Shown piece by piece: positions 1 through 64,000 of a stretch of 64,000 bases of DNA. The position numbers and the translations under genes are program-made. Source of the DNA: Corynebacterium humireducens NBRC 106098 = DSM 45392 (lineage in GTDB: Bacteria > Actinomycetota > Actinomycetes > Mycobacteriales > Mycobacteriaceae); assembly GCF_000819445.1 (NCBI RefSeq), contig NZ_CP005286.1, positions 930,001 to 994,000 of the forward strand. The letters are read 5' to 3'. Position 1 is the stretch's first letter. The number at the start of each line of letters is the position of its first letter. The notes beneath the pieces were generated by a model that was not told the origin of the DNA, searched no databases, and worked only from the letters and a program-made list of their open reading frames with translations.

Positions 1-119
1 ACGCCGCCGGCCCGCCGGTACACGGGCTGCCCGTCCTCCAGATAGAACTCGTCGTGGGTCTCCAGTTGGCCGTGCAGGTCAGCGGTCTGCAGAATGGTCA
101 ATCGGGTTGGGTCGGTCAT
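1..119 (-). CDS. Metallophosphoesterase / 5'-nucleotidase-like protein, N-terminal fragment
   Basis: Only the first 39 codons lie in the window; the rest runs off the left edge. The start MTDPTRLTILQTADLHGQLE resembles the opening of calcineurin-like 5'-nucleotidases and cyclic phosphodiesterases, where an Asp-x-His pair (here D14, H16) binds the first metal ion. A good ribosome binding site (AGGAGG, about 7 bases before the ATG) fixes the start. No signal peptide is visible, so an intracellular enzyme is likely. The assignment rests on the short N-terminal motif alone and could be wrong in detail. It is transcribed away from the toxin-antitoxin operon. Confidence 0.55.
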   Translation of the reverse strand, partial: MTDPTRLTILQTADLHGQLETHDEFYLEDGQPVYRRAGG

Positions 120-210
120 CGTGGAACCTCCTGCGCCCCCACCCTAGTGGTGTGGGTTGGTCGGGGGAAGGCGTCGACCTATTGCAGAATCATGGAACTC
201 ACGTCATGAT

Positions 211-226
211 GTAGGTACGTACCTAC
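211..226. promoter_or_regulatory. Perfect 16-bp palindrome, likely toxin-antitoxin operator
   Basis: GTAGGTACGTACCTAC is a perfect inverted repeat ending 2 bases before the AGGAGG ribosome binding site of the antitoxin gene. Phd/YefM antitoxins are known to repress their own operon by binding short palindromes at the promoter, so this is the natural operator candidate. The binding itself is inferred. Confidence 0.6.
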
Positions 227-238
227 CAGGAGGTGAAT

Positions 239-490
239 ATGACTGTCGTTTCTTCGCGGGACTTCAATCGGGATGTCAGCGCAGCGAAGCGGGCCGCGTC
301 CAAGGGGCCTGTCGTGGTTACCGACAGGGGCGAACCGGCGTTCGTCCTCCTGTCGATAGATGACTACCGACGTCTCACAGGTACCGACTCCGAAGACTCA
401 GCGGAATTCCTCGATAGATTGCAGCTGGACGAGGTCATTGACGTCGAGTTCCCACAAATGGATATCACCTTGAAGGCACCAGATTTCTGA
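239..490 (+). CDS. Type II antitoxin, Phd/YefM family
   Basis: The 83-residue product begins MTVVSSRDFNRDVSAAKRAA and continues with GPVVVTDRGEPAFVLLS-DDYRRL, the usual Phd/YefM DNA-binding fold with a beta strand followed by the ARG-P/AFVL stretch. The C-terminal part (about residues 50-83) is acidic and should wrap the toxin. ATG 239 is chosen because AGGAGG lies 5 bases upstream; an in-frame GTG at 233 overlaps that site and is less likely. The stop overlaps the toxin start (TGATG), so the two are translationally coupled. The antitoxin neutralises the downstream PIN toxin and probably represses the operon through the palindrome at 211-226. Confidence 0.85.
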   Translation: MTVVSSRDFNRDVSAAKRAASKGPVVVTDRGEPAFVLLSIDDYRRLTGTDSEDSAEFLDRLQLDEVIDVEFPQMDITLKAPDF

Positions 491-900
491 TGTTCCTTTT
501 GGATACCAACGTCATCAGCGAATTGCGTAAGCCACAGGCTGATCCAGCAGTACGAGCCTGGATTCTTCGGAGAAGGCCACACGATTTATATTTGAGTGTC
601 GTGACCGTGATGGAGATTGAGCTGGGAATTCGTCGGCTCGAACGGAAAGATGAGATCCAGGGCAGGCGATTGCGGACATGGCTGGAAGACGAGGTTTTGG
701 ACCTCTTCTCTGGCCGAATTTTGGCCGTGGATATCAAGGTCGCTGCTCGAGCTGCTGCATTGCAGGTCCCAGACCCCCGTCCCGAACGTGATTGCCTTTT
801 GGCAGCCACTGCGCTGGTACACGATATGGAGGTGGTCACCCGCAATGTGAAGGATTTCCTCCCCATGTCCTCCCGCGTCATCAATCCGTGGGAAACATAG
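490..900 (+). CDS. Type II toxin, PIN-domain ribonuclease (VapC/FitB type)
   Basis: The 136-residue protein starts MFLLDTNVISELRKP, typical of VapC/FitB PIN ribonucleases. The metal-binding acidic residues of the family can be assigned to D5, E42 (in TVMEIELG), D101 (in ERDCLLAATAL) and D122 near the TRNVKDF end motif. Length is normal for the family and all key residues are present, so the toxin looks active. PIN toxins cleave tRNA or other RNA. It is co-translated with the Phd-type antitoxin, overlapping it by one base. A Phd-type antitoxin with a VapC-type toxin is a common mixed pairing. The codons are less GC-rich than in the neighbours, which suggests horizontal acquisition. Confidence 0.85.
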   Translation: MFLLDTNVISELRKPQADPAVRAWILRRRPHDLYLSVVTVMEIELGIRRLERKDEIQGRRLRTWLEDEVLDLFSGRILAVDIKVAARAAALQVPDPRPERDCLLAATALVHDMEVVTRNVKDFLPMSSRVINPWET

Positions 901-917
901 CTTAATTGACCGGACTC

Positions 918-1382
918 CTACCCGTGCCGCGGCACCAGCACCGTCACGGTGCCGCCGCCGTAGCCGTTGACCTGGTCGCGGCCCTCGATGACGACTTCGG
1001 TGACGTCGTCGGGGATGGCGAACGGCCCGTGGGAACGGGTGAAGGGCTGCTCGTTCTGGTGATCGTGGTGGAGGGTGTGCTCGGCGAGCACGTCGCCGTC
1101 CGGGGTGAGCACGCGCCAGCCGTCCGCGTAACGCTCTGGGGTGTCGTACGGGGAGGACACGGTGACGACGACCCGGAACTTTTCCCCGGCCGGGGTGACC
1201 TTAGCCTCGAGAATGTCTGGGTACTCCTGGGAGTCCGCAGCTGCGGACTCTGCGGCGGACCCGGTGGCGGTCACGGTCTGTTCCGTGGTGGCAGGGGTCG
1301 GCGGGGCGGAGTCGTCGGCGCAGGCGGTGAGCGTGAGTGAGAGAAGGCCGACGAGGGCGGGGGCGAGGCTGCGGGACGTCAT
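918..1382 (-). CDS. Secreted lipoprotein of unknown function
   Basis: The 154-residue product has a lipoprotein signal peptide, MTSRSLAPALVGLLSLTLTA followed by the lipobox cysteine. A Ser/Ala/Thr-rich linker follows, then a beta-rich domain of about 95 residues (EAKVTPAGEKFRVVVTVSSP to TVTVLVPRHG) that I cannot assign to a named family. ATG 1382 overlaps the stop of the upstream gene by 4 bases (ATGA) and is chosen because the signal peptide begins there. It is the last gene of the four-gene operon starting at 3047. The linker SAAESAAADSQ is encoded by a 20-bp palindrome at 1231-1250 that recurs in ligD. Expected location is the outer face of the membrane. Confidence 0.7.
   Translation of the reverse strand: MTSRSLAPALVGLLSLTLTACADDSAPPTPATTEQTVTATGSAAESAAADSQEYPDILEAKVTPAGEKFRVVVTVSSPYDTPERYADGWRVLTPDGDVLAEHTLHHDHQNEQPFTRSHGPFAIPDDVTEVVIEGRDQVNGYGGGTVTVLVPRHG
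1231..1250. repeat. 20-bp perfect palindrome, copy 1
   Basis: GAGTCCGCAGCTGCGGACTC reads the same on both strands. The identical word occurs at 8041-8060 inside ligD. Here it encodes part of a low-complexity linker in a lipoprotein. The flanks of the two copies differ immediately outside the 20 bases. Confidence 0.8.
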
Positions 1383-1852
1383 GGCATCGACGGTAGCGAA
1401 GAACCGACGAACAGCAGCACCGCGCCGACGGCGATGAACACGACGCCGACCACCGCGCTGGTCACCACCACACCTGAGGACTGCTGCTTCCCGTCTTTCG
1501 GCGCGAGAAACAGCTCCGGGTTGTCCTTCGAGTAGATGATCTGCACGGTCTGCCCGGTGCGGTCGGCGAGGCCGACATCGTTGAAGCGGGGGCGGCCGCG
1601 GACCTTCTGACCGGCGAGGGTGTGGAACTCGACGATCTCGACGAGCCGGTGCACGTCGTTGCCCTTGGAATTCTCCTCGATGCGCACGTACGAGGAGGTC
1701 ACGGTGCCGCGGACCCGCTCGCCGCGCTCGGCGAGATCGCGGAGGGTCCTCCATTGCCGAAAGGCGCGGTAGAACATGAAGAAGCCAGCCACGACCATCA
1801 TGATCGAGACGCCGGAGAAGACGAGCGAGAACATGGGGGACATGGTTGTCAT
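1379..1852 (-). CDS. DUF3592 family membrane protein
   Basis: The 157-residue protein has a hydrophobic N-terminal helix (about residues 7-27), a soluble middle section and a second helix near the C terminus. The middle section has the look of DUF3592 proteins (RVRGTVTSSYVRIEE, then FNDVGLADRTGQTVQIIYSKDNPE). The family has no known biochemical role and is often found in membranes of actinobacteria. ATG 1852 overlaps the upstream stop by 4 bases (ATGA), and the stop overlaps the lipoprotein start in the same way, so translation is coupled on both sides. The function of the operon is not evident from this protein. Confidence 0.7.
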   Translation of the reverse strand: MTTMSPMFSLVFSGVSIMMVVAGFFMFYRAFRQWRTLRDLAERGERVRGTVTSSYVRIEENSKGNDVHRLVEIVEFHTLAGQKVRGRPRFNDVGLADRTGQTVQIIYSKDNPELFLAPKDGKQQSSGVVVTSAVVGVVFIAVGAVLLFVGSSLPSMP

Positions 1853-2367
1853 TCCTTTTCCCGGTTGCGGAAGGCCAGCCGCCGCTCCCACGCCGCGCGC
1901 TGCGCCCGGCCGTGCTCGACCATGACGGGGAACAGCTCCGACTCGGGCAGGGTCTCCCCGGCGTGGGTGAGGGCGGTGGCCATCGTCAGGTACTGGCGTC
2001 GGTAGGACATCCCGAGAACCTGGTCGGCGTAGTCCGTGACCAGCTCGGGGACGACGCTGAGGGTGGTCAGCTCAAGCAGCAGGCGCTTCGCCGTGTGGCG
2101 GGGCAGGGGAGCGGAGTCGCCCATCTCCGACAGTGCCGAGCCGAGGCTGGCGGGGTCGACGGGTTGGTGGGCGCGGCGTCGAGAAGCAAGGAACCCGAAG
2201 AGCCGGCCGTGGTGCGGGTCGTAGAAGTCGCCGGGCTCCAGGACGCGGCACACCTCGTTGCTGGGCGGGTGCTCCTTGCCGGCCCACATGAGTCCGCACA
2301 GCAGGAGCGCCTCCGGGTCGAGCTGTGGTGGGTCCACCCCGAGGAGGGCGTCGTCCTCATCGATCAT
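1849..2367 (-). CDS. Stand-alone DnaB N-terminal-like domain protein
   Basis: The 172-residue protein resembles the N-terminal domain of the replicative helicase DnaB (PQLDPEALLLCGLMW, then EVCRVLEPGDFYDPHHGRLF, then PVDPASL). It stops before any RecA-like ATPase domain, so it is not a helicase. In DnaB this domain mediates hexamer packing and contact with primase. A free copy could bind DnaB or DnaG, but that is inference. ATG 2367 overlaps the upstream amidotransferase-like gene by 4 bases. The rest of the protein (about residues 95-172) is helical and unassigned. Confidence 0.65.
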   Translation of the reverse strand: MIDEDDALLGVDPPQLDPEALLLCGLMWAGKEHPPSNEVCRVLEPGDFYDPHHGRLFGFLASRRRAHQPVDPASLGSALSEMGDSAPLPRHTAKRLLLELTTLSVVPELVTDYADQVLGMSYRRQYLTMATALTHAGETLPESELFPVMVEHGRAQRAAWERRLAFRNREKE

Positions 2368-3047
2368 GCGAGAGCGTCCGCCACCAGTTCGGCGGTCGCC
2401 TTCGCCGACGCCGGGTTCTGCCCGGTGATGAGGGTGCCGTCGGTCACGGTGTACGAGGCGAACGGCAGGGTGGCTTTGCGGTAGTCGGCGCCGCGCTGCT
2501 TCGCCACCTCCTCGACGTTGTAGGGGACAAGCTTATCGACGAGCGCCAGTTTCTCCTCCACCCAGGAGAAACCGGTGAGGGGGCGGGTGTCGATAAGCAG
2601 GGAACCGTCCGACAACCGCGTGTTGAGCAACCCGCAGTAACCGTGGCACACCGCGGCGACGACGCCGCCGGCCTCGACGATCTCCCGGGTGAGCCGCTGG
2701 AGGTCCTCGTTGTCGGGGAAGTCGTACATTGCGCCGTGCCCGCCGGCGAACCAGATGGCGTCGAAGTCGGCGGCGTCGACCTCGGCGGCGGCGGTGGTGG
2801 TGCCGAGCAGCGCCATCTTCGACGGATCGGTGAGCCAGTCCGAGGCGGTCTTCTCCTTGGCGGGGAACGTCAGGGAACGCTTGTCGAGGGGCACGTACCC
2901 GCCGGCCGGGCTGACGATGGTCTGCTCGAAGCCGCGCTCCGCGAAGACCTCCCACGCGTGGGTCAGCTCGGAGAGCCACAGGCCGGTCGTGTCGGAGGGG
3001 TCGTCGAAATGGGCGACGTTGGTGACCACATGGAGGATTCGTGTCAT
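2364..3047 (-). CDS. DJ-1/PfpI family protein (Hsp31-like glyoxalase/deglycase type)
   Basis: The 227-residue protein carries the class I glutamine-amidotransferase-like fold. Visible marks are the FAGGHGAMYDF strand-turn and the nucleophile elbow AAVCHGYCGLL with the likely catalytic Cys-His pair. Sequence features (SPAGGYVPLD, long N-terminal segment) fit the Hsp31/HchA branch, whose members act as glyoxalase III or protein deglycase; the true substrate here is unknown. ATG 3047 is chosen for the ribosome binding site GGGAGGA 7 bases upstream. It is the first gene of a four-gene operon in which every junction is a 4-bp ATGA overlap. Confidence 0.75.
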   Translation of the reverse strand: MTRILHVVTNVAHFDDPSDTTGLWLSELTHAWEVFAERGFEQTIVSPAGGYVPLDKRSLTFPAKEKTASDWLTDPSKMALLGTTTAAAEVDAADFDAIWFAGGHGAMYDFPDNEDLQRLTREIVEAGGVVAAVCHGYCGLLNTRLSDGSLLIDTRPLTGFSWVEEKLALVDKLVPYNVEEVAKQRGADYRKATLPFASYTVTDGTLITGQNPASAKATAELVADALA

Positions 3048-3108
3048 GAGCCCATCCTCCCTGCGCCGGCGGCCGCGTGCCACCGTTTCCGGGAGTACGC
3101 TCAACCTC

Positions 3109-3279
3109 GTGAAGTACCTTCCCTATGTGCCCGCGGTCGCGGCCGTGGCCTTCGGTGCTGTCCTGCTGTATCTCGGCGAGCTGGACGACTCCCCGGGACT
3201 CGGCGGCATCGGTCTCATCCTCATCGTGGCGGCCGTGTTCTTTGCGGTGCGGCATGCCCGGAAATCCCGGCGCGGCTGA
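3109..3279 (+). CDS. Small two-helix membrane protein
   Basis: The 56-residue product starts at GTG 3109 (VKYLPYVPAVAAVAFGAVLL). It has two hydrophobic helices separated by a short polar turn (GELDDSPGLGG) and ends in a basic tail RHARKSRRG, suggesting both ends lie in the cytoplasm. A TACGCT box sits exactly 7 bases before the GTG and there is no well-placed ribosome binding site, so a leaderless transcript is likely. It diverges from the operon at 3047. I recognise no family. Confidence 0.6.
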   Translation: MKYLPYVPAVAAVAFGAVLLYLGELDDSPGLGGIGLILIVAAVFFAVRHARKSRRG

Positions 3280-3340
3280 ATCCGCCGTTCCCGATGAGCC
3301 GGTCTGGTAGCATCCCTTCTGATCTGTATACCGGTAACCG

Positions 3341-3958
3341 ATGAGGTGGATGAGGATGCGCGCTGCGCGGTTGGTCCTGGGAATCATCAGCGTGCTGATC
3401 GTGATGGCGGTCGCCGTCGTCGCCGCCTACGCGTGGGGGAGTGCATCAGGGGAGCCGATCAAGGAGGAGACCACGTCGCGTACCTCAGAGATCATCACCG
3501 CGGTGGAGCGGGAGGAGGAGATCGTCCTCCTCAGCACGGCGACGCAGGGCCTGCACACGGTGGAACGGGAGGCGAAGATCTTCAAGTGGGAGATGCCGGG
3601 GTCCCAGCGCACCAACATCCTCCAGTACACCTTCACCGCCCAGTTGGGCATCGACGGCGGTGATGTCGCGATCCGGCAGACTGACACCGACTCGTACCTG
3701 GTGACCGTCCCGCCGTTCAAGTCCATCGGCTTCAAGGACCCGGAGTTCAAGACGGTGCACCGGGACGGCAGGGCCCTCAGCTTCATCACGGAGGAGATCG
3801 ACTCCGCCGAGGCCGTCACCGAGATCCTCAATGACGAGAAGCGGCAGGAGCACATCGACGCCAACCGCGATCTCCTCGAGGACCAGGCCCGCAACTTCTA
3901 CACCGGCATCATCCACGCCATCGACGAGGACGTGCAGCTGCAGTTCGAGTTCCGCTGA
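3341..3958 (+). CDS. Membrane-anchored protein, DUF4230-like
   Basis: The 205-residue product has one N-terminal transmembrane helix (about residues 8-30) and a long exported or cytoplasmic domain of about 170 residues. Parts of that domain (LQYTFTAQLGIDGGDVAIRQ, then VTVPPFKSIGF) resemble DUF4230 proteins; this is a tentative call. The C-terminal third is charged and probably helical. Start choice is uncertain: ATG 3341, ATG 3350 and ATG 3356 are all in frame, and the GAGG at 3343-3346 would favour one of the later ones. It stands alone between the small membrane gene and the broken regulator. Confidence 0.55.
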   Translation: MRWMRMRAARLVLGIISVLIVMAVAVVAAYAWGSASGEPIKEETTSRTSEIITAVEREEEIVLLSTATQGLHTVEREAKIFKWEMPGSQRTNILQYTFTAQLGIDGGDVAIRQTDTDSYLVTVPPFKSIGFKDPEFKTVHRDGRALSFITEEIDSAEAVTEILNDEKRQEHIDANRDLLEDQARNFYTGIIHAIDEDVQLQFEFR

Positions 3959-3970
3959 TCCTGAGGTCGC

Positions 3971-4508
3971 TCACTCCGTGAACCGCTTGCGGTACGACGT
4001 CGGCGTGGTGCCGTAGTGTGCCGCGAAGCTCTGGCGGAAGGTGACGGGGCTGCTGAAGCCGCAGACCCGGGCGATCCGCTCGACCGTCCACGGGGTGGTC
4101 TCCAGCAGGGAGCGGGCTTCGTCCAGGCGGCGGTCGGTGACCCAGCGCGCCGGGCTGGTGCCGGTGATCTCGCGGAACCGGCGGGTGAAGTTGCGTCGGC
4201 TCATGTGGGCGCGTGCGGCCAGCTCCTCGACGGTCAGCGGCTCATCGAGGTTGGCCAGGGCCCAGTCGATGACCTCACTGACCGGTCCCTGACCCTGGTG
4301 TGCCGGGAGCGGTCACGCGCTACCGGGCTGACGGATACGGTGGCCGCCCCTGACCCTGGTGTGCCGGGAGCGGTCGCTCGATGTACTGGGCTTGTCCGCC
4401 TTCGCGGTGCGGGGCGATGACCAGGTGACGGGCCACGCGGGCGGCGGCGGCCGTGCCGAGGCGGGTGCGGACGATGTGGAGGCAGGCGTCGAGGGCGGAG
4501 GCGGTGCC
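3971..4508 (-). pseudogene. Broken GlxA/AraC-family transcriptional regulator
   Basis: Only the 3' part of a GlxA-type regulator (DJ-1-like domain plus AraC helix-turn-helix) remains. From about 4508 downwards one can read the end of the first domain (GTASALDACLHIVRTRLG, then GGQAQYIERPLPAHQGQG). After a frameshift the AraC DNA-binding domain follows (ANLDEPLTVEELAARAHMSR, then GFSSPVTFRQSFAAHYGTTP). The frameshift comes from a 61-bp tandem duplication (4287-4375) that puts a TGA at 4313-4315 in frame. The first roughly 180 codons are absent, removed with the start of the neighbouring monooxygenase. Removing 61 bp restores a continuous reading frame across the break, so decay is recent. Confidence 0.8.
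4287..4375. repeat. 61-bp tandem duplication bounded by 28-bp direct repeats
   Basis: The 28 bases at 4287-4314 (starting CCCTGACCCTGG) recur exactly at 4348-4375, a 61-bp period. Both copies encode the peptide PLPAHQGQG on the minus strand, in frames that differ by one base. Since 61 is not a multiple of 3 the duplication breaks the regulator gene. Confidence 0.85.
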
Positions 4509-5354
4509 CTGGTCATCGGGCACGTCGCGGCCCACACCTCGACGATCCGCCTCGGCGCGGGTGGTGTCATGCTGCCCAACCACTCCCCGTACATCGTGGC
4601 CGAGCAGTTCGGCACCCTGGAGGAGATGTACCCCGGCCGCATCGGCCTCGGCCGCGCGCCCGGCACCGACCGCACCACCCTGGCCCGCGCGCTGCGCCGC
4701 CCGGTCAACGCCGCGGAGAACTTCCCCTCCGACATCATCGAGCTCGCCCGCTACCTGCAGGGCGAGTCGCTCATCCCCGACGTGCAGGCCATCCCGGGCC
4801 GAGGCACGAACGTGCCCCTCTACATCCTCGGTTCCTCCCTCTACGGCGCGCAGCTGGCCGCCAAGCTGGGCCTGCCGTACTCGTTCGCCTCACACCTGTT
4901 CCCGCCCATGCTCGAGCAGGCCGTCACCGTCTACCGTGAAACGTTCGAACCGTCGGCGCTGATGGACGAGCCCTACGTCATCGCCGCCCTCAACGCGACG
5001 GCCGCCGACACCGAGGAGGAGGCGGCCCGCCTCCACCGGGAGATGGTGCGCCAGCACGTCACCGTCATGCACTTCAACGGCCGTGTCGCCGGGGACGACA
5101 AGATCGACCAGGTCCTGGCCTCCCCGGTGGGACAGCACTACGCCTCCATGCTCGACTACTACGCCGTCGGCACCGGCGAGCAGACCGCCGAGTACCTGGA
5201 GGCCTTCGCCGAGCGCGCGCAGGCCGACGAACTCATGCTGCTGATCAAGGGACCGACCACCCAGACCAACAACCGCACCCTCGAACTCATCGCGCAGGCG
5301 TGGGGCCTGGACCCGGCGACGGCGGCCGGGGACCCGACGACCTGGCGTCGTTAA
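4506..5354 (+). pseudogene. 5'-truncated luciferase-like flavin monooxygenase
   Basis: From about 4506 the sequence encodes the body of an LLM-class flavin-dependent oxidoreductase (LVIGHVAAHTSTIRLGAGGV, then NHSPYIVAEQFGTLEEMYPG). It continues to a normal C terminus at 5354. The first 60-odd residues, which in this family form the first beta strand and the AEHHN-type segment, are missing. The in-frame sequence upstream of 4506 is simply the complement of the regulator remnant. The original pair was evidently divergent, and one deletion removed both 5' ends and the shared promoter. A weak GTG/ATG-initiated product could still be made but should not fold normally. Confidence 0.75.
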
Positions 5355-6214
5355 GCGGACTTCGACTTCTTGGTCGTCTTCTTCGCCGCCTTCTTGGTGG
5401 TCTTCTTGGCAGGCTTCTTCCCGCCGCGCTTCTTGTCGAGCGACGCCTTGAGGGCCTCCATGAGGTCGACGACGTCGGCGTCGTCCGAGTCATCCTCGTC
5501 CGGTTTCTCCCCGAAGGTGGCCTCCGTGTCGAGGGTGTCGCCGGCCTCGAGTTTGGCGTCGATAAGCTTGCGCAGCTCGATCTGATACTCGTCCTCGAAC
5601 GCCTCCGGAGTGAAATCCGAGGCGAACTGATCGACCAGCGCTGCCGACAGTTCGAGCTCCTTGTCGGAGATTTTCGCCCGCGACTTCGTGCCCTTGAAAT
5701 CCACGTCGCGGACCTCATCGGCGCACAAGAGACCCTGCAGGACGAGCACCTTGCCGCGCACCCGCAGCGCACCCAGGCGGGTCTTCTGTCGCAGCGCGAA
5801 CGTGACGATCGCGGTGCGGTCCGTCGCCTCCAGCGTCTGCCGCAGCAGCAGGTAGGACTTCGGCGACTTGCCCTCCGGCTCGAGGAAGTAGCTGCGCTCC
5901 AGCATGATCGGGTCGACCTGCTCGGAGGGGACGAACTGGACGACCTCGATCTCGTTGTTGTCGGCCTCCGGGAGCGCCTCGAAATCCTCGTCGGTGAGGA
6001 CGACGGTGTCCCCGTCCGACTCGTAGGCCTTGTCGATGTTCTTGTAGTCGACCTTCTCGCCGCACACCTCGCAGCGCCGCTCGTAGCGGATCCGGCCGCC
6101 GTCCTTGTCGTGGACCTGGTGGAAGGAGATGTCGTGGTCCTCGACCGCCCCGTAGGCCTTGACGGGGACGTTGACGAGTCCGAACGTGATGGCTCCGGTC
6201 CATACTGCGCGCAT
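5351..6214 (-). CDS. ku: Non-homologous end-joining protein Ku
   Basis: The 287-residue protein starts MRAVWTGAITFGLVNVPVKA, the signature opening of bacterial Ku, and keeps the family core through FALRQKTRLGALRVRGKVLV and the LVDQFASDF region. The last 30 residues are a Lys/Thr/Ala-rich tail (KKTTKKAAKKTTKKSKSA), as in many actinobacterial Ku proteins where the tail helps DNA binding and LigD recruitment. It homodimerises on broken DNA ends. The gene diverges from ligD with only 30 bp between the two starts; TATAAG in that gap is a plausible -10 element for ku. Its stop TAA overlaps that of the truncated monooxygenase gene. Confidence 0.95.
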   Translation of the reverse strand: MRAVWTGAITFGLVNVPVKAYGAVEDHDISFHQVHDKDGGRIRYERRCEVCGEKVDYKNIDKAYESDGDTVVLTDEDFEALPEADNNEIEVVQFVPSEQVDPIMLERSYFLEPEGKSPKSYLLLRQTLEATDRTAIVTFALRQKTRLGALRVRGKVLVLQGLLCADEVRDVDFKGTKSRAKISDKELELSAALVDQFASDFTPEAFEDEYQIELRKLIDAKLEAGDTLDTEATFGEKPDEDDSDDADVVDLMEALKASLDKKRGGKKPAKKTTKKAAKKTTKKSKSA

Positions 6215-6244
6215 AACATGAAGCTTATACAGAAAGGGCAGGCC

Positions 6245-8629
6245 ATGGCGCGAGGCAGGAAGCAGTTTCAGGTCGGCGAGCGCACGCTGTCGGTGAGCAA
6301 CCTCGACAAGGTGCTTTACCCGGCCACGGGCACGACGAAGGCCGATGTCATCCACTACTACCTCAGCGTCGCCGAGGTGATCATCCCGCAGCTCACCCGC
6401 CGTCCCGTCACCCGTAAAAGGTGGGTCGACGGGGTCGGCACCGAGGAAGAGCCGGGGCAGGTGTTCTTCCGCAAGGATCTGGAGGATTCGGCGCCCAGCT
6501 GGATCCCGACCGGCAGGATCGCGCACAAGACCTCCACCAACCACTACCCGCTGGCCGAGGAACCGGGCGTCCTGGCCTGGTTCGGGCAGGTCGCCGCCCT
6601 CGAGCTCCACGCCCCGCAGTGGCGTTTCGGCGCCAACGGCCAGCCCCGCAACCCCGACCGGCTGGTGCTCGACCTCGACCCGGGCGAGGGGGTGGGGCTG
6701 CGCGACTACGCGGCGCTCGACGGCACCCACAACTCCGAGACGATCTCCCAGGTGGCCCGCGAACTGGCCCGCGGCCTGGAGTCCGATCACCCGGATGAGG
6801 TGATCTCCACGATGAAGACGGCCGACCGCGCCGGGAAGGTGTTCATCGACTGGTCGCAGAACAACGCCTCCAAGACCACCGTCAGCCCGTACTCCCTGCG
6901 CGGTCGCCTGCGGCCCACGGTCGCCGCACCCCGTACCTGGGAGGAGCTGGCGGACCCGGACCTGCGGCACCTCGAGTACGAGGAGGTCCTCGAGCGGGTC
7001 GCCGAGGGGCTTGATCCGCTGGAGCCCCTGCGCGCCGACCCCTCCGAGACCCCCGACCGGCTGAGCACCTACCGCTCCATGCGCGATCCCTCGAAGACGG
7101 CGGAGCCGGTGCCGGAGGAGCGGCCGACGGCGCGTGCGGACGGTGAGCCGACCTTCGTCATCCAGGAGCACCACGCCCGCCGCCTGCACTGGGATTTCCG
7201 CCTCGAGCACGACGGGGTGCTCGTCTCCTGGGCGGTACCGAAGGGCCCGCCGCTGGACCCCTCCCTCAACCGCCTGGCCGTGCAGACCGAGGACCATCCC
7301 CTGGAGTACGGCACCTTCGAGGGGATCATCGCGAAGGGGGAGTACGGCGCCGGCGAGGTGAGCATCTGGGATGCGGGCACCTGCGAGATCGAGAAGTGGC
7401 GCGCGGGCAAGGAGGTCATCGCCGTCCTGCACGGCCGCCCCGACGGTGGGCTGGGTGGTGTGCCGCGCCGCTACGCCCTCATCCACGCCCCGGGCATGGG
7501 GGAGGAGAAGCACTGGTTGCTGAAGTTCATGAAGGATCAGCCCGACGATGCTTCTCGACGCCCCGCCGATCCCGCTCCCAGCGAGAAGGCTGAGGTCGCT
7601 GAGTCCCCTGCCGCCCGCCCGGCGTTCGGCGTCGCGGACCTGCCGTCCCCGATGCTCGCCACCCCGGGCACCCCGGCCGACATCAAGCTCGGCGTGCAGG
7701 ACGGGGAGGAGTGGGTCTTCGAGATGAAGTGGGACGGCTACCGCATCATTGCGGGAGTGGGCGTCGGGACGGGGGACGGCCGGGTGGTGTTGGCCAGCCG
7801 CAACGGTCACGACTACACGGCGCTGTTCCCGCAGGCTGGGGAGCTGGTGGAGCTGCTGCAGGGCCCGGCCGCGGAGGCCGGTGGGGCGGTGTTCGACGGG
7901 GAGCTGGTGGCCCTCGACGACCGCGGCCGCCCCGACTTCGGGCTGCTGCAGGCCGCCGCCAAGGGGGAGGCCGGGGACGTGACGTTGCGCTACATGGTCT
8001 TCGACATCCTCCAGCTCGGCGCGCCGGGTGACCAGGACGCGAGTCCGCAGCTGCGGACTCCGTACCGTCAGCGCCGCGAACTCCTGCGCGAGGTGCTGGC
8101 GGAGGGTGAGCACGTCACCGTCCCTCCCGCGCACACCGGGAGCCTGGCCCAGGCGGAGAAGATCAGCCGCGAGCTGGCGCTGGAGGGGCTGGTGGCCAAA
8201 CGCGCCGACTCTACCTACCTGCCCGGTAAGCGGGGCAAGGCGTGGCTGAAGCTGAAGACGCAGCTGCACCAGGAGGTGGTGGTGATCGGTGCCCGCCACG
8301 GCAAGGGCGGGCGCGCCGGCGGGATCGGTTCGCTGCTGCTGGCGGTGCCGGACGCCGACGGTCAGCTGCGCTACGCCGGCCGCGTCGGCACCGGCTTCAC
8401 CGCCGCGCAGCTGGGGGACATCGAGAAGACCCTGCGCCGGATCGAGCGCAAGACCCCGCCGGTCGACGACGTGCCGGCGGCGGACCAGTCCGACGCGTGG
8501 TTCGTCACCCCGAAGCTTGTCGGGGAGGTGTCCCTGGCAGGCCGGACGCGTGAGGGGCGGGTACGCCAGGCCGCGTGGCGCGGGTGGCGTGCGGACAAGA
8601 GCCCCGACGAGGTGCGCTGGGAGGTGTAG
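6245..8629 (+). CDS. ligD: Multifunctional ATP-dependent DNA ligase LigD with an internal deletion in the polymerase domain
   Basis: The 794-residue protein has the mycobacterial order polymerase, phosphoesterase, ligase. The polymerase domain (about 1-255) retains the metal pair in VLDLDPGEG and the third acidic residue in KVFIDWSQN. At residues 153-158, RDY runs straight into AALDG. In relatives about 30-35 residues lie here, including the SGSKGLH nucleotide-binding motif. The phosphoesterase domain (about 290-440) keeps HHARRLHWDFRLEHDG. The ligase domain keeps the adenylation motif KWDGYR (K495) and ELALEGLVAKRAD. End joining by the ligase should therefore work, while gap filling is probably lost. 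A 20-bp palindrome (8041-8060) lies in a ligase-domain loop. ATG 6245 follows AAAGGGCAGG. Confidence 0.93.
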   Translation: MARGRKQFQVGERTLSVSNLDKVLYPATGTTKADVIHYYLSVAEVIIPQLTRRPVTRKRWVDGVGTEEEPGQVFFRKDLEDSAPSWIPTGRIAHKTSTNHYPLAEEPGVLAWFGQVAALELHAPQWRFGANGQPRNPDRLVLDLDPGEGVGLRDYAALDGTHNSETISQVARELARGLESDHPDEVISTMKTADRAGKVFIDWSQNNASKTTVSPYSLRGRLRPTVAAPRTWEELADPDLRHLEYEEVLERVAEGLDPLEPLRADPSETPDRLSTYRSMRDPSKTAEPVPEERPTARADGEPTFVIQEHHARRLHWDFRLEHDGVLVSWAVPKGPPLDPSLNRLAVQTEDHPLEYGTFEGIIAKGEYGAGEVSIWDAGTCEIEKWRAGKEVIAVLHGRPDGGLGGVPRRYALIHAPGMGEEKHWLLKFMKDQPDDASRRPADPAPSEKAEVAESPAARPAFGVADLPSPMLATPGTPADIKLGVQDGEEWVFEMKWDGYRIIAGVGVGTGDGRVVLASRNGHDYTALFPQAGELVELLQGPAAEAGGAVFDGELVALDDRGRPDFGLLQAAAKGEAGDVTLRYMVFDILQLGAPGDQDASPQLRTPYRQRRELLREVLAEGEHVTVPPAHTGSLAQAEKISRELALEGLVAKRADSTYLPGKRGKAWLKLKTQLHQEVVVIGARHGKGGRAGGIGSLLLAVPDADGQLRYAGRVGTGFTAAQLGDIEKTLRRIERKTPPVDDVPAADQSDAWFVTPKLVGEVSLAGRTREGRVRQAAWRGWRADKSPDEVRWEV
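8041..8060. repeat. 20-bp perfect palindrome, copy 2
   Basis: GAGTCCGCAGCTGCGGACTC, identical to 1231-1250. Here it encodes part of the peptide DASPQLRTP in the LigD ligase domain. Relatives have a shorter loop there, as far as I can judge from family knowledge. Confidence 0.8.
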
Positions 8630-8675
8630 GGGCCGGTGAACCAGTGGATGCTGGCGATCAACCGCACCCTGTGAA

Positions 8676-10025
8676 CTACTGCTCCAGCGGCACGATGACC
8701 AGGTCCGTGGTGGAGTCCAGGAGCCCCTGCTCCGGCGTGGTGTCCGCGGTGACCTCGGTCTGCTCGACCCGGATGACGGACTGATCGCCGGCGCGGTCCT
8801 GCGGGACGGTCTGCGGAGCCATGCGGCCCTCCGGGGCGGTGGTGTCGGTGGGTGCGGTGCCGATGCCGAAGAACTCGTCGAGACCCGTGACGTTGAACTG
8901 GGTCGAGTTGTAACGGGTGTTGCTGCCGGTCCGCCACTGGGACACCACGAGATCCATGTCCCCGATGGTCGAACCCGGGACGATGTAACCGCCGTAGACC
9001 TGCGCGAAGTTGCCGGCGTCCTGCGGGGAACCCCACACGCCGCCGAGGATGACGTCCGCCGGGGTGATGGCGTCCCAGTCGTCGGTGATGTTCTCCGTGA
9101 TGCGCACCTGCACGGTGTAGGTGGAGGCGTTGAACATGGCCAGGACCCAGTGGCCCTCGATGTAGCGCAGGGACATCTCGCCGGCGGCGACGTCGTCGCT
9201 CAGCACCGGGGTGCCGGCGAAGGTGGCGTCCCACTCGCCGGTGGTGGTGTTGTAGTGCTCCCAGGTGGTGCGGTCGGCGATCTGCTCCGGCAGGAAGCGG
9301 GAGAGGTAGACGTCGTCGGCACGCTTGAACTCCGAGGACATGACGTAGACGTAGCCGTCCGGACCCTGCTCCCACGTGATGAGATTGCCCTGGCCGTTCA
9401 TGTACGAGGTCGGGGTGGTGCCGAGCGACTCCCAGGTGGCTCCCTGGTCGGTGGACTCCCAGATCTCGGTGCGCAGCACGTTGCCGATGCCCTGGTTCCA
9501 CATGCCCTGCAGGTAGAGGGTGCCGTCGATGTTGATGACGTCGGAGGGGATGACGGTGATGCCGTCGGTGTGGGCGTAGTCGATGAGCTGCTCGACGCGG
9601 TCACCGTCGTTGAGGGGTCGGAGGATCTCGATGCGGCCGTCCTCACCCATGACGGCGACGACACCGACCGGGCTCATCCACTCGCCCTGCCCGAAGCGGG
9701 GACCCCGCCACGAATCGCCGAAGAGGATGGCGAACTCCTCGCCCACCCCGATGTTCGCCATGACGCCGAGGTCACCGATGAGGAAACCGACGTTCTCGGA
9801 GATGCCCTGGCCGAGGAGATCACCGACGACGGTGATGACCAGCGGGCCGTCCACCCGGTCCTCGCCGAACTCGACCTTGTTCACCGGGCCGCGGGAGCTG
9901 CCCGAGGAGCCGGAGGAACCGGAGGAGCCGGAGCTGCTCGAGCTCTGCGCCAGTGCCGGGGTGACGGCACCGCCGCCGAGGACGAGGGTGAGGGAGAGGG
10001 CGATGATGGGAAGCGTCTTCTTCAC
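8676..10025 (-). CDS. Secreted DUF4185-type protein
   Basis: The 449-residue product has a cleavable signal peptide (MKKTLPIIALSLTLVLGGGA, cleavage near ALAQ) followed by a Ser/Gly-rich linker of about 20 residues. The mature domain (GFLIGDLGVMANIGVGEEFA, ILFGDSWRGP, MWNQGIGNVLRTEIWES, YVYVMSSEFKRADDVYLSRF) fits DUF4185, a predicted beta-propeller-like family of exported actinobacterial proteins with suspected glycan-related roles. The start codon is GTG 10025 with only a weak purine-rich stretch upstream; a TAATGT box precedes it. The 46 bp between its stop and the ligD stop hold no feature. It is divergent from the sugar dehydrogenase lipoprotein gene, so both may act outside the cell. Confidence 0.7.
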   Translation of the reverse strand: MKKTLPIIALSLTLVLGGGAVTPALAQSSSSSGSSGSSGSSGSSRGPVNKVEFGEDRVDGPLVITVVGDLLGQGISENVGFLIGDLGVMANIGVGEEFAILFGDSWRGPRFGQGEWMSPVGVVAVMGEDGRIEILRPLNDGDRVEQLIDYAHTDGITVIPSDVINIDGTLYLQGMWNQGIGNVLRTEIWESTDQGATWESLGTTPTSYMNGQGNLITWEQGPDGYVYVMSSEFKRADDVYLSRFLPEQIADRTTWEHYNTTTGEWDATFAGTPVLSDDVAAGEMSLRYIEGHWVLAMFNASTYTVQVRITENITDDWDAITPADVILGGVWGSPQDAGNFAQVYGGYIVPGSTIGDMDLVVSQWRTGSNTRYNSTQFNVTGLDEFFGIGTAPTDTTAPEGRMAPQTVPQDRAGDQSVIRVEQTEVTADTTPEQGLLDSTTDLVIVPLEQ

Positions 10026-10135
10026 GGGGAGTTCTTTTCAGCAGGGGGCCGGACAACGAGTAGAGACATTACAGACCGGCCATGAACAGATCTCGATGAC
10101 GCTCATCACATCGGATCTCTGGTTAGTGTGGGGCC

Positions 10136-11329
10136 ATGCGTCGAATCCTCGCCCTGTCCCTATCCGCGGTCCTGCTCAGCGGCTGCACCTCGGAACCCGC
10201 GGAGGTGCCACCGCCCACGGAGGGGGCCACGGTGTCGCCGGCGACGGTGGACCCGGAGCTTGTCGAAGAAGAGGAGGAGGGCGCGGAGGTCGCCGGCACC
10301 CCGGAGCCGGTCGCCCTCGACGACGCCACCCGCGAGTTCACCGTCGACGAGCACGGCAGCTTCAACACCGGGTGGGCGATGACCTTCCTGCCGGGCACCG
10401 ACCATCTGCTCATCGCCGAGCGCCGCGGCGCGCTGCAGCTGCGGGACCAGACGACCGGCAAGGTCACGGAGGTCACCGGTCTGCCGCCCGTGCACGCGCA
10501 GGGGCAGGCGGGCATGCACGACATCATCCCCGGACCCACCTTCGAGCAGGACGGCATGGTCTACCTCAGCTGGGTCCGGTCCCACACCAACGGTGCGCAG
10601 GGGGTCGTGGGTCGCGCGTACCTGGACATGGACCGGCATCAGTTGACGGGGCTGCAGGAGATCTGGGAGCAGACCCCGGCCGCCGGCAACGGCCATCTCT
10701 CGCTGCGCCTGCTCATTGACGACGGCCACCTCTACGTCACCTCCGGCGACCGGCAGGAGATGACCCCCGCGCAGGAGAACGACACGAACCTCGGTTCCGT
10801 CCTGCGCCTCACCCTCGACGGGCAGCCGGCGCCGGGCAACCCGTGGGACACCGAGCAGTGGACGATGGGACACCGCAACGCGTTGGGCATCGACACCGAC
10901 GACCAGGGGCGCATCTGGGTCTCGGAGATGGGCCCGCAGGGCGGCGACGAACTCAACCTGCTGGTCGAGGGCGACAACTACGGGTGGCCGGAGGCGTCGA
11001 TGGGCGTGCACTACAACAACGACCCCATCCCCGACCACAGCGACGACGACGGTTTCCACGGCCCCGCCGCATGGTGGGTGCCGTCGATCTCGCCCGGCAA
11101 CCTCCTCATCTACTCCGGGGAGCTTTTCGACGGCTGGTCGAACTCCGCCCTCCTCGGCGGATTGTCCGGCGAGAAGATCGTCCGGGTGGAGCTCGGCGAG
11201 CCGGCGACGGTCGTCGACGAATGGGAGATGGGCGCGCGCATCCGGGCGCTGGCCGAGGCACCCGACGGGGCGATCTGGGTGCTGGAGGACGGCCCGGCCG
11301 GCAGACTGCTGGAGCTGCGCCCGGCCTGA
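10136..11329 (+). CDS. PQQ-dependent aldose sugar dehydrogenase (YliI/Asd family) lipoprotein
   Basis: The 397-residue product starts MRRILALSLSAVLLSGCTSE, a lipoprotein signal with the Cys in LSGC. An acidic linker and a six-bladed soluble glucose-dehydrogenase-like propeller follow. Recognisable pieces are NTGWAMTFLPGTDHLLIAER, the active-site His region GQAGMHDIIPGP, YLSWVR, the GHLSLRLLIDDGHLYVTSGD segment and MGHRNALGIDTDDQGRIWVS. The family oxidises aldoses with pyrroloquinoline quinone and calcium; actinobacterial homologues may use other cofactors. TAGTGT lies 6 bases before the ATG and no ribosome binding site is present, so translation is probably leaderless. The last 220 bp are overlapped antisense by the CPBP gene. 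Confidence 0.85.
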   Translation: MRRILALSLSAVLLSGCTSEPAEVPPPTEGATVSPATVDPELVEEEEEGAEVAGTPEPVALDDATREFTVDEHGSFNTGWAMTFLPGTDHLLIAERRGALQLRDQTTGKVTEVTGLPPVHAQGQAGMHDIIPGPTFEQDGMVYLSWVRSHTNGAQGVVGRAYLDMDRHQLTGLQEIWEQTPAAGNGHLSLRLLIDDGHLYVTSGDRQEMTPAQENDTNLGSVLRLTLDGQPAPGNPWDTEQWTMGHRNALGIDTDDQGRIWVSEMGPQGGDELNLLVEGDNYGWPEASMGVHYNNDPIPDHSDDDGFHGPAAWWVPSISPGNLLIYSGELFDGWSNSALLGGLSGEKIVRVELGEPATVVDEWEMGARIRALAEAPDGAIWVLEDGPAGRLLELRPA

Positions 11330-12162
11330 CGTGTCGGCGGGGTGAAGAACAGTTCCCGCTCGTGCCACAGCACGACGGCGGTGATCACGAGAAGGACACC
11401 GGTGGCGATGACCTCTGTGTCCGGGTGCGTGGCCAGGACCTGGGTGCTCAGGTTCGCGCCGAGGTGGACGAGGATCGTGAGCGTGATGTTGCGGTCGCCG
11501 CGGACGTAGATCCAGTTCATCAGCAGCACGAACGGGAGCATGCTCACGGGGAAGTTGAGGGCGTGGATCCACCCCTCGGCCACCGTCTGCTCCTGGGAGG
11601 AACCGGCGAACAGCGCGAGCGGGGCGTGCCACAGGGCCCACACCACCGCGAAAATCAGCGACGTGGTGAACAGCGAGAACCGGCTGCGCAGGGTGTCGGT
11701 GCCGTAGGAGTGCCAGGCCAGTTCCTCGACGACCGGTGCCAGGATGAGCACCGTCCAGCCGGACAGCAGCCCGATGCCGAAGGTTGCGCCACCCCGCCAG
11801 AGGAACTGCTCGGGGGAGTAGCCGAAGAACAGGGAGATGCCGGTGGCGACGAGCACCGCCCCCGGCATGAGCCCGACCGCCAGGGCCGTCCACACCGGGT
11901 GGACGCGACGGAAGTCCCACACGCGGCGCCACATGTCGCGTTGCAGTGCGCGGTCGTGGCGGGTCAGCCACCACACGACACCGAGCGGCGCGAAGAGTCC
12001 GGAAAGCGCCAGCAGGGAAGCTGGCCCGGCCTGGTCCTGGTGGCTGAACCAGGCACCGGGCACCCACAGAGCCCAGGGGACCAGGGTGGCGAGGAGGTAG
12101 AAGGTGAGGGGCCTGTCGTAACGGTGGCAGGGCACGCGGTCGGGGGCGTGAACTGTGCTCAT
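11110..12162 (-). CDS. CPBP-family intramembrane metalloprotease with an unusual C-terminal extension
   Basis: The first 275 residues have about eight transmembrane helices. They carry the CPBP (Rce1-like) motifs: EE in VVEELAWHSYG, a His in FAVVWALWHAPLALF, and HLGAN in ITLTILVHLGANLS. Such proteins are glutamate proteases of the membrane, often linked to self-immunity or protein maturation. The frame then does not stop but continues about 70 codons into the antisense strand of the sugar dehydrogenase gene, giving a Ser-rich tail (TRQAGRSSSSLPAGPSSSTQ). Either the original stop was lost or the tail is real. ATG 12162 has TAACGT 7 bases upstream, another leaderless arrangement. Confidence 0.8.
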   Translation of the reverse strand: MSTVHAPDRVPCHRYDRPLTFYLLATLVPWALWVPGAWFSHQDQAGPASLLALSGLFAPLGVVWWLTRHDRALQRDMWRRVWDFRRVHPVWTALAVGLMPGAVLVATGISLFFGYSPEQFLWRGGATFGIGLLSGWTVLILAPVVEELAWHSYGTDTLRSRFSLFTTSLIFAVVWALWHAPLALFAGSSQEQTVAEGWIHALNFPVSMLPFVLLMNWIYVRGDRNITLTILVHLGANLSTQVLATHPDTEVIATGVLLVITAVVLWHERELFFTPPTRQAGRSSSSLPAGPSSSTQIAPSGASASARMRAPISHSSTTVAGSPSSTRTIFSPDNPPRRAEFDQPSKSSPE

Positions 12163-12214
12163 GACCTGGACGTTAGGCCGGTCCCGGGTGGCTGTCTGCC
12201 CGGGGCCAGCAAGA

Positions 12215-12259
12215 TCGGGGCGAACCCCGAGATAAACCGGGGCTCTCCCCTACAGCCCC
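12215..12259 (-). terminator. Two tandem hairpins after rtcB
   Basis: TCGGGG-CGAA-CCCCGA (12215-12230) and GGGGCT-CTCCCCTAC-AGCCCC (12239-12259) lie downstream of, and overlap, the rtcB stop. No U-tract follows, so termination is likely but not certain. Confidence 0.45.
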
Positions 12260-13434
12260 TTGACGTTGAGCACCTGGCGCAGGGTGTGGCGGATCGTCAC
12301 CAATGAGGCGGCGTCCTCCATGACGACGTCGATGGGTTTGTAGGCGGCGGGGATCTCGTCGACCCACTGTTTGCCGGGGCGGTAGACGATGTCGCCCATG
12401 GCCTTCTCCAGGTCGGCGGCGGTGTACTGCTTCTTCGCCTGGGTGCGGCTGAGGGTGCGGCCGGCGCCGTGCGGGGCGGAGCGCAGGGCCTCGTCGTTGC
12501 CGAGGCCCTCGACGACGTAGGACTGGGCACCCATGGAGCCGGGGATGAGGCCGGGGCGGCCCTGTGAGGCGTCGATGGCTCCCTTGCGGGTCAGCCACAC
12601 GTGGACGCCGTCGATGACGGCGGGTTCGGTGTAGTTGTGGTGGGAGTTGATACGTTCGGCCTCGCCTACGTCCGGGTCGCCCATGAAGTCGGCGAGTGCC
12701 CAGGCGAAGCGGTCCATCATGTCCTCGCGGTTGAGCAGGGCGAAGTGCTGGGCCCAGCGCAGTTCACGCAGGTATCGGTCGAATTCCGGGGTTCCCTCGC
12801 GGAGGTAGGCGTGGTCGGGGTGGTTCAGTTTCACGCCTTCGCGGCGGCACTGTTCCTGGGCGGCGCGGATGTGGACGCGGGCGATCTTATTGCCCACGCC
12901 GCGGGAGCCGGAGTGGAGGAACATCCACACCCGGTCGTCTTCGTCGAGGCACAGTTCGATGAAGTGGTTGCCGCCGCCGAGGGTGCCGAGCTGGACTTTC
13001 CAGTGCGGGGAGTGGGAGAGGTCGACGTCGTCACGCCCGGCGAGTTGCTGCAGTTCCTTCAGGCGTGGGGCGGTGAAGGGGAAGCGGTCGGTGCGTTTGT
13101 TGTAGTTGCCGGGGGAGAGCGGGATGACGTGCTCCAGGGTGTCCCGGAGGCGGGTGAGGTCGCGGCCCTCGAGGTCGGCGGCGGTGTAGCGGGTGCGGGC
13201 GGCGATCATGCCGCAGCCGATGTCGACGCCGACGGCGGCGGGGAGGACCACGCCGACGGTCGGGATGACGGTGCCCACTGCGGAGCCGAGGCCGGCGTGG
13301 GCGTCGGGCATGAGGGCGATGTGCGGGTGGATGAAGGGCAGTTCACCCAGGGAGCGGGCCTGTTCGCGGGTGGCGTCGTCGAGAAGCGAGGCCCAGGACT
13401 TCACGGAGTCGGAGATGGGGAAGGGTGCCTGCAT
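12250..13434 (-). CDS. rtcB: RtcB-family RNA ligase
   Basis: The 394-residue protein joins RNA 2',3'-cyclic phosphate or 3'-phosphate ends to 5'-OH ends with GTP and Mn2+. All key motifs are present: MPDAHAGLG, the metal-binding Cys in GVDIGCGM, GGGNHFIE, HSGSRGVGN, HHNYTE, PGSMGAQSYVV and the guanylylated His in HGAGRTLSR. Length is at the short end of the family, as in other actinobacterial members. The start is ATG 13434 (AAGGAA 4 bases upstream); ATG 13461 is an alternative adding nine residues. It follows the amphi-Trp gene on the same strand, with a hairpin between them. Likely role: repair of cleaved RNA, for example after attack by ribonuclease toxins. Confidence 0.93.
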   Translation of the reverse strand: MQAPFPISDSVKSWASLLDDATREQARSLGELPFIHPHIALMPDAHAGLGSAVGTVIPTVGVVLPAAVGVDIGCGMIAARTRYTAADLEGRDLTRLRDTLEHVIPLSPGNYNKRTDRFPFTAPRLKELQQLAGRDDVDLSHSPHWKVQLGTLGGGNHFIELCLDEDDRVWMFLHSGSRGVGNKIARVHIRAAQEQCRREGVKLNHPDHAYLREGTPEFDRYLRELRWAQHFALLNREDMMDRFAWALADFMGDPDVGEAERINSHHNYTEPAVIDGVHVWLTRKGAIDASQGRPGLIPGSMGAQSYVVEGLGNDEALRSAPHGAGRTLSRTQAKKQYTAADLEKAMGDIVYRPGKQWVDEIPAAYKPIDVVMEDAASLVTIRHTLRQVLNVKGL

Positions 13435-13468
13435 GGGTTCCTTGGGGTGGTGGGGGAGCATGACGGAA

Positions 13469-13494
13469 CCCGTGACGACGGAGGCCGTCACGGG
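13469..13494 (-). terminator. Hairpin between the amphi-Trp gene and rtcB
   Basis: CCCGTGACG and CGTCACGGG form a 9-bp stem with an 8-base loop, just after the amphi-Trp stop and just before rtcB. There is no U-tract, so it may attenuate or stabilise rather than terminate. Confidence 0.4.
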
Positions 13495-13500
13495 CTGCGG

Positions 13501-13794
13501 TCAGTTGACGGTGAAGCCGGCGCGTGGGTCACGGCCTTCGAGCGGGGTGCCGTCGGCCTCGATGGGCCATTCGATCTCCAGCTCGAGTTCGCGCTTGAGT
13601 ACACGCTTGCCGGTGTTCTGGACCTCCATCTCAACGGTGAAGGTCTCGGGCAGGTCCATGGAGACCTGTCCTTTGCCCTGCCCGAGGGTGAGCTCGCCGT
13701 CGCGGACGCGGGCGGCCAGGTCCTCCAGCAGGTTGGCCAGCTCGTCACGGGTGAACGTGGCCTTGCTCTTGAGCAGCTTACCGGGCTTCTTCAT
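13501..13794 (-). CDS. Amphi-Trp domain-containing small protein
   Basis: The 97-residue protein begins MKKPGKLLKSKATFTRDELA. It continues with a short helix (LLEDLAARVRDGELTLG), a beta stretch and an alternating basic/acidic strand ending LELEIEWPIEADG. This is the amphi-Trp domain pattern, a small family of unknown function named for an amphipathic strand with Trp. An excellent ribosome binding site (AAAGGAGG, 7 bases upstream) fixes the start. The gene lies upstream of rtcB on the same strand, but the hairpin between them leaves co-transcription open. Confidence 0.7.
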   Translation of the reverse strand: MKKPGKLLKSKATFTRDELANLLEDLAARVRDGELTLGQGKGQVSMDLPETFTVEMEVQNTGKRVLKRELELEIEWPIEADGTPLEGRDPRAGFTVN

Positions 13795-13890
13795 GTGCTC
13801 CTCCTTTCTTCTAAGTACATGATCTCATACCTTACGGGGCTGGTAAAGAGTCCTGAGCTGGTGAAACTCGGATTCAGGTAGTGCTGTCCC

Positions 13891-13906
13891 GGGCGGGGAT
13901 CCGCCC
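13891..13906 (-). terminator. GC-rich hairpin after arfB-like gene
   Basis: GGGCGG-GGAT-CCGCCC forms a 6-bp stem 3 bases beyond the minus-strand stop at 13909. No U-tract is present; a weak terminator candidate. Confidence 0.35.
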
Positions 13907-13908
13907 CC

Positions 13909-14358
13909 TCAGTCCCCGGACCGGTCGGGCCTCCGGCGGGTGGCCTTGAGGTCGGAGCGGCGCCTCTTCTCCGCCAGGCGACGCCGTACCGAACCGCGCG
14001 TGGGACGCGTCGCCCGGCGCGGGGGCGGCGGTGGGGCGAGGGCCTCGCGGAGCAGTGCCGCCAGGCGGCGACGGGCCTCCCCGCGGTTGCGCAGCTGCGA
14101 GCGCTGCCCGGAGGCCTGTACCTGCAGCACCGTGCCCGTCAGTCGGGGACCGAGGTTGCGCAGGGCACGGCGCCGCTGCGCGTCGGTGAGTGCGGAGGTG
14201 GTCGCGAGGTCGATCGACAGCTGCACCTTGCTGTCGGTGGTGTTGACCCCCTGCCCGCCCGGACCGGAGGAGCGGGCGAACTGTTCGTTGAGGTCGGCCC
14301 CCGGAATCACCAGGCCGTGAGGGATGCCGGGTCCGGGGTCGAGGTGCAGGGGGTCCAT
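13909..14358 (-). CDS. arfB: Alternative ribosome-rescue factor ArfB (YaeJ/ICT1-like peptidyl-tRNA hydrolase)
   Basis: The 149-residue protein has the catalytic loop SGPGGQGVNTTDS of class I release factors but lacks the stop-codon-reading domains. It has the short ArfB layout: an N-terminal catalytic domain (about 10-105) and a basic C-terminal tail (RRRLAEKRRRSDLKATRR). That tail threads into the empty mRNA channel of stalled ribosomes in the known family. The enzyme then hydrolyses the peptidyl-tRNA. A TATACT box is 7 bases before ATG 14358 with no ribosome binding site, indicating a leaderless mRNA. It is divergent from the PIG-L gene at 14416. Confidence 0.88.
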   Translation of the reverse strand: MDPLHLDPGPGIPHGLVIPGADLNEQFARSSGPGGQGVNTTDSKVQLSIDLATTSALTDAQRRRALRNLGPRLTGTVLQVQASGQRSQLRNRGEARRRLAALLREALAPPPPPRRATRPTRGSVRRRLAEKRRRSDLKATRRRPDRSGD

Positions 14359-14415
14359 GGCCGCGAGTATAGGCAGCGCCGCCCCCGGGTGGTCTGCAGC
14401 GCTAGAGTGAGTGGC

Positions 14416-15123
14416 ATGACAACAAACGTGCTGCCTGACCTGGACTGGAGTGCTTTCCGACGCGTCCTCATCGTCGTCGCGCACCCCGACGACGCCGAGT
14501 ACGGCCTCTCCTGCGCCGTCGACATGTGGACCCGCGCCGGGGTGGAGGTCGGCTACCTGCTGCTCACCCACGGCGAGGCCGGCATCCGTCACCTCGACCC
14601 CGCCGAGACCGGCCCCCTGCGCGCCGAGGAGCAGCGGCAGGCCTGCGCCTGCGTCGGCGTCACCGACCTCACCCTGCTGGACCACCCCGACGGCCAGCTC
14701 ATGGACTCGCTGGAACTGCGCCGCGACATCGCCCGCCACATCCGGCAGTTCCGGCCGGACACCGTCATCACCGCCAACTTCGACCTCGAGGCCTACGGCT
14801 CCTACAACCAGGCCGACCACCGCGTCGCGGGTCTCATGACCGTCGACGCCGTCCGCGACGCCGACAACCCGTGGATCCACCGGGACCTGGACCTGCCGGC
14901 GCACAAGGCTCAGCGGCTGCTCGTCGCCAACGCCGGTGACGCCACCCACCGCGTCACCGTCGACGAGAAGGCCGTGGAGGCGGGCATCGAGTCGCTGAGC
15001 CGCCACAAGGTCTACTTCGAGGCACTGCCGGACCATCCGGCGCCCGCGGACTTCATCCCCATGATGCTGGAGCAGCCCGACGGCGCGCAGGCCGTGCACT
15101 TCCGGGTGTTCGACCCGATCTAG
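14416..15123 (+). CDS. PIG-L family deacetylase
   Basis: The 235-residue protein carries the zinc-binding motif AHPDDAEYG near residue 25, the second ligand region NQADHR (about 134-139), and an Asp/His-rich core typical of LmbE/PIG-L N-acetylglucosaminyl deacetylases. Substrates in the family include GlcNAc-inositol, bacillithiol precursors and antibiotics, so the substrate is unknown. It is distinct from the true mshB at 52866, so a mycothiol step is less likely, although mycothiol-conjugate amidase (mca) belongs to the same fold. TAGAGT lies 7 bases before the ATG: probable leaderless transcript. The gene converges on the methyltransferase gene with a 4-bp gap. Confidence 0.8.
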   Translation: MTTNVLPDLDWSAFRRVLIVVAHPDDAEYGLSCAVDMWTRAGVEVGYLLLTHGEAGIRHLDPAETGPLRAEEQRQACACVGVTDLTLLDHPDGQLMDSLELRRDIARHIRQFRPDTVITANFDLEAYGSYNQADHRVAGLMTVDAVRDADNPWIHRDLDLPAHKAQRLLVANAGDATHRVTVDEKAVEAGIESLSRHKVYFEALPDHPAPADFIPMMLEQPDGAQAVHFRVFDPI

Positions 15124-15127
15124 CCGC

Positions 15128-15730
15128 TCACTCCCGGTGGTGCCCGGACGAGTTCACCGGGCCCCGCCACCGCAGCAGCGGCACGAAACGGAAGGCCCCG
15201 TGCTCGGTGACGGCGGCCTCGTCCTCGTTGATCCGCTCGACCCGCAGCATCGTGCCCGCCACCGGGATGACCATGACCCCGCCGACCCGCAGCTGGTCGA
15301 TGAGCTCCTGCGGCAGGGTGTCGGCCTCCGCGGAGACGAGGATCCGGTCGAAGGGGCCCTGGTCGGGCAGCCCGAACACGCCCTCCGTCGCCTGGTGGAC
15401 CGTGACGTCACGGCCGACCGCGGCGAGGTTGGACCGGCCGAACTCCACGAGTTCGGGCACGATCTCGACGGCGGTGAGGTGCCCGGTGCCGTCGAGAAGC
15501 TCGTGGAGCAGGGCGGTCGTCCACCCGGAGCCGGAGCCGACGTCGAGGACGCGGTGGCCGGGGCGGACGTCGAGGAGCCGGAGCATGACCGCCACGGTGT
15601 AGGGCTGCGAGTTGGTCTGCCCGTGGCCGATGGCGATGGGCAGGTCGAAGGGGGCGTGACGACGCGCCGCCAGCGGCAGGAAATCCGCACGGTCGACGCG
15701 CGACATCACCTCTCTGATCCGGTCGTCCAT
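15128..15730 (-). CDS. Protein-L-isoaspartate O-methyltransferase-like enzyme
   Basis: The 200-residue protein matches the Pcm family. It has an N-terminal helical segment (VDRADFLPLAARRHAPFDLP), the substrate-binding IGHGQTNSQPYTVAVML, SAM motif I VLDVGSGSGWTTALL, the acidic residue in TAVEIVPELVEFG, and FDRILVSAEADTLPQELIDQ. The enzyme methylates age-damaged isoaspartyl residues so that they revert to Asp. Length is slightly short but all motifs are present. ATG 15730 has TACCCT 8 bases upstream and no ribosome binding site, suggesting a leaderless start. The SnoaL-like gene lies immediately upstream on the same strand. Confidence 0.8.
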   Translation of the reverse strand: MDDRIREVMSRVDRADFLPLAARRHAPFDLPIAIGHGQTNSQPYTVAVMLRLLDVRPGHRVLDVGSGSGWTTALLHELLDGTGHLTAVEIVPELVEFGRSNLAAVGRDVTVHQATEGVFGLPDQGPFDRILVSAEADTLPQELIDQLRVGGVMVIPVAGTMLRVERINEDEAAVTEHGAFRFVPLLRWRGPVNSSGHHRE

Positions 15731-15745
15731 ACTTTCCGAGGGTAC

Positions 15746-16180
15746 CTACTTCCTGCCCCGCGGCGGCTCCACCAGTCCCAGCTGGACGAGCATGTCGAGG
15801 CTGTTGCGTAGCCCCCAGTGGGCGGCGATGAGGTCTCCGCGGGTGTGGAAGATGTGGACGGCGTCGATGGTGTAGGGACGTCCGGCCGCCTCCTCGCCGT
15901 GGATCGAGGCGACGCCCTTGCCGTGCTCCGTGACACGGGCGATGATGCGGTCGGGGGTCTCGATGATCGCCTCCTCCTCGACGTGCATGCCGAGGGTGCG
16001 GGCGAAGTGCTCGAGGGTCTTCATGTACCCCTCGACGCCCCGGGGGCTGCCCGAGGGGTCGGTGAGATCGAGGAAGTCCTCGGTGAACAGTTCCTCGAGT
16101 CCGGTGAGGTTGCGGCTGTTGATGGCGTCGCGGATACGGAAGACGCTGGTCAGGGCCGGATTCTTCTGGCAGTCGGTCAT
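15746..16180 (-). CDS. SnoaL-like / NTF2-fold protein
   Basis: The 144-residue protein has the NTF2-like cone fold of SnoaL-type ester cyclases. It shows a first helix (RIRDAINSRNLTGLEELFTE), a DPSG-PRGVEGYMKTLEHF segment and paired strands ending YTIDAVHIFHTRGDLIAAHW. Members bind hydrophobic small molecules; some cyclise polyketides, many have unknown roles. AAAGGAG 7 bases before ATG 16180 is a clear ribosome binding site. The gene precedes the pcm-like gene with a 15-bp gap, so they may be co-transcribed, although that gene also appears to have its own promoter. Confidence 0.65.
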   Translation of the reverse strand: MTDCQKNPALTSVFRIRDAINSRNLTGLEELFTEDFLDLTDPSGSPRGVEGYMKTLEHFARTLGMHVEEEAIIETPDRIIARVTEHGKGVASIHGEEAAGRPYTIDAVHIFHTRGDLIAAHWGLRNSLDMLVQLGLVEPPRGRK

Positions 16181-16275
16181 GGTGGGCTCCTTTGTGGGTG
16201 GGATAGATCACTTGAGTGTGAGTCTATTAGCACGGATACCCCCGGACAATAGGCCGACAGGGAAAGCCGGGCCCC

Positions 16276-17055
16276 TCAGTACGTGCTGTCGGCCAGCACC
16301 ACGGGGCTGAGCACCCTCCGGGGGCCCGTCGGATTCGGTTCGGCGAGCTCCTCCCCGGGCACCGTCACATCCCACGGGTCCTGCGGGGACAGCGCCGGGG
16401 TGGCCGGCGAGGGGGCCTCCTCCACGACGACCCGCTCCGGCAGCACCGGGACGGGCGCGACATCGCCGACGCCGATGTCGATGAAGGACTCCCCGTCGAC
16501 CACGAACACCCGCACCCCCAACGCACCGTCCTCGAGCGGCACGTACTCGAGCTGCCCGACCACCTCGCCCTCCACCCACACGTCGACGCCGTCGACCTGG
16601 CCGAGCATCTGCCGGTTCTCACCCGTCAGCGTCGCCGGGAGGCGACCACCCTGGGGGAGGAGCCGGGTGCCGTCGACAAGCGAGTTCCAGGGGACGGCGA
16701 GCTCGGGGGAGGGGAGTTCGAGGGCGACGTCGAGAAGCCCCCGCTCCTTGTTCACCGACACCCGCGCCCACGCCAACGGCTCGCACTGCGCCTGGTGGAT
16801 GCGTTCGAGCTCGGGGAAGACGCCACGCAGCGGCGCCGGCACCGACCCGATCGTGCCGAACTCCCACCGCACCCGCCAACCACCGTGGATGAAGTCCGGG
16901 ATCAGCCGCACCAGGATGAGCGTGCCCCCGGGTTCCATGAGCTCCGCGGCGCGCAGCTGCGAGAAGAGGATCGCCTGACTGACCTTCTCCACCGGCAGCG
17001 AGTGGACGTCCGTGCCCGCCGGCGGGCGGGCGAGGGGGTAGCTGGGAACGGCCAT
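16276..17055 (-). CDS. Conserved-looking protein of unknown function, 259 residues
   Basis: I do not recognise a family. The N-terminal half is predicted soluble and mixed alpha/beta (AILFSQLRAAELMEPGGTLI, then RWEFGTIGSVPAPLRGVFPE). The middle is beta-rich, and the last 60 residues are Pro/Glu/Val-rich and probably disordered (VEEAPSPATPALSPQDPWDV). No signal peptide or membrane segment is visible. TAGGCT lies 6 bases before ATG 17055, back to back with the leaderless promoter of the methyltransferase gene at 17088; the two starts are 32 bp apart. Codon use matches its neighbours, so it is a resident gene. Confidence 0.65.
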   Translation of the reverse strand: MAVPSYPLARPPAGTDVHSLPVEKVSQAILFSQLRAAELMEPGGTLILVRLIPDFIHGGWRVRWEFGTIGSVPAPLRGVFPELERIHQAQCEPLAWARVSVNKERGLLDVALELPSPELAVPWNSLVDGTRLLPQGGRLPATLTGENRQMLGQVDGVDVWVEGEVVGQLEYVPLEDGALGVRVFVVDGESFIDIGVGDVAPVPVLPERVVVEEAPSPATPALSPQDPWDVTVPGEELAEPNPTGPRRVLSPVVLADSTY

Positions 17056-17087
17056 GCGTACAGCCTAGTCGCGCTAGCGTGGACGAC
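17056..17087. promoter_or_regulatory. Compact divergent leaderless promoter pair
   Basis: Within 32 bp there is TAGGCT on the minus strand (17062-17067, 6 bases before ATG 17055) and TAGCGT on the plus strand (17075-17080, 7 bases before ATG 17088). The two -10 boxes are only 7 bp apart, so polymerase binding at one should hinder the other. Confidence 0.55.
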
Positions 17088-17516
17088 ATGAGGATCCCAC
17101 CCGCCGGACTGTTCGTCCTCGCCGCCGGCGCCCAACTGCTCCACGGCCGCTTGTCGACGCCCCGCCTCACCCTCGCCGCGCCCCTGCTCGCCGCCTCCGG
17201 GGCGCTCGGCGTCGCCGCGCTGGGCGGCTTCGCACGCGCGGGCACGACCTTCGACCCCGTGCGCATCGACCGCGCCTCGGCGCTGGTCACCGACGGCGTG
17301 CTCGCGCACACCCGCAACCCCATGTACCTGGCGCTCGCCGGGGCGCTCGTCGCGCACGCCCTCGCCCGCGGCTCCTGGCCGGGGCTGCTGCCGGTGGCCG
17401 GCTTCGTGTGGGCCGTCGACCGCGGGCAGGTGGCGGCGGAGGAGGCGGTGCTGCGGGAGAGGTTCGGCCCCGAGTACGAGGCCTACGCCCGGCGGGTCCC
17501 GCGCTGGATTACCTAG
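17088..17516 (+). CDS. Isoprenylcysteine carboxyl methyltransferase-family membrane protein
   Basis: The 142-residue protein has three to four hydrophobic helices and the ICMT/PEMT-type motif: TRNPMYLALAG in a helix near residue 75, followed at the end by LRERFGPEYEAYARRVPRWI. Bacterial members are SAM-dependent methyltransferases of the membrane with mostly unknown lipid or peptide substrates. ATG 17088 is chosen because TAGCGT is 7 bases upstream; an in-frame GTG at 17079 would lie inside the -10 box. Its TAG stop forms the first three bases of the -10 box of the next gene. Confidence 0.7.
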   Translation: MRIPPAGLFVLAAGAQLLHGRLSTPRLTLAAPLLAASGALGVAALGGFARAGTTFDPVRIDRASALVTDGVLAHTRNPMYLALAGALVAHALARGSWPGLLPVAGFVWAVDRGQVAAEEAVLRERFGPEYEAYARRVPRWIT

Positions 17517-17525
17517 GCTGGCGGC

Positions 17526-18032
17526 ATGAAGCTGCGCATTGAACCAGGTGACATCACACGCGTGCGTGCCGACGCCCTCGTCAACGCCGCCAACTCCGGA
17601 CTCCTCGGCGGCGGGGGCGTCGACGGCGCCATCCACCGCGTGGGCGGCCCGACGATCCTCGCCGAGTGCCGCGAGATCCGCGCCCGGGACCTGCCCGACG
17701 GACTGCCCGCCGGTCAGGCCGTGGCCACCGGGGCGGGGGACCTGCCCGCCCGCTGGGTGATCCACACGGTCGGGCCGGTGTGGTCCGCGACCGAGGACCG
17801 CTCCGCCACCCTCGCCTCCTGCTACCGGGAGTCACTGCGGCTCGCGGTGTCGCTGGGGGCCCGGACGGTCGCGTTCCCGGCGATCTCCGCCGGCGTGTAC
17901 GGCTGGCCGATCGACGACGCCGCCCGCATCGCGGTGACCACCTGCCGGGAGGTGGGCGGTGTCGAGGAGGTCATCTTCGTCCCCTTCGGGGAGGCGGCGG
18001 AGGCGGCCTTCCGGGCGGCGCTGGACGATTAG
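17526..18032 (+). CDS. Macrodomain protein (O-acetyl-ADP-ribose deacetylase type)
   Basis: The 168-residue protein is a single macrodomain: GDITRVRADALVNAANSGLL near the N terminus, the glycine loop GGGGVDGAIHRVGG, then TGAGDLPARWVIHTVGP and FPAISAGVYGWPIDDAA. These are the ADP-ribose-binding and catalytic segments of the MacroD/YmdB group, which removes O-acetyl-ADP-ribose or mono-ADP-ribose from proteins. It is complete. TAGGCT (17514-17519) is 6 bases upstream of the ATG, so the gene can be expressed from its own leaderless promoter as well as by read-through. Confidence 0.9.
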   Translation: MKLRIEPGDITRVRADALVNAANSGLLGGGGVDGAIHRVGGPTILAECREIRARDLPDGLPAGQAVATGAGDLPARWVIHTVGPVWSATEDRSATLASCYRESLRLAVSLGARTVAFPAISAGVYGWPIDDAARIAVTTCREVGGVEEVIFVPFGEAAEAAFRAALDD

Positions 18033-18185
18033 TTAAGGGATTGTTATGGAATGCCCTTGTCGCCGGTGAGGGCCGGTTTCCTCCGGTGGGTGATGGCCGG
18101 GGCCTACGGAAAACGGGTGTCGGAGCGCGCCGGGATCTGCCTACGGTGGCCCTGACCTGTGTTCCCGACCCCGACCGGATCCCCC

Positions 18186-19955
18186 ATGCTCACCCGCCTC
18201 GCGTCCACCCTGCGCCTCAAGACCGACCCGTCGGTGTACTTCGCCACCGTGGGGGCCGTCCTCGCCTTCGTCGTGCTGACCATCGTCGCCGGCGACTGGG
18301 TCGGGGACGTCTTCGGTGCCGCCACCACCTGGATCCTCACGAACCTCGGCTGGTTCTACATCCTCGGCGTCACGGTGTTCCTCCTGTTCCTCATCATCGT
18401 GGCGGTCAGCCGCTACGGGCACGTCCGCCTCGGCGCCGACGACGAACGGCCCGAGTACCCCACCCTCGTGTGGTTCGCGATGCTCTTCGCCGCCGGCATC
18501 GGCACCATCCTCATGTTCTGGGGCGTGGCGGAACCGATCTCCCACTTCGCCAACCCGCCGATCGGGGACGTCGACCCCGAGTCCGTCGAGGCCGCCCGCC
18601 AGGCCATCGCCATCACGCACTACCACTTCGGTCTCCACACCTGGACCATCTTCGCGCTGCCCGCGCTGTGCTTCGCCTACTTCATCTACAAGCGGAAGAT
18701 GCCGCCGCGCGTCAGCTCGATCTTCTCCCCGTTGCTGGGCTCCCGCGTCTACGGGCCGCTCGGCCGGAGCATCGACGTCATCGCGCTCATCGGCACCATC
18801 TTCGGCGTGGCCACCTCCGTCGGCCTGGGCACCCTGCAGATCAACGCGGGCCTCAACGAGCTCTTCGGCCTGACGGTCTCGCCGGTGGTGCAGGTGGTCA
18901 TCATCGCGATCGTCACCACCGTCGCGTGCCTCTCCGTGGCCGCCGGACTCGACCGCGGCATCCGGGTCCTGTCCAACGTCAACATCTGGATGTCCATCGG
19001 CCTGCTGGTGTTCGTCGTCGTCGCCGGCCCGACCGTGCTGGTGCTCAAGGGCACCATCGAGTCCTTCGGCATCTACCTCGCCCGCCTGCCCGAACTGGCC
19101 TTCTGGAACAACGCCACCCCGAACAGCCCGGAGAACGCCACGTGGCAGAACACCTGGACCGTCTTCTACTGGGCGTGGACCATCACCTGGTCGCCCTTCG
19201 TGGGCATCTTCATCGCCCGCATCTCCCGCGGCCGCACCATCCGGGAGTTCGTCGCGGGCGTCCTCGGCCTGCCGGTGACGTTCTCCCTCATCTGGTTCGG
19301 CGTGTTCGGAGCCTCCTCCTTCCTCATCGAGCAGGACGGCGGCGGCCTGGTGGAGCGCGTCGCCGTCGAGGGCGACATCCCGGGCGCGCTCTTCGAGTTC
19401 CTCTCGCACTACCCGGCCGCGACGTTCATGTCCGGGCTCGGCATCCTCATCGTCGTCATCTTCTTCACCACCTCCGTGGACTCCGCCGCGATGGTCACCG
19501 ACATGATCGCCTCCGGCAGGGAACCCGTCTTCGCGCCCACCCACCAGAAGGTCACGTGGGCGGTGCTCATGGGGGCGGTCGCCGCGGTGCTGCTGGCCGC
19601 CACCGGTCAGGGCGGACTCTCGGCGCTGCAGCAGATCATCATCGTCATCGGCCTGCCCTTCTTCGTCATGGGCTTCGTCATGATGTTCAGCCTGGGCACC
19701 GCCCTGCGGAACGACCTCGGCGCCCCGGTGCCCATCGTCACCCGCCAGTGGGAGTCCGCCGCCACCGCCGAGGAGTGGGAGGAGATGGAGCAGGCCCCGT
19801 CCCCGGAGCCGATCGGCCCGATCCACCACATCCCCGACGAGGAGGGCGACGGCCACATCAACCCGGCCGTCGTCGGGGCCGTGCTGGAGGAGTACCAGAG
19901 GCAGGGCACCGACGACCACCAGGTGAAGATCGTCGAGCAGACCAGGCCTCGGTAG
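18186..19955 (+). CDS. BCCT-family transporter for betaine/ectoine-type compatible solutes
   Basis: The 589-residue protein has the 12-helix LeuT-like fold of BCCT carriers, with the glycine-rich helix LFAAGIGTILMFWGVAEPIS, the substrate-helix tryptophans in WTVFYWAWTITWSPFVGIFI and the cytoplasmic RISRGRTIREF. A hydrophilic C-terminal tail of about 60 residues follows; in corynebacterial homologues (BetP, EctP, LcoP) such tails act in osmosensing. There is no long N-terminal extension, which argues against BetP itself. The start is uncertain between ATG 18186 and an in-frame GTG at 18159. It probably imports osmoprotectants with Na+ or H+. Confidence 0.88.
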   Translation: MLTRLASTLRLKTDPSVYFATVGAVLAFVVLTIVAGDWVGDVFGAATTWILTNLGWFYILGVTVFLLFLIIVAVSRYGHVRLGADDERPEYPTLVWFAMLFAAGIGTILMFWGVAEPISHFANPPIGDVDPESVEAARQAIAITHYHFGLHTWTIFALPALCFAYFIYKRKMPPRVSSIFSPLLGSRVYGPLGRSIDVIALIGTIFGVATSVGLGTLQINAGLNELFGLTVSPVVQVVIIAIVTTVACLSVAAGLDRGIRVLSNVNIWMSIGLLVFVVVAGPTVLVLKGTIESFGIYLARLPELAFWNNATPNSPENATWQNTWTVFYWAWTITWSPFVGIFIARISRGRTIREFVAGVLGLPVTFSLIWFGVFGASSFLIEQDGGGLVERVAVEGDIPGALFEFLSHYPAATFMSGLGILIVVIFFTTSVDSAAMVTDMIASGREPVFAPTHQKVTWAVLMGAVAAVLLAATGQGGLSALQQIIIVIGLPFFVMGFVMMFSLGTALRNDLGAPVPIVTRQWESAATAEEWEEMEQAPSPEPIGPIHHIPDEEGDGHINPAVVGAVLEEYQRQGTDDHQVKIVEQTRPR

Positions 19956-19964
19956 CGCACCGCA

Positions 19965-19994
19965 AACCCCTGAACAGCGAAAGTGTTCCGGGTT
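19965..19994. promoter_or_regulatory. Imperfect inverted repeat overlapping the SDR promoter
   Basis: AACCC-CT-GAACA, then GCGAAAG, then TGTTC-C-GGGTT form an interrupted inverted repeat ending on the first base of a TACAGT -10 box (19994-19999). It could be an operator for the SDR gene or the terminator of the BCCT gene. Confidence 0.4.
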
Positions 19995-20036
19995 ACAGTG
20001 AAGGGACAACATTCCACCAGATCACAGGAGAGTCCC

Positions 20037-20816
20037 ATGTCACTCCAGGATTTCGCAGGTCAGACCATCATCGTCACCGGCGCCGGCTCCGGCATCGGGC
20101 GGGTCACCGCCCTCCGGCTCGCGGAACGCGGGGCGCACGTCATCGTCGCCGACATCTCGGACTCCGCCGAGGACGTCGTCAAGGAGATCACCGACGCCGG
20201 TGGACAGGCGAGCGCCGCCGTCGGTGACATCTCCGACCAGCAGGTCGTCGACGACGTCGTGGCGCAGGCCGTCGACACCGGCGGCCGCCTCGGCCTCGTC
20301 AACAACGCCGGCATCATGGACAAGTTCGACGGCGCCGCCGAGACCGAGGACGCCGTGTGGGAGCGCTGCCTGCGCATCAACCTCACCGCCCCGTTCCTGC
20401 TCACCCGCGCGGTGCTGCCGCACATGCGGAAGGCGGGTGTCGGCGCGATCGTCAACACCGGTTCGGCGGCCTCCCTGCGCGGCGCGGCGGCGGGCGCGGC
20501 GTACACCGCCTCCAAGCACGGCCTCGCGGGCCTGACGAGGAACACCGCCTACACCTACAGCCGGGAGAACATCCGCTGCAACCTCGTCGCCCCGGGTGGG
20601 GTGGACACCAACATCATGACCACCTCCGCGGCCGTCAACGAGGGCGACATCGACCCGTCCCACGGCCTCGCCGCGATCACCCCGGTGCACGAGTCCGCGC
20701 TGCGCACGGCGGAGCCCGAGGAGATCGCCGCGATCATCGTCTTCCTGCTCTCCGACACCGCCTCCGACGTCAACGGCGTGCTGCTGCCGGTCGACGGGGG
20801 CTGGGTCGCGGGTTAG
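20037..20816 (+). CDS. Short-chain dehydrogenase/reductase
   Basis: The 259-residue protein is a classical SDR. It has the cofactor motif TGAGSGIG at residues 14-21, Asp in VIVADISDS favouring NAD(H), NNAGI, the catalytic Ser in NTGSAAS and the catalytic YTASK. The C-terminal segment DVNGVLLPVDGGW is also typical. The substrate cannot be read from sequence. GGAG 7 bases before ATG 20037 sets the start, and a TACAGT box precedes it. It converges on the uvrA-like gene, the two stops overlapping by 4 bp. Confidence 0.85.
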   Translation: MSLQDFAGQTIIVTGAGSGIGRVTALRLAERGAHVIVADISDSAEDVVKEITDAGGQASAAVGDISDQQVVDDVVAQAVDTGGRLGLVNNAGIMDKFDGAAETEDAVWERCLRINLTAPFLLTRAVLPHMRKAGVGAIVNTGSAASLRGAAAGAAYTASKHGLAGLTRNTAYTYSRENIRCNLVAPGGVDTNIMTTSAAVNEGDIDPSHGLAAITPVHESALRTAEPEEIAAIIVFLLSDTASDVNGVLLPVDGGWVAG

Positions 20817-23137
20817 CGCACGTACTCGCCCAGGTAGCGGCCCGTGAGGGTGGTCGCGTCGGCGATCATCTCCGCCGGAGAGCCGGTGAAGGTGACCAGT
20901 CCGCCGTCGGAACCCGCGCCGGGGCCGAGGTCGATGACGTGGTCGGCGTGCGCCACCACCGCCAGGTGGTGTTCGATGCACACGACGGTCCGCCCGGAGT
21001 CCACCATGCGGTCGAGGAGCCCGAGGAGCTTCTCGACGTCCGCCAGGTGCAGGCCCGTCGTCGGTTCGTCGAGGATGAACACCGTGGCCTTCTCCGCCAG
21101 GTGGGAGGCCAGCTTGAGGCGTTGACGCTCGCCGCCGGACAGCGTGGTCAGGGGTTGGCCGAGGGTGACGTAGCCGAGGCCGACGTCGACGAGCCGACCG
21201 AGGATCCGCGCCGCCGCCGGCACCTTCGTCCCGGCGTCCGTGAAGAACTCGTGCGCCACGGACGCGGGCATCTCGAGGACGTCGGCGATGTTGCGGCCTC
21301 CGAACTCGTAGTCCAGGACGGCCTCGTCGAAGCGGCGGCCCTCGCAGACCTCGCAGGGCAGGTCGACGCCCGACATGATGCCGAGGTCGACGTAGACCAC
21401 GCCCGCTCCCCGGCAGTTCGGGCAGGCGCCCTCGGAGTTGGGGGAGAAGAGGGCGGGTTTCACGCCGTGCGCCTTGGCGAAGGCCCGGCGGATCGGTTCC
21501 AGCGCCCCGGTGTAGGTGGCCGGGTTGGAGCGGCGGGAACCGCGGATGGCGGACTGGTCGACGAAGACGGTGTCCGCGGTCCGCGGCAGTTCTGCGAGCA
21601 GCGAGGACTTGCCCGAACCGGCGACGCCCGTGACGGCGGTGAGCACGCCGAGGGGGATGTCGACGTCGACGTCGCGCAGGTTGTTGCGGTTCGCCCCGCG
21701 GATCTCGAGCGCGCCCGTCGCCTCCCGCACCGGGGACCGCAGCGAGACCCGGTCGTCGAGGTGCCGGCCGGTGAGGGTGTCCGACCTGCGCAGCCCCTCG
21801 ACGGTGCCCTCGAACTGGATGAGGCCACCGTCGCGGCCGGCGTGCGGGCCGAGGTCGATGACGTGGTCGGCGATGGCGATGGTCTCCGGCTTGTGCTCCA
21901 CGACGAGCACCGTGTTGCCTTTGTCCCGCAGTTCCAGGAGCAGGGTGTTCATCCGCTGGATGTCGTGCGGGTGCAGCCCGGCGGTGGGTTCGTCGAAGAC
22001 GTAGGTGACGTCGGTGAGAGCGGAACCGAGGTGGCGGATCATGCGGGTGCGCTGGGCCTCGCCACCCGAGAGCGTGCCCGCCGGGCGGTCGAGGGTGAGG
22101 TAGCCGAGGCCGATGGCGGTGAAGTTGGCGAGGGTCTCGCGGAGGGAGTCGACGAGCGGGGCCACCGAAGGGGCGGAGAGCTCCTCCATCCACGCGGCGA
22201 GATCGCGGATCTCCATCGCGCACAGTTCGGCGATGTTGCGGCCCCTGATCCGGGAGTCCAGCGCATGCTGCGCCAGGCGGGTGCCGCCGCAGTCGGGGCA
22301 GTCGACGAAGGTGACGGCCCGGTCGACGAACTCGCCGAGCGACTTCTGCAGGGAGTCGCGGTCCTTCGACAGGATCGACTTCTCCACCCGGGGGACGAGC
22401 CCCTCGTAGGTGTAGTTGAAGCCGTTGAACCGCACCTTCCGCGGTTCGGAGTACAGCAGGATCTCGCGTTCCTCGGCGGTGAACTCACCGACGGGCACGT
22501 CGGCACGCAGCAGTCCGGTCTCGGCGAAGGTCCGCCACGCCCAGCCGTCGACCTTGTAGCCGGGGACGAGGATGGCGCCGTCGTTGAGGGAGAGGCGGTC
22601 GTCGACAAGCTCCGTGAGGAGGATGTCGGAGACCCTGCCCCTGCCCTCGCACCCGGGGCACATGCCGCCGGTGCGCCGGAACTCGACGCGCTCCCGCCTG
22701 CCGCCCTGCACCGACACCGCGCCCGCCGCGGACACCGAGGGCACGTTGAAGGAGTACGCGCCCGGGCCACCCGCCGGGGGTTCGCCGAGGCGGGAGAAGA
22801 GGATGCGGAGCAGCGCGGTGGCGTCGGTGGCGGTGCCGACGGTGGAACGCGAGTTCACGCCCATCGGCTCCTGACCGACGATGATCGCGGTGGTGATGCC
22901 CTCGAGGCGGTCGACGTCGGGGTGGGCGAGCGTGGGCATGAAGCCCTGGACGAAGGTGGAGTACGTCTCGTTGATGAGGCGCTGCGACTCGGCCGCGATC
23001 GTGCCGAAGACGAGCGAGGACTTGCCGGAACCGGATACGCCGGTGAAGACGGTGAGCCTCCGCTTGGGGATCTCCACCGAGACGCCGCGCAGGTTGTTCA
23101 CGTGCGCGCCGGTCACGCGGATCACGTCGTGGGTCAT
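20813..23137 (-). CDS. UvrA-like ABC ATPase (short form, UvrA2/DrrC type)
   Basis: The 774-residue protein has two UvrA ATPase halves: Walker A GVSGSGKSSLVFG and GVAGSGKSSLLAE, two LSGGE signatures, two DEPT Walker B motifs and zinc-binding pairs (CPGCEGRGR, CPDCGGTRL, CPNCRGAG). At about 170 residues below normal UvrA it lacks the UvrB-interaction region, which marks the UvrA2-like class tied to drug tolerance or accessory DNA damage responses rather than core excision repair. TACCGT is 6 bases before ATG 23137 with no ribosome binding site: probable leaderless transcript. The lipoate-ligase gene ends 4 bp upstream. Confidence 0.88.
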   Translation of the reverse strand: MTHDVIRVTGAHVNNLRGVSVEIPKRRLTVFTGVSGSGKSSLVFGTIAAESQRLINETYSTFVQGFMPTLAHPDVDRLEGITTAIIVGQEPMGVNSRSTVGTATDATALLRILFSRLGEPPAGGPGAYSFNVPSVSAAGAVSVQGGRRERVEFRRTGGMCPGCEGRGRVSDILLTELVDDRLSLNDGAILVPGYKVDGWAWRTFAETGLLRADVPVGEFTAEEREILLYSEPRKVRFNGFNYTYEGLVPRVEKSILSKDRDSLQKSLGEFVDRAVTFVDCPDCGGTRLAQHALDSRIRGRNIAELCAMEIRDLAAWMEELSAPSVAPLVDSLRETLANFTAIGLGYLTLDRPAGTLSGGEAQRTRMIRHLGSALTDVTYVFDEPTAGLHPHDIQRMNTLLLELRDKGNTVLVVEHKPETIAIADHVIDLGPHAGRDGGLIQFEGTVEGLRRSDTLTGRHLDDRVSLRSPVREATGALEIRGANRNNLRDVDVDIPLGVLTAVTGVAGSGKSSLLAELPRTADTVFVDQSAIRGSRRSNPATYTGALEPIRRAFAKAHGVKPALFSPNSEGACPNCRGAGVVYVDLGIMSGVDLPCEVCEGRRFDEAVLDYEFGGRNIADVLEMPASVAHEFFTDAGTKVPAAARILGRLVDVGLGYVTLGQPLTTLSGGERQRLKLASHLAEKATVFILDEPTTGLHLADVEKLLGLLDRMVDSGRTVVCIEHHLAVVAHADHVIDLGPGAGSDGGLVTFTGSPAEMIADATTLTGRYLGEYVR

Positions 23138-23141
23138 GGCC

Positions 23142-24200
23142 TCACGGTACGTGATGCGTCCACGCCTCCGTGCCGAACTTCTCCGCGACCAGCGCATGAG
23201 CCGCCGCGAGGTCCTCCTCGGAGAGCGAGGCCGGTTCCGCGCCGTAACGGTTGGTGAACTCCGCCGCCATCGTCCCGATGATCTCCTCCCGCGACGCCCC
23301 GGTCTGCCGGCGCAGCGGGTCGACGCGCTTCTTCGCCGAGCGCAGCCCCTTCGACGCGAGCTTCACCTTGCCGATGCGCAGCACCTCCATCATCTTGTCG
23401 GCGTCGATGTCGTAGCTCATCGTCGCGTGGTGGAGGACGGCACCCCGGCGGCGCTTCTGGGCGGCGCCGCCGATCTTGCCGCCGTCGGAGGTGATGTCGT
23501 TGATCGGCTCGTACCAGGCGTTCACGCCGTGCCGGGCCAGGGCGCCGAGCACCCACTGGTCGAGGTAGGCGTAGGAATCCTCGTAGCTCAGTCCGGCGAC
23601 CAGCGACTCCGGCACGTACAGGGAGTAGGTGATGCAGTTGCCGCCCTCCATGAACATCGCGCCGCCACCGGAGATGCGGCGCACCACCTCGATGCCGTGC
23701 TTCTCGACGCCCGCCGGGTCCACCTCATTGACGTAGGACTGGTAGGAGCCGATCACCGTCGCCCTGTCCTCCCACTCCCAGAAACGCAGCGTCGGACCCC
23801 GCTCACCCGCGGCGACCTGGTTGAGCATCACCTCGTCGAGGGCGACGTTGACCTGCGTCGGCAGGGGGCCGGGGCGGATGATCTGCCACTCGTGGTCGGT
23901 GAAGTCGGTGCCGCCGGAGACGGCCCGTTTCACGGCGACGGCGACGTCCCGCGTGCTGAAGCCGTGGAGGGCGAGATCCTCGAAACCGGCCAGGGCGCGG
24001 TCGAGGCGGGACTGCAGCTCCTCGGTCGTCTCGCTGACCGCCGCCCCCGTCAGCGCCGGGCCGAAGGCGTCGTAGGCCTCGTCGGGCTCGAGGAAGAAGT
24101 CGCCGGAGAGCCGGACGTCGGTGATGCGCCCCTCATCGGTGGCCACGTCCACGACGACCAGTTTTCCGCCGGGGACCTTGATCTCAAAGTGCTGGTGCAT
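23142..24200 (-). CDS. Lipoate-protein ligase with an N-terminal accessory domain
   Basis: The 352-residue protein has a catalytic LplA/BPL domain from about residue 105. It carries RRISGGGAMFMEGGNCITYS (ligand-binding loop), the lysine motif GGKIGGAAQKRRRGAVLHHA and the APC of a domain otherwise typical of ligases. The first 95 residues (KLVVVDVATDEGRITDVRLS, then GDFFLEPDEAYDAFGPALTG) match the accessory domain that in E. coli LplA lies at the C terminus and in archaea is the separate LplB. The order is therefore permuted. It should activate lipoate with ATP and attach it to 2-oxoacid dehydrogenase or GcvH. TACCCT is 8 bases before ATG 24200. Confidence 0.82.
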   Translation of the reverse strand: MHQHFEIKVPGGKLVVVDVATDEGRITDVRLSGDFFLEPDEAYDAFGPALTGAAVSETTEELQSRLDRALAGFEDLALHGFSTRDVAVAVKRAVSGGTDFTDHEWQIIRPGPLPTQVNVALDEVMLNQVAAGERGPTLRFWEWEDRATVIGSYQSYVNEVDPAGVEKHGIEVVRRISGGGAMFMEGGNCITYSLYVPESLVAGLSYEDSYAYLDQWVLGALARHGVNAWYEPINDITSDGGKIGGAAQKRRRGAVLHHATMSYDIDADKMMEVLRIGKVKLASKGLRSAKKRVDPLRRQTGASREEIIGTMAAEFTNRYGAEPASLSEEDLAAAHALVAEKFGTEAWTHHVP

Positions 24201-24233
24201 ACCGCCCCAGGGTACCCGTGCTAACAAGGGGGC

Positions 24234-24383
24234 ATGGAGTTCAATCTGGAGAAGCTGGTCCACCTTACCCCGCCGGAGGGCGCGGACGAGACGCTCGTGT
24301 GCGGGCCCGGGGGCTGCGCGCCGGTGCCCGTCGAGAAGGAGGACGACGACGGCGAGTCCCCGAGTCGAGCACCCGCCGACTGA
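24234..24383 (+). CDS. Small acidic protein with a CGPGGC motif
   Basis: The 49-residue frame starts MEFNLEKLVHLTPPEGADET, contains VCGPGGCAPVPVEKEDDD and ends in an acidic, disordered tail. The CxxxxC pair could bind a metal ion or form a redox disulphide. GGGGG directly precedes the ATG and TAACAA lies a few bases further up, so expression from its own promoter is possible. It sits between the divergent lipoate ligase and the ZIP transporter, in codons that look coding. I know no family; the call rests on the reading frame and motif alone. Confidence 0.5.
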   Translation: MEFNLEKLVHLTPPEGADETLVCGPGGCAPVPVEKEDDDGESPSRAPAD

Positions 24384-24402
24384 CCGCGTATTGTCTGGTC
24401 AC

Positions 24403-25209
24403 ATGTACGATCTCCCCACCGTCCTCACCGCCTTCGGACTGACGCTGTTCGCGGGTCTGGCGACGGGCATCGGTGGCCTGATCGCCGTGATGAAGAACAA
24501 CCCCGGCCGACGTTTCATGGCCGGGGCACTCGGCTTCTCGACGGGCGTCATGCTCTACGTCTCCTTCATGGAGATCCTGCCGAAGGCCTTCGAGGAGCTC
24601 ACCGTGGCCTGGGGCGAACGCGGCGGATCGTGGGGCGCGGTCGCCGCGTTCTTCGTGGGCATCGGCGTGATCGCGCTCATCGACCGTCTCGTGCCCGAGC
24701 CGATCAACCCGCACGAACGCGGCATCGGCGAGGACCCGCAGAAGGCCGCCCAACGCCGCCGCATGATGAAGATGGGCATGTTCACGGCGGGGGCGATCGC
24801 GATCCACAACTTCCCGGAGGGCTTCGCCACCTTCATCGCCGGTCTCGAGGACCTCACCGTGGCGGTCCCGGTGGCCGTGGCCATCGCGATCCACAACATC
24901 CCCGAGGGCGTGGCCGTCGCCGTCCCGATCCGCCAGGCCACCGGCTCCCGCCTCCGCGCCTTCACGTGGTCCACCGTCTCCGGCCTTGCTGAACCGGCCG
25001 GCGCCCTCATCGGTTTCGCGCTGCTCATGCCCTTCCTCGGCCCCGCCACCCTGGGTCTGTCCTTCGCGACGATCGCCGGCATCATGGTCTTCATCTGCCT
25101 CGACGAACTGCTGCCCACCGCCGTCTCCACCGGCCGGCACCACACCGCGATCTACGGCCTCATCGCCGGCATGGGGGTCATGGCGGCGTCACTGCTGCTG
25201 ATGATGTAG
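24403..25209 (+). CDS. ZIP-family divalent metal transporter (ZupT-like)
   Basis: The 268-residue protein has eight predicted helices and the two ZIP metal-site helices: AIAIHNFPEGFATFIAGL (helix 4) and AVAIAIHNIPEGVAVAVPIR (helix 5), each with the HNxPEG core. A short cytoplasmic loop (about 105-125) is charged but not His-rich. ZupT-type carriers import zinc and also iron, manganese or cobalt. TATTGT is 8 bases before ATG 24403. The small CGPGGC protein upstream, possibly metal binding, might be functionally related, but that is inference. Confidence 0.88.
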   Translation: MYDLPTVLTAFGLTLFAGLATGIGGLIAVMKNNPGRRFMAGALGFSTGVMLYVSFMEILPKAFEELTVAWGERGGSWGAVAAFFVGIGVIALIDRLVPEPINPHERGIGEDPQKAAQRRRMMKMGMFTAGAIAIHNFPEGFATFIAGLEDLTVAVPVAVAIAIHNIPEGVAVAVPIRQATGSRLRAFTWSTVSGLAEPAGALIGFALLMPFLGPATLGLSFATIAGIMVFICLDELLPTAVSTGRHHTAIYGLIAGMGVMAASLLLMM

Positions 25210-25322
25210 TTGTCAAACGCGGGACTCGCCGATGCCCGGTTCCTGTGGATGGAGGGGGTCTGTCCACAGACCGGGCATCCCGCCTGTCGACGCCCCCTTC
25301 AACCCCGCCTATCGTCCCGGGC

Positions 25323-26447
25323 ATGGACATCACCGCCGCGCTGGAGGCTCTCCGGGCCGTACGGGTGCTGGAGGCCATCGCCTCCGGGGACCTGACCACC
25401 CGGCAGCTCGACATGCTCGGCTACCGCGACGCCGGCTCCTGGACCCGCCTCGCCGACGTCTACTTCGGGCCCACCCGCCACCGCCGTCTGCAGGAGGCGG
25501 CCCGGCGCGCCGGTGCCGATCTCTCCCTCGACGCACTCCGGGTCGTGGAGAGGCACACCCGGAAACTCCTCCCCGGGGCCGCCGTGACCCCGTGGGAGCT
25601 GCGCGTCGAACTGTGCGCCCTGCGCGGCACCGTCGCCGAGATCGACCGGCAGGCGGCCGCCCGGGTCCGGGAACTGAACCGCGCGGTTGATGACGCGGAG
25701 ACGAAGGCCTACGGCCGCCGCTCGGTCAAGGGCGGGAAGAACACCGACGCGCTCGGCCTGCGCACCATCACCATGACCGGCCCCGAACGCCACATCACCG
25801 CTCTCCTTGCCCACCTGCGGCCCACCGCGGAGAAACTCCGCCGCGCCGACCCGCGTCTGTCCCATGAGCAGGCGCTTTTCGACGCCGTCTTCGCCACCGG
25901 CACCGGCCCGGCAGGACCTGTCCCACCGGTGCCGCTGGTGGTGGCCACCGTCCCCGACGGGGTCAGGCTGCTGCGCCGGGAGGGCGACGACACGCTCTTC
26001 GGCCTCAGCGACGGCACCACGATGACCGGCACCGCCCTGGTGGAGCAGATCATGGCTGACCACCACTACGTGGGCCTCTACGACCCGGTGGAGGGGCCGG
26101 TGGACCTCTACCGTTCCCGGCGCACCGCCAGCACGAAACAGCGGATCCTGCTGGCCGGGGAGTCGCTGCTGTGCGAGGGCCCGGAGTGCACCACCCCGGC
26201 GGACGAGTGCGAGGTCCACCACCTCACCGCCTGGTCGCAGGGTGGGGACACGAACGTGAAGAACCTGACCATGGTCTGCAGGGTGCACAATGCCCGGAAC
26301 GACGACGACCCCCACGCCCCACCCCGCAACGGCCGCCTCGAACGAAGACCCGGCGGAGTGGTGTTCCTCCCACCCGACGGGGGACCACCCCGCACCAACC
26401 GCCACCCACTCCGGAGGCTCTCGGCGAGGGGCCTGCTCAACGCCTGA
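25323..26447 (+). CDS. DUF222 / HNH endonuclease domain protein (13E12-type)
   Basis: The 374-residue protein has an N-terminal helical DUF222-like region and a C-terminal HNH domain with paired cysteines: CEGPECTTPADECEVHHLTA, then WSQGGDTNVKNLTMVCRVHN. The catalytic HH and the asparagine and histidine of the HNH motif are present. This family is strongly expanded in corynebacteria and mycobacteria (13E12-like repeats) with no firmly known role. TATCGT is 7 bases before the ATG, indicating a leaderless transcript. The 113 bp upstream hold no other feature. It converges on the ClC gene with an 11-bp overlap. Confidence 0.85.
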   Translation: MDITAALEALRAVRVLEAIASGDLTTRQLDMLGYRDAGSWTRLADVYFGPTRHRRLQEAARRAGADLSLDALRVVERHTRKLLPGAAVTPWELRVELCALRGTVAEIDRQAAARVRELNRAVDDAETKAYGRRSVKGGKNTDALGLRTITMTGPERHITALLAHLRPTAEKLRRADPRLSHEQALFDAVFATGTGPAGPVPPVPLVVATVPDGVRLLRREGDDTLFGLSDGTTMTGTALVEQIMADHHYVGLYDPVEGPVDLYRSRRTASTKQRILLAGESLLCEGPECTTPADECEVHHLTAWSQGGDTNVKNLTMVCRVHNARNDDDPHAPPRNGRLERRPGGVVFLPPDGGPPRTNRHPLRRLSARGLLNA

Positions 26448-27615
26448 GACGGCGGGGATTCAGCCTGCCCAGAAGATGGGCGGCGACGGCCGCGGGCAGC
26501 AGCAGCGGGATCGTCCACAGGGGTGCCCACGTCAGCTCCCACGCGATGACCGCGGCGAACAGCGGGGCCCGCTGCATGACCGCGAGCACCATCGCCGCGC
26601 CGAGGACCGCCAGGACGGGGACGGTCTCCGGGCCGGCCCCGAACAGGGCCCCCGCCCCCGCCCCGAGCGCCGCGCCCACCGCCAGGGCCGGCGTCAGCGT
26701 GCCACCGACCGCACCGGAGCCCAGTGACCCGGCGGTGAGCAGCGGCTTGACCACCAGCAGCGTGAGCAGCAGCGGCAGGGCGGTGGCCGGGTCGAGGGCG
26801 GTGCGGACGATGTCCTCGCCGTTGCCGGTCACCCCGGGCAGGAACTGGGAGACGGTGACCACGCCGGCCGTCGCCGCGCCGACGCTCAACGGCAGCCACC
26901 GCGGATCGACGACCTTCCAGCCGTGCGCGGACCGCATCATCGTCAGGAACACCCGGGCCACGGACACCGCGGCGAGCAGCAGCAGGGGCAGCACCCAGAG
27001 GACGAGGGGGTCGAAGGGGGCGTCGGGAAGCTGGTAGACGGAACGGTTGCCCACCAGGGGCCACGCCGTCACCGTCGCCACCCCGGACATGACGGTGGCG
27101 ATGCCCAGCGCCCGCCAGCTGCGGCGGACCGGCATCGCCTCGAGGGTGAAGAGCACGCCGGCCAGCGGCACGTTGTACACCGCCGCCAGGCCGGCGCCGG
27201 CCGCGGCGGCGACCAGGAGGCGGCGGTGCGCCTCGTCGACGTGCGCCCACCGGGAGAACCGGTCGAGCAGCGCCGCCGCGGACTGCCGGGGAGCCTGCTC
27301 CCGTCCCAGGGAGATGCCGGAGCCGACGGCGAGGAGCTGGAGGAGGGCGTCGAGAAGCGTGCGTCCCAGCGGCAGGGGAGTGTCGGTGGTGACGGACTCC
27401 TCGACGCTGCGGACCGGGCGTGTGCGGCGCAGCCACCACCAGCCCAGCCCCGCGACGACACCCCCGGCCGCGGCGGCCAGCACCGGGTGGAGGGGGCCGG
27501 AGGCGGTGACGTGGTGGAACCAGTGGATGAGCCGGGCCATGGCGCCGCCGACCAGACCGGCGACGACCCCTCCGAGGAGGATCATCGCGAGAAGAACGGC
27601 CCGGCTGCGGTACAT
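26437..27615 (-). CDS. ClC-family chloride channel/antiporter
   Basis: The 392-residue membrane protein shows the ClC motifs in order: GSGISLGREQAPRQS (variant of GSGIP plus GREGP, gating Glu retained), the AAVYNVPLAGVLFTLEA helix and GSGAVGGTLTPALAVGAALG (third anion-site motif). Length is at the lower end, without CBS domains. It likely exchanges chloride for protons. TACCCT lies 7 bases before ATG 27615 with no ribosome binding site. The start MYRSRAVLLAMILLGGVVAG fits the first helix. It is divergent from the secreted protein gene at 27691. Confidence 0.85.
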   Translation of the reverse strand: MYRSRAVLLAMILLGGVVAGLVGGAMARLIHWFHHVTASGPLHPVLAAAAGGVVAGLGWWWLRRTRPVRSVEESVTTDTPLPLGRTLLDALLQLLAVGSGISLGREQAPRQSAAALLDRFSRWAHVDEAHRRLLVAAAAGAGLAAVYNVPLAGVLFTLEAMPVRRSWRALGIATVMSGVATVTAWPLVGNRSVYQLPDAPFDPLVLWVLPLLLLAAVSVARVFLTMMRSAHGWKVVDPRWLPLSVGAATAGVVTVSQFLPGVTGNGEDIVRTALDPATALPLLLTLLVVKPLLTAGSLGSGAVGGTLTPALAVGAALGAGAGALFGAGPETVPVLAVLGAAMVLAVMQRAPLFAAVIAWELTWAPLWTIPLLLPAAVAAHLLGRLNPRRLRR

Positions 27616-27690
27616 GGTCCCCAGGGTATCCCCGACGGAAATCTCCCGGTTCGGGGAGCGCGACGGCCACGGGTGAGATACTTTTGTGGC

Positions 27691-28185
27691 ATGAAGCACC
27701 CCCGACGCCTCGTCGCCACGCTGGCGGCCGTCCTGGCCACCGCCGCCGTCTCCCTCACCGCCCCTACCGCCCCCATCGCCCTCGCCCAGTCCAGCTCCTC
27801 CAGCTCCGCCCCCTCCGGCGGTGGGCAGGAGACCAGCTTCGAGCAGATCATCATCGCCGAGAACACCCGCCACTCGCCGGGGTCGCAGCGGACCGTCGGC
27901 AACGACCGCAAGGCCGGGCAGTTCGCGGACTGGACCGTCCCGTACCTGCACCTGGTGCCGTGGGACTCGGAGGGGACGTACTGCGGGAACTGCCTGCGGT
28001 ACTCGGAAGGCGACGACAGGAACCACACCGTCCTCCACAAGATCCCGTTCGCGTCCGCGGACGAGTACGTGCAGTCGAACTACGCGTGGGGTCCGGTCGA
28101 CGGGGCCCCGCCGTACTGGGGGATCGCGTTCCGCAGGACCGCGGACTCCTGGATCATCGTCTACACCTGGTCCGAGACACCCTAG
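27691..28185 (+). CDS. Secreted protein of unknown function
   Basis: The 164-residue product has a signal peptide (MKHPRRLVATLAAVLATAAV, cleavage near IALAQ), then a Ser-rich linker and a domain of about 120 residues with a CGNC pair (GTYCGNCLRYSEGDDRN) and aromatic segments (YVQSNYAWGPVDGAPPYWGI). I recognise no family. The mature N terminus, AQSSSSSS, resembles that of the DUF4185 protein at 8676-10025 (AQSSSSSG). TACTTT lies 6 bases before the ATG: leaderless. The stop overlaps the converging MFS stop by 4 bp. Confidence 0.65.
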   Translation: MKHPRRLVATLAAVLATAAVSLTAPTAPIALAQSSSSSSAPSGGGQETSFEQIIIAENTRHSPGSQRTVGNDRKAGQFADWTVPYLHLVPWDSEGTYCGNCLRYSEGDDRNHTVLHKIPFASADEYVQSNYAWGPVDGAPPYWGIAFRRTADSWIIVYTWSETP

Positions 28186-29414
28186 ACGGGGCGTTTCTCC
28201 GGGTGGGTCTCGCCCAGCCGGACGAGCACCACGGTGCCGGCGGCGGCCGACAGGCCGGCGGCCACCCACACGGCGCTGGTCAGGGAGGTGGCGTCGGCGA
28301 CGAGGCCGCCGAGGAGGGCTCCCGCGGTGTAGCCCAGGTCGCGCCACACCCGGTAGATGCCCACGGCCCGGCCCCGCCACTCGGGGGCGGCGACGTCGCC
28401 GATGACGGCGAGCAGCGCCGGGTAGACCAGGGCGGAGCCTACGCCGAGCACCGCCGTCCCCAGCGCCCAGCCGGGCATGGTGTCCGCGGCGGCGATGAGG
28501 GCCAGGGCACCCGCCTGCAGGAACATGCCGAGCGTCACCAGTGGCTTGCGTCCCACGAGGTCGGAGAGCCAGCCGGTGGCCAGCTGCCCGACGCCCCATA
28601 CCAGCGGGTAGAGCGCGACGAGCAGGCCGATCTCCCGGAGTCCCAGGCCGGCGGCAGCGAAGAGGAGGGGGAAGACGCCCCAGGAGAGGCCGAAGTTGAG
28701 GTTGTTGGCCATGCCCGCCAGGCTGGCGGAGGACAGCGCCGGGTCGCGCCAGCTGACGTCGGCGAAGATCCGGCGGTCGGACAGTTGCCCGGCGGGGCTG
28801 CCGACGGTGCTCTCGAGGGCGACGAAGCCGCGGGTCTCCCGGACGAAGAGCGTGACCACGACAAGTGCGATGACCGTGTAGGCCACCCCCAGGAGGAAGG
28901 GGGCGGGGCGGAGTCCGTGCTGGGCGGCGATCCAGCCGGCGGCGGCGGAGGTGAGGGCGACGGCGAGGTAGCCGGCGGCCTCGTTGAGTCCCATCGCCAG
29001 GCCCCGTTGGCGGGGGCCGACGAGGTCGATCTTCATGGTGACGGTGGTGGACCAGGCCAGGCCCTGGTTGATGCCGAGGAGGATGTTGGCCACGATGATC
29101 CACTCCCAGGCGGGGGCCCACATGATGAGCAGGGGCACGGGGAGGCCGAAGAGCCAGCCTGCGAGGAGGACGGGGCGGCGGCCGTGGCGGTCGGAGAGGA
29201 CCCCGGCGACGTAGTTGGAGGCGGCCTTGGCGATGCCGAAGGCGGCGACGTAGGCGAAGACGAAGGTGTAGCCGGTGAGGTGGAACACCTGCTCGGCGAG
29301 GAGGGGGAGGGTGGTCTGCTGTTGGCCGACCATGCCGCCGACGAGGGCGTTGACGGCCACGAGCAGGGTGAACTGGGCGGCGTTCTGCCGGAGGCCGAGT
29401 TGTGGTCGGGTCAT
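28182..29414 (-). CDS. MFS efflux transporter linked to an ArsR-type regulator
   Basis: The 410-residue protein has 12 predicted helices. The MFS loop 2-3 motif (GVLSDRHGRRPVLLAGWLFG) and its repeat in the second half (GWLSDLVGRKPLVTLGMFLQ) are both clear. Substrate unknown. GGAG lies 5 bases before ATG 29414. It is divergent from the ArsR-rhodanese gene, and the 51-bp gap holds an inverted repeat that overlaps the regulator promoter. This suggests the MFS is induced when that regulator is released, by a thiol-reactive compound or sulphur species. Confidence 0.85.
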   Translation of the reverse strand: MTRPQLGLRQNAAQFTLLVAVNALVGGMVGQQQTTLPLLAEQVFHLTGYTFVFAYVAAFGIAKAASNYVAGVLSDRHGRRPVLLAGWLFGLPVPLLIMWAPAWEWIIVANILLGINQGLAWSTTVTMKIDLVGPRQRGLAMGLNEAAGYLAVALTSAAAGWIAAQHGLRPAPFLLGVAYTVIALVVVTLFVRETRGFVALESTVGSPAGQLSDRRIFADVSWRDPALSSASLAGMANNLNFGLSWGVFPLLFAAAGLGLREIGLLVALYPLVWGVGQLATGWLSDLVGRKPLVTLGMFLQAGALALIAAADTMPGWALGTAVLGVGSALVYPALLAVIGDVAAPEWRGRAVGIYRVWRDLGYTAGALLGGLVADATSLTSAVWVAAGLSAAAGTVVLVRLGETHPEKRPV

Positions 29415-29431
29415 GCCAGGCTCCTCAACTA

Positions 29432-29458
29432 TTCAATGAATTGCTTGAACAGTACAAT
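29432..29458. promoter_or_regulatory. ArsR-type operator overlapping a leaderless promoter
   Basis: TTCAA-N8-TTGAA (29432-29449) is an inverted repeat of the kind bound by ArsR-family repressors. A near-ideal -10 box TACAAT (29453-29458) follows, 7 bases before the regulator ATG at 29466. The site should control both the regulator and the divergent MFS gene. Confidence 0.6.
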
Positions 29459-29465
29459 CAGGGGC

Positions 29466-30152
29466 ATGCCACCGCAAGCGAGCGACCCCCGCGCCTTCAA
29501 GGACGAGATCTTCGGCCACATCGCCCGGATCGGCGCCGCCCTGGGCCACGCCAAGCGCGTCGAGATCCTCGACGTGCTCCTGCAGGGCGAGCGCACCGTC
29601 GAGTCTCTCTCGCAGCAGGTCGCCGCCTCCGTGGCCAACACCTCCCGCCACCTGCAGATCCTCGCCGCCGCCGGCCTGGTGACCCGCCGCGCGGAGGGCA
29701 CCTCCCGCGTCTACCGCGTCGCCGACGACGAGGTGGCCGACCTCCACCTCGCCGTCCGGGGGCTGGCGCAGTCGCACATCGCGGACATCAGCACCCTCGC
29801 CGACGCCTTCTTCGCCGAGGTCGACGGCGTCCGTGCGGTCTCCTTCGAGGAGTTCGACGACCTGCAGCGCGCCGGTGACGCCCTGCTTGTCGACGTCCGC
29901 CCCGCCCCCGAGTTCGCCGCCGGCCATGCGGAGGGCGCGGTCAACATCCCTCTCGCCGACCTCGACCGCCGCCTCGCGGAGCTGCCCGCCGACCGGACGG
30001 TCGTGGCGTACTGCCGCGGCCCCTACTGCGTCTTCGCCGCCCACGCGGTGACCCGCCTCCGGGAGGCGGGCCTGCAGGCGGTGAGGCTCGCGGAGGGCTA
30101 CCCCGAGTGGCGGGCGGCGGGTCGCCCGGTGGGGCGCCGGAATTCCTCCTGA
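29466..30152 (+). CDS. ArsR-family regulator fused to a rhodanese domain
   Basis: The 228-residue protein has an ArsR winged helix-turn-helix (residues about 10-100: GHAKRVEILDVLLQGERTVE, then VANTSRHLQILAAAGLVTRR). The rhodanese domain (about 125-222) has DVRPAPEFAAGHAEGAVNIP and the active-site loop YCRGPYC. The loop cysteine should accept sulphane sulphur, so the fusion probably senses polysulphide, sulphite or related thiol stress; this is inferred from similar fusions. It lies divergent to an MFS exporter with a shared operator. Transcription is probably leaderless. Confidence 0.88.
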   Translation: MPPQASDPRAFKDEIFGHIARIGAALGHAKRVEILDVLLQGERTVESLSQQVAASVANTSRHLQILAAAGLVTRRAEGTSRVYRVADDEVADLHLAVRGLAQSHIADISTLADAFFAEVDGVRAVSFEEFDDLQRAGDALLVDVRPAPEFAAGHAEGAVNIPLADLDRRLAELPADRTVVAYCRGPYCVFAAHAVTRLREAGLQAVRLAEGYPEWRAAGRPVGRRNSS

Positions 30153-30168
30153 CCGGCCGCGACAACTT

Positions 30169-30181
30169 GGGCGCGGCGCCC
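30169..30181 (+). terminator. Weak hairpin after the ArsR-rhodanese gene
   Basis: GGGCG-CGG-CGCCC is a 5-bp stem 17 bases past the stop, followed by TGATGTTT. It is short and could be chance in GC-rich DNA. Confidence 0.3.
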
Positions 30182-30241
30182 TGATGTTTCCCCTGGCGAG
30201 GGACGAGTCGACGCCGATGTCGCCTACCGGTCGGAGTCTCG

Positions 30242-31183
30242 CTAGTGCGCCGCCGCTTCCTTCCGGCCGGTCAGCGCCTGCACCCCGTCGACGGTGAGGG
30301 CGACCACCATGCCCCACAGCAGGCCGAACACCAGCGAGAAGAAGGTGTTGACCAGCCAGCCGAGGATGCCGCCACCGGCGGCGACCTCCAGGGAGTGGAT
30401 CGTGTCGTAGGGCCAGGTGACGCCGAACTCGGCGAGGCCCACCAGGATGATGTGGCCGCCGACCCACAGCATCGCGAATGTGCCCACCACCGCGATCGTG
30501 GACAGCACCTTCGGCATCGCGGTGACCAGGCCACGGCCGAAGGCGGCGCCGGGGCCGCCCCGTTCGGTCATGTGGAGGCCGATGTCGTCCATCTTCACCA
30601 GCACGCCGACCGCGCCGTAGACCAGGGCGGTGATGCCGATCGCCACGACCACCAGGACGGCGGCGCGGAAGGCCATCGGCTGGTGGGCGACCTCGTTGAG
30701 GGAGATGACCATGATCTCCGCGGAGAGGATCAGGTCGGTCATGATCGCGCCCTTGACCAGTTTGTCCTCGTCGGCGGCGGTCTTGTCTGCACCCTGCGCG
30801 TGGGTGTCCCCCTCGCCCTTGCCGTGGCCCTTGAGCTTGTGGAGCACCTTGTGGGCGCCCTCGAAGCACAGGTACGTGCCGCCGAGCATGAGGATCGGGG
30901 TCAGCGCCCACGGGGCCAGCCAGGACAGGAGCAGGGCGACGGGGAGGATGATGACCAGCTTGTTGACCAGTGAGCCCTTGGTGATCCGCCAGATCATCGG
31001 CAGCTCACGGGCCGGCTGGATGCCGGTGACGTAACGGGGGGTCACGGCGGCGTCGTCGACGACCACGCCGGCGGCCTTCACCGAGGTCTTGCCGGCGGCC
31101 GCCGCCACGTCATCGACGCTGGCGGCGGCGGCGCGGGCGATGAGGGCGACGTCGTCAAGCAGTGCTAGAAGTCCACCGGCCAT
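30242..31183 (-). CDS. DUF808 (YedI-like) membrane protein
   Basis: The 313-residue protein starts MAGGLLALLDDVALIARAAA, the hallmark opening of DUF808/YedI proteins, followed by DDAAVTPRYVTG and several transmembrane helices. Between them lies the cytoplasmic LCFEGAHKVLHKLKGHGKGE segment. The family is widespread and without known function. ATG 31183 follows AAAGGTG; an upstream GTG 31192 is possible. A TAGAAT -10 box (31215-31220, minus strand) faces the one used by the divergent reductase gene. Confidence 0.8.
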   Translation of the reverse strand: MAGGLLALLDDVALIARAAAASVDDVAAAAGKTSVKAAGVVVDDAAVTPRYVTGIQPARELPMIWRITKGSLVNKLVIILPVALLLSWLAPWALTPILMLGGTYLCFEGAHKVLHKLKGHGKGEGDTHAQGADKTAADEDKLVKGAIMTDLILSAEIMVISLNEVAHQPMAFRAAVLVVVAIGITALVYGAVGVLVKMDDIGLHMTERGGPGAAFGRGLVTAMPKVLSTIAVVGTFAMLWVGGHIILVGLAEFGVTWPYDTIHSLEVAAGGGILGWLVNTFFSLVFGLLWGMVVALTVDGVQALTGRKEAAAH

Positions 31184-31214
31184 GGTGCGCACCTTTCAGG
31201 GAGGAAATAAGAAC

Positions 31215-31236
31215 ATTCTAGAGCGTTCCTTAGAAT
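31215..31236. promoter_or_regulatory. Divergent TAGAAT boxes forming an inverted repeat
   Basis: ATTCTA-N10-TAGAAT. The right arm (31231-31236) is the -10 box of the reductase gene (6 bases before its ATG). The left arm, read on the minus strand, is a TAGAAT box for the DUF808 gene. The repeat may be only two facing promoters, or also an operator. Confidence 0.45.
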
Positions 31237-31242
31237 GGTCGC

Positions 31243-32109
31243 ATGAGAACAGCAGTGGTGGGTGTCGGTGCGGTCGGTGGATGGTTCGGCGGGTCCCTGG
31301 TGCGGGCGGGGCATGACGTGGTGTTCATCGCGCGCGGCGAGACCCTCGACGTGCTGCGCACCGAGGGGCTGCGTCTCAACGACGACCCGCCGATCCCGGT
31401 GGACGCCGTCGGCAGTCTCGCCGAGGCCGGCCCCGTCGACGTCGTCCTGCTGGCGGTGAAGGTCACCGCCGCGACCGACCTCCCCGCGCTTCTCGACGCC
31501 CTCCCCGCCGGCGCCCACGTCGCCGTCACGCAGAACTCCGTCGAGGTGCCCTCCCGCGTCGCCGCGGTCGTGGGGTGGGAGCGCACTCTGCCGGGTGTCG
31601 TGCGCGGCTACTACCACCACACCGGCCCGGGGCGGGTGGAGTTCCACGGGGGCCCTGTGTCGTATGACGTGGGAGGGGAGGAGAGAGTCGTCGGAAAGCT
31701 GGTGGCGGCGCTGAACTCCGCGGGCGTCGACGCCACCGCACGTGACGACATCATCGTCGACGTGTGGGAGAAGGCCATGTACGTGACCACCACCGGGGCG
31801 CTCGGGGCGCTGGCGCAGGCCCCGCTCGGGGAGCTGCGCACCCGGCTGCGGCCGACGCTGGAGGCGCTCATGCGGGAGGTCGAGTCCACGGCCCGCGCGA
31901 ACGGGGTGCCGCTCAGCGACGACGTGGTCGAACGCACCCTGGAGTTCGCCGACCGCATGCCCGCCACGGCGACCAGTTCGATGCACCGGGACCTGCTCGC
32001 CGGGCGTCCCCACGAGCTGGACTCCCAGGTCGGTGCGATCTGCCGGATGGCGGCCCGGCAGGGCGTCGACGTGCGGCTCCATGACCTTCTGCTGGGGGTG
32101 CTGGGGTAA
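31243..32109 (+). CDS. Ketopantoate reductase family protein (PanE/ApbA-like)
   Basis: The 288-residue protein has an N-terminal NADP-binding fold (VGVGAVGGWFGGSLVRAGHD), the LLAVKVTAATDLP strand, VTQNSVEVP, and a helical C-terminal domain with DVWEKAMYVTTTGALGAL (catalytic Lys region) and SSMHRDLLAGRPHELDS. That matches PanE, which reduces ketopantoate to pantoate for coenzyme A synthesis. Many relatives reduce other 2-keto acids, so panE itself is not asserted. TAGAAT is 6 bases before the ATG. Its TAA stop opens the -10 box TAACGT of the next gene. Confidence 0.82.
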   Translation: MRTAVVGVGAVGGWFGGSLVRAGHDVVFIARGETLDVLRTEGLRLNDDPPIPVDAVGSLAEAGPVDVVLLAVKVTAATDLPALLDALPAGAHVAVTQNSVEVPSRVAAVVGWERTLPGVVRGYYHHTGPGRVEFHGGPVSYDVGGEERVVGKLVAALNSAGVDATARDDIIVDVWEKAMYVTTTGALGALAQAPLGELRTRLRPTLEALMREVESTARANGVPLSDDVVERTLEFADRMPATATSSMHRDLLAGRPHELDSQVGAICRMAARQGVDVRLHDLLLGVLG

Positions 32110-32119
32110 CGTGACGGAC

Positions 32120-32458
32120 ATGACGGCTTCCTCCACTGCCCGGGTCAGGTGTGATCGCCCGGGGCGTTACGCTCGGTCCCTGGTCTCCACTTTCGCCGAC
32201 ACGGCGCACACGGAGTGGGATGCCGAGGAAGGCCGCGGGCACCTCGTGTTCACGTGGGGGCACGACGCCGAGGTGGACATGATCGCCGGCGACGGGGTCC
32301 TCCTGCTGCACCTGGAGTGCGCCGCCGCGGAGCTCGAGCAGCTGGAGAGGCTCATCGGGCGCGGCGTCGTCGAGCTCGCCGGCGACGCCGACGTGGAGGT
32401 CGCGTGGAAGCGTCCCGGAGGTCAGGACGGTACCCGCTGGGTCGCTGGGCTAGACTGA
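32120..32458 (+). CDS. DUF2218 family protein
   Basis: The 112-residue protein (MTASSTARVRCDRPGRYARS, then HWEF-like HTEWDAEEGRGHLVFT and LLLHLECAAAELEQLERLIG) matches the small DUF2218 family. Members are often found beside iron or siderophore genes but have no proven function. TAACGT (32107-32112) is 7 bases before ATG 32120 and includes the previous stop. Its own last codons contain the TAGACT box that drives the TPP riboswitch, so three transcription units are nested tail to head here. Confidence 0.7.
   Translation: MTASSTARVRCDRPGRYARSLVSTFADTAHTEWDAEEGRGHLVFTWGHDAEVDMIAGDGVLLLHLECAAAELEQLERLIGRGVVELAGDADVEVAWKRPGGQDGTRWVAGLD
32451..32456 (+). promoter_or_regulatory. -10 box for the TPP riboswitch transcript
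   Basis: TAGACT overlaps the end of the DUF2218 gene; its last base is the first base of that gene's TGA stop. A start near 32463 would place the whole aptamer in the leader. Confidence 0.5.
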
Positions 32459-32469
32459 CGCCCGACCAC

Positions 32470-32563
32470 TTTCGTCCACGGGTGCCCGGTGCGAGTCCGG
32501 GCTGAGATGCCGCAACGGCGGACCGTCGAACCTGATCCGGTTAATACCGGCGCTAGGGAGATC
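32470..32563 (+). promoter_or_regulatory. TPP riboswitch (THI element)
   Basis: The conserved parts are in order: ACGGGTGCCCGG, GGGCTGAGATGCCGC, ACCTGATCCGGTTAATACCG and GCGCTAGGGAGA. The aptamer binds thiamine pyrophosphate. The ribosome binding site of ykoE (GGGAG, 32556-32560, 6 bases before GTG 32567) is itself the 3' strand of the closing stem. Ligand binding should therefore hide it directly and block translation, without a separate expression platform. Confidence 0.92.
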
Positions 32564-32566
32564 CCA

Positions 32567-33169
32567 GTGACCACCACTGCTGCAAGAACGCGCGCCCGCT
32601 CCTCGTGGCGCGTCATCGACATCATCATCGCCTCCGTCCTCGGCGTGGCGACCGGCCTCATCTTCTGGGTGTGGAACTCCATCGGCTTCGCCTGGACCAC
32701 CGCCATGGATGCGCTCACCCCCGGCTTCGGCGGCCTGGCCCTGGGCATCTGGCTGCTCGGCGGCGTCATCGGCGGGCTGGTGATCCGGAAGCCGGGTGCC
32801 GCGATCTTCGTCGAGGTCCTCGCCGCCGCCGTCTCCGCGCTGCTGGGCAACCAGTGGGGCATCGAGACCCTCTACCACGGCATCGCCCAGGGCATCGGCG
32901 CGGAGCTCGTCTTCGCGGCCTTCGCGTACCGGCGTTTCACCCTCCCCGTCGCCATGCTCGCCGGCGCGGGAGCCTCGGTGGGCAACTTCCTGGTCTCGCT
33001 GTTCACGAGCGCGAACATCGCGAAGTCGCTGGCCTTCAACTCGATCTACCTCACCTGCGGCGTGATCTCCGGGGTGATCCTCGCGGGGCTCCTCGGCCAC
33101 TGGTTGGTCAAGGCCCTGGCCGGGACCGGCGCGCTGGACCGTTTCGCGGCCGGACGGAAGCGCGTGTAG
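32567..33169 (+). CDS. ykoE: ECF transporter substrate-binding component YkoE
   Basis: The 200-residue integral membrane protein (about six helices) matches YkoE, the S component for hydroxymethylpyrimidine or thiamine precursors (WRVIDIIIASVLGVATGLIF, then IWLLGGVIGGLVIRKPGAAI and GIETLYHGIAQGIGAELVFA). GTG 32567 is chosen because GGGAG lies 6 bases upstream, inside the riboswitch. The next gene starts directly after its stop. Translation should fall when thiamine pyrophosphate is plentiful. Confidence 0.9.
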   Translation: MTTTAARTRARSSWRVIDIIIASVLGVATGLIFWVWNSIGFAWTTAMDALTPGFGGLALGIWLLGGVIGGLVIRKPGAAIFVEVLAAAVSALLGNQWGIETLYHGIAQGIGAELVFAAFAYRRFTLPVAMLAGAGASVGNFLVSLFTSANIAKSLAFNSIYLTCGVISGVILAGLLGHWLVKALAGTGALDRFAAGRKRV

Positions 33170-34486
33170 ATGACTGCACTCGTCGAGGCCCGCGGTCTCG
33201 GCTGGCGGCACGCCTCCCGGGTGGACCCGGCGCTGGAGAACATCTCCCTGCGCCTGGAACGCGGGGAGAAGGTGCTGCTGACCGGCCGTTCCGGCGCAGG
33301 CAAGTCCACTCTCCTGGCCGCGCTGGCCGGCCTGCTCGGTGACGAGGAGGACGGCGACCAGACCGGCACCCTCACCATCGACGGGACGGTCGGCATGGTC
33401 CTGCAGGACCCCGACTCCCAGGTCATCGCCTCCCGCGTCGGCGACGACGTCGCCTTCGGCTGCGAGAACCTGCGCATCCCGCGCGAGGAGATCTGGCCGC
33501 GCGTGCGCCGCGCCCTCGACCTCGTCGGCCTCGACCTGCCGCTGGACCACCCGACCCGGCACCTGTCCGGCGGGCAGAAGCAGCGTCTCGCCCTGGCGGG
33601 CGTCATCGCCATGGGGGCGGATCTCATCCTCCTCGACGAGCCCACCGCCAACCTCGACCCCGTCGGGCAGCGCGAGGTCGTCGAGGCGGTGACCGCCGTC
33701 GCCGCGGAGACCGACGCCACGCTGTTCGTCGTCGAGCACCGCCCGCAGCTGTGGGTCCCGCTCATGGACCGTTTCCTCCACCTCGACGAGGACGGCCTCC
33801 ACGAGAGCACCGCCGCCGGCCTGCCCGCCCCGCCGGTCCTGCCGGCCGCCCGCGGCGTGGCCCCCGGGACGCCGCCGCTGGTCAGCGCCCGTGACCTGCA
33901 GACCATCTGGGGGCCGCCGCGCACCCTCGACCTGCCGCAGGGCGCGTCGACGGTCATCACCGGGCCCAACGGCGCCGGGAAGTCGACGCTCGCGCTGACG
34001 CTGGCCGGGCTTCTCGACCCCGTCGGCGGCGAGCTCACCTACGCGGAGGAGCTGCGGCAGGGCCTGCGGAAGAGCCCCCACGCCTGGAGTTCGCGGCAGC
34101 TTGCACAGCGGGTGGGCTACGTCTTCCAGGACCCGGAGCACCAGTTCGTCGCCCGCACCGTCGCCGAGGAGATGGCCGTGTCCGGCGGCCCGCAGGAGCG
34201 TATCGACGACCTCCTGCACCGCCTCCGCCTCACCCACCTCGCCGACGCCAACCCCTTCACCCTGTCGGGCGGGGAGAAGCGCCGGCTCTCCGTGGCCACC
34301 GCCCTGGTCAACGCCCCCGCGCTGCTCGTCCTCGACGAGCCGACCTTCGGCCAGGACCCCACCACCTTCGTCGAGCTCGTCGGCATGGTCCGGGAACTCA
34401 CCGACCGCGGCGTGACCGTCGCGTCGATCACCCATGACGAGCTCTACGCCCACGCCCTCGGCGACCATCTCGTGGAGGTCCGATGA
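33170..34486 (+). CDS. ykoD: ECF transporter ATPase YkoD (two fused ATP-binding domains)
   Basis: The 438-residue protein has two ABC ATPase domains. The first has Walker A GRSGAGKSTLL, signature HLSGGQKQRLALAG and DEPTANLDP. The second has Walker A GPNGAGKSTLALT, signature TLSGGEKRRLSVAT and DEPTFGQDP. Fusion of both energy-coupling ATPases is typical of YkoD. It powers YkoE-YkoC uptake. The ATG begins immediately after the ykoE stop; its own stop overlaps ykoC by 4 bp, so the three are translated together. Confidence 0.92.
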   Translation: MTALVEARGLGWRHASRVDPALENISLRLERGEKVLLTGRSGAGKSTLLAALAGLLGDEEDGDQTGTLTIDGTVGMVLQDPDSQVIASRVGDDVAFGCENLRIPREEIWPRVRRALDLVGLDLPLDHPTRHLSGGQKQRLALAGVIAMGADLILLDEPTANLDPVGQREVVEAVTAVAAETDATLFVVEHRPQLWVPLMDRFLHLDEDGLHESTAAGLPAPPVLPAARGVAPGTPPLVSARDLQTIWGPPRTLDLPQGASTVITGPNGAGKSTLALTLAGLLDPVGGELTYAEELRQGLRKSPHAWSSRQLAQRVGYVFQDPEHQFVARTVAEEMAVSGGPQERIDDLLHRLRLTHLADANPFTLSGGEKRRLSVATALVNAPALLVLDEPTFGQDPTTFVELVGMVRELTDRGVTVASITHDELYAHALGDHLVEVR

Positions 34487-35247
34487 ATCTGCTCGCCGGC
34501 ATCAACCCGGTCACCCGCATCCTGGCCCTCATCCTGCTGACCACGCCGCTGCTGCTGTCGGTGGACATCGTCTCCGCGGCGGTGGCGCTGGGCTTCACGC
34601 TGCTCGCGGCCCCGTTGTGCGGGGTGAGCTGGGGCCGGCTGCTGCGGCGCGGCTGGCCGATCCTGCTGGCCGCGCCGTTGGCGGCGGTCCCCATGGCGCT
34701 CTACGGCCGCCCGGAGGGGGAGACGTACCTCCACTTCCTGCTCATCCACGTGACGGACAACTCCCTGCAGCTGGCGGCGGCGATCTTCGTGCGTGTGCTG
34801 GCGGTGGGGCTGCCGGTCGTCGTCCTGTCGGCGGACGTCGACCCCACGGACCTCGGCGACGGCCTGGCGCAGGTGCTGCGTCTGCCCGCCCGTTTCGTGC
34901 TGGGGGCGGTGGCGGCGACCCGCCTGGTCTCCCTGTTCCGCGACGACCTCGACTCCATGCGCCGCGCCCGCCGGGCCCGGGGCATCGCCGACCAGGGGCG
35001 CATCCGTCACTTCCTCACGCTCGCCTTCGGCCTGCTCGTGCTCTCTCTGCGGCGCGGCACCAAGCTGGCCACCGCGATGGAGGCCCGGGGCTTCAACCGC
35101 GTCGCCGAGCACGGCCGCACGTGGGCGCGGGAGTCGACGCTCTCGGGCCGCGACTGGGTCGTCATGTCCGTGTGCCTCGTCGCCTCCGTGGCGGCCATCG
35201 GCATCGCGGTGGCGGTCGGTTCCTTCCGTTTCCTGGGCGTGGCGTGA
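34483..35247 (+). CDS. ykoC: ECF transporter transmembrane coupling component YkoC
   Basis: The 254-residue protein (about five helices) is a CbiQ-type T component, with the coupling-helix motifs ARRARGIADQGR and AMEARGFNR that dock to the two ATPase domains. It links YkoD to YkoE. It starts within the ykoD stop (ATGA) and its stop overlaps the kinase gene start (GTGA). Confidence 0.9.
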   Translation: MNLLAGINPVTRILALILLTTPLLLSVDIVSAAVALGFTLLAAPLCGVSWGRLLRRGWPILLAAPLAAVPMALYGRPEGETYLHFLLIHVTDNSLQLAAAIFVRVLAVGLPVVVLSADVDPTDLGDGLAQVLRLPARFVLGAVAATRLVSLFRDDLDSMRRARRARGIADQGRIRHFLTLAFGLLVLSLRRGTKLATAMEARGFNRVAEHGRTWARESTLSGRDWVVMSVCLVASVAAIGIAVAVGSFRFLGVA

Positions 35248-35723
35248 CACGCCTGACGGTGCTCGTCGACGGTCCCTCCGGGGCCGGCAAGACCACCTTC
35301 GCCACTGCCGTGGGGCGGCGCACGGGCCTGCGGGTGGTTCACCTCGACGACTTCTACCCGGGCTGGTCCGGGCTGGCGGAGGCCTCCCGCATGGTGGTCG
35401 AGGACGTGCTGCACCCGACGCGACCCGGCTACCGACGCTGGGACTGGGAGGCCGACGCCCCGGGGGAGTGGGTGGCGCTGGACCCGCGGGAGTCGCTCAT
35501 CGTGGAGGGGGTGGGGGCGGTGACGGCGGCGTCGATAAGCGCTGCGCGGGAGCTGGGCGAGGTGCTCAGCGTGCGTATCGACGCCCCCGTGGACGTCCGC
35601 CGCGTCCGTGCCCTGCGCCGCGACACCGGCTACGGACGTTTCTGGGAGATGTGGGCGGCGCAGGAGGAGGCGTTCTACGCCGAGCACGGTGCTGTTCCGG
35701 TGGACTTTGCGTTGACCTGGTGA
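35244..35723 (+). CDS. Uridine-kinase-like P-loop kinase
   Basis: The 159-residue protein has Walker A DGPSGAGKTTFA, HLDDFYPGW (the uridine-kinase-type acidic segment) and VEGVGAV, with an arginine lid RRVRALRRD. It is shorter than uridine kinase and fits the small actinobacterial nucleoside/(d)NMP kinase-like group. Being translationally coupled to ykoC (GTGA), it may phosphorylate the imported pyrimidine or another vitamin precursor; that is inference. A GTCGATAAGC word at 35531 uses the rare codon ATA. The 241 bp after it hold promoter elements of the dipeptide operon. Confidence 0.7.
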   Translation: MTRLTVLVDGPSGAGKTTFATAVGRRTGLRVVHLDDFYPGWSGLAEASRMVVEDVLHPTRPGYRRWDWEADAPGEWVALDPRESLIVEGVGAVTAASISAARELGEVLSVRIDAPVDVRRVRALRRDTGYGRFWEMWAAQEEAFYAEHGAVPVDFALTW

Positions 35724-35869
35724 GGAAATCCCACAGAGTCTCGGCATGGAGCAGGGGTCCGATCGGGCGGGGGGTGACGTCGGGGGTGGCGGTGGCCGGG
35801 GGCTGAGCACCGGCTGATAACCCCCTGAGCAGCCGGAAAGGTGACACTAGTTCATGGCGTGTGCGTAAC

Positions 35870-35894
35870 CTTGTGGTCACAGTCTCATCACAAG
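35870..35894. promoter_or_regulatory. Inverted repeat CTTGTG-N13-CACAAG upstream of the peptide transporter
   Basis: Two perfect 6-base arms 13 bases apart, about 25 bp upstream of the presumed -10 region. Possible activator or repressor site; it does not match the GlxR consensus spacing. Confidence 0.35.
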
Positions 35895-35910
35895 TGGGGG
35901 GTGATGGACG

Positions 35911-35926
35911 TCACGCGGTAGCGTGA
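35911..35926. promoter_or_regulatory. Palindrome overlapping the -10 box of the peptide-transporter operon
   Basis: TCACGC-GGTA-GCGTGA is a perfect inverted repeat containing a TAGCGT -10 box (35919-35924). A leader of about 34 bases would follow. A repressor bound here would block transcription directly. Confidence 0.5.
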
Positions 35927-35964
35927 ACAGAAGATTAAGTCCTTTCACACTGGAGGTCCACCAC

Positions 35965-37560
35965 ATGACACTCAGCAAGAAGACTCTGGCCCTACTCGCA
36001 GCCACCACACTCGGGTTCGGCCTGGTCGCCTGTACCGATTCCGGGGACAACGGAGCCGCCGGCGGCTCCGGCGGGGACAAGTACATCCTCGCCAACGGCA
36101 CCGAGCCGCAGAACCCGCTCATTCCCTCGAACACCAACGAGGTGGGCGGCGGACGCATCGTCGACATGATCTACTCCGGCCTCGTCTACTACGACGCCGA
36201 CGGTGAGATCCACAACGAGATGGCCGAGTCCATCGAGCCCGAGGGGGAGAAGAGCTACCGCGTCACCCTCAAGGACGGCTGGACCTTCGCCGACGGCACC
36301 GAGATCACCGCCCAGCACTTCGTGGACACCTGGAACCACGCCGTGGCCAACTCCCACCTCTCCGCCTACTTCTTCGAGCCGATCCTCGGCTACGAGGAGG
36401 GCAAGGAGTCCATGGAGGGCCTCGAGGTCATCGACGACAAGACCTTCACCATCGAGCTGAACCAGCCCGAGGCCGACTTCCCGATGCGCCTGGGCTACTC
36501 CGCCTTCTACCCGCTGCCCGACGAGGCCCGCGAGGACGAGGCCGGCTTCGGTGAGAAGCCCAACGGCAACGGCCCCTACAAGCTGCTCGAGTGGAACCAC
36601 AACCAGGACGCCACCATCGTCCCGAACGAGAACTACCAGGGCGAGCGCACCCCGCAGAACGACGGCATCAAGTTCGTCTTCTACGCCCAGCAGGACGCCG
36701 CCTACAACGACCTCCTGGCCGGCAACCTCGACGTCCTGGACGCCATCCCGGACTCCGCGTTCGCCACCTTCGAGAACGAGCTCGGTGACCGCGCCGCCAA
36801 CCAGGCCTCCGCCATCTTCCAGTCCTTCACCATCCCGGAGCGCGTCGAGCACTGGGGCGGCGAGGAGGGCAAGCTGCGTCGCCAGGCGATCTCCCACGCC
36901 ATCAACCGCGCCGAGGTCACCGAGGCCATCTTCCAGGGCACCCGCACCCCGGCCACCGACTTCACCTCCCCGGTCCTGCCGGGCTACGACGGTGACATCG
37001 TGGGCAACGACGTCCTCGACTACGACCCGGAGAAGGCGAAGGACCTGTGGGCCCAGGCCGACGAGATCTCCCCGTTCACCGGCGAGTTCACCCTCTCCTA
37101 CAACGCCGACGGTGGCCACCAGGCCTGGGTCGACGCGGTGGTCAACTCCATCCGCAACACCCTCGGCATCGAGGCCGTGGGCAACCCGTACCCGGACTTC
37201 AAGTCCCTGCGTGACGACGTCACCGGCCGCACCATCCAGGGTGCCTTCCGCACCGGCTGGCAGGCCGACTACCCGTCGCAGGGTAACTTCCTCGGCCCGC
37301 TCTACGGCACCGGCGCCGGCTCCAATGACGGTGACTACTCCAACCCGGACTTCGACGCCAAGCTCGCCGAGGCCGCGGCCGCGGAGACCCCGGAGGACGC
37401 CTCCCGCATCTACAACGAGGCCCAGGAGATCCTCTTCCAGGATCTGCCGGCCATCCCGCTGTGGTACTCCAACCTGACCGGTGGTTCCAGTGAGCACGTC
37501 GAGAACGTCGTGTTCTCCTGGAAGGACCAGCCGCTGTACTACAACATCACGAAGAACTAG
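35965..37560 (+). CDS. Peptide ABC transporter substrate-binding lipoprotein (OppA/DppA family)
   Basis: The 531-residue family-5 solute-binding protein has a lipoprotein signal (MTLSKKTLALLAATTLGFGL, lipobox LVAC) and a Gly/Ser linker. The usual core follows (NGTEPQNPLIPSNTNEVGGG, YRVTLKDGWTFADGTEITAQ, NGNGPYKLLEWNH, RRQAISHAINRAEVTEAIFQ). It captures oligo- or dipeptides outside the membrane. GGAGG 8 bases before ATG 35965 is a strong ribosome binding site, and codon use looks optimised for high expression. A strong hairpin follows the stop, which would let it be made in excess over the permease. Confidence 0.93.
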   Translation: MTLSKKTLALLAATTLGFGLVACTDSGDNGAAGGSGGDKYILANGTEPQNPLIPSNTNEVGGGRIVDMIYSGLVYYDADGEIHNEMAESIEPEGEKSYRVTLKDGWTFADGTEITAQHFVDTWNHAVANSHLSAYFFEPILGYEEGKESMEGLEVIDDKTFTIELNQPEADFPMRLGYSAFYPLPDEAREDEAGFGEKPNGNGPYKLLEWNHNQDATIVPNENYQGERTPQNDGIKFVFYAQQDAAYNDLLAGNLDVLDAIPDSAFATFENELGDRAANQASAIFQSFTIPERVEHWGGEEGKLRRQAISHAINRAEVTEAIFQGTRTPATDFTSPVLPGYDGDIVGNDVLDYDPEKAKDLWAQADEISPFTGEFTLSYNADGGHQAWVDAVVNSIRNTLGIEAVGNPYPDFKSLRDDVTGRTIQGAFRTGWQADYPSQGNFLGPLYGTGAGSNDGDYSNPDFDAKLAEAAAAETPEDASRIYNEAQEILFQDLPAIPLWYSNLTGGSSEHVENVVFSWKDQPLYYNITKN

Positions 37561-37584
37561 CGTCGGCGGTTCACCGTGACAACC

Positions 37585-37621
37585 GATACCCGCGTGACGC
37601 CTGGTGCGTCACGCGGGTATC
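37585..37621 (+). terminator. Strong intra-operon hairpin
   Basis: GATACCCGCGTGACGC and its exact complement GCGTCACGCGGGTATC form a 16-bp stem around a 5-base loop, 25 bases after the binding-protein stop. There is no U-tract. It is likely a partial terminator or 3'-end stabiliser that sets the ratio of binding protein to permease. Confidence 0.75.
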
Positions 37622-37658
37622 TGCCTGAATGCCACCATCACACCCACAAGGAATAGTT

Positions 37659-38585
37659 ATGTTGCGCTACATCGGGCGACGACTGCTCCAGATGATCCCC
37701 GTGTTCTTCGGGGCCACCCTCCTCATCTACGCACTCGTCTTCCTCATGCCCGGCGACCCGGTCCAGGCGCTGGGCGGTGACCGCGGCCTGTCCGAGGCCG
37801 CCCGCGCCCGCATCGAGGCGGAGTACAACCTGGACAAACCCTTCATCGTCCAGTACCTGCTCTACCTCAAGGGAATCCTCACCCTCGACTTCGGAACCAC
37901 CTTCTCGGGACAACCCGTCGCCGACGTCATGGCCCGGGCCTTCCCGGTGACCATCAAACTGGCCGTCATGGCACTCGTCTTCGAGGCCTTCTTCGGCATC
38001 ATCTTCGGCGTCATCGCCGGCGTGCGCCGCGGCGGCATCTTCGACTCCACCGTCCTGGTCATGTCGCTGATCGTCATCGCCGTGCCCAGCTTCGTCATCG
38101 GTTTCGTCCTGCAGTTCCTCGTCGGCGTGAAATGGGGGATACTCCCCGTCACCGTGGGCTCGCGGGAGACGTTCACCGCACTGCTCATGCCCGCGGTGGT
38201 GCTCGGCGCCGTGTCCTTCGCCTACGTCCTGCGCCTGACGCGCCAGTCGGTGAGCGAGAATCTCCGCGCCGACTACGTGCGCACCGCCCGCGCCAAGGGG
38301 CTGTCCGGCGGGCAGGTCATGAGCCGTCACGTGCTGCGCAACTCGCTCATCCCCGTCGCCACCTTCCTCGGTGCGGACCTGGGCGCGCTCATGGGCGGCG
38401 CCATCGTCACCGAGGGCATCTTCGCCATCAACGGTGTCGGCGGCACCATCTACCAGGCGATCATCAAGGGCGAACCGACGACGGTGGTGTCCTTCACCAC
38501 GGTGCTCGTCATCGTCTACATCGTCGCCAACCTCGTCGTGGACCTGATCTACGCCGTGCTCGACCCGAGGATCCGCTATGCCTGA
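37659..38585 (+). CDS. Peptide ABC transporter permease (DppB-like)
   Basis: The 308-residue protein starts MLRYIGRRLLQMIPVFFGAT, the standard opening of DppB/OppB permeases. It has six helices and the EAA loop region ADYVRTARAKGLSGGQVMSR-HVLRNSL that contacts the ATPase. AAGGAA precedes ATG 37659. It pairs with the DppC-like protein, overlapping its gene by 8 bp. Confidence 0.93.
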   Translation: MLRYIGRRLLQMIPVFFGATLLIYALVFLMPGDPVQALGGDRGLSEAARARIEAEYNLDKPFIVQYLLYLKGILTLDFGTTFSGQPVADVMARAFPVTIKLAVMALVFEAFFGIIFGVIAGVRRGGIFDSTVLVMSLIVIAVPSFVIGFVLQFLVGVKWGILPVTVGSRETFTALLMPAVVLGAVSFAYVLRLTRQSVSENLRADYVRTARAKGLSGGQVMSRHVLRNSLIPVATFLGADLGALMGGAIVTEGIFAINGVGGTIYQAIIKGEPTTVVSFTTVLVIVYIVANLVVDLIYAVLDPRIRYA

Positions 38586-39585
38586 CATCAACCGCAACGT
38601 CGCCAACCCGGCCGGCGAGGACGACATCCTCGCGGAGAGCAAGCTGCAGCTCCGCCCCGGCCAGGACCACTACATCGCCGAGACCGACGAGACCGGCCTC
38701 GGGGCCGTCGACGCCGTCGCCGACGAGTCCGCCCCCTCCTCCATGTGGGGCGAGGCGTGGCGCAACCTGCGCCGCCGCCCGCTGTTCTGGGTCTCGGCCC
38801 TGCTCATCCTCGTGGCCGTGCTCATATCGCTGTTCCCGCAGCTGTTCACGTCCATCGACCCGCGCGCCTGCACCCTGTCCAACTCCCTGGCGGACCCGCA
38901 GCCGGGCCACCCCTTCGGCTTCGACCGGCAGGGCTGCGACATCTACGCCCGCACCATCTACGGCGCCCGCGCCTCGGTGGCGGTGGGCATCCTCACCACC
39001 GCGCTGGTGGTCCTCATCGGCACGGCCATCGGTGCCCTCGCCGGCTTCTTCGGCGGCATCCTGGACACGCTGCTCTCCCGCCTCACGGACATCTTCTTCG
39101 CGATCCCGCTGGTGCTCGCCGCCATCGTCGTGATGCAGATGTTCAAGGACTACCGCACCATCCTCACCGTGGTGCTGGTCCTGGGGCTGTTCGGCTGGAC
39201 GAACATCGCCCGCATCACCCGCGGTGCGGTGATGAGCGTGAAGAACGAGGAGTACGTCACCGCCGCCCGGGCACTCGGGGCGTCGAGAATGAAGATCCTC
39301 TCCAGCCACATCATGCCCAACGCGGCCGCCCCGATCATCGTGTACGCCACCGTGGCGCTGGGCACCTTCATCGTCGCGGAGGCCACCCTGTCCTTCCTGG
39401 GCATCGGCCTCCCGCCGACGATCGTGTCCTGGGGCGGGGACATCTCCGCCGCGCAGGCCTCCCTGCGCACCAAACCGATGGTCCTGTTCTACCCGGCCAT
39501 GGCGCTCGCGCTCACCGTCCTGAGCTTCATCATGCTCGGCGACGTCGTGCGTGACGCCCTCGACCCGAAGGCGAGGAAGCGATGA
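38578..39585 (+). CDS. Peptide ABC transporter permease (DppC-like)
   Basis: The 335-residue protein has a hydrophilic N-terminal stretch of about 60 residues, then the DppC/OppC layout: first helix FWVSALLILVAVLISLFPQL, substrate-side segment HPFGFDRQGCDIYARTIYGA and EAA loop NEEYVTAARALGASRMKILS. The hydrophilic extension is a little longer than usual. The stop overlaps the ATPase gene start by 4 bp. Confidence 0.93.
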   Translation: MPDINRNVANPAGEDDILAESKLQLRPGQDHYIAETDETGLGAVDAVADESAPSSMWGEAWRNLRRRPLFWVSALLILVAVLISLFPQLFTSIDPRACTLSNSLADPQPGHPFGFDRQGCDIYARTIYGARASVAVGILTTALVVLIGTAIGALAGFFGGILDTLLSRLTDIFFAIPLVLAAIVVMQMFKDYRTILTVVLVLGLFGWTNIARITRGAVMSVKNEEYVTAARALGASRMKILSSHIMPNAAAPIIVYATVALGTFIVAEATLSFLGIGLPPTIVSWGGDISAAQASLRTKPMVLFYPAMALALTVLSFIMLGDVVRDALDPKARKR

Positions 39586-41246
39586 CCACCCAGACCCCGC
39601 TGCTCGAGATGAAGGACGTGAAGATCTCCTTCACCTCCTCCACCGGCGTCGTCGAGGCCGTCCGCGGCATCGACATGACCATCTACCCGGGGCAGTCCGT
39701 CGCCATCGTCGGCGAGTCCGGCTCCGGCAAGTCCACCGCCGCCATGTCGATCCTCGGCCTGCTGCCGGGCACCGGCAAGGTCACCGGCGGGCAGATCCTC
39801 TTCAACGGCGAGGACATCACCGGGCTCAACGGCAAGGAGATGCAGAAGTACCGCGGCTCCGAGATCGGCCTGGTCCCGCAGGACCCGATGTCCAACCTCA
39901 ACCCGGTGTGGCGCGTGGGCACGCAGGTCGCCGAGTCCCTGCGCGCCAACAACGTGGTCAAGGGTTCTGCCGTCGGGGACCGCGTCGCCGAGCTGCTGGA
40001 GGAGGCCGGGCTGCCCGACGCCCAGCGCCGCGCCCGCCAGTACCCGCACGAGTATTCCGGAGGCATGCGCCAGCGCGCGCTCATCGCCATCGGCCTGGCG
40101 GCCCGCCCGAAGCTGCTCATCGCCGATGAGCCGACCTCGGCGCTGGACGTCACCGTGCAGAAGCGCATCCTCGACCACCTCGAGGGTCTCACCGAGGAAC
40201 TCGGCACCGCCGTGCTGTTCATCACCCACGACCTCGGCCTGGCCGCCGAGCGCGCCGAGCACCTGGTGGTCATGCACCGGGGCCGCATCGTCGAGTCCGG
40301 CCCCAGCCTGCAGATCCTCCGCGACCCGCAGCACCCCTACACCCGTCGCCTGGTGAAGGCGGCGCCCTCGCTGGCCTCCGCCCGCATCCAGTCGGCGCTG
40401 GCCGCCGGCGTGGAGTCGACCGAGCTGGTCGCCCACGGCCGTGAGGGGAAGCAGGAGGAGGTCATCCGCGTGGAGAACCTCACCAAGATCTTCGGTGAGA
40501 ACAAGGCCGTCGACGACGTCTCCTTCACCGTCCGCAAGGGCACGACACTCGCCCTGGTGGGGGAGTCCGGGTCCGGCAAGTCGACGGTGGCGAACATGGT
40601 GCTCAACCTGCTCGACCCGACCAGCGGCAAGGTGTTCTACAAGGGCACCGACCTGTCGACGCTGAGCAACAAGGAATTGTTCGACATGCGCCGCAAGATG
40701 CAGGTCGTGTTCCAGAACCCCTACGGCTCACTCGACCCGATGTTCTCCATCTACCGGTGCATCGAGGAGCCGCTGGCCCTGCACGGGGTGGGCAGCCGCA
40801 AGGAGCGGGAGGCGCGCGTCGCCGAACTGCTTGACATGGTGGCCATGCCGCGTTCCGCCATGCGCCGTTTCCCCAACGAGCTCTCCGGCGGTCAGCGCCA
40901 GCGCATCGCCATCGCGCGCGCCCTGGCGCTGCGGCCGGAGGTGCTGGTGCTCGACGAGGCGGTCTCCGCCCTCGACGTGCTCGTGCAGAACCAGATCATC
41001 CGCCTGCTCGCCGAACTGCAGGAGGAGCTCGACCTGTCCTACCTGTTCATCACCCACGACCTCGCGGTGGTCCGGCAGACCGCCGACGACATCGTGGTGA
41101 TGAAGCAGGGTGCGATCGTCGAGCAGGGCACCTCCGACGAGGTGTTCGCCGACCCGAAGGAGGAGTACACCCGCGACCTCATCAACTCCGTCCCGGGCCT
41201 CAACATCGAGCTCGGCACGGGTGAGAACCTGGGGCTCGTCGAGTAG
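39582..41246 (+). CDS. Peptide ABC transporter ATPase, fused DppD-DppF type
   Basis: The 554-residue protein joins two ABC ATPase domains. The first (about 1-260) has VGESGSGKSTAAMS, YSGGMRQRALIAIGL and DEPTSALDV. The second (about 290-554) has VGESGSGKSTVANM, LSGGQRQRIAIARALAL and DEAVSALDV, with Ala in place of the usual Pro in the second DEP motif. Fusion of DppD and DppF is frequent in actinobacteria. It completes the binding-protein/DppB/DppC importer. The converging cinA-like gene ends 11 bp further on. Confidence 0.93.
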   Translation: MTTQTPLLEMKDVKISFTSSTGVVEAVRGIDMTIYPGQSVAIVGESGSGKSTAAMSILGLLPGTGKVTGGQILFNGEDITGLNGKEMQKYRGSEIGLVPQDPMSNLNPVWRVGTQVAESLRANNVVKGSAVGDRVAELLEEAGLPDAQRRARQYPHEYSGGMRQRALIAIGLAARPKLLIADEPTSALDVTVQKRILDHLEGLTEELGTAVLFITHDLGLAAERAEHLVVMHRGRIVESGPSLQILRDPQHPYTRRLVKAAPSLASARIQSALAAGVESTELVAHGREGKQEEVIRVENLTKIFGENKAVDDVSFTVRKGTTLALVGESGSGKSTVANMVLNLLDPTSGKVFYKGTDLSTLSNKELFDMRRKMQVVFQNPYGSLDPMFSIYRCIEEPLALHGVGSRKEREARVAELLDMVAMPRSAMRRFPNELSGGQRQRIAIARALALRPEVLVLDEAVSALDVLVQNQIIRLLAELQEELDLSYLFITHDLAVVRQTADDIVVMKQGAIVEQGTSDEVFADPKEEYTRDLINSVPGLNIELGTGENLGLVE

Positions 41247-41257
41247 GGGAGGCCGGT

Positions 41258-41710
41258 TCAGCCGCGCATCTGCGCGGCGAGCTGGCGTAGGGCGTGCGCG
41301 CGGGCGGCGGCGAGCACCTGCCCGGGCGTGCCCGGGAAACAGTGCTCCTCGACGCTCTCCCGTCCCCGCACCAGCGTCGCGATGACGACGGTGCCCGGTG
41401 GTTGACCCGCCTGTCCGGCGGGGCCGCCGGCGCCGCTGATCGCGATGACGGCGTCCGCCCCCATGAGGTCGGTGAGGGAGGCGGCCATCGTCGAGACGCA
41501 TTCCGCGGAGATGACGGGGCAGTCGGGGGCGACGCCGAGGACGCGTTGTTTAGTCCGGGTCTGGTAGGCGACGACACCGCCGGCGAACCACTCCGAGGAG
41601 TCGTCCGCGGCGGCGAGTTCGGCGGCCAGGGAGCCGCCGGTGAGTGATTCCGCCACCGCCACCGTGTAGCCGTGCCCGCGGGCGAGCGCGGCGATCTGGT
41701 CGGCGGTCAT
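41258..41710 (-). CDS. CinA-family nicotinamide-nucleotide amidohydrolase (PncC-like)
   Basis: The 150-residue protein is the stand-alone C-terminal CinA domain: AVAESLTGGSLAAELAA, SSEWFAGGVVAYQTRTKQRV, then AIAISGAGGPAGQAGQPPGT with the glycine-rich site. PncC enzymes deamidate nicotinamide mononucleotide in NAD salvage. No ribosome binding site is present; its ATG lies 3 bp after the stop of the small FPASDPP protein, so it is probably translated by reinitiation. Confidence 0.85.
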   Translation of the reverse strand: MTADQIAALARGHGYTVAVAESLTGGSLAAELAAADDSSEWFAGGVVAYQTRTKQRVLGVAPDCPVISAECVSTMAASLTDLMGADAVIAISGAGGPAGQAGQPPGTVVIATLVRGRESVEEHCFPGTPGQVLAAARAHALRQLAAQMRG

Positions 41711-41713
41711 GGC

Positions 41714-41899
41714 CTAGTAGTTGGCGGGTGGATCGGAGGCGGGGAAGGACTCCTCCTCGAACTGCTCCACCAGCTCCTCCTCGCTGGCCTTGTCACCCTT
41801 GCCGGGGTTCTCAGTGTCGGTGTTGTCCGGGTGTCCGGGGTCGGTCTCCTCGGCGAAACGGGTGTCGTCGAGGTCGGGGTTCTTCGGGTCGGTGTTCAT
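41714..41899 (-). CDS. Small acidic protein with C-terminal FPASDPPANY tail (paralogue 1)
   Basis: The 61-residue product starts MNTDPKNPDLDDTRFAEETD, is highly acidic and presumably disordered, and ends VEQFEEESFPASDPPANY. The end is shared almost exactly with the product at 45670-45846 (QESFPASDPPANY). AAAGGA 8 bases before the ATG is a good ribosome binding site. Short proteins ending in FPASDPP occur in many bacteria, but I know no function. It is the first gene of a pair with the cinA-like gene. Confidence 0.7.
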   Translation of the reverse strand: MNTDPKNPDLDDTRFAEETDPGHPDNTDTENPGKGDKASEEELVEQFEEESFPASDPPANY

Positions 41900-41953
41900 G
41901 GGAGGGTCCTTTCGTGAAGTGTGACGGGTACCACATATGCAAGTGTACTCATT

Positions 41954-43447
41954 TCACTCCACCTGTGGCAGGTCCTTGACCGCCGGACCCTCGAGCACCG
42001 TCCCGTCGGCGGCGAAACGCGAGCCGTGCAGGGGACAGTCCCAGGACTGCTCCACCTCGTTCCACTCCAGCAGCCCGCCCATGTGCGTGCACAGGAGGCT
42101 GACCCGGCAGGTGCGACCGTCGACCACCGACTCGCCCACCGGGCGCACCCCGGCGCGGCCGGTGGCCGCCTCACCCTCGTCGAGGACGCTGCTGTCGTCC
42201 GGGCCCCGCGTGGGCTCGCCCGTCAGCGCCCCCGCCAGGTGTCCGGCGGCGGCGGTGGCTGCCTTCGTCAGCGTGGACGCCGTGGTGGCCGCGGTGGCGG
42301 CCACCGAGGGGCTGCCGAACGTCAGGGTCGGCTCCCGGCCTGCAACGAGGTCGGCGACGATGTGCGCCGCCGCGGGGGCCGCGGCCAGGCCCCACTTGCT
42401 GTAGCCGCCGGCGAAGAACACGCGGTCCCCACCCCAGCTGAGCTTCTCGACGACCGGCAGCATCGACACCGGGTGGTAGTCCTGCGCCGACCAGGCGTGG
42501 GTGCGTCGGGCGCCGGGGACGTGGTGGTCGGCCCAGGCGTCGAGGTCCGCCAGGCGGGCACCGGTGTCCGCCTCCTGGCCGGTGGGGTGACCCTGGCCGC
42601 CGACGAGCAGCCACTCGTCCCCGTCGACCCGGGCCGTGCGCAGTGAGATGGTCGGCTCCTCGGCGCTGATGAACATCCCCTCCGGCAGGGGGCCGGGTGC
42701 CCGGTAGGCGCACAGGTAGGAGCGCTGCGCGGCCAGGGACATGGTGGTGCGGCCGTGGTCGAGAATCGGGGAGGCCGTGGCCAGCACCACCTTCCCGGCG
42801 TGCAGGGTGCCCGCGGTGGTCTCCACGGTGACGCCGTCGGCGCCGGAGTCCAGCCCGGTCACCCGGGTGTGGTCGTGGATGCTGCCGCCGGCGTCGACGA
42901 CCGCCCGGCCCAGCGCCACGAGCAGGTCAGCGGGGTCGAGCTGCAGCATGTCCGGCAGCGCCACCGCCAGGTGGGTGGCGAACTCCTCCGCCGGATGCTC
43001 GATGAGCTCGACGGGCAGGCCCAGGTCCCGGGCCGTCGCGTACTCCCGGCGCACGGCCTCCGCCCCGTCGTCGGTGGTGGAGAACGTCACCGCCCGGGTG
43101 CGTTCGACGGGCACGTCGTGGTCGCGGCAGAATCCGGCCATCCACTCCAGGCCGAAGTCGTTGGCGGCCAGGTACGCGGCGGCCGCGTCCCGGCCGTGGC
43201 GGTCGGCGATGTCACTCAGCCGCGTGCGCTGCAGCAACGTGGCTTTCGCGGTGGTCGCTCCGCTGGCCCCGGCACCGACGCGCCGGGCCTCGACGACGGC
43301 CACCCGCAGCCCGGCGCGGGCCAGCAGCAGCGCGGTGTGCAGGCCGGTGAATCCGGCGCCGACGACGGCGACGTCGACACGCAGTCCGGAGGGTAGGGCG
43401 GTGAGGGGTATCTCGGCGGTGACGTCCCGCCACAGTGGGGTGGTCAT
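41954..43447 (-). CDS. FAD-dependent oxidoreductase with a C-terminal Rieske [2Fe-2S] domain
   Basis: The 497-residue protein has a DAO-type FAD domain (VAVVGAGFTGLHTALLLARA, second FAD contact RVFFAGGYSKWGLAAAPAAA). After a linker it has a Rieske domain with both cluster motifs, CTHMGG and CPLHGS (about residues 445-470). This architecture is common in actinobacteria, with unknown amine or osmolyte substrates. GGAG 5 bases before the ATG sets the start. The 98 bp upstream contain no gene. It is the middle of a run of stress-like minus-strand genes. Confidence 0.85.
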   Translation of the reverse strand: MTTPLWRDVTAEIPLTALPSGLRVDVAVVGAGFTGLHTALLLARAGLRVAVVEARRVGAGASGATTAKATLLQRTRLSDIADRHGRDAAAAYLAANDFGLEWMAGFCRDHDVPVERTRAVTFSTTDDGAEAVRREYATARDLGLPVELIEHPAEEFATHLAVALPDMLQLDPADLLVALGRAVVDAGGSIHDHTRVTGLDSGADGVTVETTAGTLHAGKVVLATASPILDHGRTTMSLAAQRSYLCAYRAPGPLPEGMFISAEEPTISLRTARVDGDEWLLVGGQGHPTGQEADTGARLADLDAWADHHVPGARRTHAWSAQDYHPVSMLPVVEKLSWGGDRVFFAGGYSKWGLAAAPAAAHIVADLVAGREPTLTFGSPSVAATAATTASTLTKAATAAAGHLAGALTGEPTRGPDDSSVLDEGEAATGRAGVRPVGESVVDGRTCRVSLLCTHMGGLLEWNEVEQSWDCPLHGSRFAADGTVLEGPAVKDLPQVE

Positions 43448-43545
43448 GGTTGCTCCTCAGGGTCGGGGACGACTGTGATGCAGCCGTCGTGATTCTTGTC
43501 GGACTTGTCGTGACGGAGGCTGCCGGTGCGTCCCCTCATGGCTCA

Positions 43546-45198
43546 TCAGTCCCAGAAGGTGTCGCGGTCGTCGCGCAGCGCCCGCTCGCGTGCGTAGGCG
43601 TGGACGCGCTCCAGGGTCTCCAGCTGGCGGCGGGAGGAGGCGATGAGGTCGTCGAAGACCTGCGGGTCGAGCTGCAGTCCCTCCGCGTGTTCGCGCAGGG
43701 TCTCCCAGCCGCCCAGCTTGCCGCTCACCGCGGAGCGCATGAGCTCGGCCTCGAGGAGCATCGTCATGGGGGAGCGTTCGAGGACGCGGCCGTTGAGCTT
43801 GAGGCGGCCGACCCGCTCGCCGACCCAGGCGACGGCCTGGCGGTAGGGCTTGCGGGCGAGGCCGAGGTCCTCGATGACGTTGCGCAGCAGCTCGCGGTCG
43901 GAGCGGATCTCATCGGCGACGGTGGACAGCTCGGAGAACATGGGGGTGTCCACGTAGTCCGCGGCCATCCGCTCGATGCGGTTGACGCCGGCGGTGGCGC
44001 CGGTGAGGTGGTCGGAGAGGTAGAGCTCGAGCAGGTCCTTCGTGTAGTGGTCCGGGATCTTCTCCTCCCCGCCGGAGGCGTCGCCGCTGCCGGCATCGGC
44101 ACCTTCCCCGGCCTGCTCGCCGACGGCCTGGTGGAGCAGCTCGTCCTTGTCGCGCGGACGCAGCGGGGGAGAGGGCAGGCCGCGGCCCTCGATCATGCCG
44201 TCGAGAAGCTCGGCGAAGGCGTCGGCGGCGGAGATCTCCGGGCGCCAGCCCAGTTCGGAGGCGGCGCGGGAGTTGTCCATGAGCGGGACCTCCATGCCCA
44301 TGTCCAGCCAGCCGGCGTCGGCGGGGACGGTGCCGGACTTGTGGGCGGCGACCAGTCCGGCGCGCACGACGGCGGGCGGCAGCTCCAGGTAGCGGCCGTG
44401 GTCGACGATGTCGGCGAGTTCCTGCGGCCCGAGGACGTCGTCGGCGCAGACGTTGAACGCCCCGCCGATCTTCTTCAGCACCGCCGCGACGTAGGCGCGG
44501 CCCAGGTCGTCGGCGTGGACGGCCTGGAGGAGGATCCCCTTCGGCACCGGCAGAGCCGGCGGCCGGCCCGCCCGCAGCGCCTGCAGGGGGACGAGGTTGC
44601 CGAGGAAGTAGCGGTGGATCTCGGCGCCGGCGTCGCCCTGGAAGGTCAGGCCGGGGCGCAGGCGGGTGACGGTGACGTCCGGGTGGGCGGCCTCGAATTC
44701 GTCGAGCACCTGCTCCTGGGCGGCCTTGTCGACGCTGTAGTGCGAGCTCTCGATGCCGCCGGTGGGCCAGGACTCGTCGCGAAACGGCGGTTGTCCACCC
44801 TCCCCGCGGGCCTCGTCGGGGGAGTAGGCGCCCACGCTGGAGGTGACCACCAGGTGGGGGACGCCGGCCTGCGCGACGGCCTCGGCGACGCGCCGGGTGC
44901 CCTCGACGTTGACGCGGCGCAGCAGTTCGCGGCGGTCGTTGGGCTGGATGAGCCAGGCGAGGTGGATGACGGCGTCGACACCCTGGAAGGCCTCGACCAG
45001 GGAGGCGACGGCGTCGTCGTGGGTGGAGGCGGCGGCGATGTCGATGGAGTGCCACTCGACCCCGTCGTAGGGCGGGTGGTCCTGCTCGGGTAGCCGCCGG
45101 GCGATGCCGACGAGGCCGGTGACCTCGGGCGTGGCGTGCAGGGCGCGGAGGGCGGCGGTGCCGTGGTTGCCGGTGGCTCCGACGATGGCGATCTTCAT
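43546..45198 (-). CDS. NAD-dependent epimerase-like SDR fused to a helical ferritin-like domain
   Basis: The 550-residue protein has an extended SDR domain (about 1-345: IAIVGATGNHGTAALRALHA, DAVIHLAWLIQPND, VVTSSVGAYSP, catalytic HYSVDKAAQE). An acidic linker and a helical domain of about 165 residues follow (DLLELYLSDHLTGATAGVNR, then VGERVGRLKLNGRVLERSPM). The second part resembles a widespread actinobacterial all-helical, ferritin-like family usually encoded as a separate small protein. The substrate is unknown. The start ATG 45198 follows GAGGAGAACCCC. The fusion suggests that both activities serve one process, perhaps stress tolerance. Confidence 0.8.
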   Translation of the reverse strand: MKIAIVGATGNHGTAALRALHATPEVTGLVGIARRLPEQDHPPYDGVEWHSIDIAAASTHDDAVASLVEAFQGVDAVIHLAWLIQPNDRRELLRRVNVEGTRRVAEAVAQAGVPHLVVTSSVGAYSPDEARGEGGQPPFRDESWPTGGIESSHYSVDKAAQEQVLDEFEAAHPDVTVTRLRPGLTFQGDAGAEIHRYFLGNLVPLQALRAGRPPALPVPKGILLQAVHADDLGRAYVAAVLKKIGGAFNVCADDVLGPQELADIVDHGRYLELPPAVVRAGLVAAHKSGTVPADAGWLDMGMEVPLMDNSRAASELGWRPEISAADAFAELLDGMIEGRGLPSPPLRPRDKDELLHQAVGEQAGEGADAGSGDASGGEEKIPDHYTKDLLELYLSDHLTGATAGVNRIERMAADYVDTPMFSELSTVADEIRSDRELLRNVIEDLGLARKPYRQAVAWVGERVGRLKLNGRVLERSPMTMLLEAELMRSAVSGKLGGWETLREHAEGLQLDPQVFDDLIASSRRQLETLERVHAYARERALRDDRDTFWD

Positions 45199-45251
45199 GG
45201 GGTTCTCCTCGTGTCGTGGGTGTCGTACCGTGTACTGCCGAGGAAACGGGA

Positions 45252-45284
45252 AAACCCATCACATTTCAAGCATGTGATGGGTTT
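45252..45284 (-). terminator. Rho-independent terminator after arsC-like gene
   Basis: AAACCCATCACAT and ATGTGATGGGTTT form a 13-bp stem with a 7-base loop. Read on the minus strand, the stem ends in TTTT, giving a terminator for the gene that ends at 45299. Confidence 0.8.
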
Positions 45285-45298
45285 CGGCTGGTCAGATA

Positions 45299-45649
45299 CT
45301 AGAGAATCTCGTCGATGGCCTCGGTCGGGCGCGCGATGCGGGTGCCCTTCGAGGTGACCACGAACGGACGCTCGATGAGGCGCGGGTGTGCGGCCATCGC
45401 GGCCAGCAGCGCATCCTCGGGCGTGTCCGGTGAGAGTCCCAGCTCCCGGTACTCCGCCTCGCGGGTGCGGATGGCGTCGTGGACGGTGATCCCGGCGGCG
45501 TCGACAAGCTCCCTGAGCTTCTCGACGTCCGGCGTGTCCTCCAGGTATCGGATGACCTCGGGTTCGATGTCGCGTTCCCGCAGGTACTCCAGCGCCTGGC
45601 GGGACTTGGAGCAGCGTGGGTTGTGGTAGATCGTCACGTTGTCGTTCAT
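45299..45649 (-). CDS. arsC: ArsC-family arsenate reductase (glutaredoxin-type)
   Basis: The 116-residue protein starts MNDNVTIYHNPRCSKSRQAL, with the catalytic Cys in NPRCSKSR and the arginines typical of ArsC (RPFVV region near residue 94). Arsenate is reduced to arsenite using a thiol partner, here probably a mycoredoxin or glutaredoxin system. No arsenite exporter or ArsR is adjacent, so a general thiol-redox role is also possible. Two GTCGANAAGC words lie 7 bases apart in opposite orientation inside the gene (45500-45526). It follows the second FPASDPP gene by 20 bp, likely in one transcript ending at 45252. Confidence 0.88.
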   Translation of the reverse strand: MNDNVTIYHNPRCSKSRQALEYLRERDIEPEVIRYLEDTPDVEKLRELVDAAGITVHDAIRTREAEYRELGLSPDTPEDALLAAMAAHPRLIERPFVVTSKGTRIARPTEAIDEIL

Positions 45650-45669
45650 GCCACAACCCTGCCTGCGGG

Positions 45670-45846
45670 TCAGTAGTTCGCGGGCGGGTCACTGGCGGGG
45701 AAGGACTCCTGGCCCCACTCCTCGGGCAGCTCCTCGCGCTGCTCCGGGGTGCTCTTGCCGACGTCCTCGGGGTGGTTGTGGGTGAACGGCTTGTCCTCCG
45801 GGAACTCCCAGGTGTGGCCCTTCTTGCCGGTGTTGTCGGTGCTCAT
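45670..45846 (-). CDS. Small acidic protein with C-terminal FPASDPPANY tail (paralogue 2)
   Basis: The 58-residue product starts MSTDNTGKKGHTWEFPEDKP and ends REELPEEWGQESFPASDPPANY in shared tail form. Only the last 12-13 residues match the product at 41714-41899; the first parts are unrelated in sequence though both are hydrophilic. AAAGGAA precedes the ATG at 45846. It lies just upstream of arsC, as paralogue 1 lies just upstream of the cinA-like gene. Confidence 0.7.
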   Translation of the reverse strand: MSTDNTGKKGHTWEFPEDKPFTHNHPEDVGKSTPEQREELPEEWGQESFPASDPPANY

Positions 45847-45935
45847 GGCACGTTCCTTTCGTTCGTAGGTGGGTGATAACCCCAACCTACCCACCAAAAG
45901 TGCGCCAGATCACAACAATGTGGTAACTATTCGGA

Positions 45936-46472
45936 TTACTCCGCGGGGACCAGCGTGACGTTCTCGGCCCAGGTCAGTTCGATGCCCAGGGTGCGCAGCC
46001 ACTCCATGGCGTCGTCCTGGTGGCGGGTGATGCCCTCCACGGCGGTCAGCGTCGTGTCGATGGCCCGCTCGGCGTCCTCGGCGGTGATGAGGCCGGCGGA
46101 GGTGGCGGCGGCCAGCTCGTCGATGTCCTGCACGTCGATCGGCTCGCCGGTGACGGACACGAGGTCGACGTAGAGGTCACGGGTGGACCACACGTCGTCC
46201 CGGACGTGGATGTCGGCGACGTCGAAGTAGAAGTCCTGGCGCTCGTCGACACCCTCGCGGAAGTGGAAGATGTTGGCGCGCAGGCCGAGCTTCGGCAGCA
46301 GCCAGGACTCCAGGTAGCCGAAACGGGGATGGTTGGCGCCGCGCGCCATGTACAGGCCGAAGTCGGTGACCCGGTAGGTGTCCACCGCGCGGAGGTGGCC
46401 CTTCGGGTCGATGTTGATCCGGTCGGAGGTGTTGAAGGTCTCCTCCTTGACCGGGTGCAGATCAGCAGTCAT
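45936..46472 (-). CDS. DUF402 domain protein
   Basis: The 178-residue protein contains the DUF402 barrel (YRVTDFGLYMARGANHPRFG, then DFYFDVADIHVRDDVWSTRD and LYVDLVSVTGEPIDVQDIDE). It ends with a helical segment. Some DUF402 proteins are nucleoside-di/triphosphate phosphatases; others are unassigned. GAGGTAAC a few bases before ATG 46472 is the ribosome binding site. The exported-protein gene upstream on the same strand ends 5 bp before it, so the two are probably co-transcribed. Confidence 0.78.
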   Translation of the reverse strand: MTADLHPVKEETFNTSDRINIDPKGHLRAVDTYRVTDFGLYMARGANHPRFGYLESWLLPKLGLRANIFHFREGVDERQDFYFDVADIHVRDDVWSTRDLYVDLVSVTGEPIDVQDIDELAAATSAGLITAEDAERAIDTTLTAVEGITRHQDDAMEWLRTLGIELTWAENVTLVPAE

Positions 46473-46477
46473 GACTG

Positions 46478-47164
46478 TTACCTCGCATCGATGATCGCAG
46501 CTGTGGGGATGAACGTGCACGGCCCGTCCTCGGTGTGGACGGTGCCGGAGACGACGGCCACGACGGTGCCGTGGCCGGTGTCGGCGGCACCCGAGAGGGT
46601 GGCCGGTCCATCGGGGTTGATGCCGTGGTTGCCCAGCGGCGTCGCACCCGTGCGCAGCGTGTTGATGTTCGCCCAGTTGACGGTCATGCCACCCTGCTCC
46701 GGGGTGGCCGGTGCAGTGCCCAGTGCGGTGAAGACGAAGGCCATCTGGCCGTCGGCCGCACCCGGGGCCGGGATCTCGGCGGGGCCGGGGACGGCGATGG
46801 CCGAGCCGACGGCGTCGAGCTCGCCGCCGATGCAGGAGCCCGAGACGGTCGGCCAGTAGAACTGGGTGAACCGCGGGGCGTTGTCCGGCAGCTCCGGGCC
46901 CCCGTCGCCGTTGACGCCGGCGGCGAAGGCCAGTCCCGAGAGCAGGGCGTTGCGCAGGTCGGCCGGCATCCACGGCTGGTTGGCGAAGGAGCGGATCTCC
47001 TCCTGGGTCCGCGGCGTCGGGCGACCGAGCTCGTCAAGTGGGTTGTGGCTGGAGAGATCGGGGAAGGGGGCGGCCTGTGCGGCGGGGGCGTTCAGTCCCA
47101 CTGCGCCGACCATGCCGACCACGGTGAGTGCGATGGCGGTGGTGACGGCAATCGTCCTCATCAT
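46478..47164 (-). CDS. Secreted protein conserved in mycolic-acid bacteria, function unknown
   Basis: The product (about 228 residues) has a signal peptide (MMRTIAVTTAIALTVVGMVG, cleavage near AQAA). Its mature domain (FTQFYWPTVSGSCIGGELDA, then GPAEIPAPGAADGQMAFVFT, TVNWANINTLRTG and SGAADTGHGTVVAVVSGTVH) resembles exported proteins I know from Nocardia and Rhodococcus without a function. One Cys pair may form a disulphide. The start is uncertain: ATG 47164 has a weak ribosome binding site, and an upstream GTG near 47182 with GGAAGAGAG is possible. The 262 bp to the next gene hold promoter-like AT-rich stretches (47280-47400) but no gene that I can support. Confidence 0.65.
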   Translation of the reverse strand: MMRTIAVTTAIALTVVGMVGAVGLNAPAAQAAPFPDLSSHNPLDELGRPTPRTQEEIRSFANQPWMPADLRNALLSGLAFAAGVNGDGGPELPDNAPRFTQFYWPTVSGSCIGGELDAVGSAIAVPGPAEIPAPGAADGQMAFVFTALGTAPATPEQGGMTVNWANINTLRTGATPLGNHGINPDGPATLSGAADTGHGTVVAVVSGTVHTEDGPCTFIPTAAIIDAR

Positions 47165-47426
47165 GGTGGTCCGTGCGGTGTGTCCCACTGACTGGCTCTC
47201 TTCCGGGTGATCTCGGGGCGATGTCGCGGATGTCACGGAGGGCCCTGCGGCGCGTCAGTCACAAACGCAACTTGGGTAACGGTAGTTTCGATACCCAACA
47301 ATATTCACTTGCGTGATGGATTCAACCGGAATGGAGAAAACCCGGTCACTCCTAGTGTCGCTCGTCGAGATTGTTTCGTTACATTTGTCCGGAAAGCCAT
47401 CGTGAACTGCGGGGTAGCGTGGGGGC

Positions 47427-48005
47427 ATGGTGAGGGTGACGCGGACAGGCCGGGCAGGCACGGTCCTCGCGGGGGTGGTCGTGCTGACGGGTGTCGCGGC
47501 GGGCGCGTGCGGCAACCTCGTCGACACGAGCAACTACGACACACGTGGCGGCCTGGCCCTCGGGATGAACGGGGCCGGCGAGATCATCGCCCACGTCGAG
47601 GCCTGCCAGTTCCGGGTGGATGAGGTGCGTGTCGTCCAGGGCCGCGAACTGCTCGGGGGTGAGCCGAATCCGCGGCTCGGGCTCCTGGTCACCGATCAGC
47701 CGCAGACCGGCAGATTCGAGGTCAACCTCAGCAACCCCCGGGCACCCTGGCGGGCGGAGCAGCCGCTCACGGAGCCGCCGGACCCGGAGCACATCGTCAT
47801 CGTCGACGCCATGCCGGACGGCTCGACCTCCCCGAAGATCGAAGGCATCAGGCAGGAATCGGCGTCGCGGGTGGAGCTGGAGGCGCTGGCGCCGGGTGAG
47901 GTCATCGTCAGCGAGTGGAACCCGGACGCCGGCCCCTCCGAGAGTCCTCTGCGCAATGTCAGGATCCGGCTGGAGGACTTCCACCCGGAGTGCCCGGCGG
48001 AGTGA
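47427..48005 (+). CDS. Putative lipoprotein of unknown function
   Basis: The 192-residue product has an N-terminal hydrophobic stretch (RAGTVLAGVVVLTGVAAGAC) ending in a possible lipobox cysteine. A beta-rich domain follows (EIIAHVEACQFRVDEVRVVQ, then GRFEVNLSNPRAPW and VRIRLEDFHPECPAE). I recognise no named family. TAGCGT is 6 bases before the ATG and no ribosome binding site is visible: leaderless. It precedes typA but has 139 bp between, with a typA promoter. Confidence 0.6.
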   Translation: MVRVTRTGRAGTVLAGVVVLTGVAAGACGNLVDTSNYDTRGGLALGMNGAGEIIAHVEACQFRVDEVRVVQGRELLGGEPNPRLGLLVTDQPQTGRFEVNLSNPRAPWRAEQPLTEPPDPEHIVIVDAMPDGSTSPKIEGIRQESASRVELEALAPGEVIVSEWNPDAGPSESPLRNVRIRLEDFHPECPAE

Positions 48006-48144
48006 GCGTCGGCCCGTGTTCCGCGACACTCGATAGTGCAATACCCCCTGAATGCGAGTATCGTCAAGGGCTGTTCACCACCGCCGCCGCCGTCTCCCCA
48101 GTGCAGACCGTGGCCGCGACCCTTTCTATAGGAGCAGCCCACTC

Positions 48145-50058
48145 GTGTCCCATCCTGAGTTCCGCAACGTCGCCATCGTCGCCCACGTCGACCATGGCAA
48201 GACCACCCTCGTCAACTCCATGCTGGAGCAGTCCGGAGTGTTCGACGACCACGGTGGCGTCACCGACCGCGTGATGGACTCCGGCGACCTCGAGCGCGAG
48301 AAGGGCATCACCATCCTGGCCAAGAACACCGCCGTGCGCCGCAAGGGTGCCGGCAAGGACGGCCGTGACCTCATCGTCAACGTCATCGACACCCCGGGTC
48401 ACGCCGACTTCGGTGGCGAGGTCGAGCGTGCCCTGTCCATGGTCGACGGTGTCGTCCTGCTCGTCGACGCCGCCGAGGGCCCGCTCCCGCAGACCCGCTT
48501 CGTCCTCGGCAAGGCCCTGGCCGCCAAGATGCCCGTGATCATCCTGGTCAACAAGACCGACCGCCCGGACGCCCGCATCGACGAGGTCGTCGAGCAGGCA
48601 CAGGACCTCCTCCTCGAGCTCGCCTCCACGCTGGAGGACCCGGAGGCCGCCGAGGCCGCCGAGCAGCTGCTCGACCTGCCGGTCCTCTACGCCTCCGGCC
48701 GCCACGGCAAGGCCTCCACCGAGAACCCGGGCAACGGCAACCCGCCGGAGGCCGAGGACCTGCAGGCCCTCTTCGACGTCATCTACGAGGTCCTGCCGGA
48801 GCCCTCCGCCGAGATCGACGCCCCGCTGCAGGCGCACGTGACCAACCTGGACTCCTCCTCCTTCCTGGGCCGCATCGGCCTGGTCCGCATCCACGCGGGC
48901 ACCCTGCAGAAGGGCCAGCAGGTCGCCTGGATCCACTACGACGACGAGGGCAACCCGCACACCAAGACCGTGCGCATCGCCGAGCTGCTGCGCACCGTCG
49001 GCACCGAGCGTGTCCCCGCGGAGGGCGAGGTCGTCGCCGGTGACATCGCCGCCATCTCCGGCATCGACGAGATCATGATCGGTGACACCCTGGCCGACCC
49101 GGAGAACCCGGTCGCGCTGCCGCGCATCACCGTCGACGAGCCCGCCATCTCCATGACCATCGGCGTGAACACCTCCCCGATGGCCGGCCGCGGCGGCGGC
49201 GACAAGCTCACCGCCCGCATGGTCAAGGCCCGCCTGGACCAGGAGCTCATCGGCAACGTGTCCCTGCGCGTCCTGCCGACCGAGCGTCCCGACGCCTGGG
49301 AGGTCCAGGGCCGCGGCGAGATGGCCCTGTCCGTCCTCGTCGAGACGATGCGTCGCGAGGGCTTCGAGCTGACCGTCGGCAAGCCGCAGGTGGTCACCCA
49401 GGTCATCGACGGCGTCGTCCACGAGCCCTACGAGCGCATGGTCATCGACGTCCCCTCCGAGCACCAGGGTGCCGTCACCCAGCTCATGGCCGCCCGCAAG
49501 GGCCAGATGGTGTCCATGGACACCGGCTCCGGCGACTGGGTCCGCATCGAGTTCGACGTCCCGGCCCGTGGCCTCATCGGCTTCCGCACCACCTTCATGA
49601 CCGAGACCCGCGGCACCGGCATCGCCAACTCCTACGCCATCGAGCAGCGCCCGTGGGCCGGCGAGATCAAGGACCGCGCGACCGGCTCCCTGGTCGCCGA
49701 CCGCTCCGGCCAGATCACCGCCTACGCCCTGCAGCAGCTGGCGGACCGCGGCAACTTCTTCGTCGAGCCTGGCACCGACGCCTACGAGGGCATGGTCGTC
49801 GGCGCGAACAACCGCGACGAGGACATGGACATCAACATCACCCGTGAGAAGAAGCTGACGAACATGCGTGCCGCCTCCGCGGACACCACCGTCACCCTCG
49901 CCAAGGCGCACGTCCTCTCCCTCGACGAGGCCATGGAGTTCTGTGGCCAGGACGAGTGCGTCGAGGTCACCCCGGAGATCCTCCGGGTGCGCAAGGTCAT
50001 CCTCAACGCCACCGAGCGTGCCCGCGCCCGCTCCCGTGAGAAGGCCCTCAACAAGTAG
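48145..50058 (+). CDS. typA: Ribosome-associated GTPase TypA/BipA
   Basis: The 637-residue protein is a complete TypA. It has the GTPase domain with AHVDHGKTT (P loop), REKGITILAKN (switch I), DTPGHADFG (switch II) and NKTDRPDAR, then elongation-factor-like domains and the TypA-specific C terminus (LTNMRAASADTTVTLAKAHV). It assists 50S assembly and stress or low-temperature growth. GTG 48145 with AGGAG about 10 bases upstream fits the conserved start VSHPEFRNVAIVAHVDHGKT. A TATCGT box (48059-48064) suggests a leader of about 74 bases. Codons look optimised for high expression. Its terminator lies inside the next gene. Confidence 0.97.
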   Translation: MSHPEFRNVAIVAHVDHGKTTLVNSMLEQSGVFDDHGGVTDRVMDSGDLEREKGITILAKNTAVRRKGAGKDGRDLIVNVIDTPGHADFGGEVERALSMVDGVVLLVDAAEGPLPQTRFVLGKALAAKMPVIILVNKTDRPDARIDEVVEQAQDLLLELASTLEDPEAAEAAEQLLDLPVLYASGRHGKASTENPGNGNPPEAEDLQALFDVIYEVLPEPSAEIDAPLQAHVTNLDSSSFLGRIGLVRIHAGTLQKGQQVAWIHYDDEGNPHTKTVRIAELLRTVGTERVPAEGEVVAGDIAAISGIDEIMIGDTLADPENPVALPRITVDEPAISMTIGVNTSPMAGRGGGDKLTARMVKARLDQELIGNVSLRVLPTERPDAWEVQGRGEMALSVLVETMRREGFELTVGKPQVVTQVIDGVVHEPYERMVIDVPSEHQGAVTQLMAARKGQMVSMDTGSGDWVRIEFDVPARGLIGFRTTFMTETRGTGIANSYAIEQRPWAGEIKDRATGSLVADRSGQITAYALQQLADRGNFFVEPGTDAYEGMVVGANNRDEDMDINITREKKLTNMRAASADTTVTLAKAHVLSLDEAMEFCGQDECVEVTPEILRVRKVILNATERARARSREKALNK

Positions 50059-50059
50059 G

Positions 50060-51250
50060 GTGGCCTCTCCCGCCAGTCACCGCAGCCCCGTTGGTGTCGC
50101 ACTGCTCTTCGCGACCAACGGGGCTGTGTTTTCGTCCGTCCTGCCCTGGTACCCCACCCTCAAGGACCAGTGGGGCCTCGGGGACCTGACCTTCGGCACG
50201 ATCGTCGCGGCCTTCGCCGCCGGCTCACTGCTGTCGACGGTCCTGCCCTCCCTGGCGGTCAACCGCTACGGTCCGCGGCGTGTCGTCTGGTGGGGCACCG
50301 TCGCCGTCGCGCTGCTCGTCGCCGCCGTCGGCTGGTCCTCCTCGGGGCTCATGCTCGCGGCGCTGCTGCTGGGCATCGGGCTTCTCGACGCCATCGTCGA
50401 CGTCTCCCAGAACGTCGCCGGGGTGCGCGTCGAGGCCCGCCTCGGGCGCTCCATCCTCTCGTCGATGCACGCCTGCTGGTCGCTCGGCGCGGTGGCCGGC
50501 GGGGTCGGCGGCACCTACGCGGCGAGCACGGGCACGGACATCCGCCTCCACCTCGCCATCGTCGCCGCCGCCGTCATCGCGGTGGTCACCCTCGGTGAGT
50601 GGCTGACGGGGCCGCTGCCGCCGGACCCGGCGGAGACGACGGAGGGGGACCACGGGGGCGTCGGCACGCGGGGGAGCATCCTGCGGCTCATGTGGATCAC
50701 CCTGCCCGTGGCCCTGGTGGCCACGTCGGGCACAAGCATCGAGGACATCGCCAACAACTGGGCCGGGCTGGCCTCCGTCGAGCTCGCGGGGGTGGCGCTC
50801 GGGCAGGCCGGCGTGGCCTTCACCGTCGTGCTCGCCGCGCAGACCGTCGGGCGTTTCACCGGCGACCGCCTCATCGACCACTTCGGGCGCGTCGCCGTTG
50901 CGCGGACCGGTGGCGTGCTCATCGCGCTCGGTGGCGTCCTCGTCGTCGCCGCGGCCACCCCGTGGCTGCTCTACCTCGGCTTCGCCCTGGCCGGTTTCGG
51001 CTGCGCGACCCTCGTGCCCAGCGCCTTCGCGGCGGCCGCGACCCTGCCCGGCGTCAGCGAGGGCGCGGGCGTCACGGCCGTGAGCTGGCTGATGCGCATC
51101 GGTTTCCTCGCCACCAGCCCGGTCCTCGGCGCGCTCTCCGACGCGACGGATCTGCGCTGGGCGCTGCTGCTGCTCGTGGTGGCCGGAGCGGTGGTCGTCG
51201 TGCTCGCCCCGGCGCTGCGGGACCAGCCCCGCAGCGGGGCTGGTACATAA
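50060..51250 (+). CDS. MFS transporter
   Basis: The 396-residue protein has 12 predicted helices of the small YbjJ-like MFS group (FATNGAVFSSVLPWYPTLKD, WGLGDLTFGTIVAAFAAGSL, then the loop LAVNRYGPRRVVWWG). GTG 50060 starts one base after the typA stop, without a ribosome binding site, which points to coupled translation. The terminator hairpin of typA (50083-50126) lies within codons 8-23, so expression should be only a fraction of typA. Substrate unknown. Confidence 0.8.
   Translation: MASPASHRSPVGVALLFATNGAVFSSVLPWYPTLKDQWGLGDLTFGTIVAAFAAGSLLSTVLPSLAVNRYGPRRVVWWGTVAVALLVAAVGWSSSGLMLAALLLGIGLLDAIVDVSQNVAGVRVEARLGRSILSSMHACWSLGAVAGGVGGTYAASTGTDIRLHLAIVAAAVIAVVTLGEWLTGPLPPDPAETTEGDHGGVGTRGSILRLMWITLPVALVATSGTSIEDIANNWAGLASVELAGVALGQAGVAFTVVLAAQTVGRFTGDRLIDHFGRVAVARTGGVLIALGGVLVVAAATPWLLYLGFALAGFGCATLVPSAFAAAATLPGVSEGAGVTAVSWLMRIGFLATSPVLGALSDATDLRWALLLLVVAGAVVVVLAPALRDQPRSGAGT
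50083..50126 (+). terminator. typA terminator embedded in the following coding sequence
   Basis: CAGCCCCGTTGGT and ACCAACGGGGCTG form a perfect 13-bp stem with an 18-base loop, followed by TGTTTTC. This is a classical rho-independent terminator, yet it lies 25 bp inside the MFS gene. Confidence 0.75.
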
Positions 51251-51258
51251 TCATCAGT

Positions 51259-52869
51259 GTGAAAGCCCGCCTGTTACCCGCCCTCCTGCTGACGCTCGCC
51301 GTCTCCCTCACCGCCTGCGCCGCCAACCCCGGGCCGCCGCCGGTCGAGGACCCGGAGCCGGTGACCAGCACCTCGGCGGTGGAACCCACGCAGACCACCA
51401 CGCCCGTCTCGCGGGCGGACAAGGTCATCACCGTCGGCGTCGACCCGCTGCCCGCCGGGTTCCACCCGCACCTGCTGGCCCACGAGTCGCACCTGACCCG
51501 TTCGCTGGCGCAGCTGGTGCTCCCCAGCGCCTTCCACGGTGGGGCGATGAACGCGGACCTGCTGGAGTCGGCGTCGCAGGTGGAGCCGGTCCCCGGGGTG
51601 GCGCAGACCATCAGCTACGTCATCTCCCCGGCGGCCCAGTGGTCGGACGGCACGCCCATCACGGGCGCGGACTTCCGGTACCTGTGGCAGGGGATGACGA
51701 ACACGCCGGGTGTGAGCAACCCCGCCGGCTACCAGGCGATCAGTGAGATCCGCACGAGCGCCGACGGCCGCACCGTCGACGTCGACCTGCACACCTTCGT
51801 CTCCGACTGGCGTTCCCTCTTCAACCACCTCGTTCCCAGCCACCTGCTGCAGAACGACGTCTCCCGCTTCGCGACGGCCCTGTCCGACGGCATCCCCGCC
51901 TCCGGCGGCCGCTACATGGTGCGGGCCGTCGACCGTGCGCGCGGCATCGTCACCCTCCACCGCAACGACCGTTTCTGGGGTGCGGACCCGGCGGAGACCG
52001 ACCGCGTCATCTTCCGCGAGGTCCGCGGCGTCACCCAGGGCGTCGAGCAGCTGCGCTCCGGGCAGATCGACTTCCTCGACACCATCCCCACCGAGACCTC
52101 CGTCGACTCCTACCGGCTCATGCGTGACACCCAGGTGCGCCTCGTCGACCAGCCCCGCGAGCTGACCCTCACCCTGTCGACGACGTCCGCGCTGCTGGCG
52201 GAGCAGCCGGTGCGCGCCGAACTGCACTCGCTTCTCGACGTCCCTCTCATCGCCCGCCTCGCCGCCGGACGGTCCGCCGAACTGCCCGTCCCGGGGCATC
52301 TCGACGCCCGCGGCCTCGACGAGGGGGCGCCCGCGCTCCTGCCGGGCCTGACGGGGGAGGAGGGCCGCCCGCTGCGCATCGGCGTCGACCCGACCGACGA
52401 CTCCGCCCTGTCGGCCGCCCGCACCATCGTGGACCTGCTCTCCCACTTCGAGGTCCGCGCCGAGATGGTCACCGCCGACCTGCGGGCCCTCACCGCCGAG
52501 CACCTGCCGGCCGGGGACGACGGTGGAGTGGACGCCGTCATCGCGTGGCAGCACACCGGCGGCGCCTCCCTCGGGCTGGCAGGCCGCTGGCTGTGCCCGC
52601 CCGCCCCCGACAGCCCGCGCGCGGGCAACCTGTCCGGCTACTGCGCGGAGGACACCCAGACGATGGCGGAGGCCCTCATCACCGGTGAGGCCACCGTCGC
52701 GGAGGGGGAGGCGTTCTTCGCGGCGGTCAACGACCGGGAACACGTCGTCGTCCCGCTGCTGGGGGAACGTCGGGTGCTGGTCCTGGGCGCGGGTATCGTT
52801 GGTCCGGACCCGGATCTTGAGAACTGGACCGCCGGCATTTCGACGGTCGCGAGCTGGAGGAAGCAATGA
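51259..52869 (+). CDS. lpqW: LpqW-like lipoprotein of the solute-binding family 5 fold
   Basis: The 536-residue product has a lipoprotein signal (VKARLLPALLLTLAVSLTAC) and a family-5 solute-binding fold that looks degenerate in its ligand pocket (GVDPLPAGFHPHLLAHESHL, AQWSDGTPITGADFRYLWQG, SGGRYMVRAVDRARGIVTLH). In mycobacteria LpqW lies next to typA and controls flux between phosphatidylinositol mannosides and lipoarabinomannan. The same position here supports the call. GTG 51259 is chosen because the signal peptide starts there; CATAAT lies 7 bases upstream. Its stop overlaps mshB by 4 bp. Confidence 0.85.
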   Translation: MKARLLPALLLTLAVSLTACAANPGPPPVEDPEPVTSTSAVEPTQTTTPVSRADKVITVGVDPLPAGFHPHLLAHESHLTRSLAQLVLPSAFHGGAMNADLLESASQVEPVPGVAQTISYVISPAAQWSDGTPITGADFRYLWQGMTNTPGVSNPAGYQAISEIRTSADGRTVDVDLHTFVSDWRSLFNHLVPSHLLQNDVSRFATALSDGIPASGGRYMVRAVDRARGIVTLHRNDRFWGADPAETDRVIFREVRGVTQGVEQLRSGQIDFLDTIPTETSVDSYRLMRDTQVRLVDQPRELTLTLSTTSALLAEQPVRAELHSLLDVPLIARLAAGRSAELPVPGHLDARGLDEGAPALLPGLTGEEGRPLRIGVDPTDDSALSAARTIVDLLSHFEVRAEMVTADLRALTAEHLPAGDDGGVDAVIAWQHTGGASLGLAGRWLCPPAPDSPRAGNLSGYCAEDTQTMAEALITGEATVAEGEAFFAAVNDREHVVVPLLGERRVLVLGAGIVGPDPDLENWTAGISTVASWRKQ

Positions 52870-53777
52870 CGACCCGTGATCTGGTCGGCTACCGCGTGGT
52901 GGCCGTCCATGCACACCCCGACGACGAGGCCATCACCACCGGTGGCTCCCTCTTCGACCTGGCGCGCCGGGGTGCCGACGTCCTCGTCGTCACCTGCACC
53001 CTCGGTGAGGAGGGCGAGGTCATCGGCGCCCCGTTCGCGCACCTGACCAACGACCACGCCGACCAGCTCGGCGGCTTCCGCATCGGGGAACTCACCCGGG
53101 CCCTGGAGATCCTCGGGGTGCGCGGCCGCTTCCTCGGCGGGGCGGGCCGGTTCCGTGACTCCGGCATGGCCGGCAGCCCGGCGCACGAGAACCCCCGGGC
53201 CTTCGTCAACTCCGGCGACGAGGCCGTCGAGCTGCTCACCCGCATCCTCGAGGCGGAGCGCCCCCACCTGCTCATCACCTACGGGCCCGACGGCGGCTAC
53301 GGCCACCCCGACCACATTCGGGCCCACGAGATCACCCACGCCGCCGCCGGGCGCGTCACCGTCCCCCGCATCCTGTGGACCGTGAGCTCCCTGCCGGAGA
53401 CCCGGGAGGGCGTCGACCGGATCACGCAGGTCCCGGAGGGCTGGACTCTGCCGCCGCAGGAGTACCTGGAGAACGCGGGCGTCGAGAAGCACGACCTCGT
53501 GGTCACCCTCGACGACGCCGCCCTGGCCGCCAAGCGGGAGGCCATGCGCGCGCACGCGACGCAGATCTGGTTCGCGGACGGGTCCGTGTCCGCCACCAAC
53601 CCGCGCGCCGCGTGGGGGCAGGGCGCGCACCCCGTGTGGGCGCTGTCCAACCTGTACGCCCAGCCGCTGCTGGGCCGCGAGCACTACCAGCTCGGCGCCG
53701 GCAGCCTCCCGGAGGCGGACCTGCTCGGCGGACCCGGACTGCTCGACGGTCTCGCCCGAGACGGAGAGCCCGCATGA
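52866..53777 (+). CDS. mshB: N-acetyl-1-D-myo-inositol-2-amino-2-deoxy-alpha-D-glucopyranoside deacetylase MshB
   Basis: The 303-residue zinc enzyme removes acetate from GlcNAc-inositol, the second committed stage of mycothiol synthesis. Motifs: AVHAHPDDEAITTGG with the catalytic Asp, GEEGEVIGAPFAHLTNDHAD, and the third zinc ligand in GYGHPDHIRAHEI. Length and motifs match mycobacterial MshB. It starts inside the lpqW stop (ATGA) and its own stop overlaps the membrane protein gene in the same way. Confidence 0.95.
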   Translation: MTTRDLVGYRVVAVHAHPDDEAITTGGSLFDLARRGADVLVVTCTLGEEGEVIGAPFAHLTNDHADQLGGFRIGELTRALEILGVRGRFLGGAGRFRDSGMAGSPAHENPRAFVNSGDEAVELLTRILEAERPHLLITYGPDGGYGHPDHIRAHEITHAAAGRVTVPRILWTVSSLPETREGVDRITQVPEGWTLPPQEYLENAGVEKHDLVVTLDDAALAAKREAMRAHATQIWFADGSVSATNPRAAWGQGAHPVWALSNLYAQPLLGREHYQLGAGSLPEADLLGGPGLLDGLARDGEPA

Positions 53778-54172
53778 GCACGCAGCAGGGGTTCGTGCGC
53801 ACCGACTTCAGCCGCGGCGAGGCCGTCGGCGGGTTGATCTGGCTGTCGGTGGCGGCGCTCATCTCGGTGCTTCTCGAGGTCGTCTACCTGGGCACCTGGG
53901 TGACGCTGCCCGGCGGCGCCCGTCTGGCCGTGCCGTACACCATCGTGCTGGCGTTCCTGTTCAACATGGTGCTCACCCGCACCGCCCGGCTGTGGAGCCC
54001 CCAGCAGATCGTCGCCGCGATCCCCCTGTACGTGTGGCTGGCCGGATACCTCGCCCTGATGATGGGGGTCGTGGTGACGGGGGACCAGCTCATCGGCAGT
54101 AATATTCGGAGTGTTCTGCTTCTTTTCGCAGGTCTGGCCGGAGGCGTCTGGCCGCTCGTGCGGGGGAAGTGA
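53774..54172 (+). CDS. Conserved four-helix membrane protein downstream of mshB
   Basis: The 132-residue protein has four predicted transmembrane helices (VGGLIWLSVAALISVLLEVV; YTIVLAFLFNMVLTRTARLW; IPLYVWLAGYLALMMGVVVT; VLLLFAGLAGGVWPLVRGK). The equivalent gene also follows mshB in mycobacteria (the Rv1171 position), where its role is unknown. It is translationally coupled to mshB by a 4-bp overlap, which suggests a linked function or simply shared dosage. Confidence 0.8.
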   Translation: MSTQQGFVRTDFSRGEAVGGLIWLSVAALISVLLEVVYLGTWVTLPGGARLAVPYTIVLAFLFNMVLTRTARLWSPQQIVAAIPLYVWLAGYLALMMGVVVTGDQLIGSNIRSVLLLFAGLAGGVWPLVRGK

Positions 54173-54228
54173 CATACTAGGTTGCATTATCTGCTGATTT
54201 CCAGGTTCTAAAGGAGTGCCCGACACCC

Positions 54229-54552
54229 ATGACCTACATCATTGCCCAGCCCTGCGTGGACGTTCTCGACCGCTCCTGCGTCGAGGAGTGCCCGGTCGAC
54301 TGCATCTACGAGGGCAAGCGGATGCTGTACATCCACCCCGACGAGTGCGTCGACTGCGGTGCCTGCGAGCCGGCCTGCCCGGTCGAGGCCATCTTCTACG
54401 AGGACGACGTCCCGGAGGAGTGGGACGACTACTACAACGCCAACGTCGCCTTTTTCGATGACCTGGGCTCCCCCGGCGGTGCCGCCAAGACCGGCCCCGT
54501 CGACAAGGACCACCCCTTCGTCGCCGCCCTGCCGCCGCAGAACCAGGAGTAG
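54229..54552 (+). CDS. fdxC: 7Fe-8S ferredoxin FdxC
   Basis: The 107-residue ferredoxin has a [3Fe-4S] site (C8, C16 and C20 pattern in [18 protein letters not shown]) and a complete [4Fe-4S] motif [12 protein letters not shown], followed by the long acidic C-terminal tail usual in mycobacterial-type ferredoxins. It passes electrons to cytochromes P450 and other oxidoreductases. AAAGGAG 11 bases before ATG 54229 is the ribosome binding site. dapC begins 3 bp after the stop, so the two form an operon, as in related genera. Confidence 0.93.
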
Positions 54553-54555
54553 CCG

Positions 54556-55668
54556 GTGGCCCGCTCGTCCCTGGGCGCCCGTCTGCCCGACTTCCCCTGG
54601 GACACCCTCGACGCCGCGAAGGCGACCGCCGAGGCGCACCCGGACGGGATCGTGAACCTGTCCGTCGGCACCCCCGTCGACCCGGTCGCGCCGGGCATCC
54701 AGCTGGCCCTCGCGGCGGCCGCCGCGGAACCCGGCTACCCGCAGACCGCGGGCACCCCGGAGCTGCGGGAGGCGATCGCGGCCTCGCTGGAGCGCCGCCA
54801 CAACATGAGGGGCCTGACCCGCGACGCCGTGCTGCCGGTCGTGGGCACCAAGGAGGCCATCGCGCTGCTGCCCACGCTGCTGGGCATCCGTGAGGGCTTC
54901 GTGGTCATCCCCGAGGTCGCGTACCCCACCTACGAGGTGGCGGCGCTGCTGGCCTCCAACCGGGTGCTGCGCGCCGACTCTCTGCTGCGGATCGGCCCGG
55001 AGAAGCCCGACCTGCTGTTCCTCAACTCGCCGTCCAACCCGACGGGCAAGGTCCTCGGCGTCGAGCACCTGCGCAAGGTCGTCGGCTGGGCACGGGAGCG
55101 CGGCGTCATCGTCGCCTCCGACGAGTGCTACATCGGACTCGGCTGGGACGACGAGAAGGAGCCCGTCTCCATCCTCGACCCGCGTGTCTGCGACGGCGAC
55201 CACACCGGCCTCATCGCCATCCACTCGCTGTCGAAGAGCTCCAACCTGGCGTCCTACCGCGCCGGTTTCCTCGCCGGTGACCGCGCGCTCATCTCCGAGC
55301 TCCTCGAGGTGCGCAAGCACCTCGGCCTCATGGTGCCCGGCCCGGTCCAGGAGGCCATGCTCGTCGCCCTCGCGGACGACGACCAGGAGGCCGGTCAGCG
55401 TGTCCTCTACGGTCGCCGTCGCGCGGTGCTCATGCGGGCGCTTCTCGACGCCGGGTTCACCGTCGACGACTCCGAGGCCGGCCTCTACCTGTGGGCCACC
55501 CGCGGCGAGCACTGTCGCGACACCGTCGACTGGCTGGCGGAGCGGGGCATCCTCGTCGCCCCCGGCGACTTCTACGGCCCCCGCGGCGAGCAGTACGTCC
55601 GCGTGGCGCTGACCGGCACGGACGAGCGCATCGCCGCCGCCGCGGCCCGCCTCACCACCGGTGTGTAG
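54556..55668 (+). CDS. dapC: Succinyldiaminopimelate aminotransferase DapC
   Basis: The 370-residue PLP enzyme (aminotransferase class I) has VVGTKEAIALLPTLLG, FLNSPSNPTGKVLG, the aspartate segment VASDECYIGLGWD and the PLP lysine in SLSKSSNLASYRAGF. It converts N-succinyl-2-amino-6-ketopimelate to N-succinyl-LL-diaminopimelate on the way to lysine and peptidoglycan. Start is GTG 54556, 3 bp after fdxC. The position between fdxC and the dapD/dapE block is the known actinobacterial order. Confidence 0.95.
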   Translation: MARSSLGARLPDFPWDTLDAAKATAEAHPDGIVNLSVGTPVDPVAPGIQLALAAAAAEPGYPQTAGTPELREAIAASLERRHNMRGLTRDAVLPVVGTKEAIALLPTLLGIREGFVVIPEVAYPTYEVAALLASNRVLRADSLLRIGPEKPDLLFLNSPSNPTGKVLGVEHLRKVVGWARERGVIVASDECYIGLGWDDEKEPVSILDPRVCDGDHTGLIAIHSLSKSSNLASYRAGFLAGDRALISELLEVRKHLGLMVPGPVQEAMLVALADDDQEAGQRVLYGRRRAVLMRALLDAGFTVDDSEAGLYLWATRGEHCRDTVDWLAERGILVAPGDFYGPRGEQYVRVALTGTDERIAAAAARLTTGV

Positions 55669-56500
55669 CGCCCCGGTCCCCGCGCGGGAGGGCATCTCCC
55701 CGCAGCGGGTCGTGCTGCGCGACGTCGTCCCCGCGGACCGGGAGTACTGGGCCGGTGCCGCCGGCGACGCCCCCTTCCCCTTCGGCACGCCCCTGGTGGC
55801 GGGGGCGACGCTGGACCGCCCACAGCCCGCGTGGTTCCACCCTGACGTCCCGCCCGAGCCGGAGATCCCCTTCCGGCACACCGTGCTCTTCGCGGACGAG
55901 GACCTCATCGTGGTGGACAAGCCGGGCTTCGTGCCGTCGACGAGCAACGGACGCATCGTCCGCGAGACGGTGCAGACCCGCCTCCGCGTCGAGTTCGGTG
56001 AGGACGAGATCGTGCCCCTGCACCGCCTCGACCGGCTGACCTCCGGGGTGCTCGTGTGCTCGCGGCGCGCCGCGACGCGGGGCTCCTACCAGCGGCTGTT
56101 CCAGGAACGGGCCGTCGAGAAGCTCTACGTGGCGCGCGTGGACGGGCCTGTGACCGTGGGGCCGGAGTGGGAGCCCGTGGCACTGCCGATGCGCAAGGAA
56201 CGGGGCGCCCGGCAGGTGACGGTGGGGGAGGGCGGCACGGAGACGCTGACGTGGCTGCGCGCGGTGGGGCCCGACACCGTGGAGGTGCGGCCCGTCACCG
56301 GGCACACGCACCAGATCCGCGTCGTGCTCAACCACCTGGGCATGCCGATCATGGGCGACGACACCTACCCCGTGGACCGGGGGCTCGCACTCTACGACTA
56401 CAGCTCGCCGCTGGCGCTGCGGGCCGTGGCGGTGGCCTTCGACGATCCGCACCGCGGTAGTCGCCGGGTCTTCCGCGTCGGTGGGGCAGGCGGGTTGTAG
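55661..56500 (+). CDS. RluA-family pseudouridine synthase
   Basis: The 279-residue protein has the RluA catalytic motif HRLDRLTSGVLV (catalytic Asp), the HTHQIRVVLNHLGMPIMGDD segment near the C terminus and no S4 domain. It isomerises uridine in rRNA or tRNA; the exact site cannot be told. The GTG start at 55661 overlaps the dapC stop by 8 bp, so it is translated with dapC. The C terminus carries a short GGAGGL tail whose bases also hold a TAGGCT-like promoter element for gtrA. Confidence 0.9.
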   Translation: MCSAPVPAREGISPQRVVLRDVVPADREYWAGAAGDAPFPFGTPLVAGATLDRPQPAWFHPDVPPEPEIPFRHTVLFADEDLIVVDKPGFVPSTSNGRIVRETVQTRLRVEFGEDEIVPLHRLDRLTSGVLVCSRRAATRGSYQRLFQERAVEKLYVARVDGPVTVGPEWEPVALPMRKERGARQVTVGEGGTETLTWLRAVGPDTVEVRPVTGHTHQIRVVLNHLGMPIMGDDTYPVDRGLALYDYSSPLALRAVAVAFDDPHRGSRRVFRVGGAGGL

Positions 56501-56542
56501 GCTGGAGGACTGAGCAGCACCCACCCACCAGAAAGAGGTTCC

Positions 56543-57142
56543 GTGAGTTCCCCAGGCACACGGGGCAGGTCTGACAACCGGTCCAGGGCACTGGCCCGCA
56601 TCCAGAACAACGCCCGCCAGTTCCTCATGTTCGGCCTCGTCGGTGGTTCCGGCACCATCGTGAACCTGCTGGTCAGCGTCGCGTCCAAGAAGATCGCCGG
56701 CTGGACCGCGGGCGTGTCCGAGTACGACGTGTTCCTGCCGCTGGTGGGCACGGACTTCAACATCCGCTGGTTCAACATCTTCATGACGATCGCCTTCCTC
56801 GTCGCGAACACGTGGAACTACCAGCTCAACCGCAGCTGGACCTTCCGGGGCCTGCCGCAGCGCACGTGGTGGCGCGGCTTCTTCCCGTTCCTGCTCACCG
56901 GCATCGGGGCGTTCCTGGTCAGCCAGGTCGTCGCGACGCTGCTGATGAACCCGCTGTCACCGATCGCGCTGTCCCCGGAGATCTTCGACGACTCCAGCGG
57001 CCTGCGCACCAAGTTCTACTGGGCCACCGCGATCTCCATCGTCGTGGCGATGCCCGTGAACTTCCTGGTGAACAAGCTGTGGGCGTTCCGGAAGCCGCGC
57101 CGGAAGGGCACGCGCGTGGTGCTGGACCAGCAGCCCCGGTAG
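56543..57142 (+). CDS. GtrA-family membrane protein
   Basis: The 199-residue protein has four helices and the GtrA pattern (RQFLMFGLVGGSGTIVNLLV, then AFLVANTWNYQLNRSWTF and MPVNFLVNKLWAFRKPRRKG). GtrA-like proteins flip or help transfer polyprenyl-linked sugars; in mycobacteria relatives act in arabinogalactan assembly. The GTG start follows AGAGG. Ala/Ser-rich N-terminal 20 residues are hydrophilic. It converges on dapD with a gap of 6 bp, leaving no room for separate terminators. Confidence 0.85.
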   Translation: MSSPGTRGRSDNRSRALARIQNNARQFLMFGLVGGSGTIVNLLVSVASKKIAGWTAGVSEYDVFLPLVGTDFNIRWFNIFMTIAFLVANTWNYQLNRSWTFRGLPQRTWWRGFFPFLLTGIGAFLVSQVVATLLMNPLSPIALSPEIFDDSSGLRTKFYWATAISIVVAMPVNFLVNKLWAFRKPRRKGTRVVLDQQPR

Positions 57143-57148
57143 CCTGCG

Positions 57149-58102
57149 TTACCCGAGGTCGACGGCGCGGCCCGAGCTGGGCGTCGCCTCCACGGCACCG
57201 GTGAGGGAGTTGCGGCGGTACATCACGCCGCTCACACCGGAGAGCTCGGACGCCTTGATGCGGTGGCCGTTGTCGGCGTCGATGCTGCGGGCCACGGAGT
57301 CCCACACCGTCACCTTCGTGCCGGAGGTGACGTAGAGGCCGGCCTCCACGACGCAGTCGTCGCCGAGGGAGATGCCGATGCCGGAGTTCGCGCCCAGGAG
57401 GCAGCGGCGGCCGATCGAGATGACCTCCCCGGAGCCGCCCGCCAGGGTGCTCATGACGGAGGCGCCGCCGCCGATGGCGGTGCCGCCGTCCACGACGACG
57501 CCCGTGGAGAGGCGCCCCTCCACCAGTGAGGCGCCGAGGGTGCCGGCGTTGTAGTTCACGAAGCCCTCGTGCATCACCGTGGTGCCCTCCGCGAGATAGG
57601 CACCGAGGCGGACGCGGTCAGCGTCGGCGATGCGCACGCCGGCGGGGACGACGTAGTCGACCATGCGGGGGAACCTGTCCACCGAGAGGACCGTCACCGG
57701 GCCGCGGGCGCTGAGGCGGCCGCGGATCATCTGGAAGTCGGCGACGGGGCAGGGCCCGTAGTTCGTCCACACGACGTTGGTCAGCAGCTCCTGCGCACCC
57801 TCCAGGTTCACCTCGTGGGGGCGGACCAGACGGTGGGAGAGGAGATGCAGACGCAGGTACACGTCGTACGCGTCGACGGGGGCGTCGGTGAGCGCACCGA
57901 CCGTGGTGGTCACGGCGACCCGGGCGACGCCGCGGTCCTCGTCCGGGCCGACCAGGGCGGCGAACTGCTGCGGGGTCTGCTCGAGGCGGACCGTGCCGCC
58001 CTCGAGGGGGTCCTCCGACAGGCGGGGGGCGGGGAACCAGACGTCCAGGACGGTTCCGTCGTAGGTGATGGTCGCGAGTCCGCGCGCGATGGCTGAAGTC
58101 AT
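57149..58102 (-). CDS. dapD: Tetrahydrodipicolinate N-succinyltransferase DapD
   Basis: The 317-residue protein has the actinobacterial DapD layout: an N-terminal domain (LATITYDGTVLDVWFPAPRL), VYLRLHLLSHRLVRPHEVNL, then the left-handed beta helix with MHEGFVNYNAGTLGASLVEG (catalytic Glu), GGGASVMSTLAGG and LGANSGIGISLGDDCVVEAG. It uses succinyl-CoA in lysine/DAP synthesis and feeds DapC. Length equals that of the M. tuberculosis enzyme. The start overlaps the permease stop by 4 bp (ATGA), and TATCGT lies 7 bases upstream, so it may be read both from the permease operon and from its own leaderless promoter. Confidence 0.95.
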   Translation of the reverse strand: MTSAIARGLATITYDGTVLDVWFPAPRLSEDPLEGGTVRLEQTPQQFAALVGPDEDRGVARVAVTTTVGALTDAPVDAYDVYLRLHLLSHRLVRPHEVNLEGAQELLTNVVWTNYGPCPVADFQMIRGRLSARGPVTVLSVDRFPRMVDYVVPAGVRIADADRVRLGAYLAEGTTVMHEGFVNYNAGTLGASLVEGRLSTGVVVDGGTAIGGGASVMSTLAGGSGEVISIGRRCLLGANSGIGISLGDDCVVEAGLYVTSGTKVTVWDSVARSIDADNGHRIKASELSGVSGVMYRRNSLTGAVEATPSSGRAVDLG

Positions 58103-59496
58103 GGCCGTGACGATACCCGACCCCGGGCCCATCTCGTCAGGTGTGCGAGCCCCACCAGCACCACGACCACCACCAGGACGGAGAGGACCTGGGAACGCGC
58201 GGGGGCGTCGAAGAGCATGAGCACCACGAGGCCCCACAGCGCGAGCATCGTGGCCCAGCCGAGCCACGGCCAGCCCCACATGCGGACCGTCGAGATCTCG
58301 CCGCGCTCCTCGAGCTGCGGGTGCAGGCGCAGGTAGCTGGCGGTGATCATGATCCAGATGACGATGAGGCAGCCACCCACCGCGTTGAGCAGGAAGGTGA
58401 GCAGGCCCGCCGGGTTCCAGTACTGCAGACCCACCGACGCGAAGGCGAAGAGCATCGACAGGACCACCGCGTTGATCGGGACGTTCTCCCGGTTGGTCAC
58501 GGCGAAGATGCGCGGCGCATCCCGGTCGAGCGCCAGCGAGTGCACCAGCCGCGACGTGCCGTAGATCTGCGCGTTGAACGCGGAGAGCAGCGCCAGGACG
58601 ATGACGGCCTCCATGAAGCCGACGACGCCGGGGATGTTCGCCATCGCCAGCACCGCGGTGAAGGGGGAGTCGGCGGCGGTCTCCGCGCCGCCGAGCTGGT
58701 CGTAGGGGAGCAGCAGCGTGATCACCAGGACCGAACCGATGTAGAACACCGCGATACGCCAGATCACCGACCGCACGGCCACCGCGATCGCCGACTGAGG
58801 GTTCTCCGACTCGGCCGCCGCGATGGTGACCAGCTCGATGCCGCCGAACGCGAAGGCCACCGCCAGCAGACCCGCCGCCAGCCCCGGCCAGCCGTTGGGC
58901 ATGAAACCGTGCTCGCCGAGGAAGGTGCCCAGGCCCACCGGCGTGGAGCCCGGCAGCCACCCGAGGACCAGGGACAGTCCGACGGCGAGGAAGGCGATGA
59001 TCACCGCGACCTTGATGAACGCGAACCAGAACTCGAACTCACCGAAGCCGCGGACCTGCGCGAAGTTCACCACCGCGAAGAACACGACGGACACCAGCGC
59101 CGGGATCCACGGGTCCACCCCGAACCAGGAGCCCATGATGGCGGCGGCGCCGGTCATCTCTGCGCCCATCACCATGATGAGCATGAACCAGTACAGCCAG
59201 CCGAGGGTGAATCCGGCCCAGTGGCCGAACGCCTGCTTGCTGTACGTGGAGAAGGAGCCGGAGGAGGGGCGGGCGGCGGCCATCTCGCCGAGCATCTCCA
59301 TGACGAGCACGACGACGATGCCGGCCGCCAGGTAGGCGAGCAGGACGGCGGGGCCGGCGGCGCGGATGCCGACGCCGGTGCCGAGGAACAGTCCCGCACC
59401 GATCGCGGAGCCCAGTCCCATCATGGTGAGGTGGCGGGTCTTCAGTCCCGTTCCGAGGCGGGTTTTCTCGACAGGTTGATCCAGACTTGTGGTCAT
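58099..59496 (-). CDS. Amino acid permease of the APC family (AroP-like)
   Basis: The 465-residue protein has 12 helices with the amino acid transporter signature: RHLTMMGLGSAIGAGLFLGT at the start and EMAAARPSSGSFSTYSKQAF, then FAFGGIELVTIAAAESENPQ in helix 6. In C. glutamicum an aromatic amino acid permease gene lies between dapD and dapD2, which supports AroP, but substrate choice cannot be read here. TATTCT lies 8 bases before ATG 59496. It overlaps dapD by 4 bp. Confidence 0.85.
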   Translation of the reverse strand: MTTSLDQPVEKTRLGTGLKTRHLTMMGLGSAIGAGLFLGTGVGIRAAGPAVLLAYLAAGIVVVLVMEMLGEMAAARPSSGSFSTYSKQAFGHWAGFTLGWLYWFMLIMVMGAEMTGAAAIMGSWFGVDPWIPALVSVVFFAVVNFAQVRGFGEFEFWFAFIKVAVIIAFLAVGLSLVLGWLPGSTPVGLGTFLGEHGFMPNGWPGLAAGLLAVAFAFGGIELVTIAAAESENPQSAIAVAVRSVIWRIAVFYIGSVLVITLLLPYDQLGGAETAADSPFTAVLAMANIPGVVGFMEAVIVLALLSAFNAQIYGTSRLVHSLALDRDAPRIFAVTNRENVPINAVVLSMLFAFASVGLQYWNPAGLLTFLLNAVGGCLIVIWIMITASYLRLHPQLEERGEISTVRMWGWPWLGWATMLALWGLVVLMLFDAPARSQVLSVLVVVVVLVGLAHLTRWARGRVSSRP

Positions 59497-59562
59497 ACCT
59501 GTCGAGAATAATGCCCGGGGCAGGTGCCCCCGCGCTCAGCCCCTGCGTGGGCGGGGCCGGGA

Positions 59563-60492
59563 TCAGTGCCAGATGCGGCGCAGCACCGGCTCCGGGTGGC
59601 CGACCTCGCGGCGCACCGACCAGTTGGACTGGCCGTTGAGGGTGGAGGCGGCGACGTGGCGCTCGGCGTCGGCGTCCCAGACCTGGGTGTCGGCCTCGAG
59701 GACGATGTTCGCGCCGAGGGTGCAGTTGTCGCCGATGGTCAGGCCGATGATGCCGGAGGAGACCCCGAAGGTGCAGTTCGCGCCGATGGTGATCGGGTCG
59801 CGCAGGCCGTCGGAGCGGCGGCGCGCCATGATCGTGGAGGACAGGCCGACGTCGGTGCCCTCGCCGATGACGGTGGAGGAGGAGAGTCGGCCCTCGATGC
59901 GGGCGGCGCCGAGGGAACCGGAGTTGAAGGAGACGTAGCCCTCGCGCAGCACACGGGTGCCGGGGGCGAGGTAGGCGCCGAGGCGGACACGCTCGGCCTC
60001 GGCGATGTTCACGCCGGAGGGCACGACGTAGTCGACCATGCGGGGCAGTTTCTCGATGCCGTACACGTGGATCAGTCCGCGGGAGCGCAGCGCGGTGCGG
60101 ACGAACTCGAAGTTGTCGGGGGTGCAGGGGCCCTTGTTGGTCCACACGACGGTGGACAGGCGGCGCAGCGAGCCGTCCATGTTGAGCTCGAGGGGACGGA
60201 TCAGGCGGTGCGAGAGGAGGTGCAGGCGCAGGTAGACGTCGTGCGCGTCGATCGGCAGCGCCTGCAGGTCGGCGATGGTGGTGCGGACGGCGACCTGCTC
60301 GACCATGCGGTCCTCGTCGAGCAGCACGAGCTTGAGCATGTTGTCCGGGATGTCGGCGGCGCCGAGGCGCTCGGTGCCGGAGACCAGGTCGGTGCCGTCG
60401 ACAAGTTCGGGTTCGGGGTACCAGGTGTCCAGAATGGTGCCATCCATGGCGATGTTGGCGATTCCGACCGCGGTTGCTCCCTGAGTTGTCAT
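59563..60492 (-). CDS. dapD2: Second DapD-like protein with altered active site (DapD2)
   Basis: The 309-residue protein is clearly homologous to DapD through residues 1-200 (VYLRLHLLSHRLIRPLELNM, PRMVDYVVPSGVNIAEAERV, LREGYVSFNSGSLGAARIEG) and keeps the Glu of the EG-Y/F motif. It differs where the true enzyme binds acyl-CoA: GGGASVMST is GLSSTIMARRR, and DDCVVEAG is DNCTLGANI. The C-terminal 40 residues are also different. It may be a paralogue with another acceptor or a non-catalytic partner. TAGACT is 8 bases before ATG 60492, with GGAG in between. It is divergent from dapE. Confidence 0.88.
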   Translation of the reverse strand: MTTQGATAVGIANIAMDGTILDTWYPEPELVDGTDLVSGTERLGAADIPDNMLKLVLLDEDRMVEQVAVRTTIADLQALPIDAHDVYLRLHLLSHRLIRPLELNMDGSLRRLSTVVWTNKGPCTPDNFEFVRTALRSRGLIHVYGIEKLPRMVDYVVPSGVNIAEAERVRLGAYLAPGTRVLREGYVSFNSGSLGAARIEGRLSSSTVIGEGTDVGLSSTIMARRRSDGLRDPITIGANCTFGVSSGIIGLTIGDNCTLGANIVLEADTQVWDADAERHVAASTLNGQSNWSVRREVGHPEPVLRRIWH

Positions 60493-60558
60493 GTCTCCAG
60501 AGTCTACGGCCCTCCGTACCCGTACACACGTTGAGTCGCCGTGGGTACCCTTGGTCAG

Positions 60559-61635
60559 GTGACCGCACTCGATCTCACCCAGGATCCCGTTGCCCTGACC
60601 GCCGCGCTGGTGGACATCCCCAGCCCCTCCCACCAGGAGCGTGCCCTCGCTGATCTGGTGGAGCAGGCGCTTGCCGACGTCCCCTTCGTCCGCGTCCTCC
60701 GGAGGGGCAACACCGTCGCCGCCCGGACCGAACGCGGGAGGAGGTCACGGGTCATCCTCGCCGGTCACCTGGACACGGTGCCCATCGCCGACAACGTCCC
60801 CCACCGCCTCGAGGACGGCGTCATGTACGGCTGCGGCACCGTCGACATGAAGTCGGGGCTGGCGGTGTACCTGCACCTGTTCGCCACCCTTGCCGCCGAC
60901 CCGGACCTGGCCTACGACCTCACGCTCATCGCCTACGAGTGCGAGGAGGTCGACAGCCAGTACAACGGGCTGGGCCACTTGGCGGTCAGTGACCCGGAGT
61001 GGCTCGACGGGGAGCTGGCCCTGCTCGGGGAGCCCTCCGGCGCGATCATCGAGGCCGGCTGCCAGGGCACCCTCCGCGTGCGGGTGACCACCCGCGGCCA
61101 ACGTGCCCACTCCGCCCGGGGGTGGCTCGGCGACAACGCCGCCCACCGGCTCGCCCCGGCGATCCAGAAGGTCGCCGAGTGGCAGGGCCGCGAGGTCGAC
61201 ATCGACGGCCTGGTCTACCGGGAGGGCCTCAACGTGGTGAAGCTGGAGAGCTACGTCGCGACCAACATCATCCCGGACGAGGCGTATGCGCTGGTGAACT
61301 ACCGTTTCGCGCCGGACCTGACGGCGGAGGAGGCGTTCGGGCGCGTCGAGAGGCACCTCGCGGGTTTCGAGGTGACGCTGGAGGACGCCGTCGCCGGGGC
61401 GCTGCCCGGCCTGGAGAAGCCCGCCGCGGCGGCGCTGATCCGGACGGTGGGGGAGGTGCGGGCGAAGTACGGGTGGACCGACGTCGCGCGTTTCGCCGGT
61501 CTGGGGATCGCCGCCGTGAACTTCGGGCCGGGCGACCCCGCCTTCGCCCACCGGAAGGACGAGCATGTCCCGGTGTCGCAGATCCGGCGGGTGGCGGCGC
61601 AGCTGCGTGATTTCCTCACCACCCGCCCCACCTGA
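60559..61635 (+). CDS. dapE: Succinyl-diaminopimelate desuccinylase DapE
   Basis: The 358-residue M20 metallopeptidase has the zinc ligands in GHLDTVP, CGTVDMKSG, YECEEVDSQYNGLG, and a histidine in the C-terminal DPAFAHRKDEHVP segment. RGQRAHSARGWLGDNAAHRL is the dimerisation-domain lid. It releases succinate from N-succinyl-LL-DAP, completing the succinylase branch with DapD and DapC. TACCCT is exactly 7 bases before GTG 60559, a leaderless start. The product is of normal length for actinobacterial DapE. Confidence 0.95.
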   Translation: MTALDLTQDPVALTAALVDIPSPSHQERALADLVEQALADVPFVRVLRRGNTVAARTERGRRSRVILAGHLDTVPIADNVPHRLEDGVMYGCGTVDMKSGLAVYLHLFATLAADPDLAYDLTLIAYECEEVDSQYNGLGHLAVSDPEWLDGELALLGEPSGAIIEAGCQGTLRVRVTTRGQRAHSARGWLGDNAAHRLAPAIQKVAEWQGREVDIDGLVYREGLNVVKLESYVATNIIPDEAYALVNYRFAPDLTAEEAFGRVERHLAGFEVTLEDAVAGALPGLEKPAAAALIRTVGEVRAKYGWTDVARFAGLGIAAVNFGPGDPAFAHRKDEHVPVSQIRRVAAQLRDFLTTRPT

Positions 61636-61674
61636 TCCGGCAGGCGCATCAGGAACGCGCTAGGTTTGAGGACT

Positions 61675-62511
61675 ATGGCTCCGAACATCACACCCGATCC
61701 CGACAAGGCCCGGATGCTGCGCGGCCCCATGCTGCTGCGCACTGACGGGGCGAAGAAGTCCACCTACGACCAGCGACTGCTGGAACTCGGGTCGGACCAC
61801 GACTGGCTGCATGCGGACCCGTGGCGCATCCTGCGCATCCAGGGTGAGTTCGTCTCCGGTTTCGACGCCCTGGCCTCCATGCCGAAGGCCGTCACCGTCT
61901 TCGGTTCCGCCCGCATCCCGGAGGGGCACCCCTGGTACCAGCAGGGTTGTGACCTCGGTAAGGCGCTCGTGGCGGCCGACTACGCCGTCATCACCGGCGG
62001 TGGCCCCGGCCTCATGGAGGCCCCGAACCGGGGTGCCCATGAGTCGGACGGCCTGTCCGTCGGCCTGGGCATCGAGCTCCCGCACGAGCAGCACCTCAAC
62101 AAGTGGGTCGACCTCGGTCTGAACTTCCGCTACTTCTTCGCCCGCAAGACCATGTTCCTCAAGTACTCGCAGGCGTTCATCTGTCTGCCGGGTGGTTTCG
62201 GCACCCTCGACGAGCTCTTCGAGGTGCTGTGCATGGTGCAGACGGGCAAGGTGACCAACTACCCGATCGTGCTGCTGGGCACCGAGTTCTGGGGTGGTCT
62301 CATCGACTGGATCCGCGAGCGTCTCGCGGCCGAGGGACTCATCTCCCCGCAGGACATGGACCTGTTCCTCGTCACCGACTCCGTCGAGGAGGCCGTGCAG
62401 CACATCGTCGACGCACACGGCGTCATGACCGACGAGCGGCTGGCCAACGCCACCCAGGTCGACGAGTACACCCCTGTCCACGAGGTTCTCGAGCAGGCCG
62501 ACCGCCGCTGA
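61675..62511 (+). CDS. LOG-family protein (TIGR00730, phosphoribohydrolase type)
   Basis: The 278-residue Rossmann-fold protein has the LOG motifs: AVTVFGSARIPEGHPWYQQG, ITGGGPGLMEAPNRGAHE and CLPGGFGTLDELFE. Related enzymes cut nucleoside 5'-monophosphates to base and ribose 5-phosphate, including cytokinin activation; the actinobacterial physiological substrate is unsettled. TAGGTT is 8 bases before ATG 61675. It stands between dapE and folP2 as in other corynebacteria. Confidence 0.9.
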   Translation: MAPNITPDPDKARMLRGPMLLRTDGAKKSTYDQRLLELGSDHDWLHADPWRILRIQGEFVSGFDALASMPKAVTVFGSARIPEGHPWYQQGCDLGKALVAADYAVITGGGPGLMEAPNRGAHESDGLSVGLGIELPHEQHLNKWVDLGLNFRYFFARKTMFLKYSQAFICLPGGFGTLDELFEVLCMVQTGKVTNYPIVLLGTEFWGGLIDWIRERLAAEGLISPQDMDLFLVTDSVEEAVQHIVDAHGVMTDERLANATQVDEYTPVHEVLEQADRR

Positions 62512-62519
62512 CGTCTTCC

Positions 62520-63359
62520 GTGAACAGTCCTGCTTTGCCGGCGGTGATGGCGATCGTCAACCGCACCCCGGACTCCTTCTACGACCGGGGCGCCACCTTC
62601 GCCGACGAGGCCGCGCTGCGCCGCTGCGACGAGGTCATCGCCCAGGGGGCGACGATCGTCGACATCGGCGGCGTCAAGGCCGGCCCCGGGTCGCCTGTCG
62701 ACGTCGCCGAGGAACTCGACCGCGTCATCCCCGTCATCGCGGCCGTCGCGCAGCGTCACCCGGACGTGCTGATCTCCGTGGACACGTGGCGGGCCTCGGT
62801 GGCCGACGAGGCCATCCGCGCCGGTGCCGGCCTGGTCAACGACACGTGGGCCGGGTACGACCCGGAGCTCGTCGAGGTCGCCGGTCAGCACCGCGTCGGC
62901 TACGTCTGCTCGCACACCGGCGGGGTCGAGCCCCGCACGAGGCCGCACCGCGTGCGTTTCGACGACGTCGTGGCCGACGTCATCGCCGAGACCACCCGCC
63001 TGGCCGAACGCGCCGTCAGCTGTGGTGTGCCGGAGGAGAGGATCTTCCTCGACCCGACGCACGACTTCGGCAAGAACACCTTCCACGGACTCGAGCTGCT
63101 GCGTCGTGTCGACGAGATCGTCGCCACCGGGTGGCCCGTCCTCATGGCCCTGAGCAACAAGGACTTCGTCGGTGAGACCGTCGACCGGCCGGTGGGGGAG
63201 CGCATCCCCGGCACCCTGGCCGCCACCGCCTGGGCCGCCGCCCGCGGGGTCGCGGCCTTCCGCGCCCACGAGGTTGCCGAGACCGTCGACGTCATCCGCA
63301 TGACCGCCGCCATCGCGGGCACCGCGGCCCCGCTCAACACGATCCGGGGTCTCGCGTGA
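62520..63359 (+). CDS. folP2: Dihydropteroate synthase homologue FolP2
   Basis: The 279-residue TIM-barrel protein has the DHPS motifs NRTPDSFYDRG, VDIGGVKAGPGS, VSVDTWRAS-like ISVDTWRAS, NDTWAG and DPTHDFGKN. FolP2-type proteins of mycobacteria lie beside gpgS and are poorly active or inactive in folate synthesis, so a non-folate role is likely. GTG 62520 has no obvious ribosome binding site; ATG 62547 is too late since it would start inside the first motif strand. Its stop overlaps gpgS (GTGA). Confidence 0.92.
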   Translation: MNSPALPAVMAIVNRTPDSFYDRGATFADEAALRRCDEVIAQGATIVDIGGVKAGPGSPVDVAEELDRVIPVIAAVAQRHPDVLISVDTWRASVADEAIRAGAGLVNDTWAGYDPELVEVAGQHRVGYVCSHTGGVEPRTRPHRVRFDDVVADVIAETTRLAERAVSCGVPEERIFLDPTHDFGKNTFHGLELLRRVDEIVATGWPVLMALSNKDFVGETVDRPVGERIPGTLAATAWAAARGVAAFRAHEVAETVDVIRMTAAIAGTAAPLNTIRGLA

Positions 63360-64000
63360 GGGTCTCGGTGGTCATCCCGGCGCTCAACGAGGAGGCCACC
63401 GTCGCCGGGGTCATCGCCGCCGTGCGGGCCGACGACCCCCACGAGATCCTCGTCATCGACGCCGACTCCTCCGACGCCACCGCCCGCGAGGCGCGGGACG
63501 CCGGTGCGACGGTGCTCAACTGGCGGGAGATCCTCCCGCACATCCCCACCCGCCCCGGCAAGGGGGAGTCCCTGTGGCGGGGCGTGGCTGCCGCGACGGG
63601 CGACGTCGTCGTCTTCGTCGACGCCGATCTGCGTCAGCCCGCGCCGGGCATGGTCCGGGCGTTGTCCGCCCCCTTCTCCGACCCGGGCGTCCATCTGGTC
63701 AAGGCCGATTACCGACGCACCTTCCGCGGGGAACCCACCGGAGGCGGCCGTGTGACAGAACTCACGGCCAAGCCCCTGCTGCGTGCCCTGTTCCCCGAAC
63801 TGGGGCACATCAACCAGCCCCTGGCCGGCGAGTACGCCCTCCGCCGCGCCACCGCCCTCGAGCTGCCCTTCACCGCCGGCTACGGCGTCGAGGCGGGACT
63901 GCTTGTCGACGTCGCCCGCCGCCACGGCCCCGACGCCGTCACGCAGGTCGACCTGGGGGTGCGCCGCCACCGTAACCGCCCTCTCGCCGAGCTGGGCCCG
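63356..64000 (+). CDS. gpgS: Glucosyl-3-phosphoglycerate synthase GpgS (3' end beyond the window)
   Basis: The first 215 codons are present and the frame is still open at the right edge. This GT-A glycosyltransferase has VVIPALNEEATVAGVI, the metal-binding DAD in VFVDADLRQP, HLVKADYRRTF, TGGGRVTELTAKPLLRALFP and the acceptor-site GYGVEAGLLVDVARRHG. It makes glucosyl-3-phosphoglycerate, the primer of methylglucose lipopolysaccharides. The GTG start overlaps the folP2 stop, so the two are co-translated. The DADLRQP form differs from the usual D-DLINP, but the aspartates are conserved. Confidence 0.93.
   Translation, partial: MRVSVVIPALNEEATVAGVIAAVRADDPHEILVIDADSSDATAREARDAGATVLNWREILPHIPTRPGKGESLWRGVAAATGDVVVFVDADLRQPAPGMVRALSAPFSDPGVHLVKADYRRTFRGEPTGGGRVTELTAKPLLRALFPELGHINQPLAGEYALRRATALELPFTAGYGVEAGLLVDVARRHGPDAVTQVDLGVRRHRNRPLAELGP

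Follow-up and report, generated by a model that had tools for sequence, protein, structure and literature searches.

We report that GTCGANAAGC, a word massively over-represented in the DNA of Corynebacterium humireducens, is a dialect form of a longer element, approximately GNC(G/A)TCGNNAAGC, and that comparison across the genus makes it a probable DNA uptake sequence, which would serve as a genus-wide 'self' tag. We know of no other uptake sequence in a Gram-positive genus.

The word in the window and in its genome

The window, by which we mean the whole 64-kb stretch of DNA analysed here, has a GC content of 69.8% (the first-pass annotation had assumed about 69%) and contains 31 exact copies of GTCGANAAGC, 14 forward and 17 reverse. 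Dinucleotide shuffles of the window (n = 100, top count in any of them 2) gave an expectation of 0.44, in line with the figure of about 0.4 that the annotation had derived from base composition, and the over-representation is thus real. The annotation had the forward total right but counted 16 reverse copies and 30 overall: it missed the reverse copy at 24533, and three of its starts are shifted (34019, 50390 and 27348 become 34009, 50380 and 27349). Position N is occupied by G in 19 copies (18 had been read) and, as described before, by C in six, T in four and A in two. The sites, including those that match the wider form only, are as follows.

2177..2187, forward, CGTCGAGAAGC, exact word
2531..2541, reverse, CGTCGATAAGC, exact word
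2589..2598, forward, GTCGATAAGC, without the preceding C, exact word
5346..5356, forward, CGTCGTTAAGC, wider form only
5557..5567, forward, CGTCGATAAGC, exact word
7550..7560, reverse, CGTCGAGAAGC, exact word
11122..11132, reverse, CGTCGAAAAGC, exact word
13377..13387, forward, CGTCGAGAAGC, exact word
14452..14462, reverse, CGTCGGAAAGC, wider form only
15490..15500, forward, CGTCGAGAAGC, exact word
16671..16681, forward, CGTCGACAAGC, exact word
16728..16738, forward, CGTCGAGAAGC, exact word
17149..17159, reverse, CGTCGACAAGC, exact word
21028..21038, reverse, CGTCGAGAAGC, exact word
22600..22610, forward, CGTCGACAAGC, exact word
23699..23709, reverse, CGTCGAGAAGC, exact word
24533..24543, reverse, CGTCGAGAAGC, exact word, absent from the earlier list
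25874..25884, reverse, CGTCGAAAAGC, exact word
27021..27031, forward, CGTCGGGAAGC, wider form only
27348..27358, forward, CGTCGAGAAGC, exact word
29885..29895, reverse, CGTCGACAAGC, exact word
31150..31160, forward, CGTCGTCAAGC, wider form only
31488..31498, reverse, CGTCGAGAAGC, exact word
31689..31699, forward, CGTCGGAAAGC, wider form only
34009..34018, reverse, GTCGAGAAGC, without the preceding C, exact word
35530..35540, forward, CGTCGATAAGC, exact word
42442..42452, reverse, CGTCGAGAAGC, exact word
44199..44209, forward, CGTCGAGAAGC, exact word
45499..45509, forward, CGTCGACAAGC, exact word, one arm of a close inverted pair with 45517..45527
45517..45527, reverse, CGTCGAGAAGC, exact word, one arm of a close inverted pair with 45499..45509
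49374..49384, forward, CGTCGGCAAGC, wider form only
50380..50390, reverse, CGTCGAGAAGC, exact word
51866..51876, reverse, CGTCGCGAAGC, wider form only
52230..52240, reverse, CGTCGAGAAGC, exact word
53480..53490, forward, CGTCGAGAAGC, exact word
55440..55450, reverse, CGTCGAGAAGC, exact word
56113..56123, forward, CGTCGAGAAGC, exact word
60669..60679, reverse, CGTCGGCAAGC, wider form only
63901..63911, reverse, CGTCGACAAGC, exact word

The whole 2.68-Mb genome holds 1,000 copies of GTCGANAAGC (475 + 525) versus 36 (13 + 23) of the reversed word. Markov models of orders 2, 3, 4 and 5 predicted 3.8, 8.4, 10.5 and 19.4 copies, respectively, in 464 kb of this genome where 204 were found, the order 5 background itself holding much of the word. 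The annotation's reading of a distributed DNA signal, with an uptake-type sequence among its options, is right; the wider element and its dialects had been overlooked. Over 504 kb the mean gap between sites is 1,628 bp, and close inverted pairs are few, with opposite-strand gaps below 100 bp in 6/263 cases.

Codon context, orientation and spacing

A codon-context effect, also on the annotation's list, would mean that codon context, protein motifs or mutation generate the word with no reader protein. Two synonymous shuffles (60 runs each), one of which holds neighbouring dinucleotides and neither of which is a full codon-pair-preserving model, failed to reproduce the counts: the GCTTNNCGACG form occurs 171 times on coding strands versus means of 3.9 and 7.5. 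Protein and codon use predict part of the sense form (Val-Glu-Lys; 84 versus 33.6 and 36.0), and 217/255 coding sites in a 504-kb sample of the genome share one codon phase, both of which speak for codon context. On the other hand, the word is found in several reading frames, 31/286 sites in the same 504 kb lie outside called genes, the main form requires CTT, a rare codon used for 2% of Leu, 156 of 291 CTT codons lie inside the word, and the word shows both conservation and an in-place dialect change (see below). On the basis of the Markov and synonymous-shuffle counts we reject codon context, protein motifs and base composition as the main cause and regard a purely readerless origin as very improbable. 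The preference of coding strands for the GCTTNTCGAC form, noted earlier for the window, recurred in 452 called genes (140 to 62).

Both orientations are about equally frequent, in the own genome and in strand totals across the genus. As the annotation had found along the window, there is no strand bias, here between replichores (78/83 and 62/63 across the same 504 kb); nor did the own genome reveal an evident ori-to-ter trend in site density (23 stretches) or a KOPS/FtsK-type polarity from origin to terminus. Successive sites tend to alternate in G-type genomes, those with the CGTCG form: 224 kb of the own genome contain 79 orientation alternations to 42 (p 0.001), with a same-strand gap CV of 0.83 versus 0.98 in the null (p 0.028), and 240 kb of genome G071 contain 86 to 41, with a CV of 0.62 (p<0.0005). 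No alternation was found in five genomes of the CATCG type (A-type; 62 to 71). Across 171 genomes, the counts on the two strands lie closer together than a binomial would give (sum 107.0).

The alternation and even spacing in G-type genomes fit the main rival reading, that of a Chi-like site. Here an AdnAB-type helicase-nuclease working at a double-strand break would read the word in a single orientation, stop degrading DNA and load recombinase. Because such an enzyme reads one orientation only, each strand would need its own regularly spaced copies, and same-strand gaps in G-type genomes are indeed more even than chance and strand counts unusually equal. The word resembles the Chi of RecBCD/AddAB in being an over-represented oriented word. 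Known Chi sites, however, are shorter (5-8 bp), with a leading-strand preference in E. coli, whereas the Corynebacterium word spans 11-13 bp with a gap, has no replichore bias and varies in dialect within one genus. The lack of alternation in CATCG-type genomes also counts against a Chi-like site, as do lineage absences and a dialect change inside one genus, which would be odd for a core repair enzyme. We consider this reading unlikely.

Distribution, dialects and foreign DNA

Among 242 Corynebacterium genomes, 171 carry CGTCGNNAAGC in 195-1,964 copies (median 1,090), 13 carry CATCGNCAAGC (also written GCTTGNCGATG) in its place (307-754 copies), and 58 have neither form at the thresholds used. 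The industrial species C. glutamicum is apparently among the carriers. Outside the genus, none of 60 genomes sampled from the rest of the order reached twice its own control. Dialects among related species broadly track the species tree, with several lineages lacking the word. Of 20 low-word genomes scanned for words, only G012 had a strong dispersed one (CGCGNCGTCAT); G206 had a GC-rich palindrome, and the others had weaker excesses, low-copy palindromes or repeats. Ten low-word genomes picked for a full-length TadA match yielded no strong word in such scans, which counts against uptake.

Conservation between species, which the annotation had singled out as informative, is above composition-matched expectation at the one locus compared: sites were kept in 244/285 and 50/91 comparisons, drawn from overlapping genome pairs, versus 131.1 and 22.0 in matched windows. 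Together with the synonymous shuffles, these comparisons cover part of the annotation's refuting conditions, and neither set refuted its reading. In comparisons with KPL1814, motif heads read CATCG in place of CGTCG in 33/40 cases and retained CGTCG in 0/40, while CGTCG outside the motif was retained in 74/290 and read CATCG in 60/290. One clade has switched form in place, CGTCG becoming CATCG at about ten aligned sites.

Another reading is a binding site for a protein of chromosome organisation, replication or methylation that depends on many closely scattered copies; this would account for sites that are genome-wide, on both strands and conserved. However, the word is non-palindromic, shows neither replichore skew nor an evident ori-ter trend (23 stretches), is missing from 58/242 genomes at the thresholds used, and changed base together at the sites of one clade. 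We judge such a protein unlikely, and the nucleoid or segregation site proposed by the annotation has lost support through the lack of replichore bias, the many lineages without the word and the in-place dialect change.

The word is scarce in foreign DNA, as judged from five phages and one prophage stretch. Three phages of C. glutamicum (136 kb; the host of one is written Brevibacterium flavum) have 2 copies where the density of G065, which we take to be C. glutamicum, predicts 48.6, and phage Zion (50 kb) has 2 versus 24.8 at the density of G234, presumably C. vitaeruminis. Against uptake, phage Adelaide has 3 copies of GTCGANAAGC versus 0.3 expected, though still far below host-like density. 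Genes for phage head, portal and tail proteins lie in the site-poorest of 23 own-genome stretches, which has 3 sites in 20 kb. A query with a phage RepA-like protein returned no Corynebacterium plasmid among the best 40 of 94 matches. Scarcity in phages would also suit a Chi-like site, as lambda is without Chi.

Candidate machinery and relation to known uptake systems

If the word is an uptake sequence, a receptor on or beside a Tad/Flp pilus or a ComEA-ComEC machine would bind double-stranded DNA bearing GNC(G/A)TCGNNAAGC, and tagged fragments would be taken up preferentially and then recombined. Since each round of transformation would import tagged DNA, sites would spread and persist, at a density that in the window's genome is about 1 per 1.6 kb. 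Drift in receptor specificity, followed by the sites, would produce dialects, and loss of specificity or of transformation would let the sites decay.

Candidate genes are widespread: a ComEC family match is present in 241/242 Corynebacterium genomes, T2SSE of the TadA type in 80/80 and a ComEA-sized HHH_3 match in at least 71/80 (the single HHH_3 match among those listed for G128, which has the CATCG word, lies in a frame that, at 789 aa, is too long to be ComEA). PDDEXK_1 nucleases, as a Chi-like enzyme would require, are likewise in 80/80, but these include word-less genomes. The presence of ComEC, TadA-type ATPase, T2SSF, HHH_3 or PDDEXK_1 did not separate species with the word from those without. 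Because com and tad genes also occur in word-less species, which counts against uptake, we infer the function of the word, as we do a receptor, an uptake bias and natural transformation of word-bearing species. Low-word genomes account for all of the 25 weakest among the 80 TadA matches, and nine of these 25 genomes have both T2SSF domains in one ORF of 353-384 aa (G007, G037, G045, G049, G050, G080, G213, G230 and G241). Those of these genomes that are placed on the tree (G007, G018, G120 and C. falsenii) belong to one clade, and a link of either feature with word loss is confounded by descent. Equally confounded are blastp matches to TadE (40/44 G-type, 5/5 A-type and 13/23 wordless loci) and TadF (36/44, 5/5 and 14/23). 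No CATCG-linked residues were found in Flp, TadC, TadE or TadF, and the one or two weak dialect-linked columns in Ssd, TadA and TadB have counterparts in the controls, helicase and TopA; no residue of the Tad-locus proteins convincingly follows dialect. A literature search turned up no account of Corynebacterium being naturally transformed, a point against uptake; in another actinobacterium, Micrococcus luteus, transformation requires Tad/Flp pili, according to the sections of PMC4322843 cited here.

Abundance, equal orientations, dialects, conservation, scarcity in phage DNA and the presence of competence genes all agree with DNA uptake sequences, which as a class are words of 9-12 bp with hundreds to thousands of copies across the chromosome. 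The closest parallel is the Neisseriaceae DUS, which the excerpts cited (PMC3630211, PMC2397512) describe as a short non-palindromic word with many copies, about 1 per 1-2 kb, with dialects one or two bases apart that mirror the species tree, and with sites more conserved than their surroundings and rarer in strain-specific insertions. DUS spacing is about 1,150-1,500 bp in such an excerpt (PMC2397512) versus 1,628 bp in the own genome. Corynebacterium is unrelated, however, its putative pilus genes are of the Tad/Flp rather than type IVa kind, and its reader is only putative where Neisseriaceae have a ComP-like receptor. Unlike DUS, the Corynebacterium word has an internal two-base gap, few inverted pairs and, in G-type genomes, alternating orientation. 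HIP1 of cyanobacteria is a similarly hyper-abundant short word in coding DNA, but it is a palindrome, which the Corynebacterium word is not. Close inverted pairs are common as terminators in Haemophilus, and such pairs, though non-essential, are frequent in both DUS and USS, in contrast to the 6/263 gaps here. The Pasteurellaceae USS, with which we also compared the word (PMC1939737, PMC2346458 and PMC1626085, in part), differs in sequence. Even spacing has been reported for it (Karlin 1996, cited in PMC1939737), but PMC1939737 itself describes the sites as less even than a compaction signal would be, and its receptor is described as predicted in the portion of PMC12616744 consulted. H. influenzae uptake is said, in a passage of PMC1939737, to be indifferent to orientation, so that the alternation in G-type genomes, which counts against uptake, is not predicted by uptake of this kind.

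More tentatively, and with slightly more doubt than conviction, we propose that these would be the first uptake sequences of any Gram-positive or mycolate bacterium, of long standing within the genus, independent in origin from those of Neisseria and Haemophilus, served by a Tad/Flp-pilus or ComEA route, and read in CGTCG-type species by an orientation-sensing reader, such that each strand would keep its own evenly spaced sites.

Our literature search found no description of this roughly thousand-copy signal in a much-studied genus. Were it Chi-like instead, such abundance and such rapid change inside a single genus would be out of the ordinary. If it is an uptake sequence, a large genus that includes commensals, pathogens and industrial strains would have sequence-specific natural transformation, with a handle on interspecies gene flow, dialects acting as mating barriers and a simple competence test for C. 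glutamicum. Corynebacterium cells have a mycolic-acid outer layer, and uptake sequences would then have a third independent origin, in cells so layered.

Extent of the word and codon use

The word GTCGANAAGC, which the first-pass annotation had described as over-represented, occurs 31 times in the window (14 forward and 17 reverse) against 0.44 expected from dinucleotide shuffles, and the claim extends to the whole C. humireducens genome (2,681,312 bp), of which the window covers positions 930001-994000 and where 1,000 copies stand against 36 of the reversed word. Among 204 GTCGANAAGC sites in 464 kb (the window and 20 stretches of 20 kb), position -1 is C in 98% and position -3 is G in 86%. 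One-base variants in clear excess in this sample were GTCGANGAGC, GTCGGNAAGC, GTCGANACGC and GTCGTNAAGC; a few of the others were slightly in excess and the rest lay near expectation. With these flanks and variants taken in, the full element is about GNCGTCGANAAGC. The wider form CGTCGNNAAGC has 1,438 copies in the genome (control, 56), and both definitions pooled give 39 sites in the window. At 45499-45527 of the window, two copies in opposite orientation start 18 bp apart and could form a hairpin, although close inverted pairs like this one are uncommon here.

In 504 kb of this genome, 255 of 286 CGTCGNNAAGC sites fell inside genes called by a simple in-house model, with GCTTNNCGACG on the coding strand at 171 and the opposite orientation (sense form) at 84; a single codon phase held 217 of the 255. 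Shuffling synonymous codons yielded 3.9 copies of the GCTTNNCGACG form (largest 8) versus 171 observed and 33.6 of the sense form (largest 46) versus 84 observed, and shuffles that also kept neighbouring dinucleotides yielded 7.5 (14) and 36.0 (45), respectively. On the basis of the 33.6-36.0 sense-form copies so obtained, ordinary coding, mainly as Val-Glu-Lys, accounts for about 35 of these 84 sites. Leucine is encoded by CTT in 2.0% of cases, but the word accounts for 156 of the 291 CTT codons and is also present in 128 of 239 peptides of the form Leu-[LFIV]-Asp-[AVDGE]. The word is a DNA signal, and the shuffles and CTT counts uphold the annotation's argument that protein sequence does not explain it and that rare CTT codons are often needed.

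Placement and orientation

With the origin set at coordinate 1, no replichore bias was found in 504 kb (78 forward and 83 reverse in 0-1.34 Mb, 62 and 63 elsewhere), in agreement with the absence of strand bias along the chromosome noted in the annotation. Alternation of orientation exceeded chance in C. humireducens (79 to 42, and 139 to 88), in genome G071 (86 to 41) and in eight other genomes with the CGTCG dialect (109 to 57, G200 alone being reversed at 8 to 11), whereas among 90 control 8-mers alternation averaged 46% and never exceeded 58%. Operons should not cause this pattern because it opposes the coding-strand bias. Same-strand gaps were evener than random in the C. humireducens and G071 blocks; all-site gaps were evener in G071 (CV 0.76, p 0.001) and not in C. 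humireducens (CV 1.08). Genome-wide strand counts were closer to parity than binomial (sum over 171 genomes 107.0, expected 171, p 3e-5), the same sum for the reversed word being 279.3 for 242 genomes. A Chi-like recombination site, the main rival to an uptake sequence, would explain the alternation better, but five CATCG-type genomes showed none (62 to 71). For the distinct word of G012 (see below) alternation was not clear (16 to 10).

Dialects across the genus

In 242 Corynebacterium genomes GTCGANAAGC ranged from 8 to 1,570 copies, with strands almost balanced where counts were high. Scored as at least 3 times control and at least 150 copies, CGTCGNNAAGC was positive in 171 (195-1,964 copies, median 1,090) and replaced by GCTTGNCGATG in 13 more (307-754 copies); G024 had both. 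The remaining 58 had neither at these thresholds, though six showed a slight CGTCGNNAAGC excess (2-3 times control, or below 150 copies) and a slight excess of the CATCG form appeared in a few (G032, G156 and G185 among them). When genomes with low or intermediate counts were scanned for words, G001, G096 and G106 yielded GCTTGNCGATG, i.e. CATCGNCAAGC, and other inner-base preferences turned up in G105 and G184 (N-C) and in G005 (T-N). The hyper-abundant word CGCGNCGTCAT of G012 (23 in 60 kb, 0.5 expected; L045-L047, L121) is possibly a far dialect sharing GNCGTC. Among the genomes sampled from the rest of the order none exceeded 2.2 times control (GTCGANAAGC in 149 genomes, CRTCGNNAAGC in 60 of them).

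Palindromic words also stood out: CTCGNCGAG(G) was strongly over-represented in G206 (75% GC, without the main word; L068-L070), ACAGATCTGT occurred 6 times in 40 kb of G227 (0.01 expected; L071-L072) and GGAGTACTCC 6 times in 40 kb of G032 (0.07 expected; L101-L102).

CGTCGNNAAGC numbered 1,183 in G065 (3,309,401 bp), which we take to be C. glutamicum ATCC 13032; 1,454 in G234 (2,931,780 bp), presumably C. vitaeruminis; 895 in G039 (2,463,666 bp), assumed to be C. diphtheriae NCTC 11397; and 63 (control 74) in G227 (2,369,219 bp), in our assignment C. urealyticum.

Genome-wide copies of CRTCGNNAAGC; species names come from loci around topA, of which 31 of 80 were used, and a subset is named.
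C. pilosum, 1,969
C. halotolerans, 1,949
C. pollutisoli, 1,637
C. gallinarum, 1,335
C. striatum, 1,262
C. silvaticum, 1,162
Strain KPL1814, 1,064 (CATCG type, judged from a 23-kb locus)
C. tuberculostearicum, 1,009
C. pseudodiphtheriticum, 1,004
C. macginleyi, 532 (CATCG type, judged from a 23-kb locus)
C. pygosceleis, 144 (weak, 2-3 times control)
C. meridianum, 157 (weak, 2-3 times control)
C. jeikeium, 107 (below 2 times control)
C. variabile, 143 (below 2 times control)
C. falsenii, 60 (below 2 times control)
C. phocae, 75 (below 2 times control)
C. kalidii, 89 (below 2 times control)
Dietzia, 142 (below 2 times control)
Rhodococcus triatomae, 293 (below 2 times control)

Conservation between species, close to a check proposed in the annotation, was above expectation at the topA/Tad locus, where overlapping pairs were compared and composition-matched windows gave the expectation. 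Six tuberculostearicum-group loci, of which two are identical, retained the sites in 244 of 285 comparisons, against 131.1 expected; for C. humireducens, C. pollutisoli, one MAG and C. lemuris the figures were 50 of 91 against 22.0. In a topA tree of 78 rows, with states scored either on loci of about 20 kb or by genome counts, both lineages that part at the deepest node of the genus contain the word (branch supports 94 and 86), and the three word states require 11 changes; C. pseudokroppenstedtii (323 copies genome-wide) is scored "none" because its state was taken from the locus.

This tree places KPL1814, C. macginleyi and G001, all of CATCG dialect, in a clade sister to the tuberculostearicum group. 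When ten C. tuberculostearicum CGTCGNNAAGC copies were aligned to KPL1814, eight read CATCGNNAAGC with inner bases unchanged. Pooled over four reference loci, and resting on about ten distinct sites, motif heads in KPL1814 were CATCG in 33 of 40 comparisons and retained CGTCG in 0 of 40, against 74 unchanged and 60 changed to CATCG among 290 non-motif CGTCG; the 40 C. macginleyi comparisons gave 17 CATCG and 16 CATCA. A reader with altered specificity would be expected to produce just such a pattern, with nearly every site changed at one base.

Competence genes, phages and the uptake reading

A ComEC match was found in 241 of 242 genomes (split in two pieces in G014, G090 and G229, and with an internal TGA in G123). 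TadA-type ATPase and HHH_3 matches were present in 80 of 80 genomes, the best HHH_3 match usually being a longer protein; among the matches listed, a ComEA-sized one occurred in at least 71 of the 80, and none in G128, which carries the CATCG word. In C. humireducens, comEA, comEC and a holA-like gene are consecutive, and genes of the Tad locus were provisionally named ssd, tadA, tadB, tadC, flp, tadE and tadF on the basis of their order, their size and family matches. Nine word-less genomes (G007, G037, G045, G049, G050, G080, G213, G230 and G241) have both T2SSF domains in a single ORF of 353-384 aa (L129); apart from this, the Tad locus of G007 shows synteny with its C. humireducens counterpart. 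Transformation of M. luteus is reported to depend on such Tad genes (PMC4322843). Because these genes also occur in word-less species, they permit but do not prove uptake.

Phages held few CGTCGNNAAGC copies: 1 in BFK20 (host written Brevibacterium flavum), 1 in the first 50 kb of P1201, 0 in phi674, 2 in the first 50 kb of Zion and 2 in Adelaide (host C. xerosis), with 0.07-0.75 expected by chance in each, whereas host density predicts 48.6 in the three C. glutamicum phages (BFK20, P1201 and phi674) together and 24.8 in Zion. Adelaide also carries 3 GTCGANAAGC (0.3 expected). The 670-690 kb stretch of C. humireducens (L014) is a prophage that encodes a transposase as well as proteins of the phage head, portal and tail; its 3 copies are the fewest of the sampled stretches.

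Among titles and abstract openings of the best-ranked matches in the open-licence PMC literature, we found no earlier description of the word or of uptake sequences in Corynebacterium, though other papers may exist; a spaced-motif screen reports, in the part that treats three Corynebacterium genomes, CRISPR pairs only (PMC5217627). Close inverted pairs are few, which speaks against an uptake sequence. Nonetheless, the majority of the measurements agree with the word being a putative uptake sequence.
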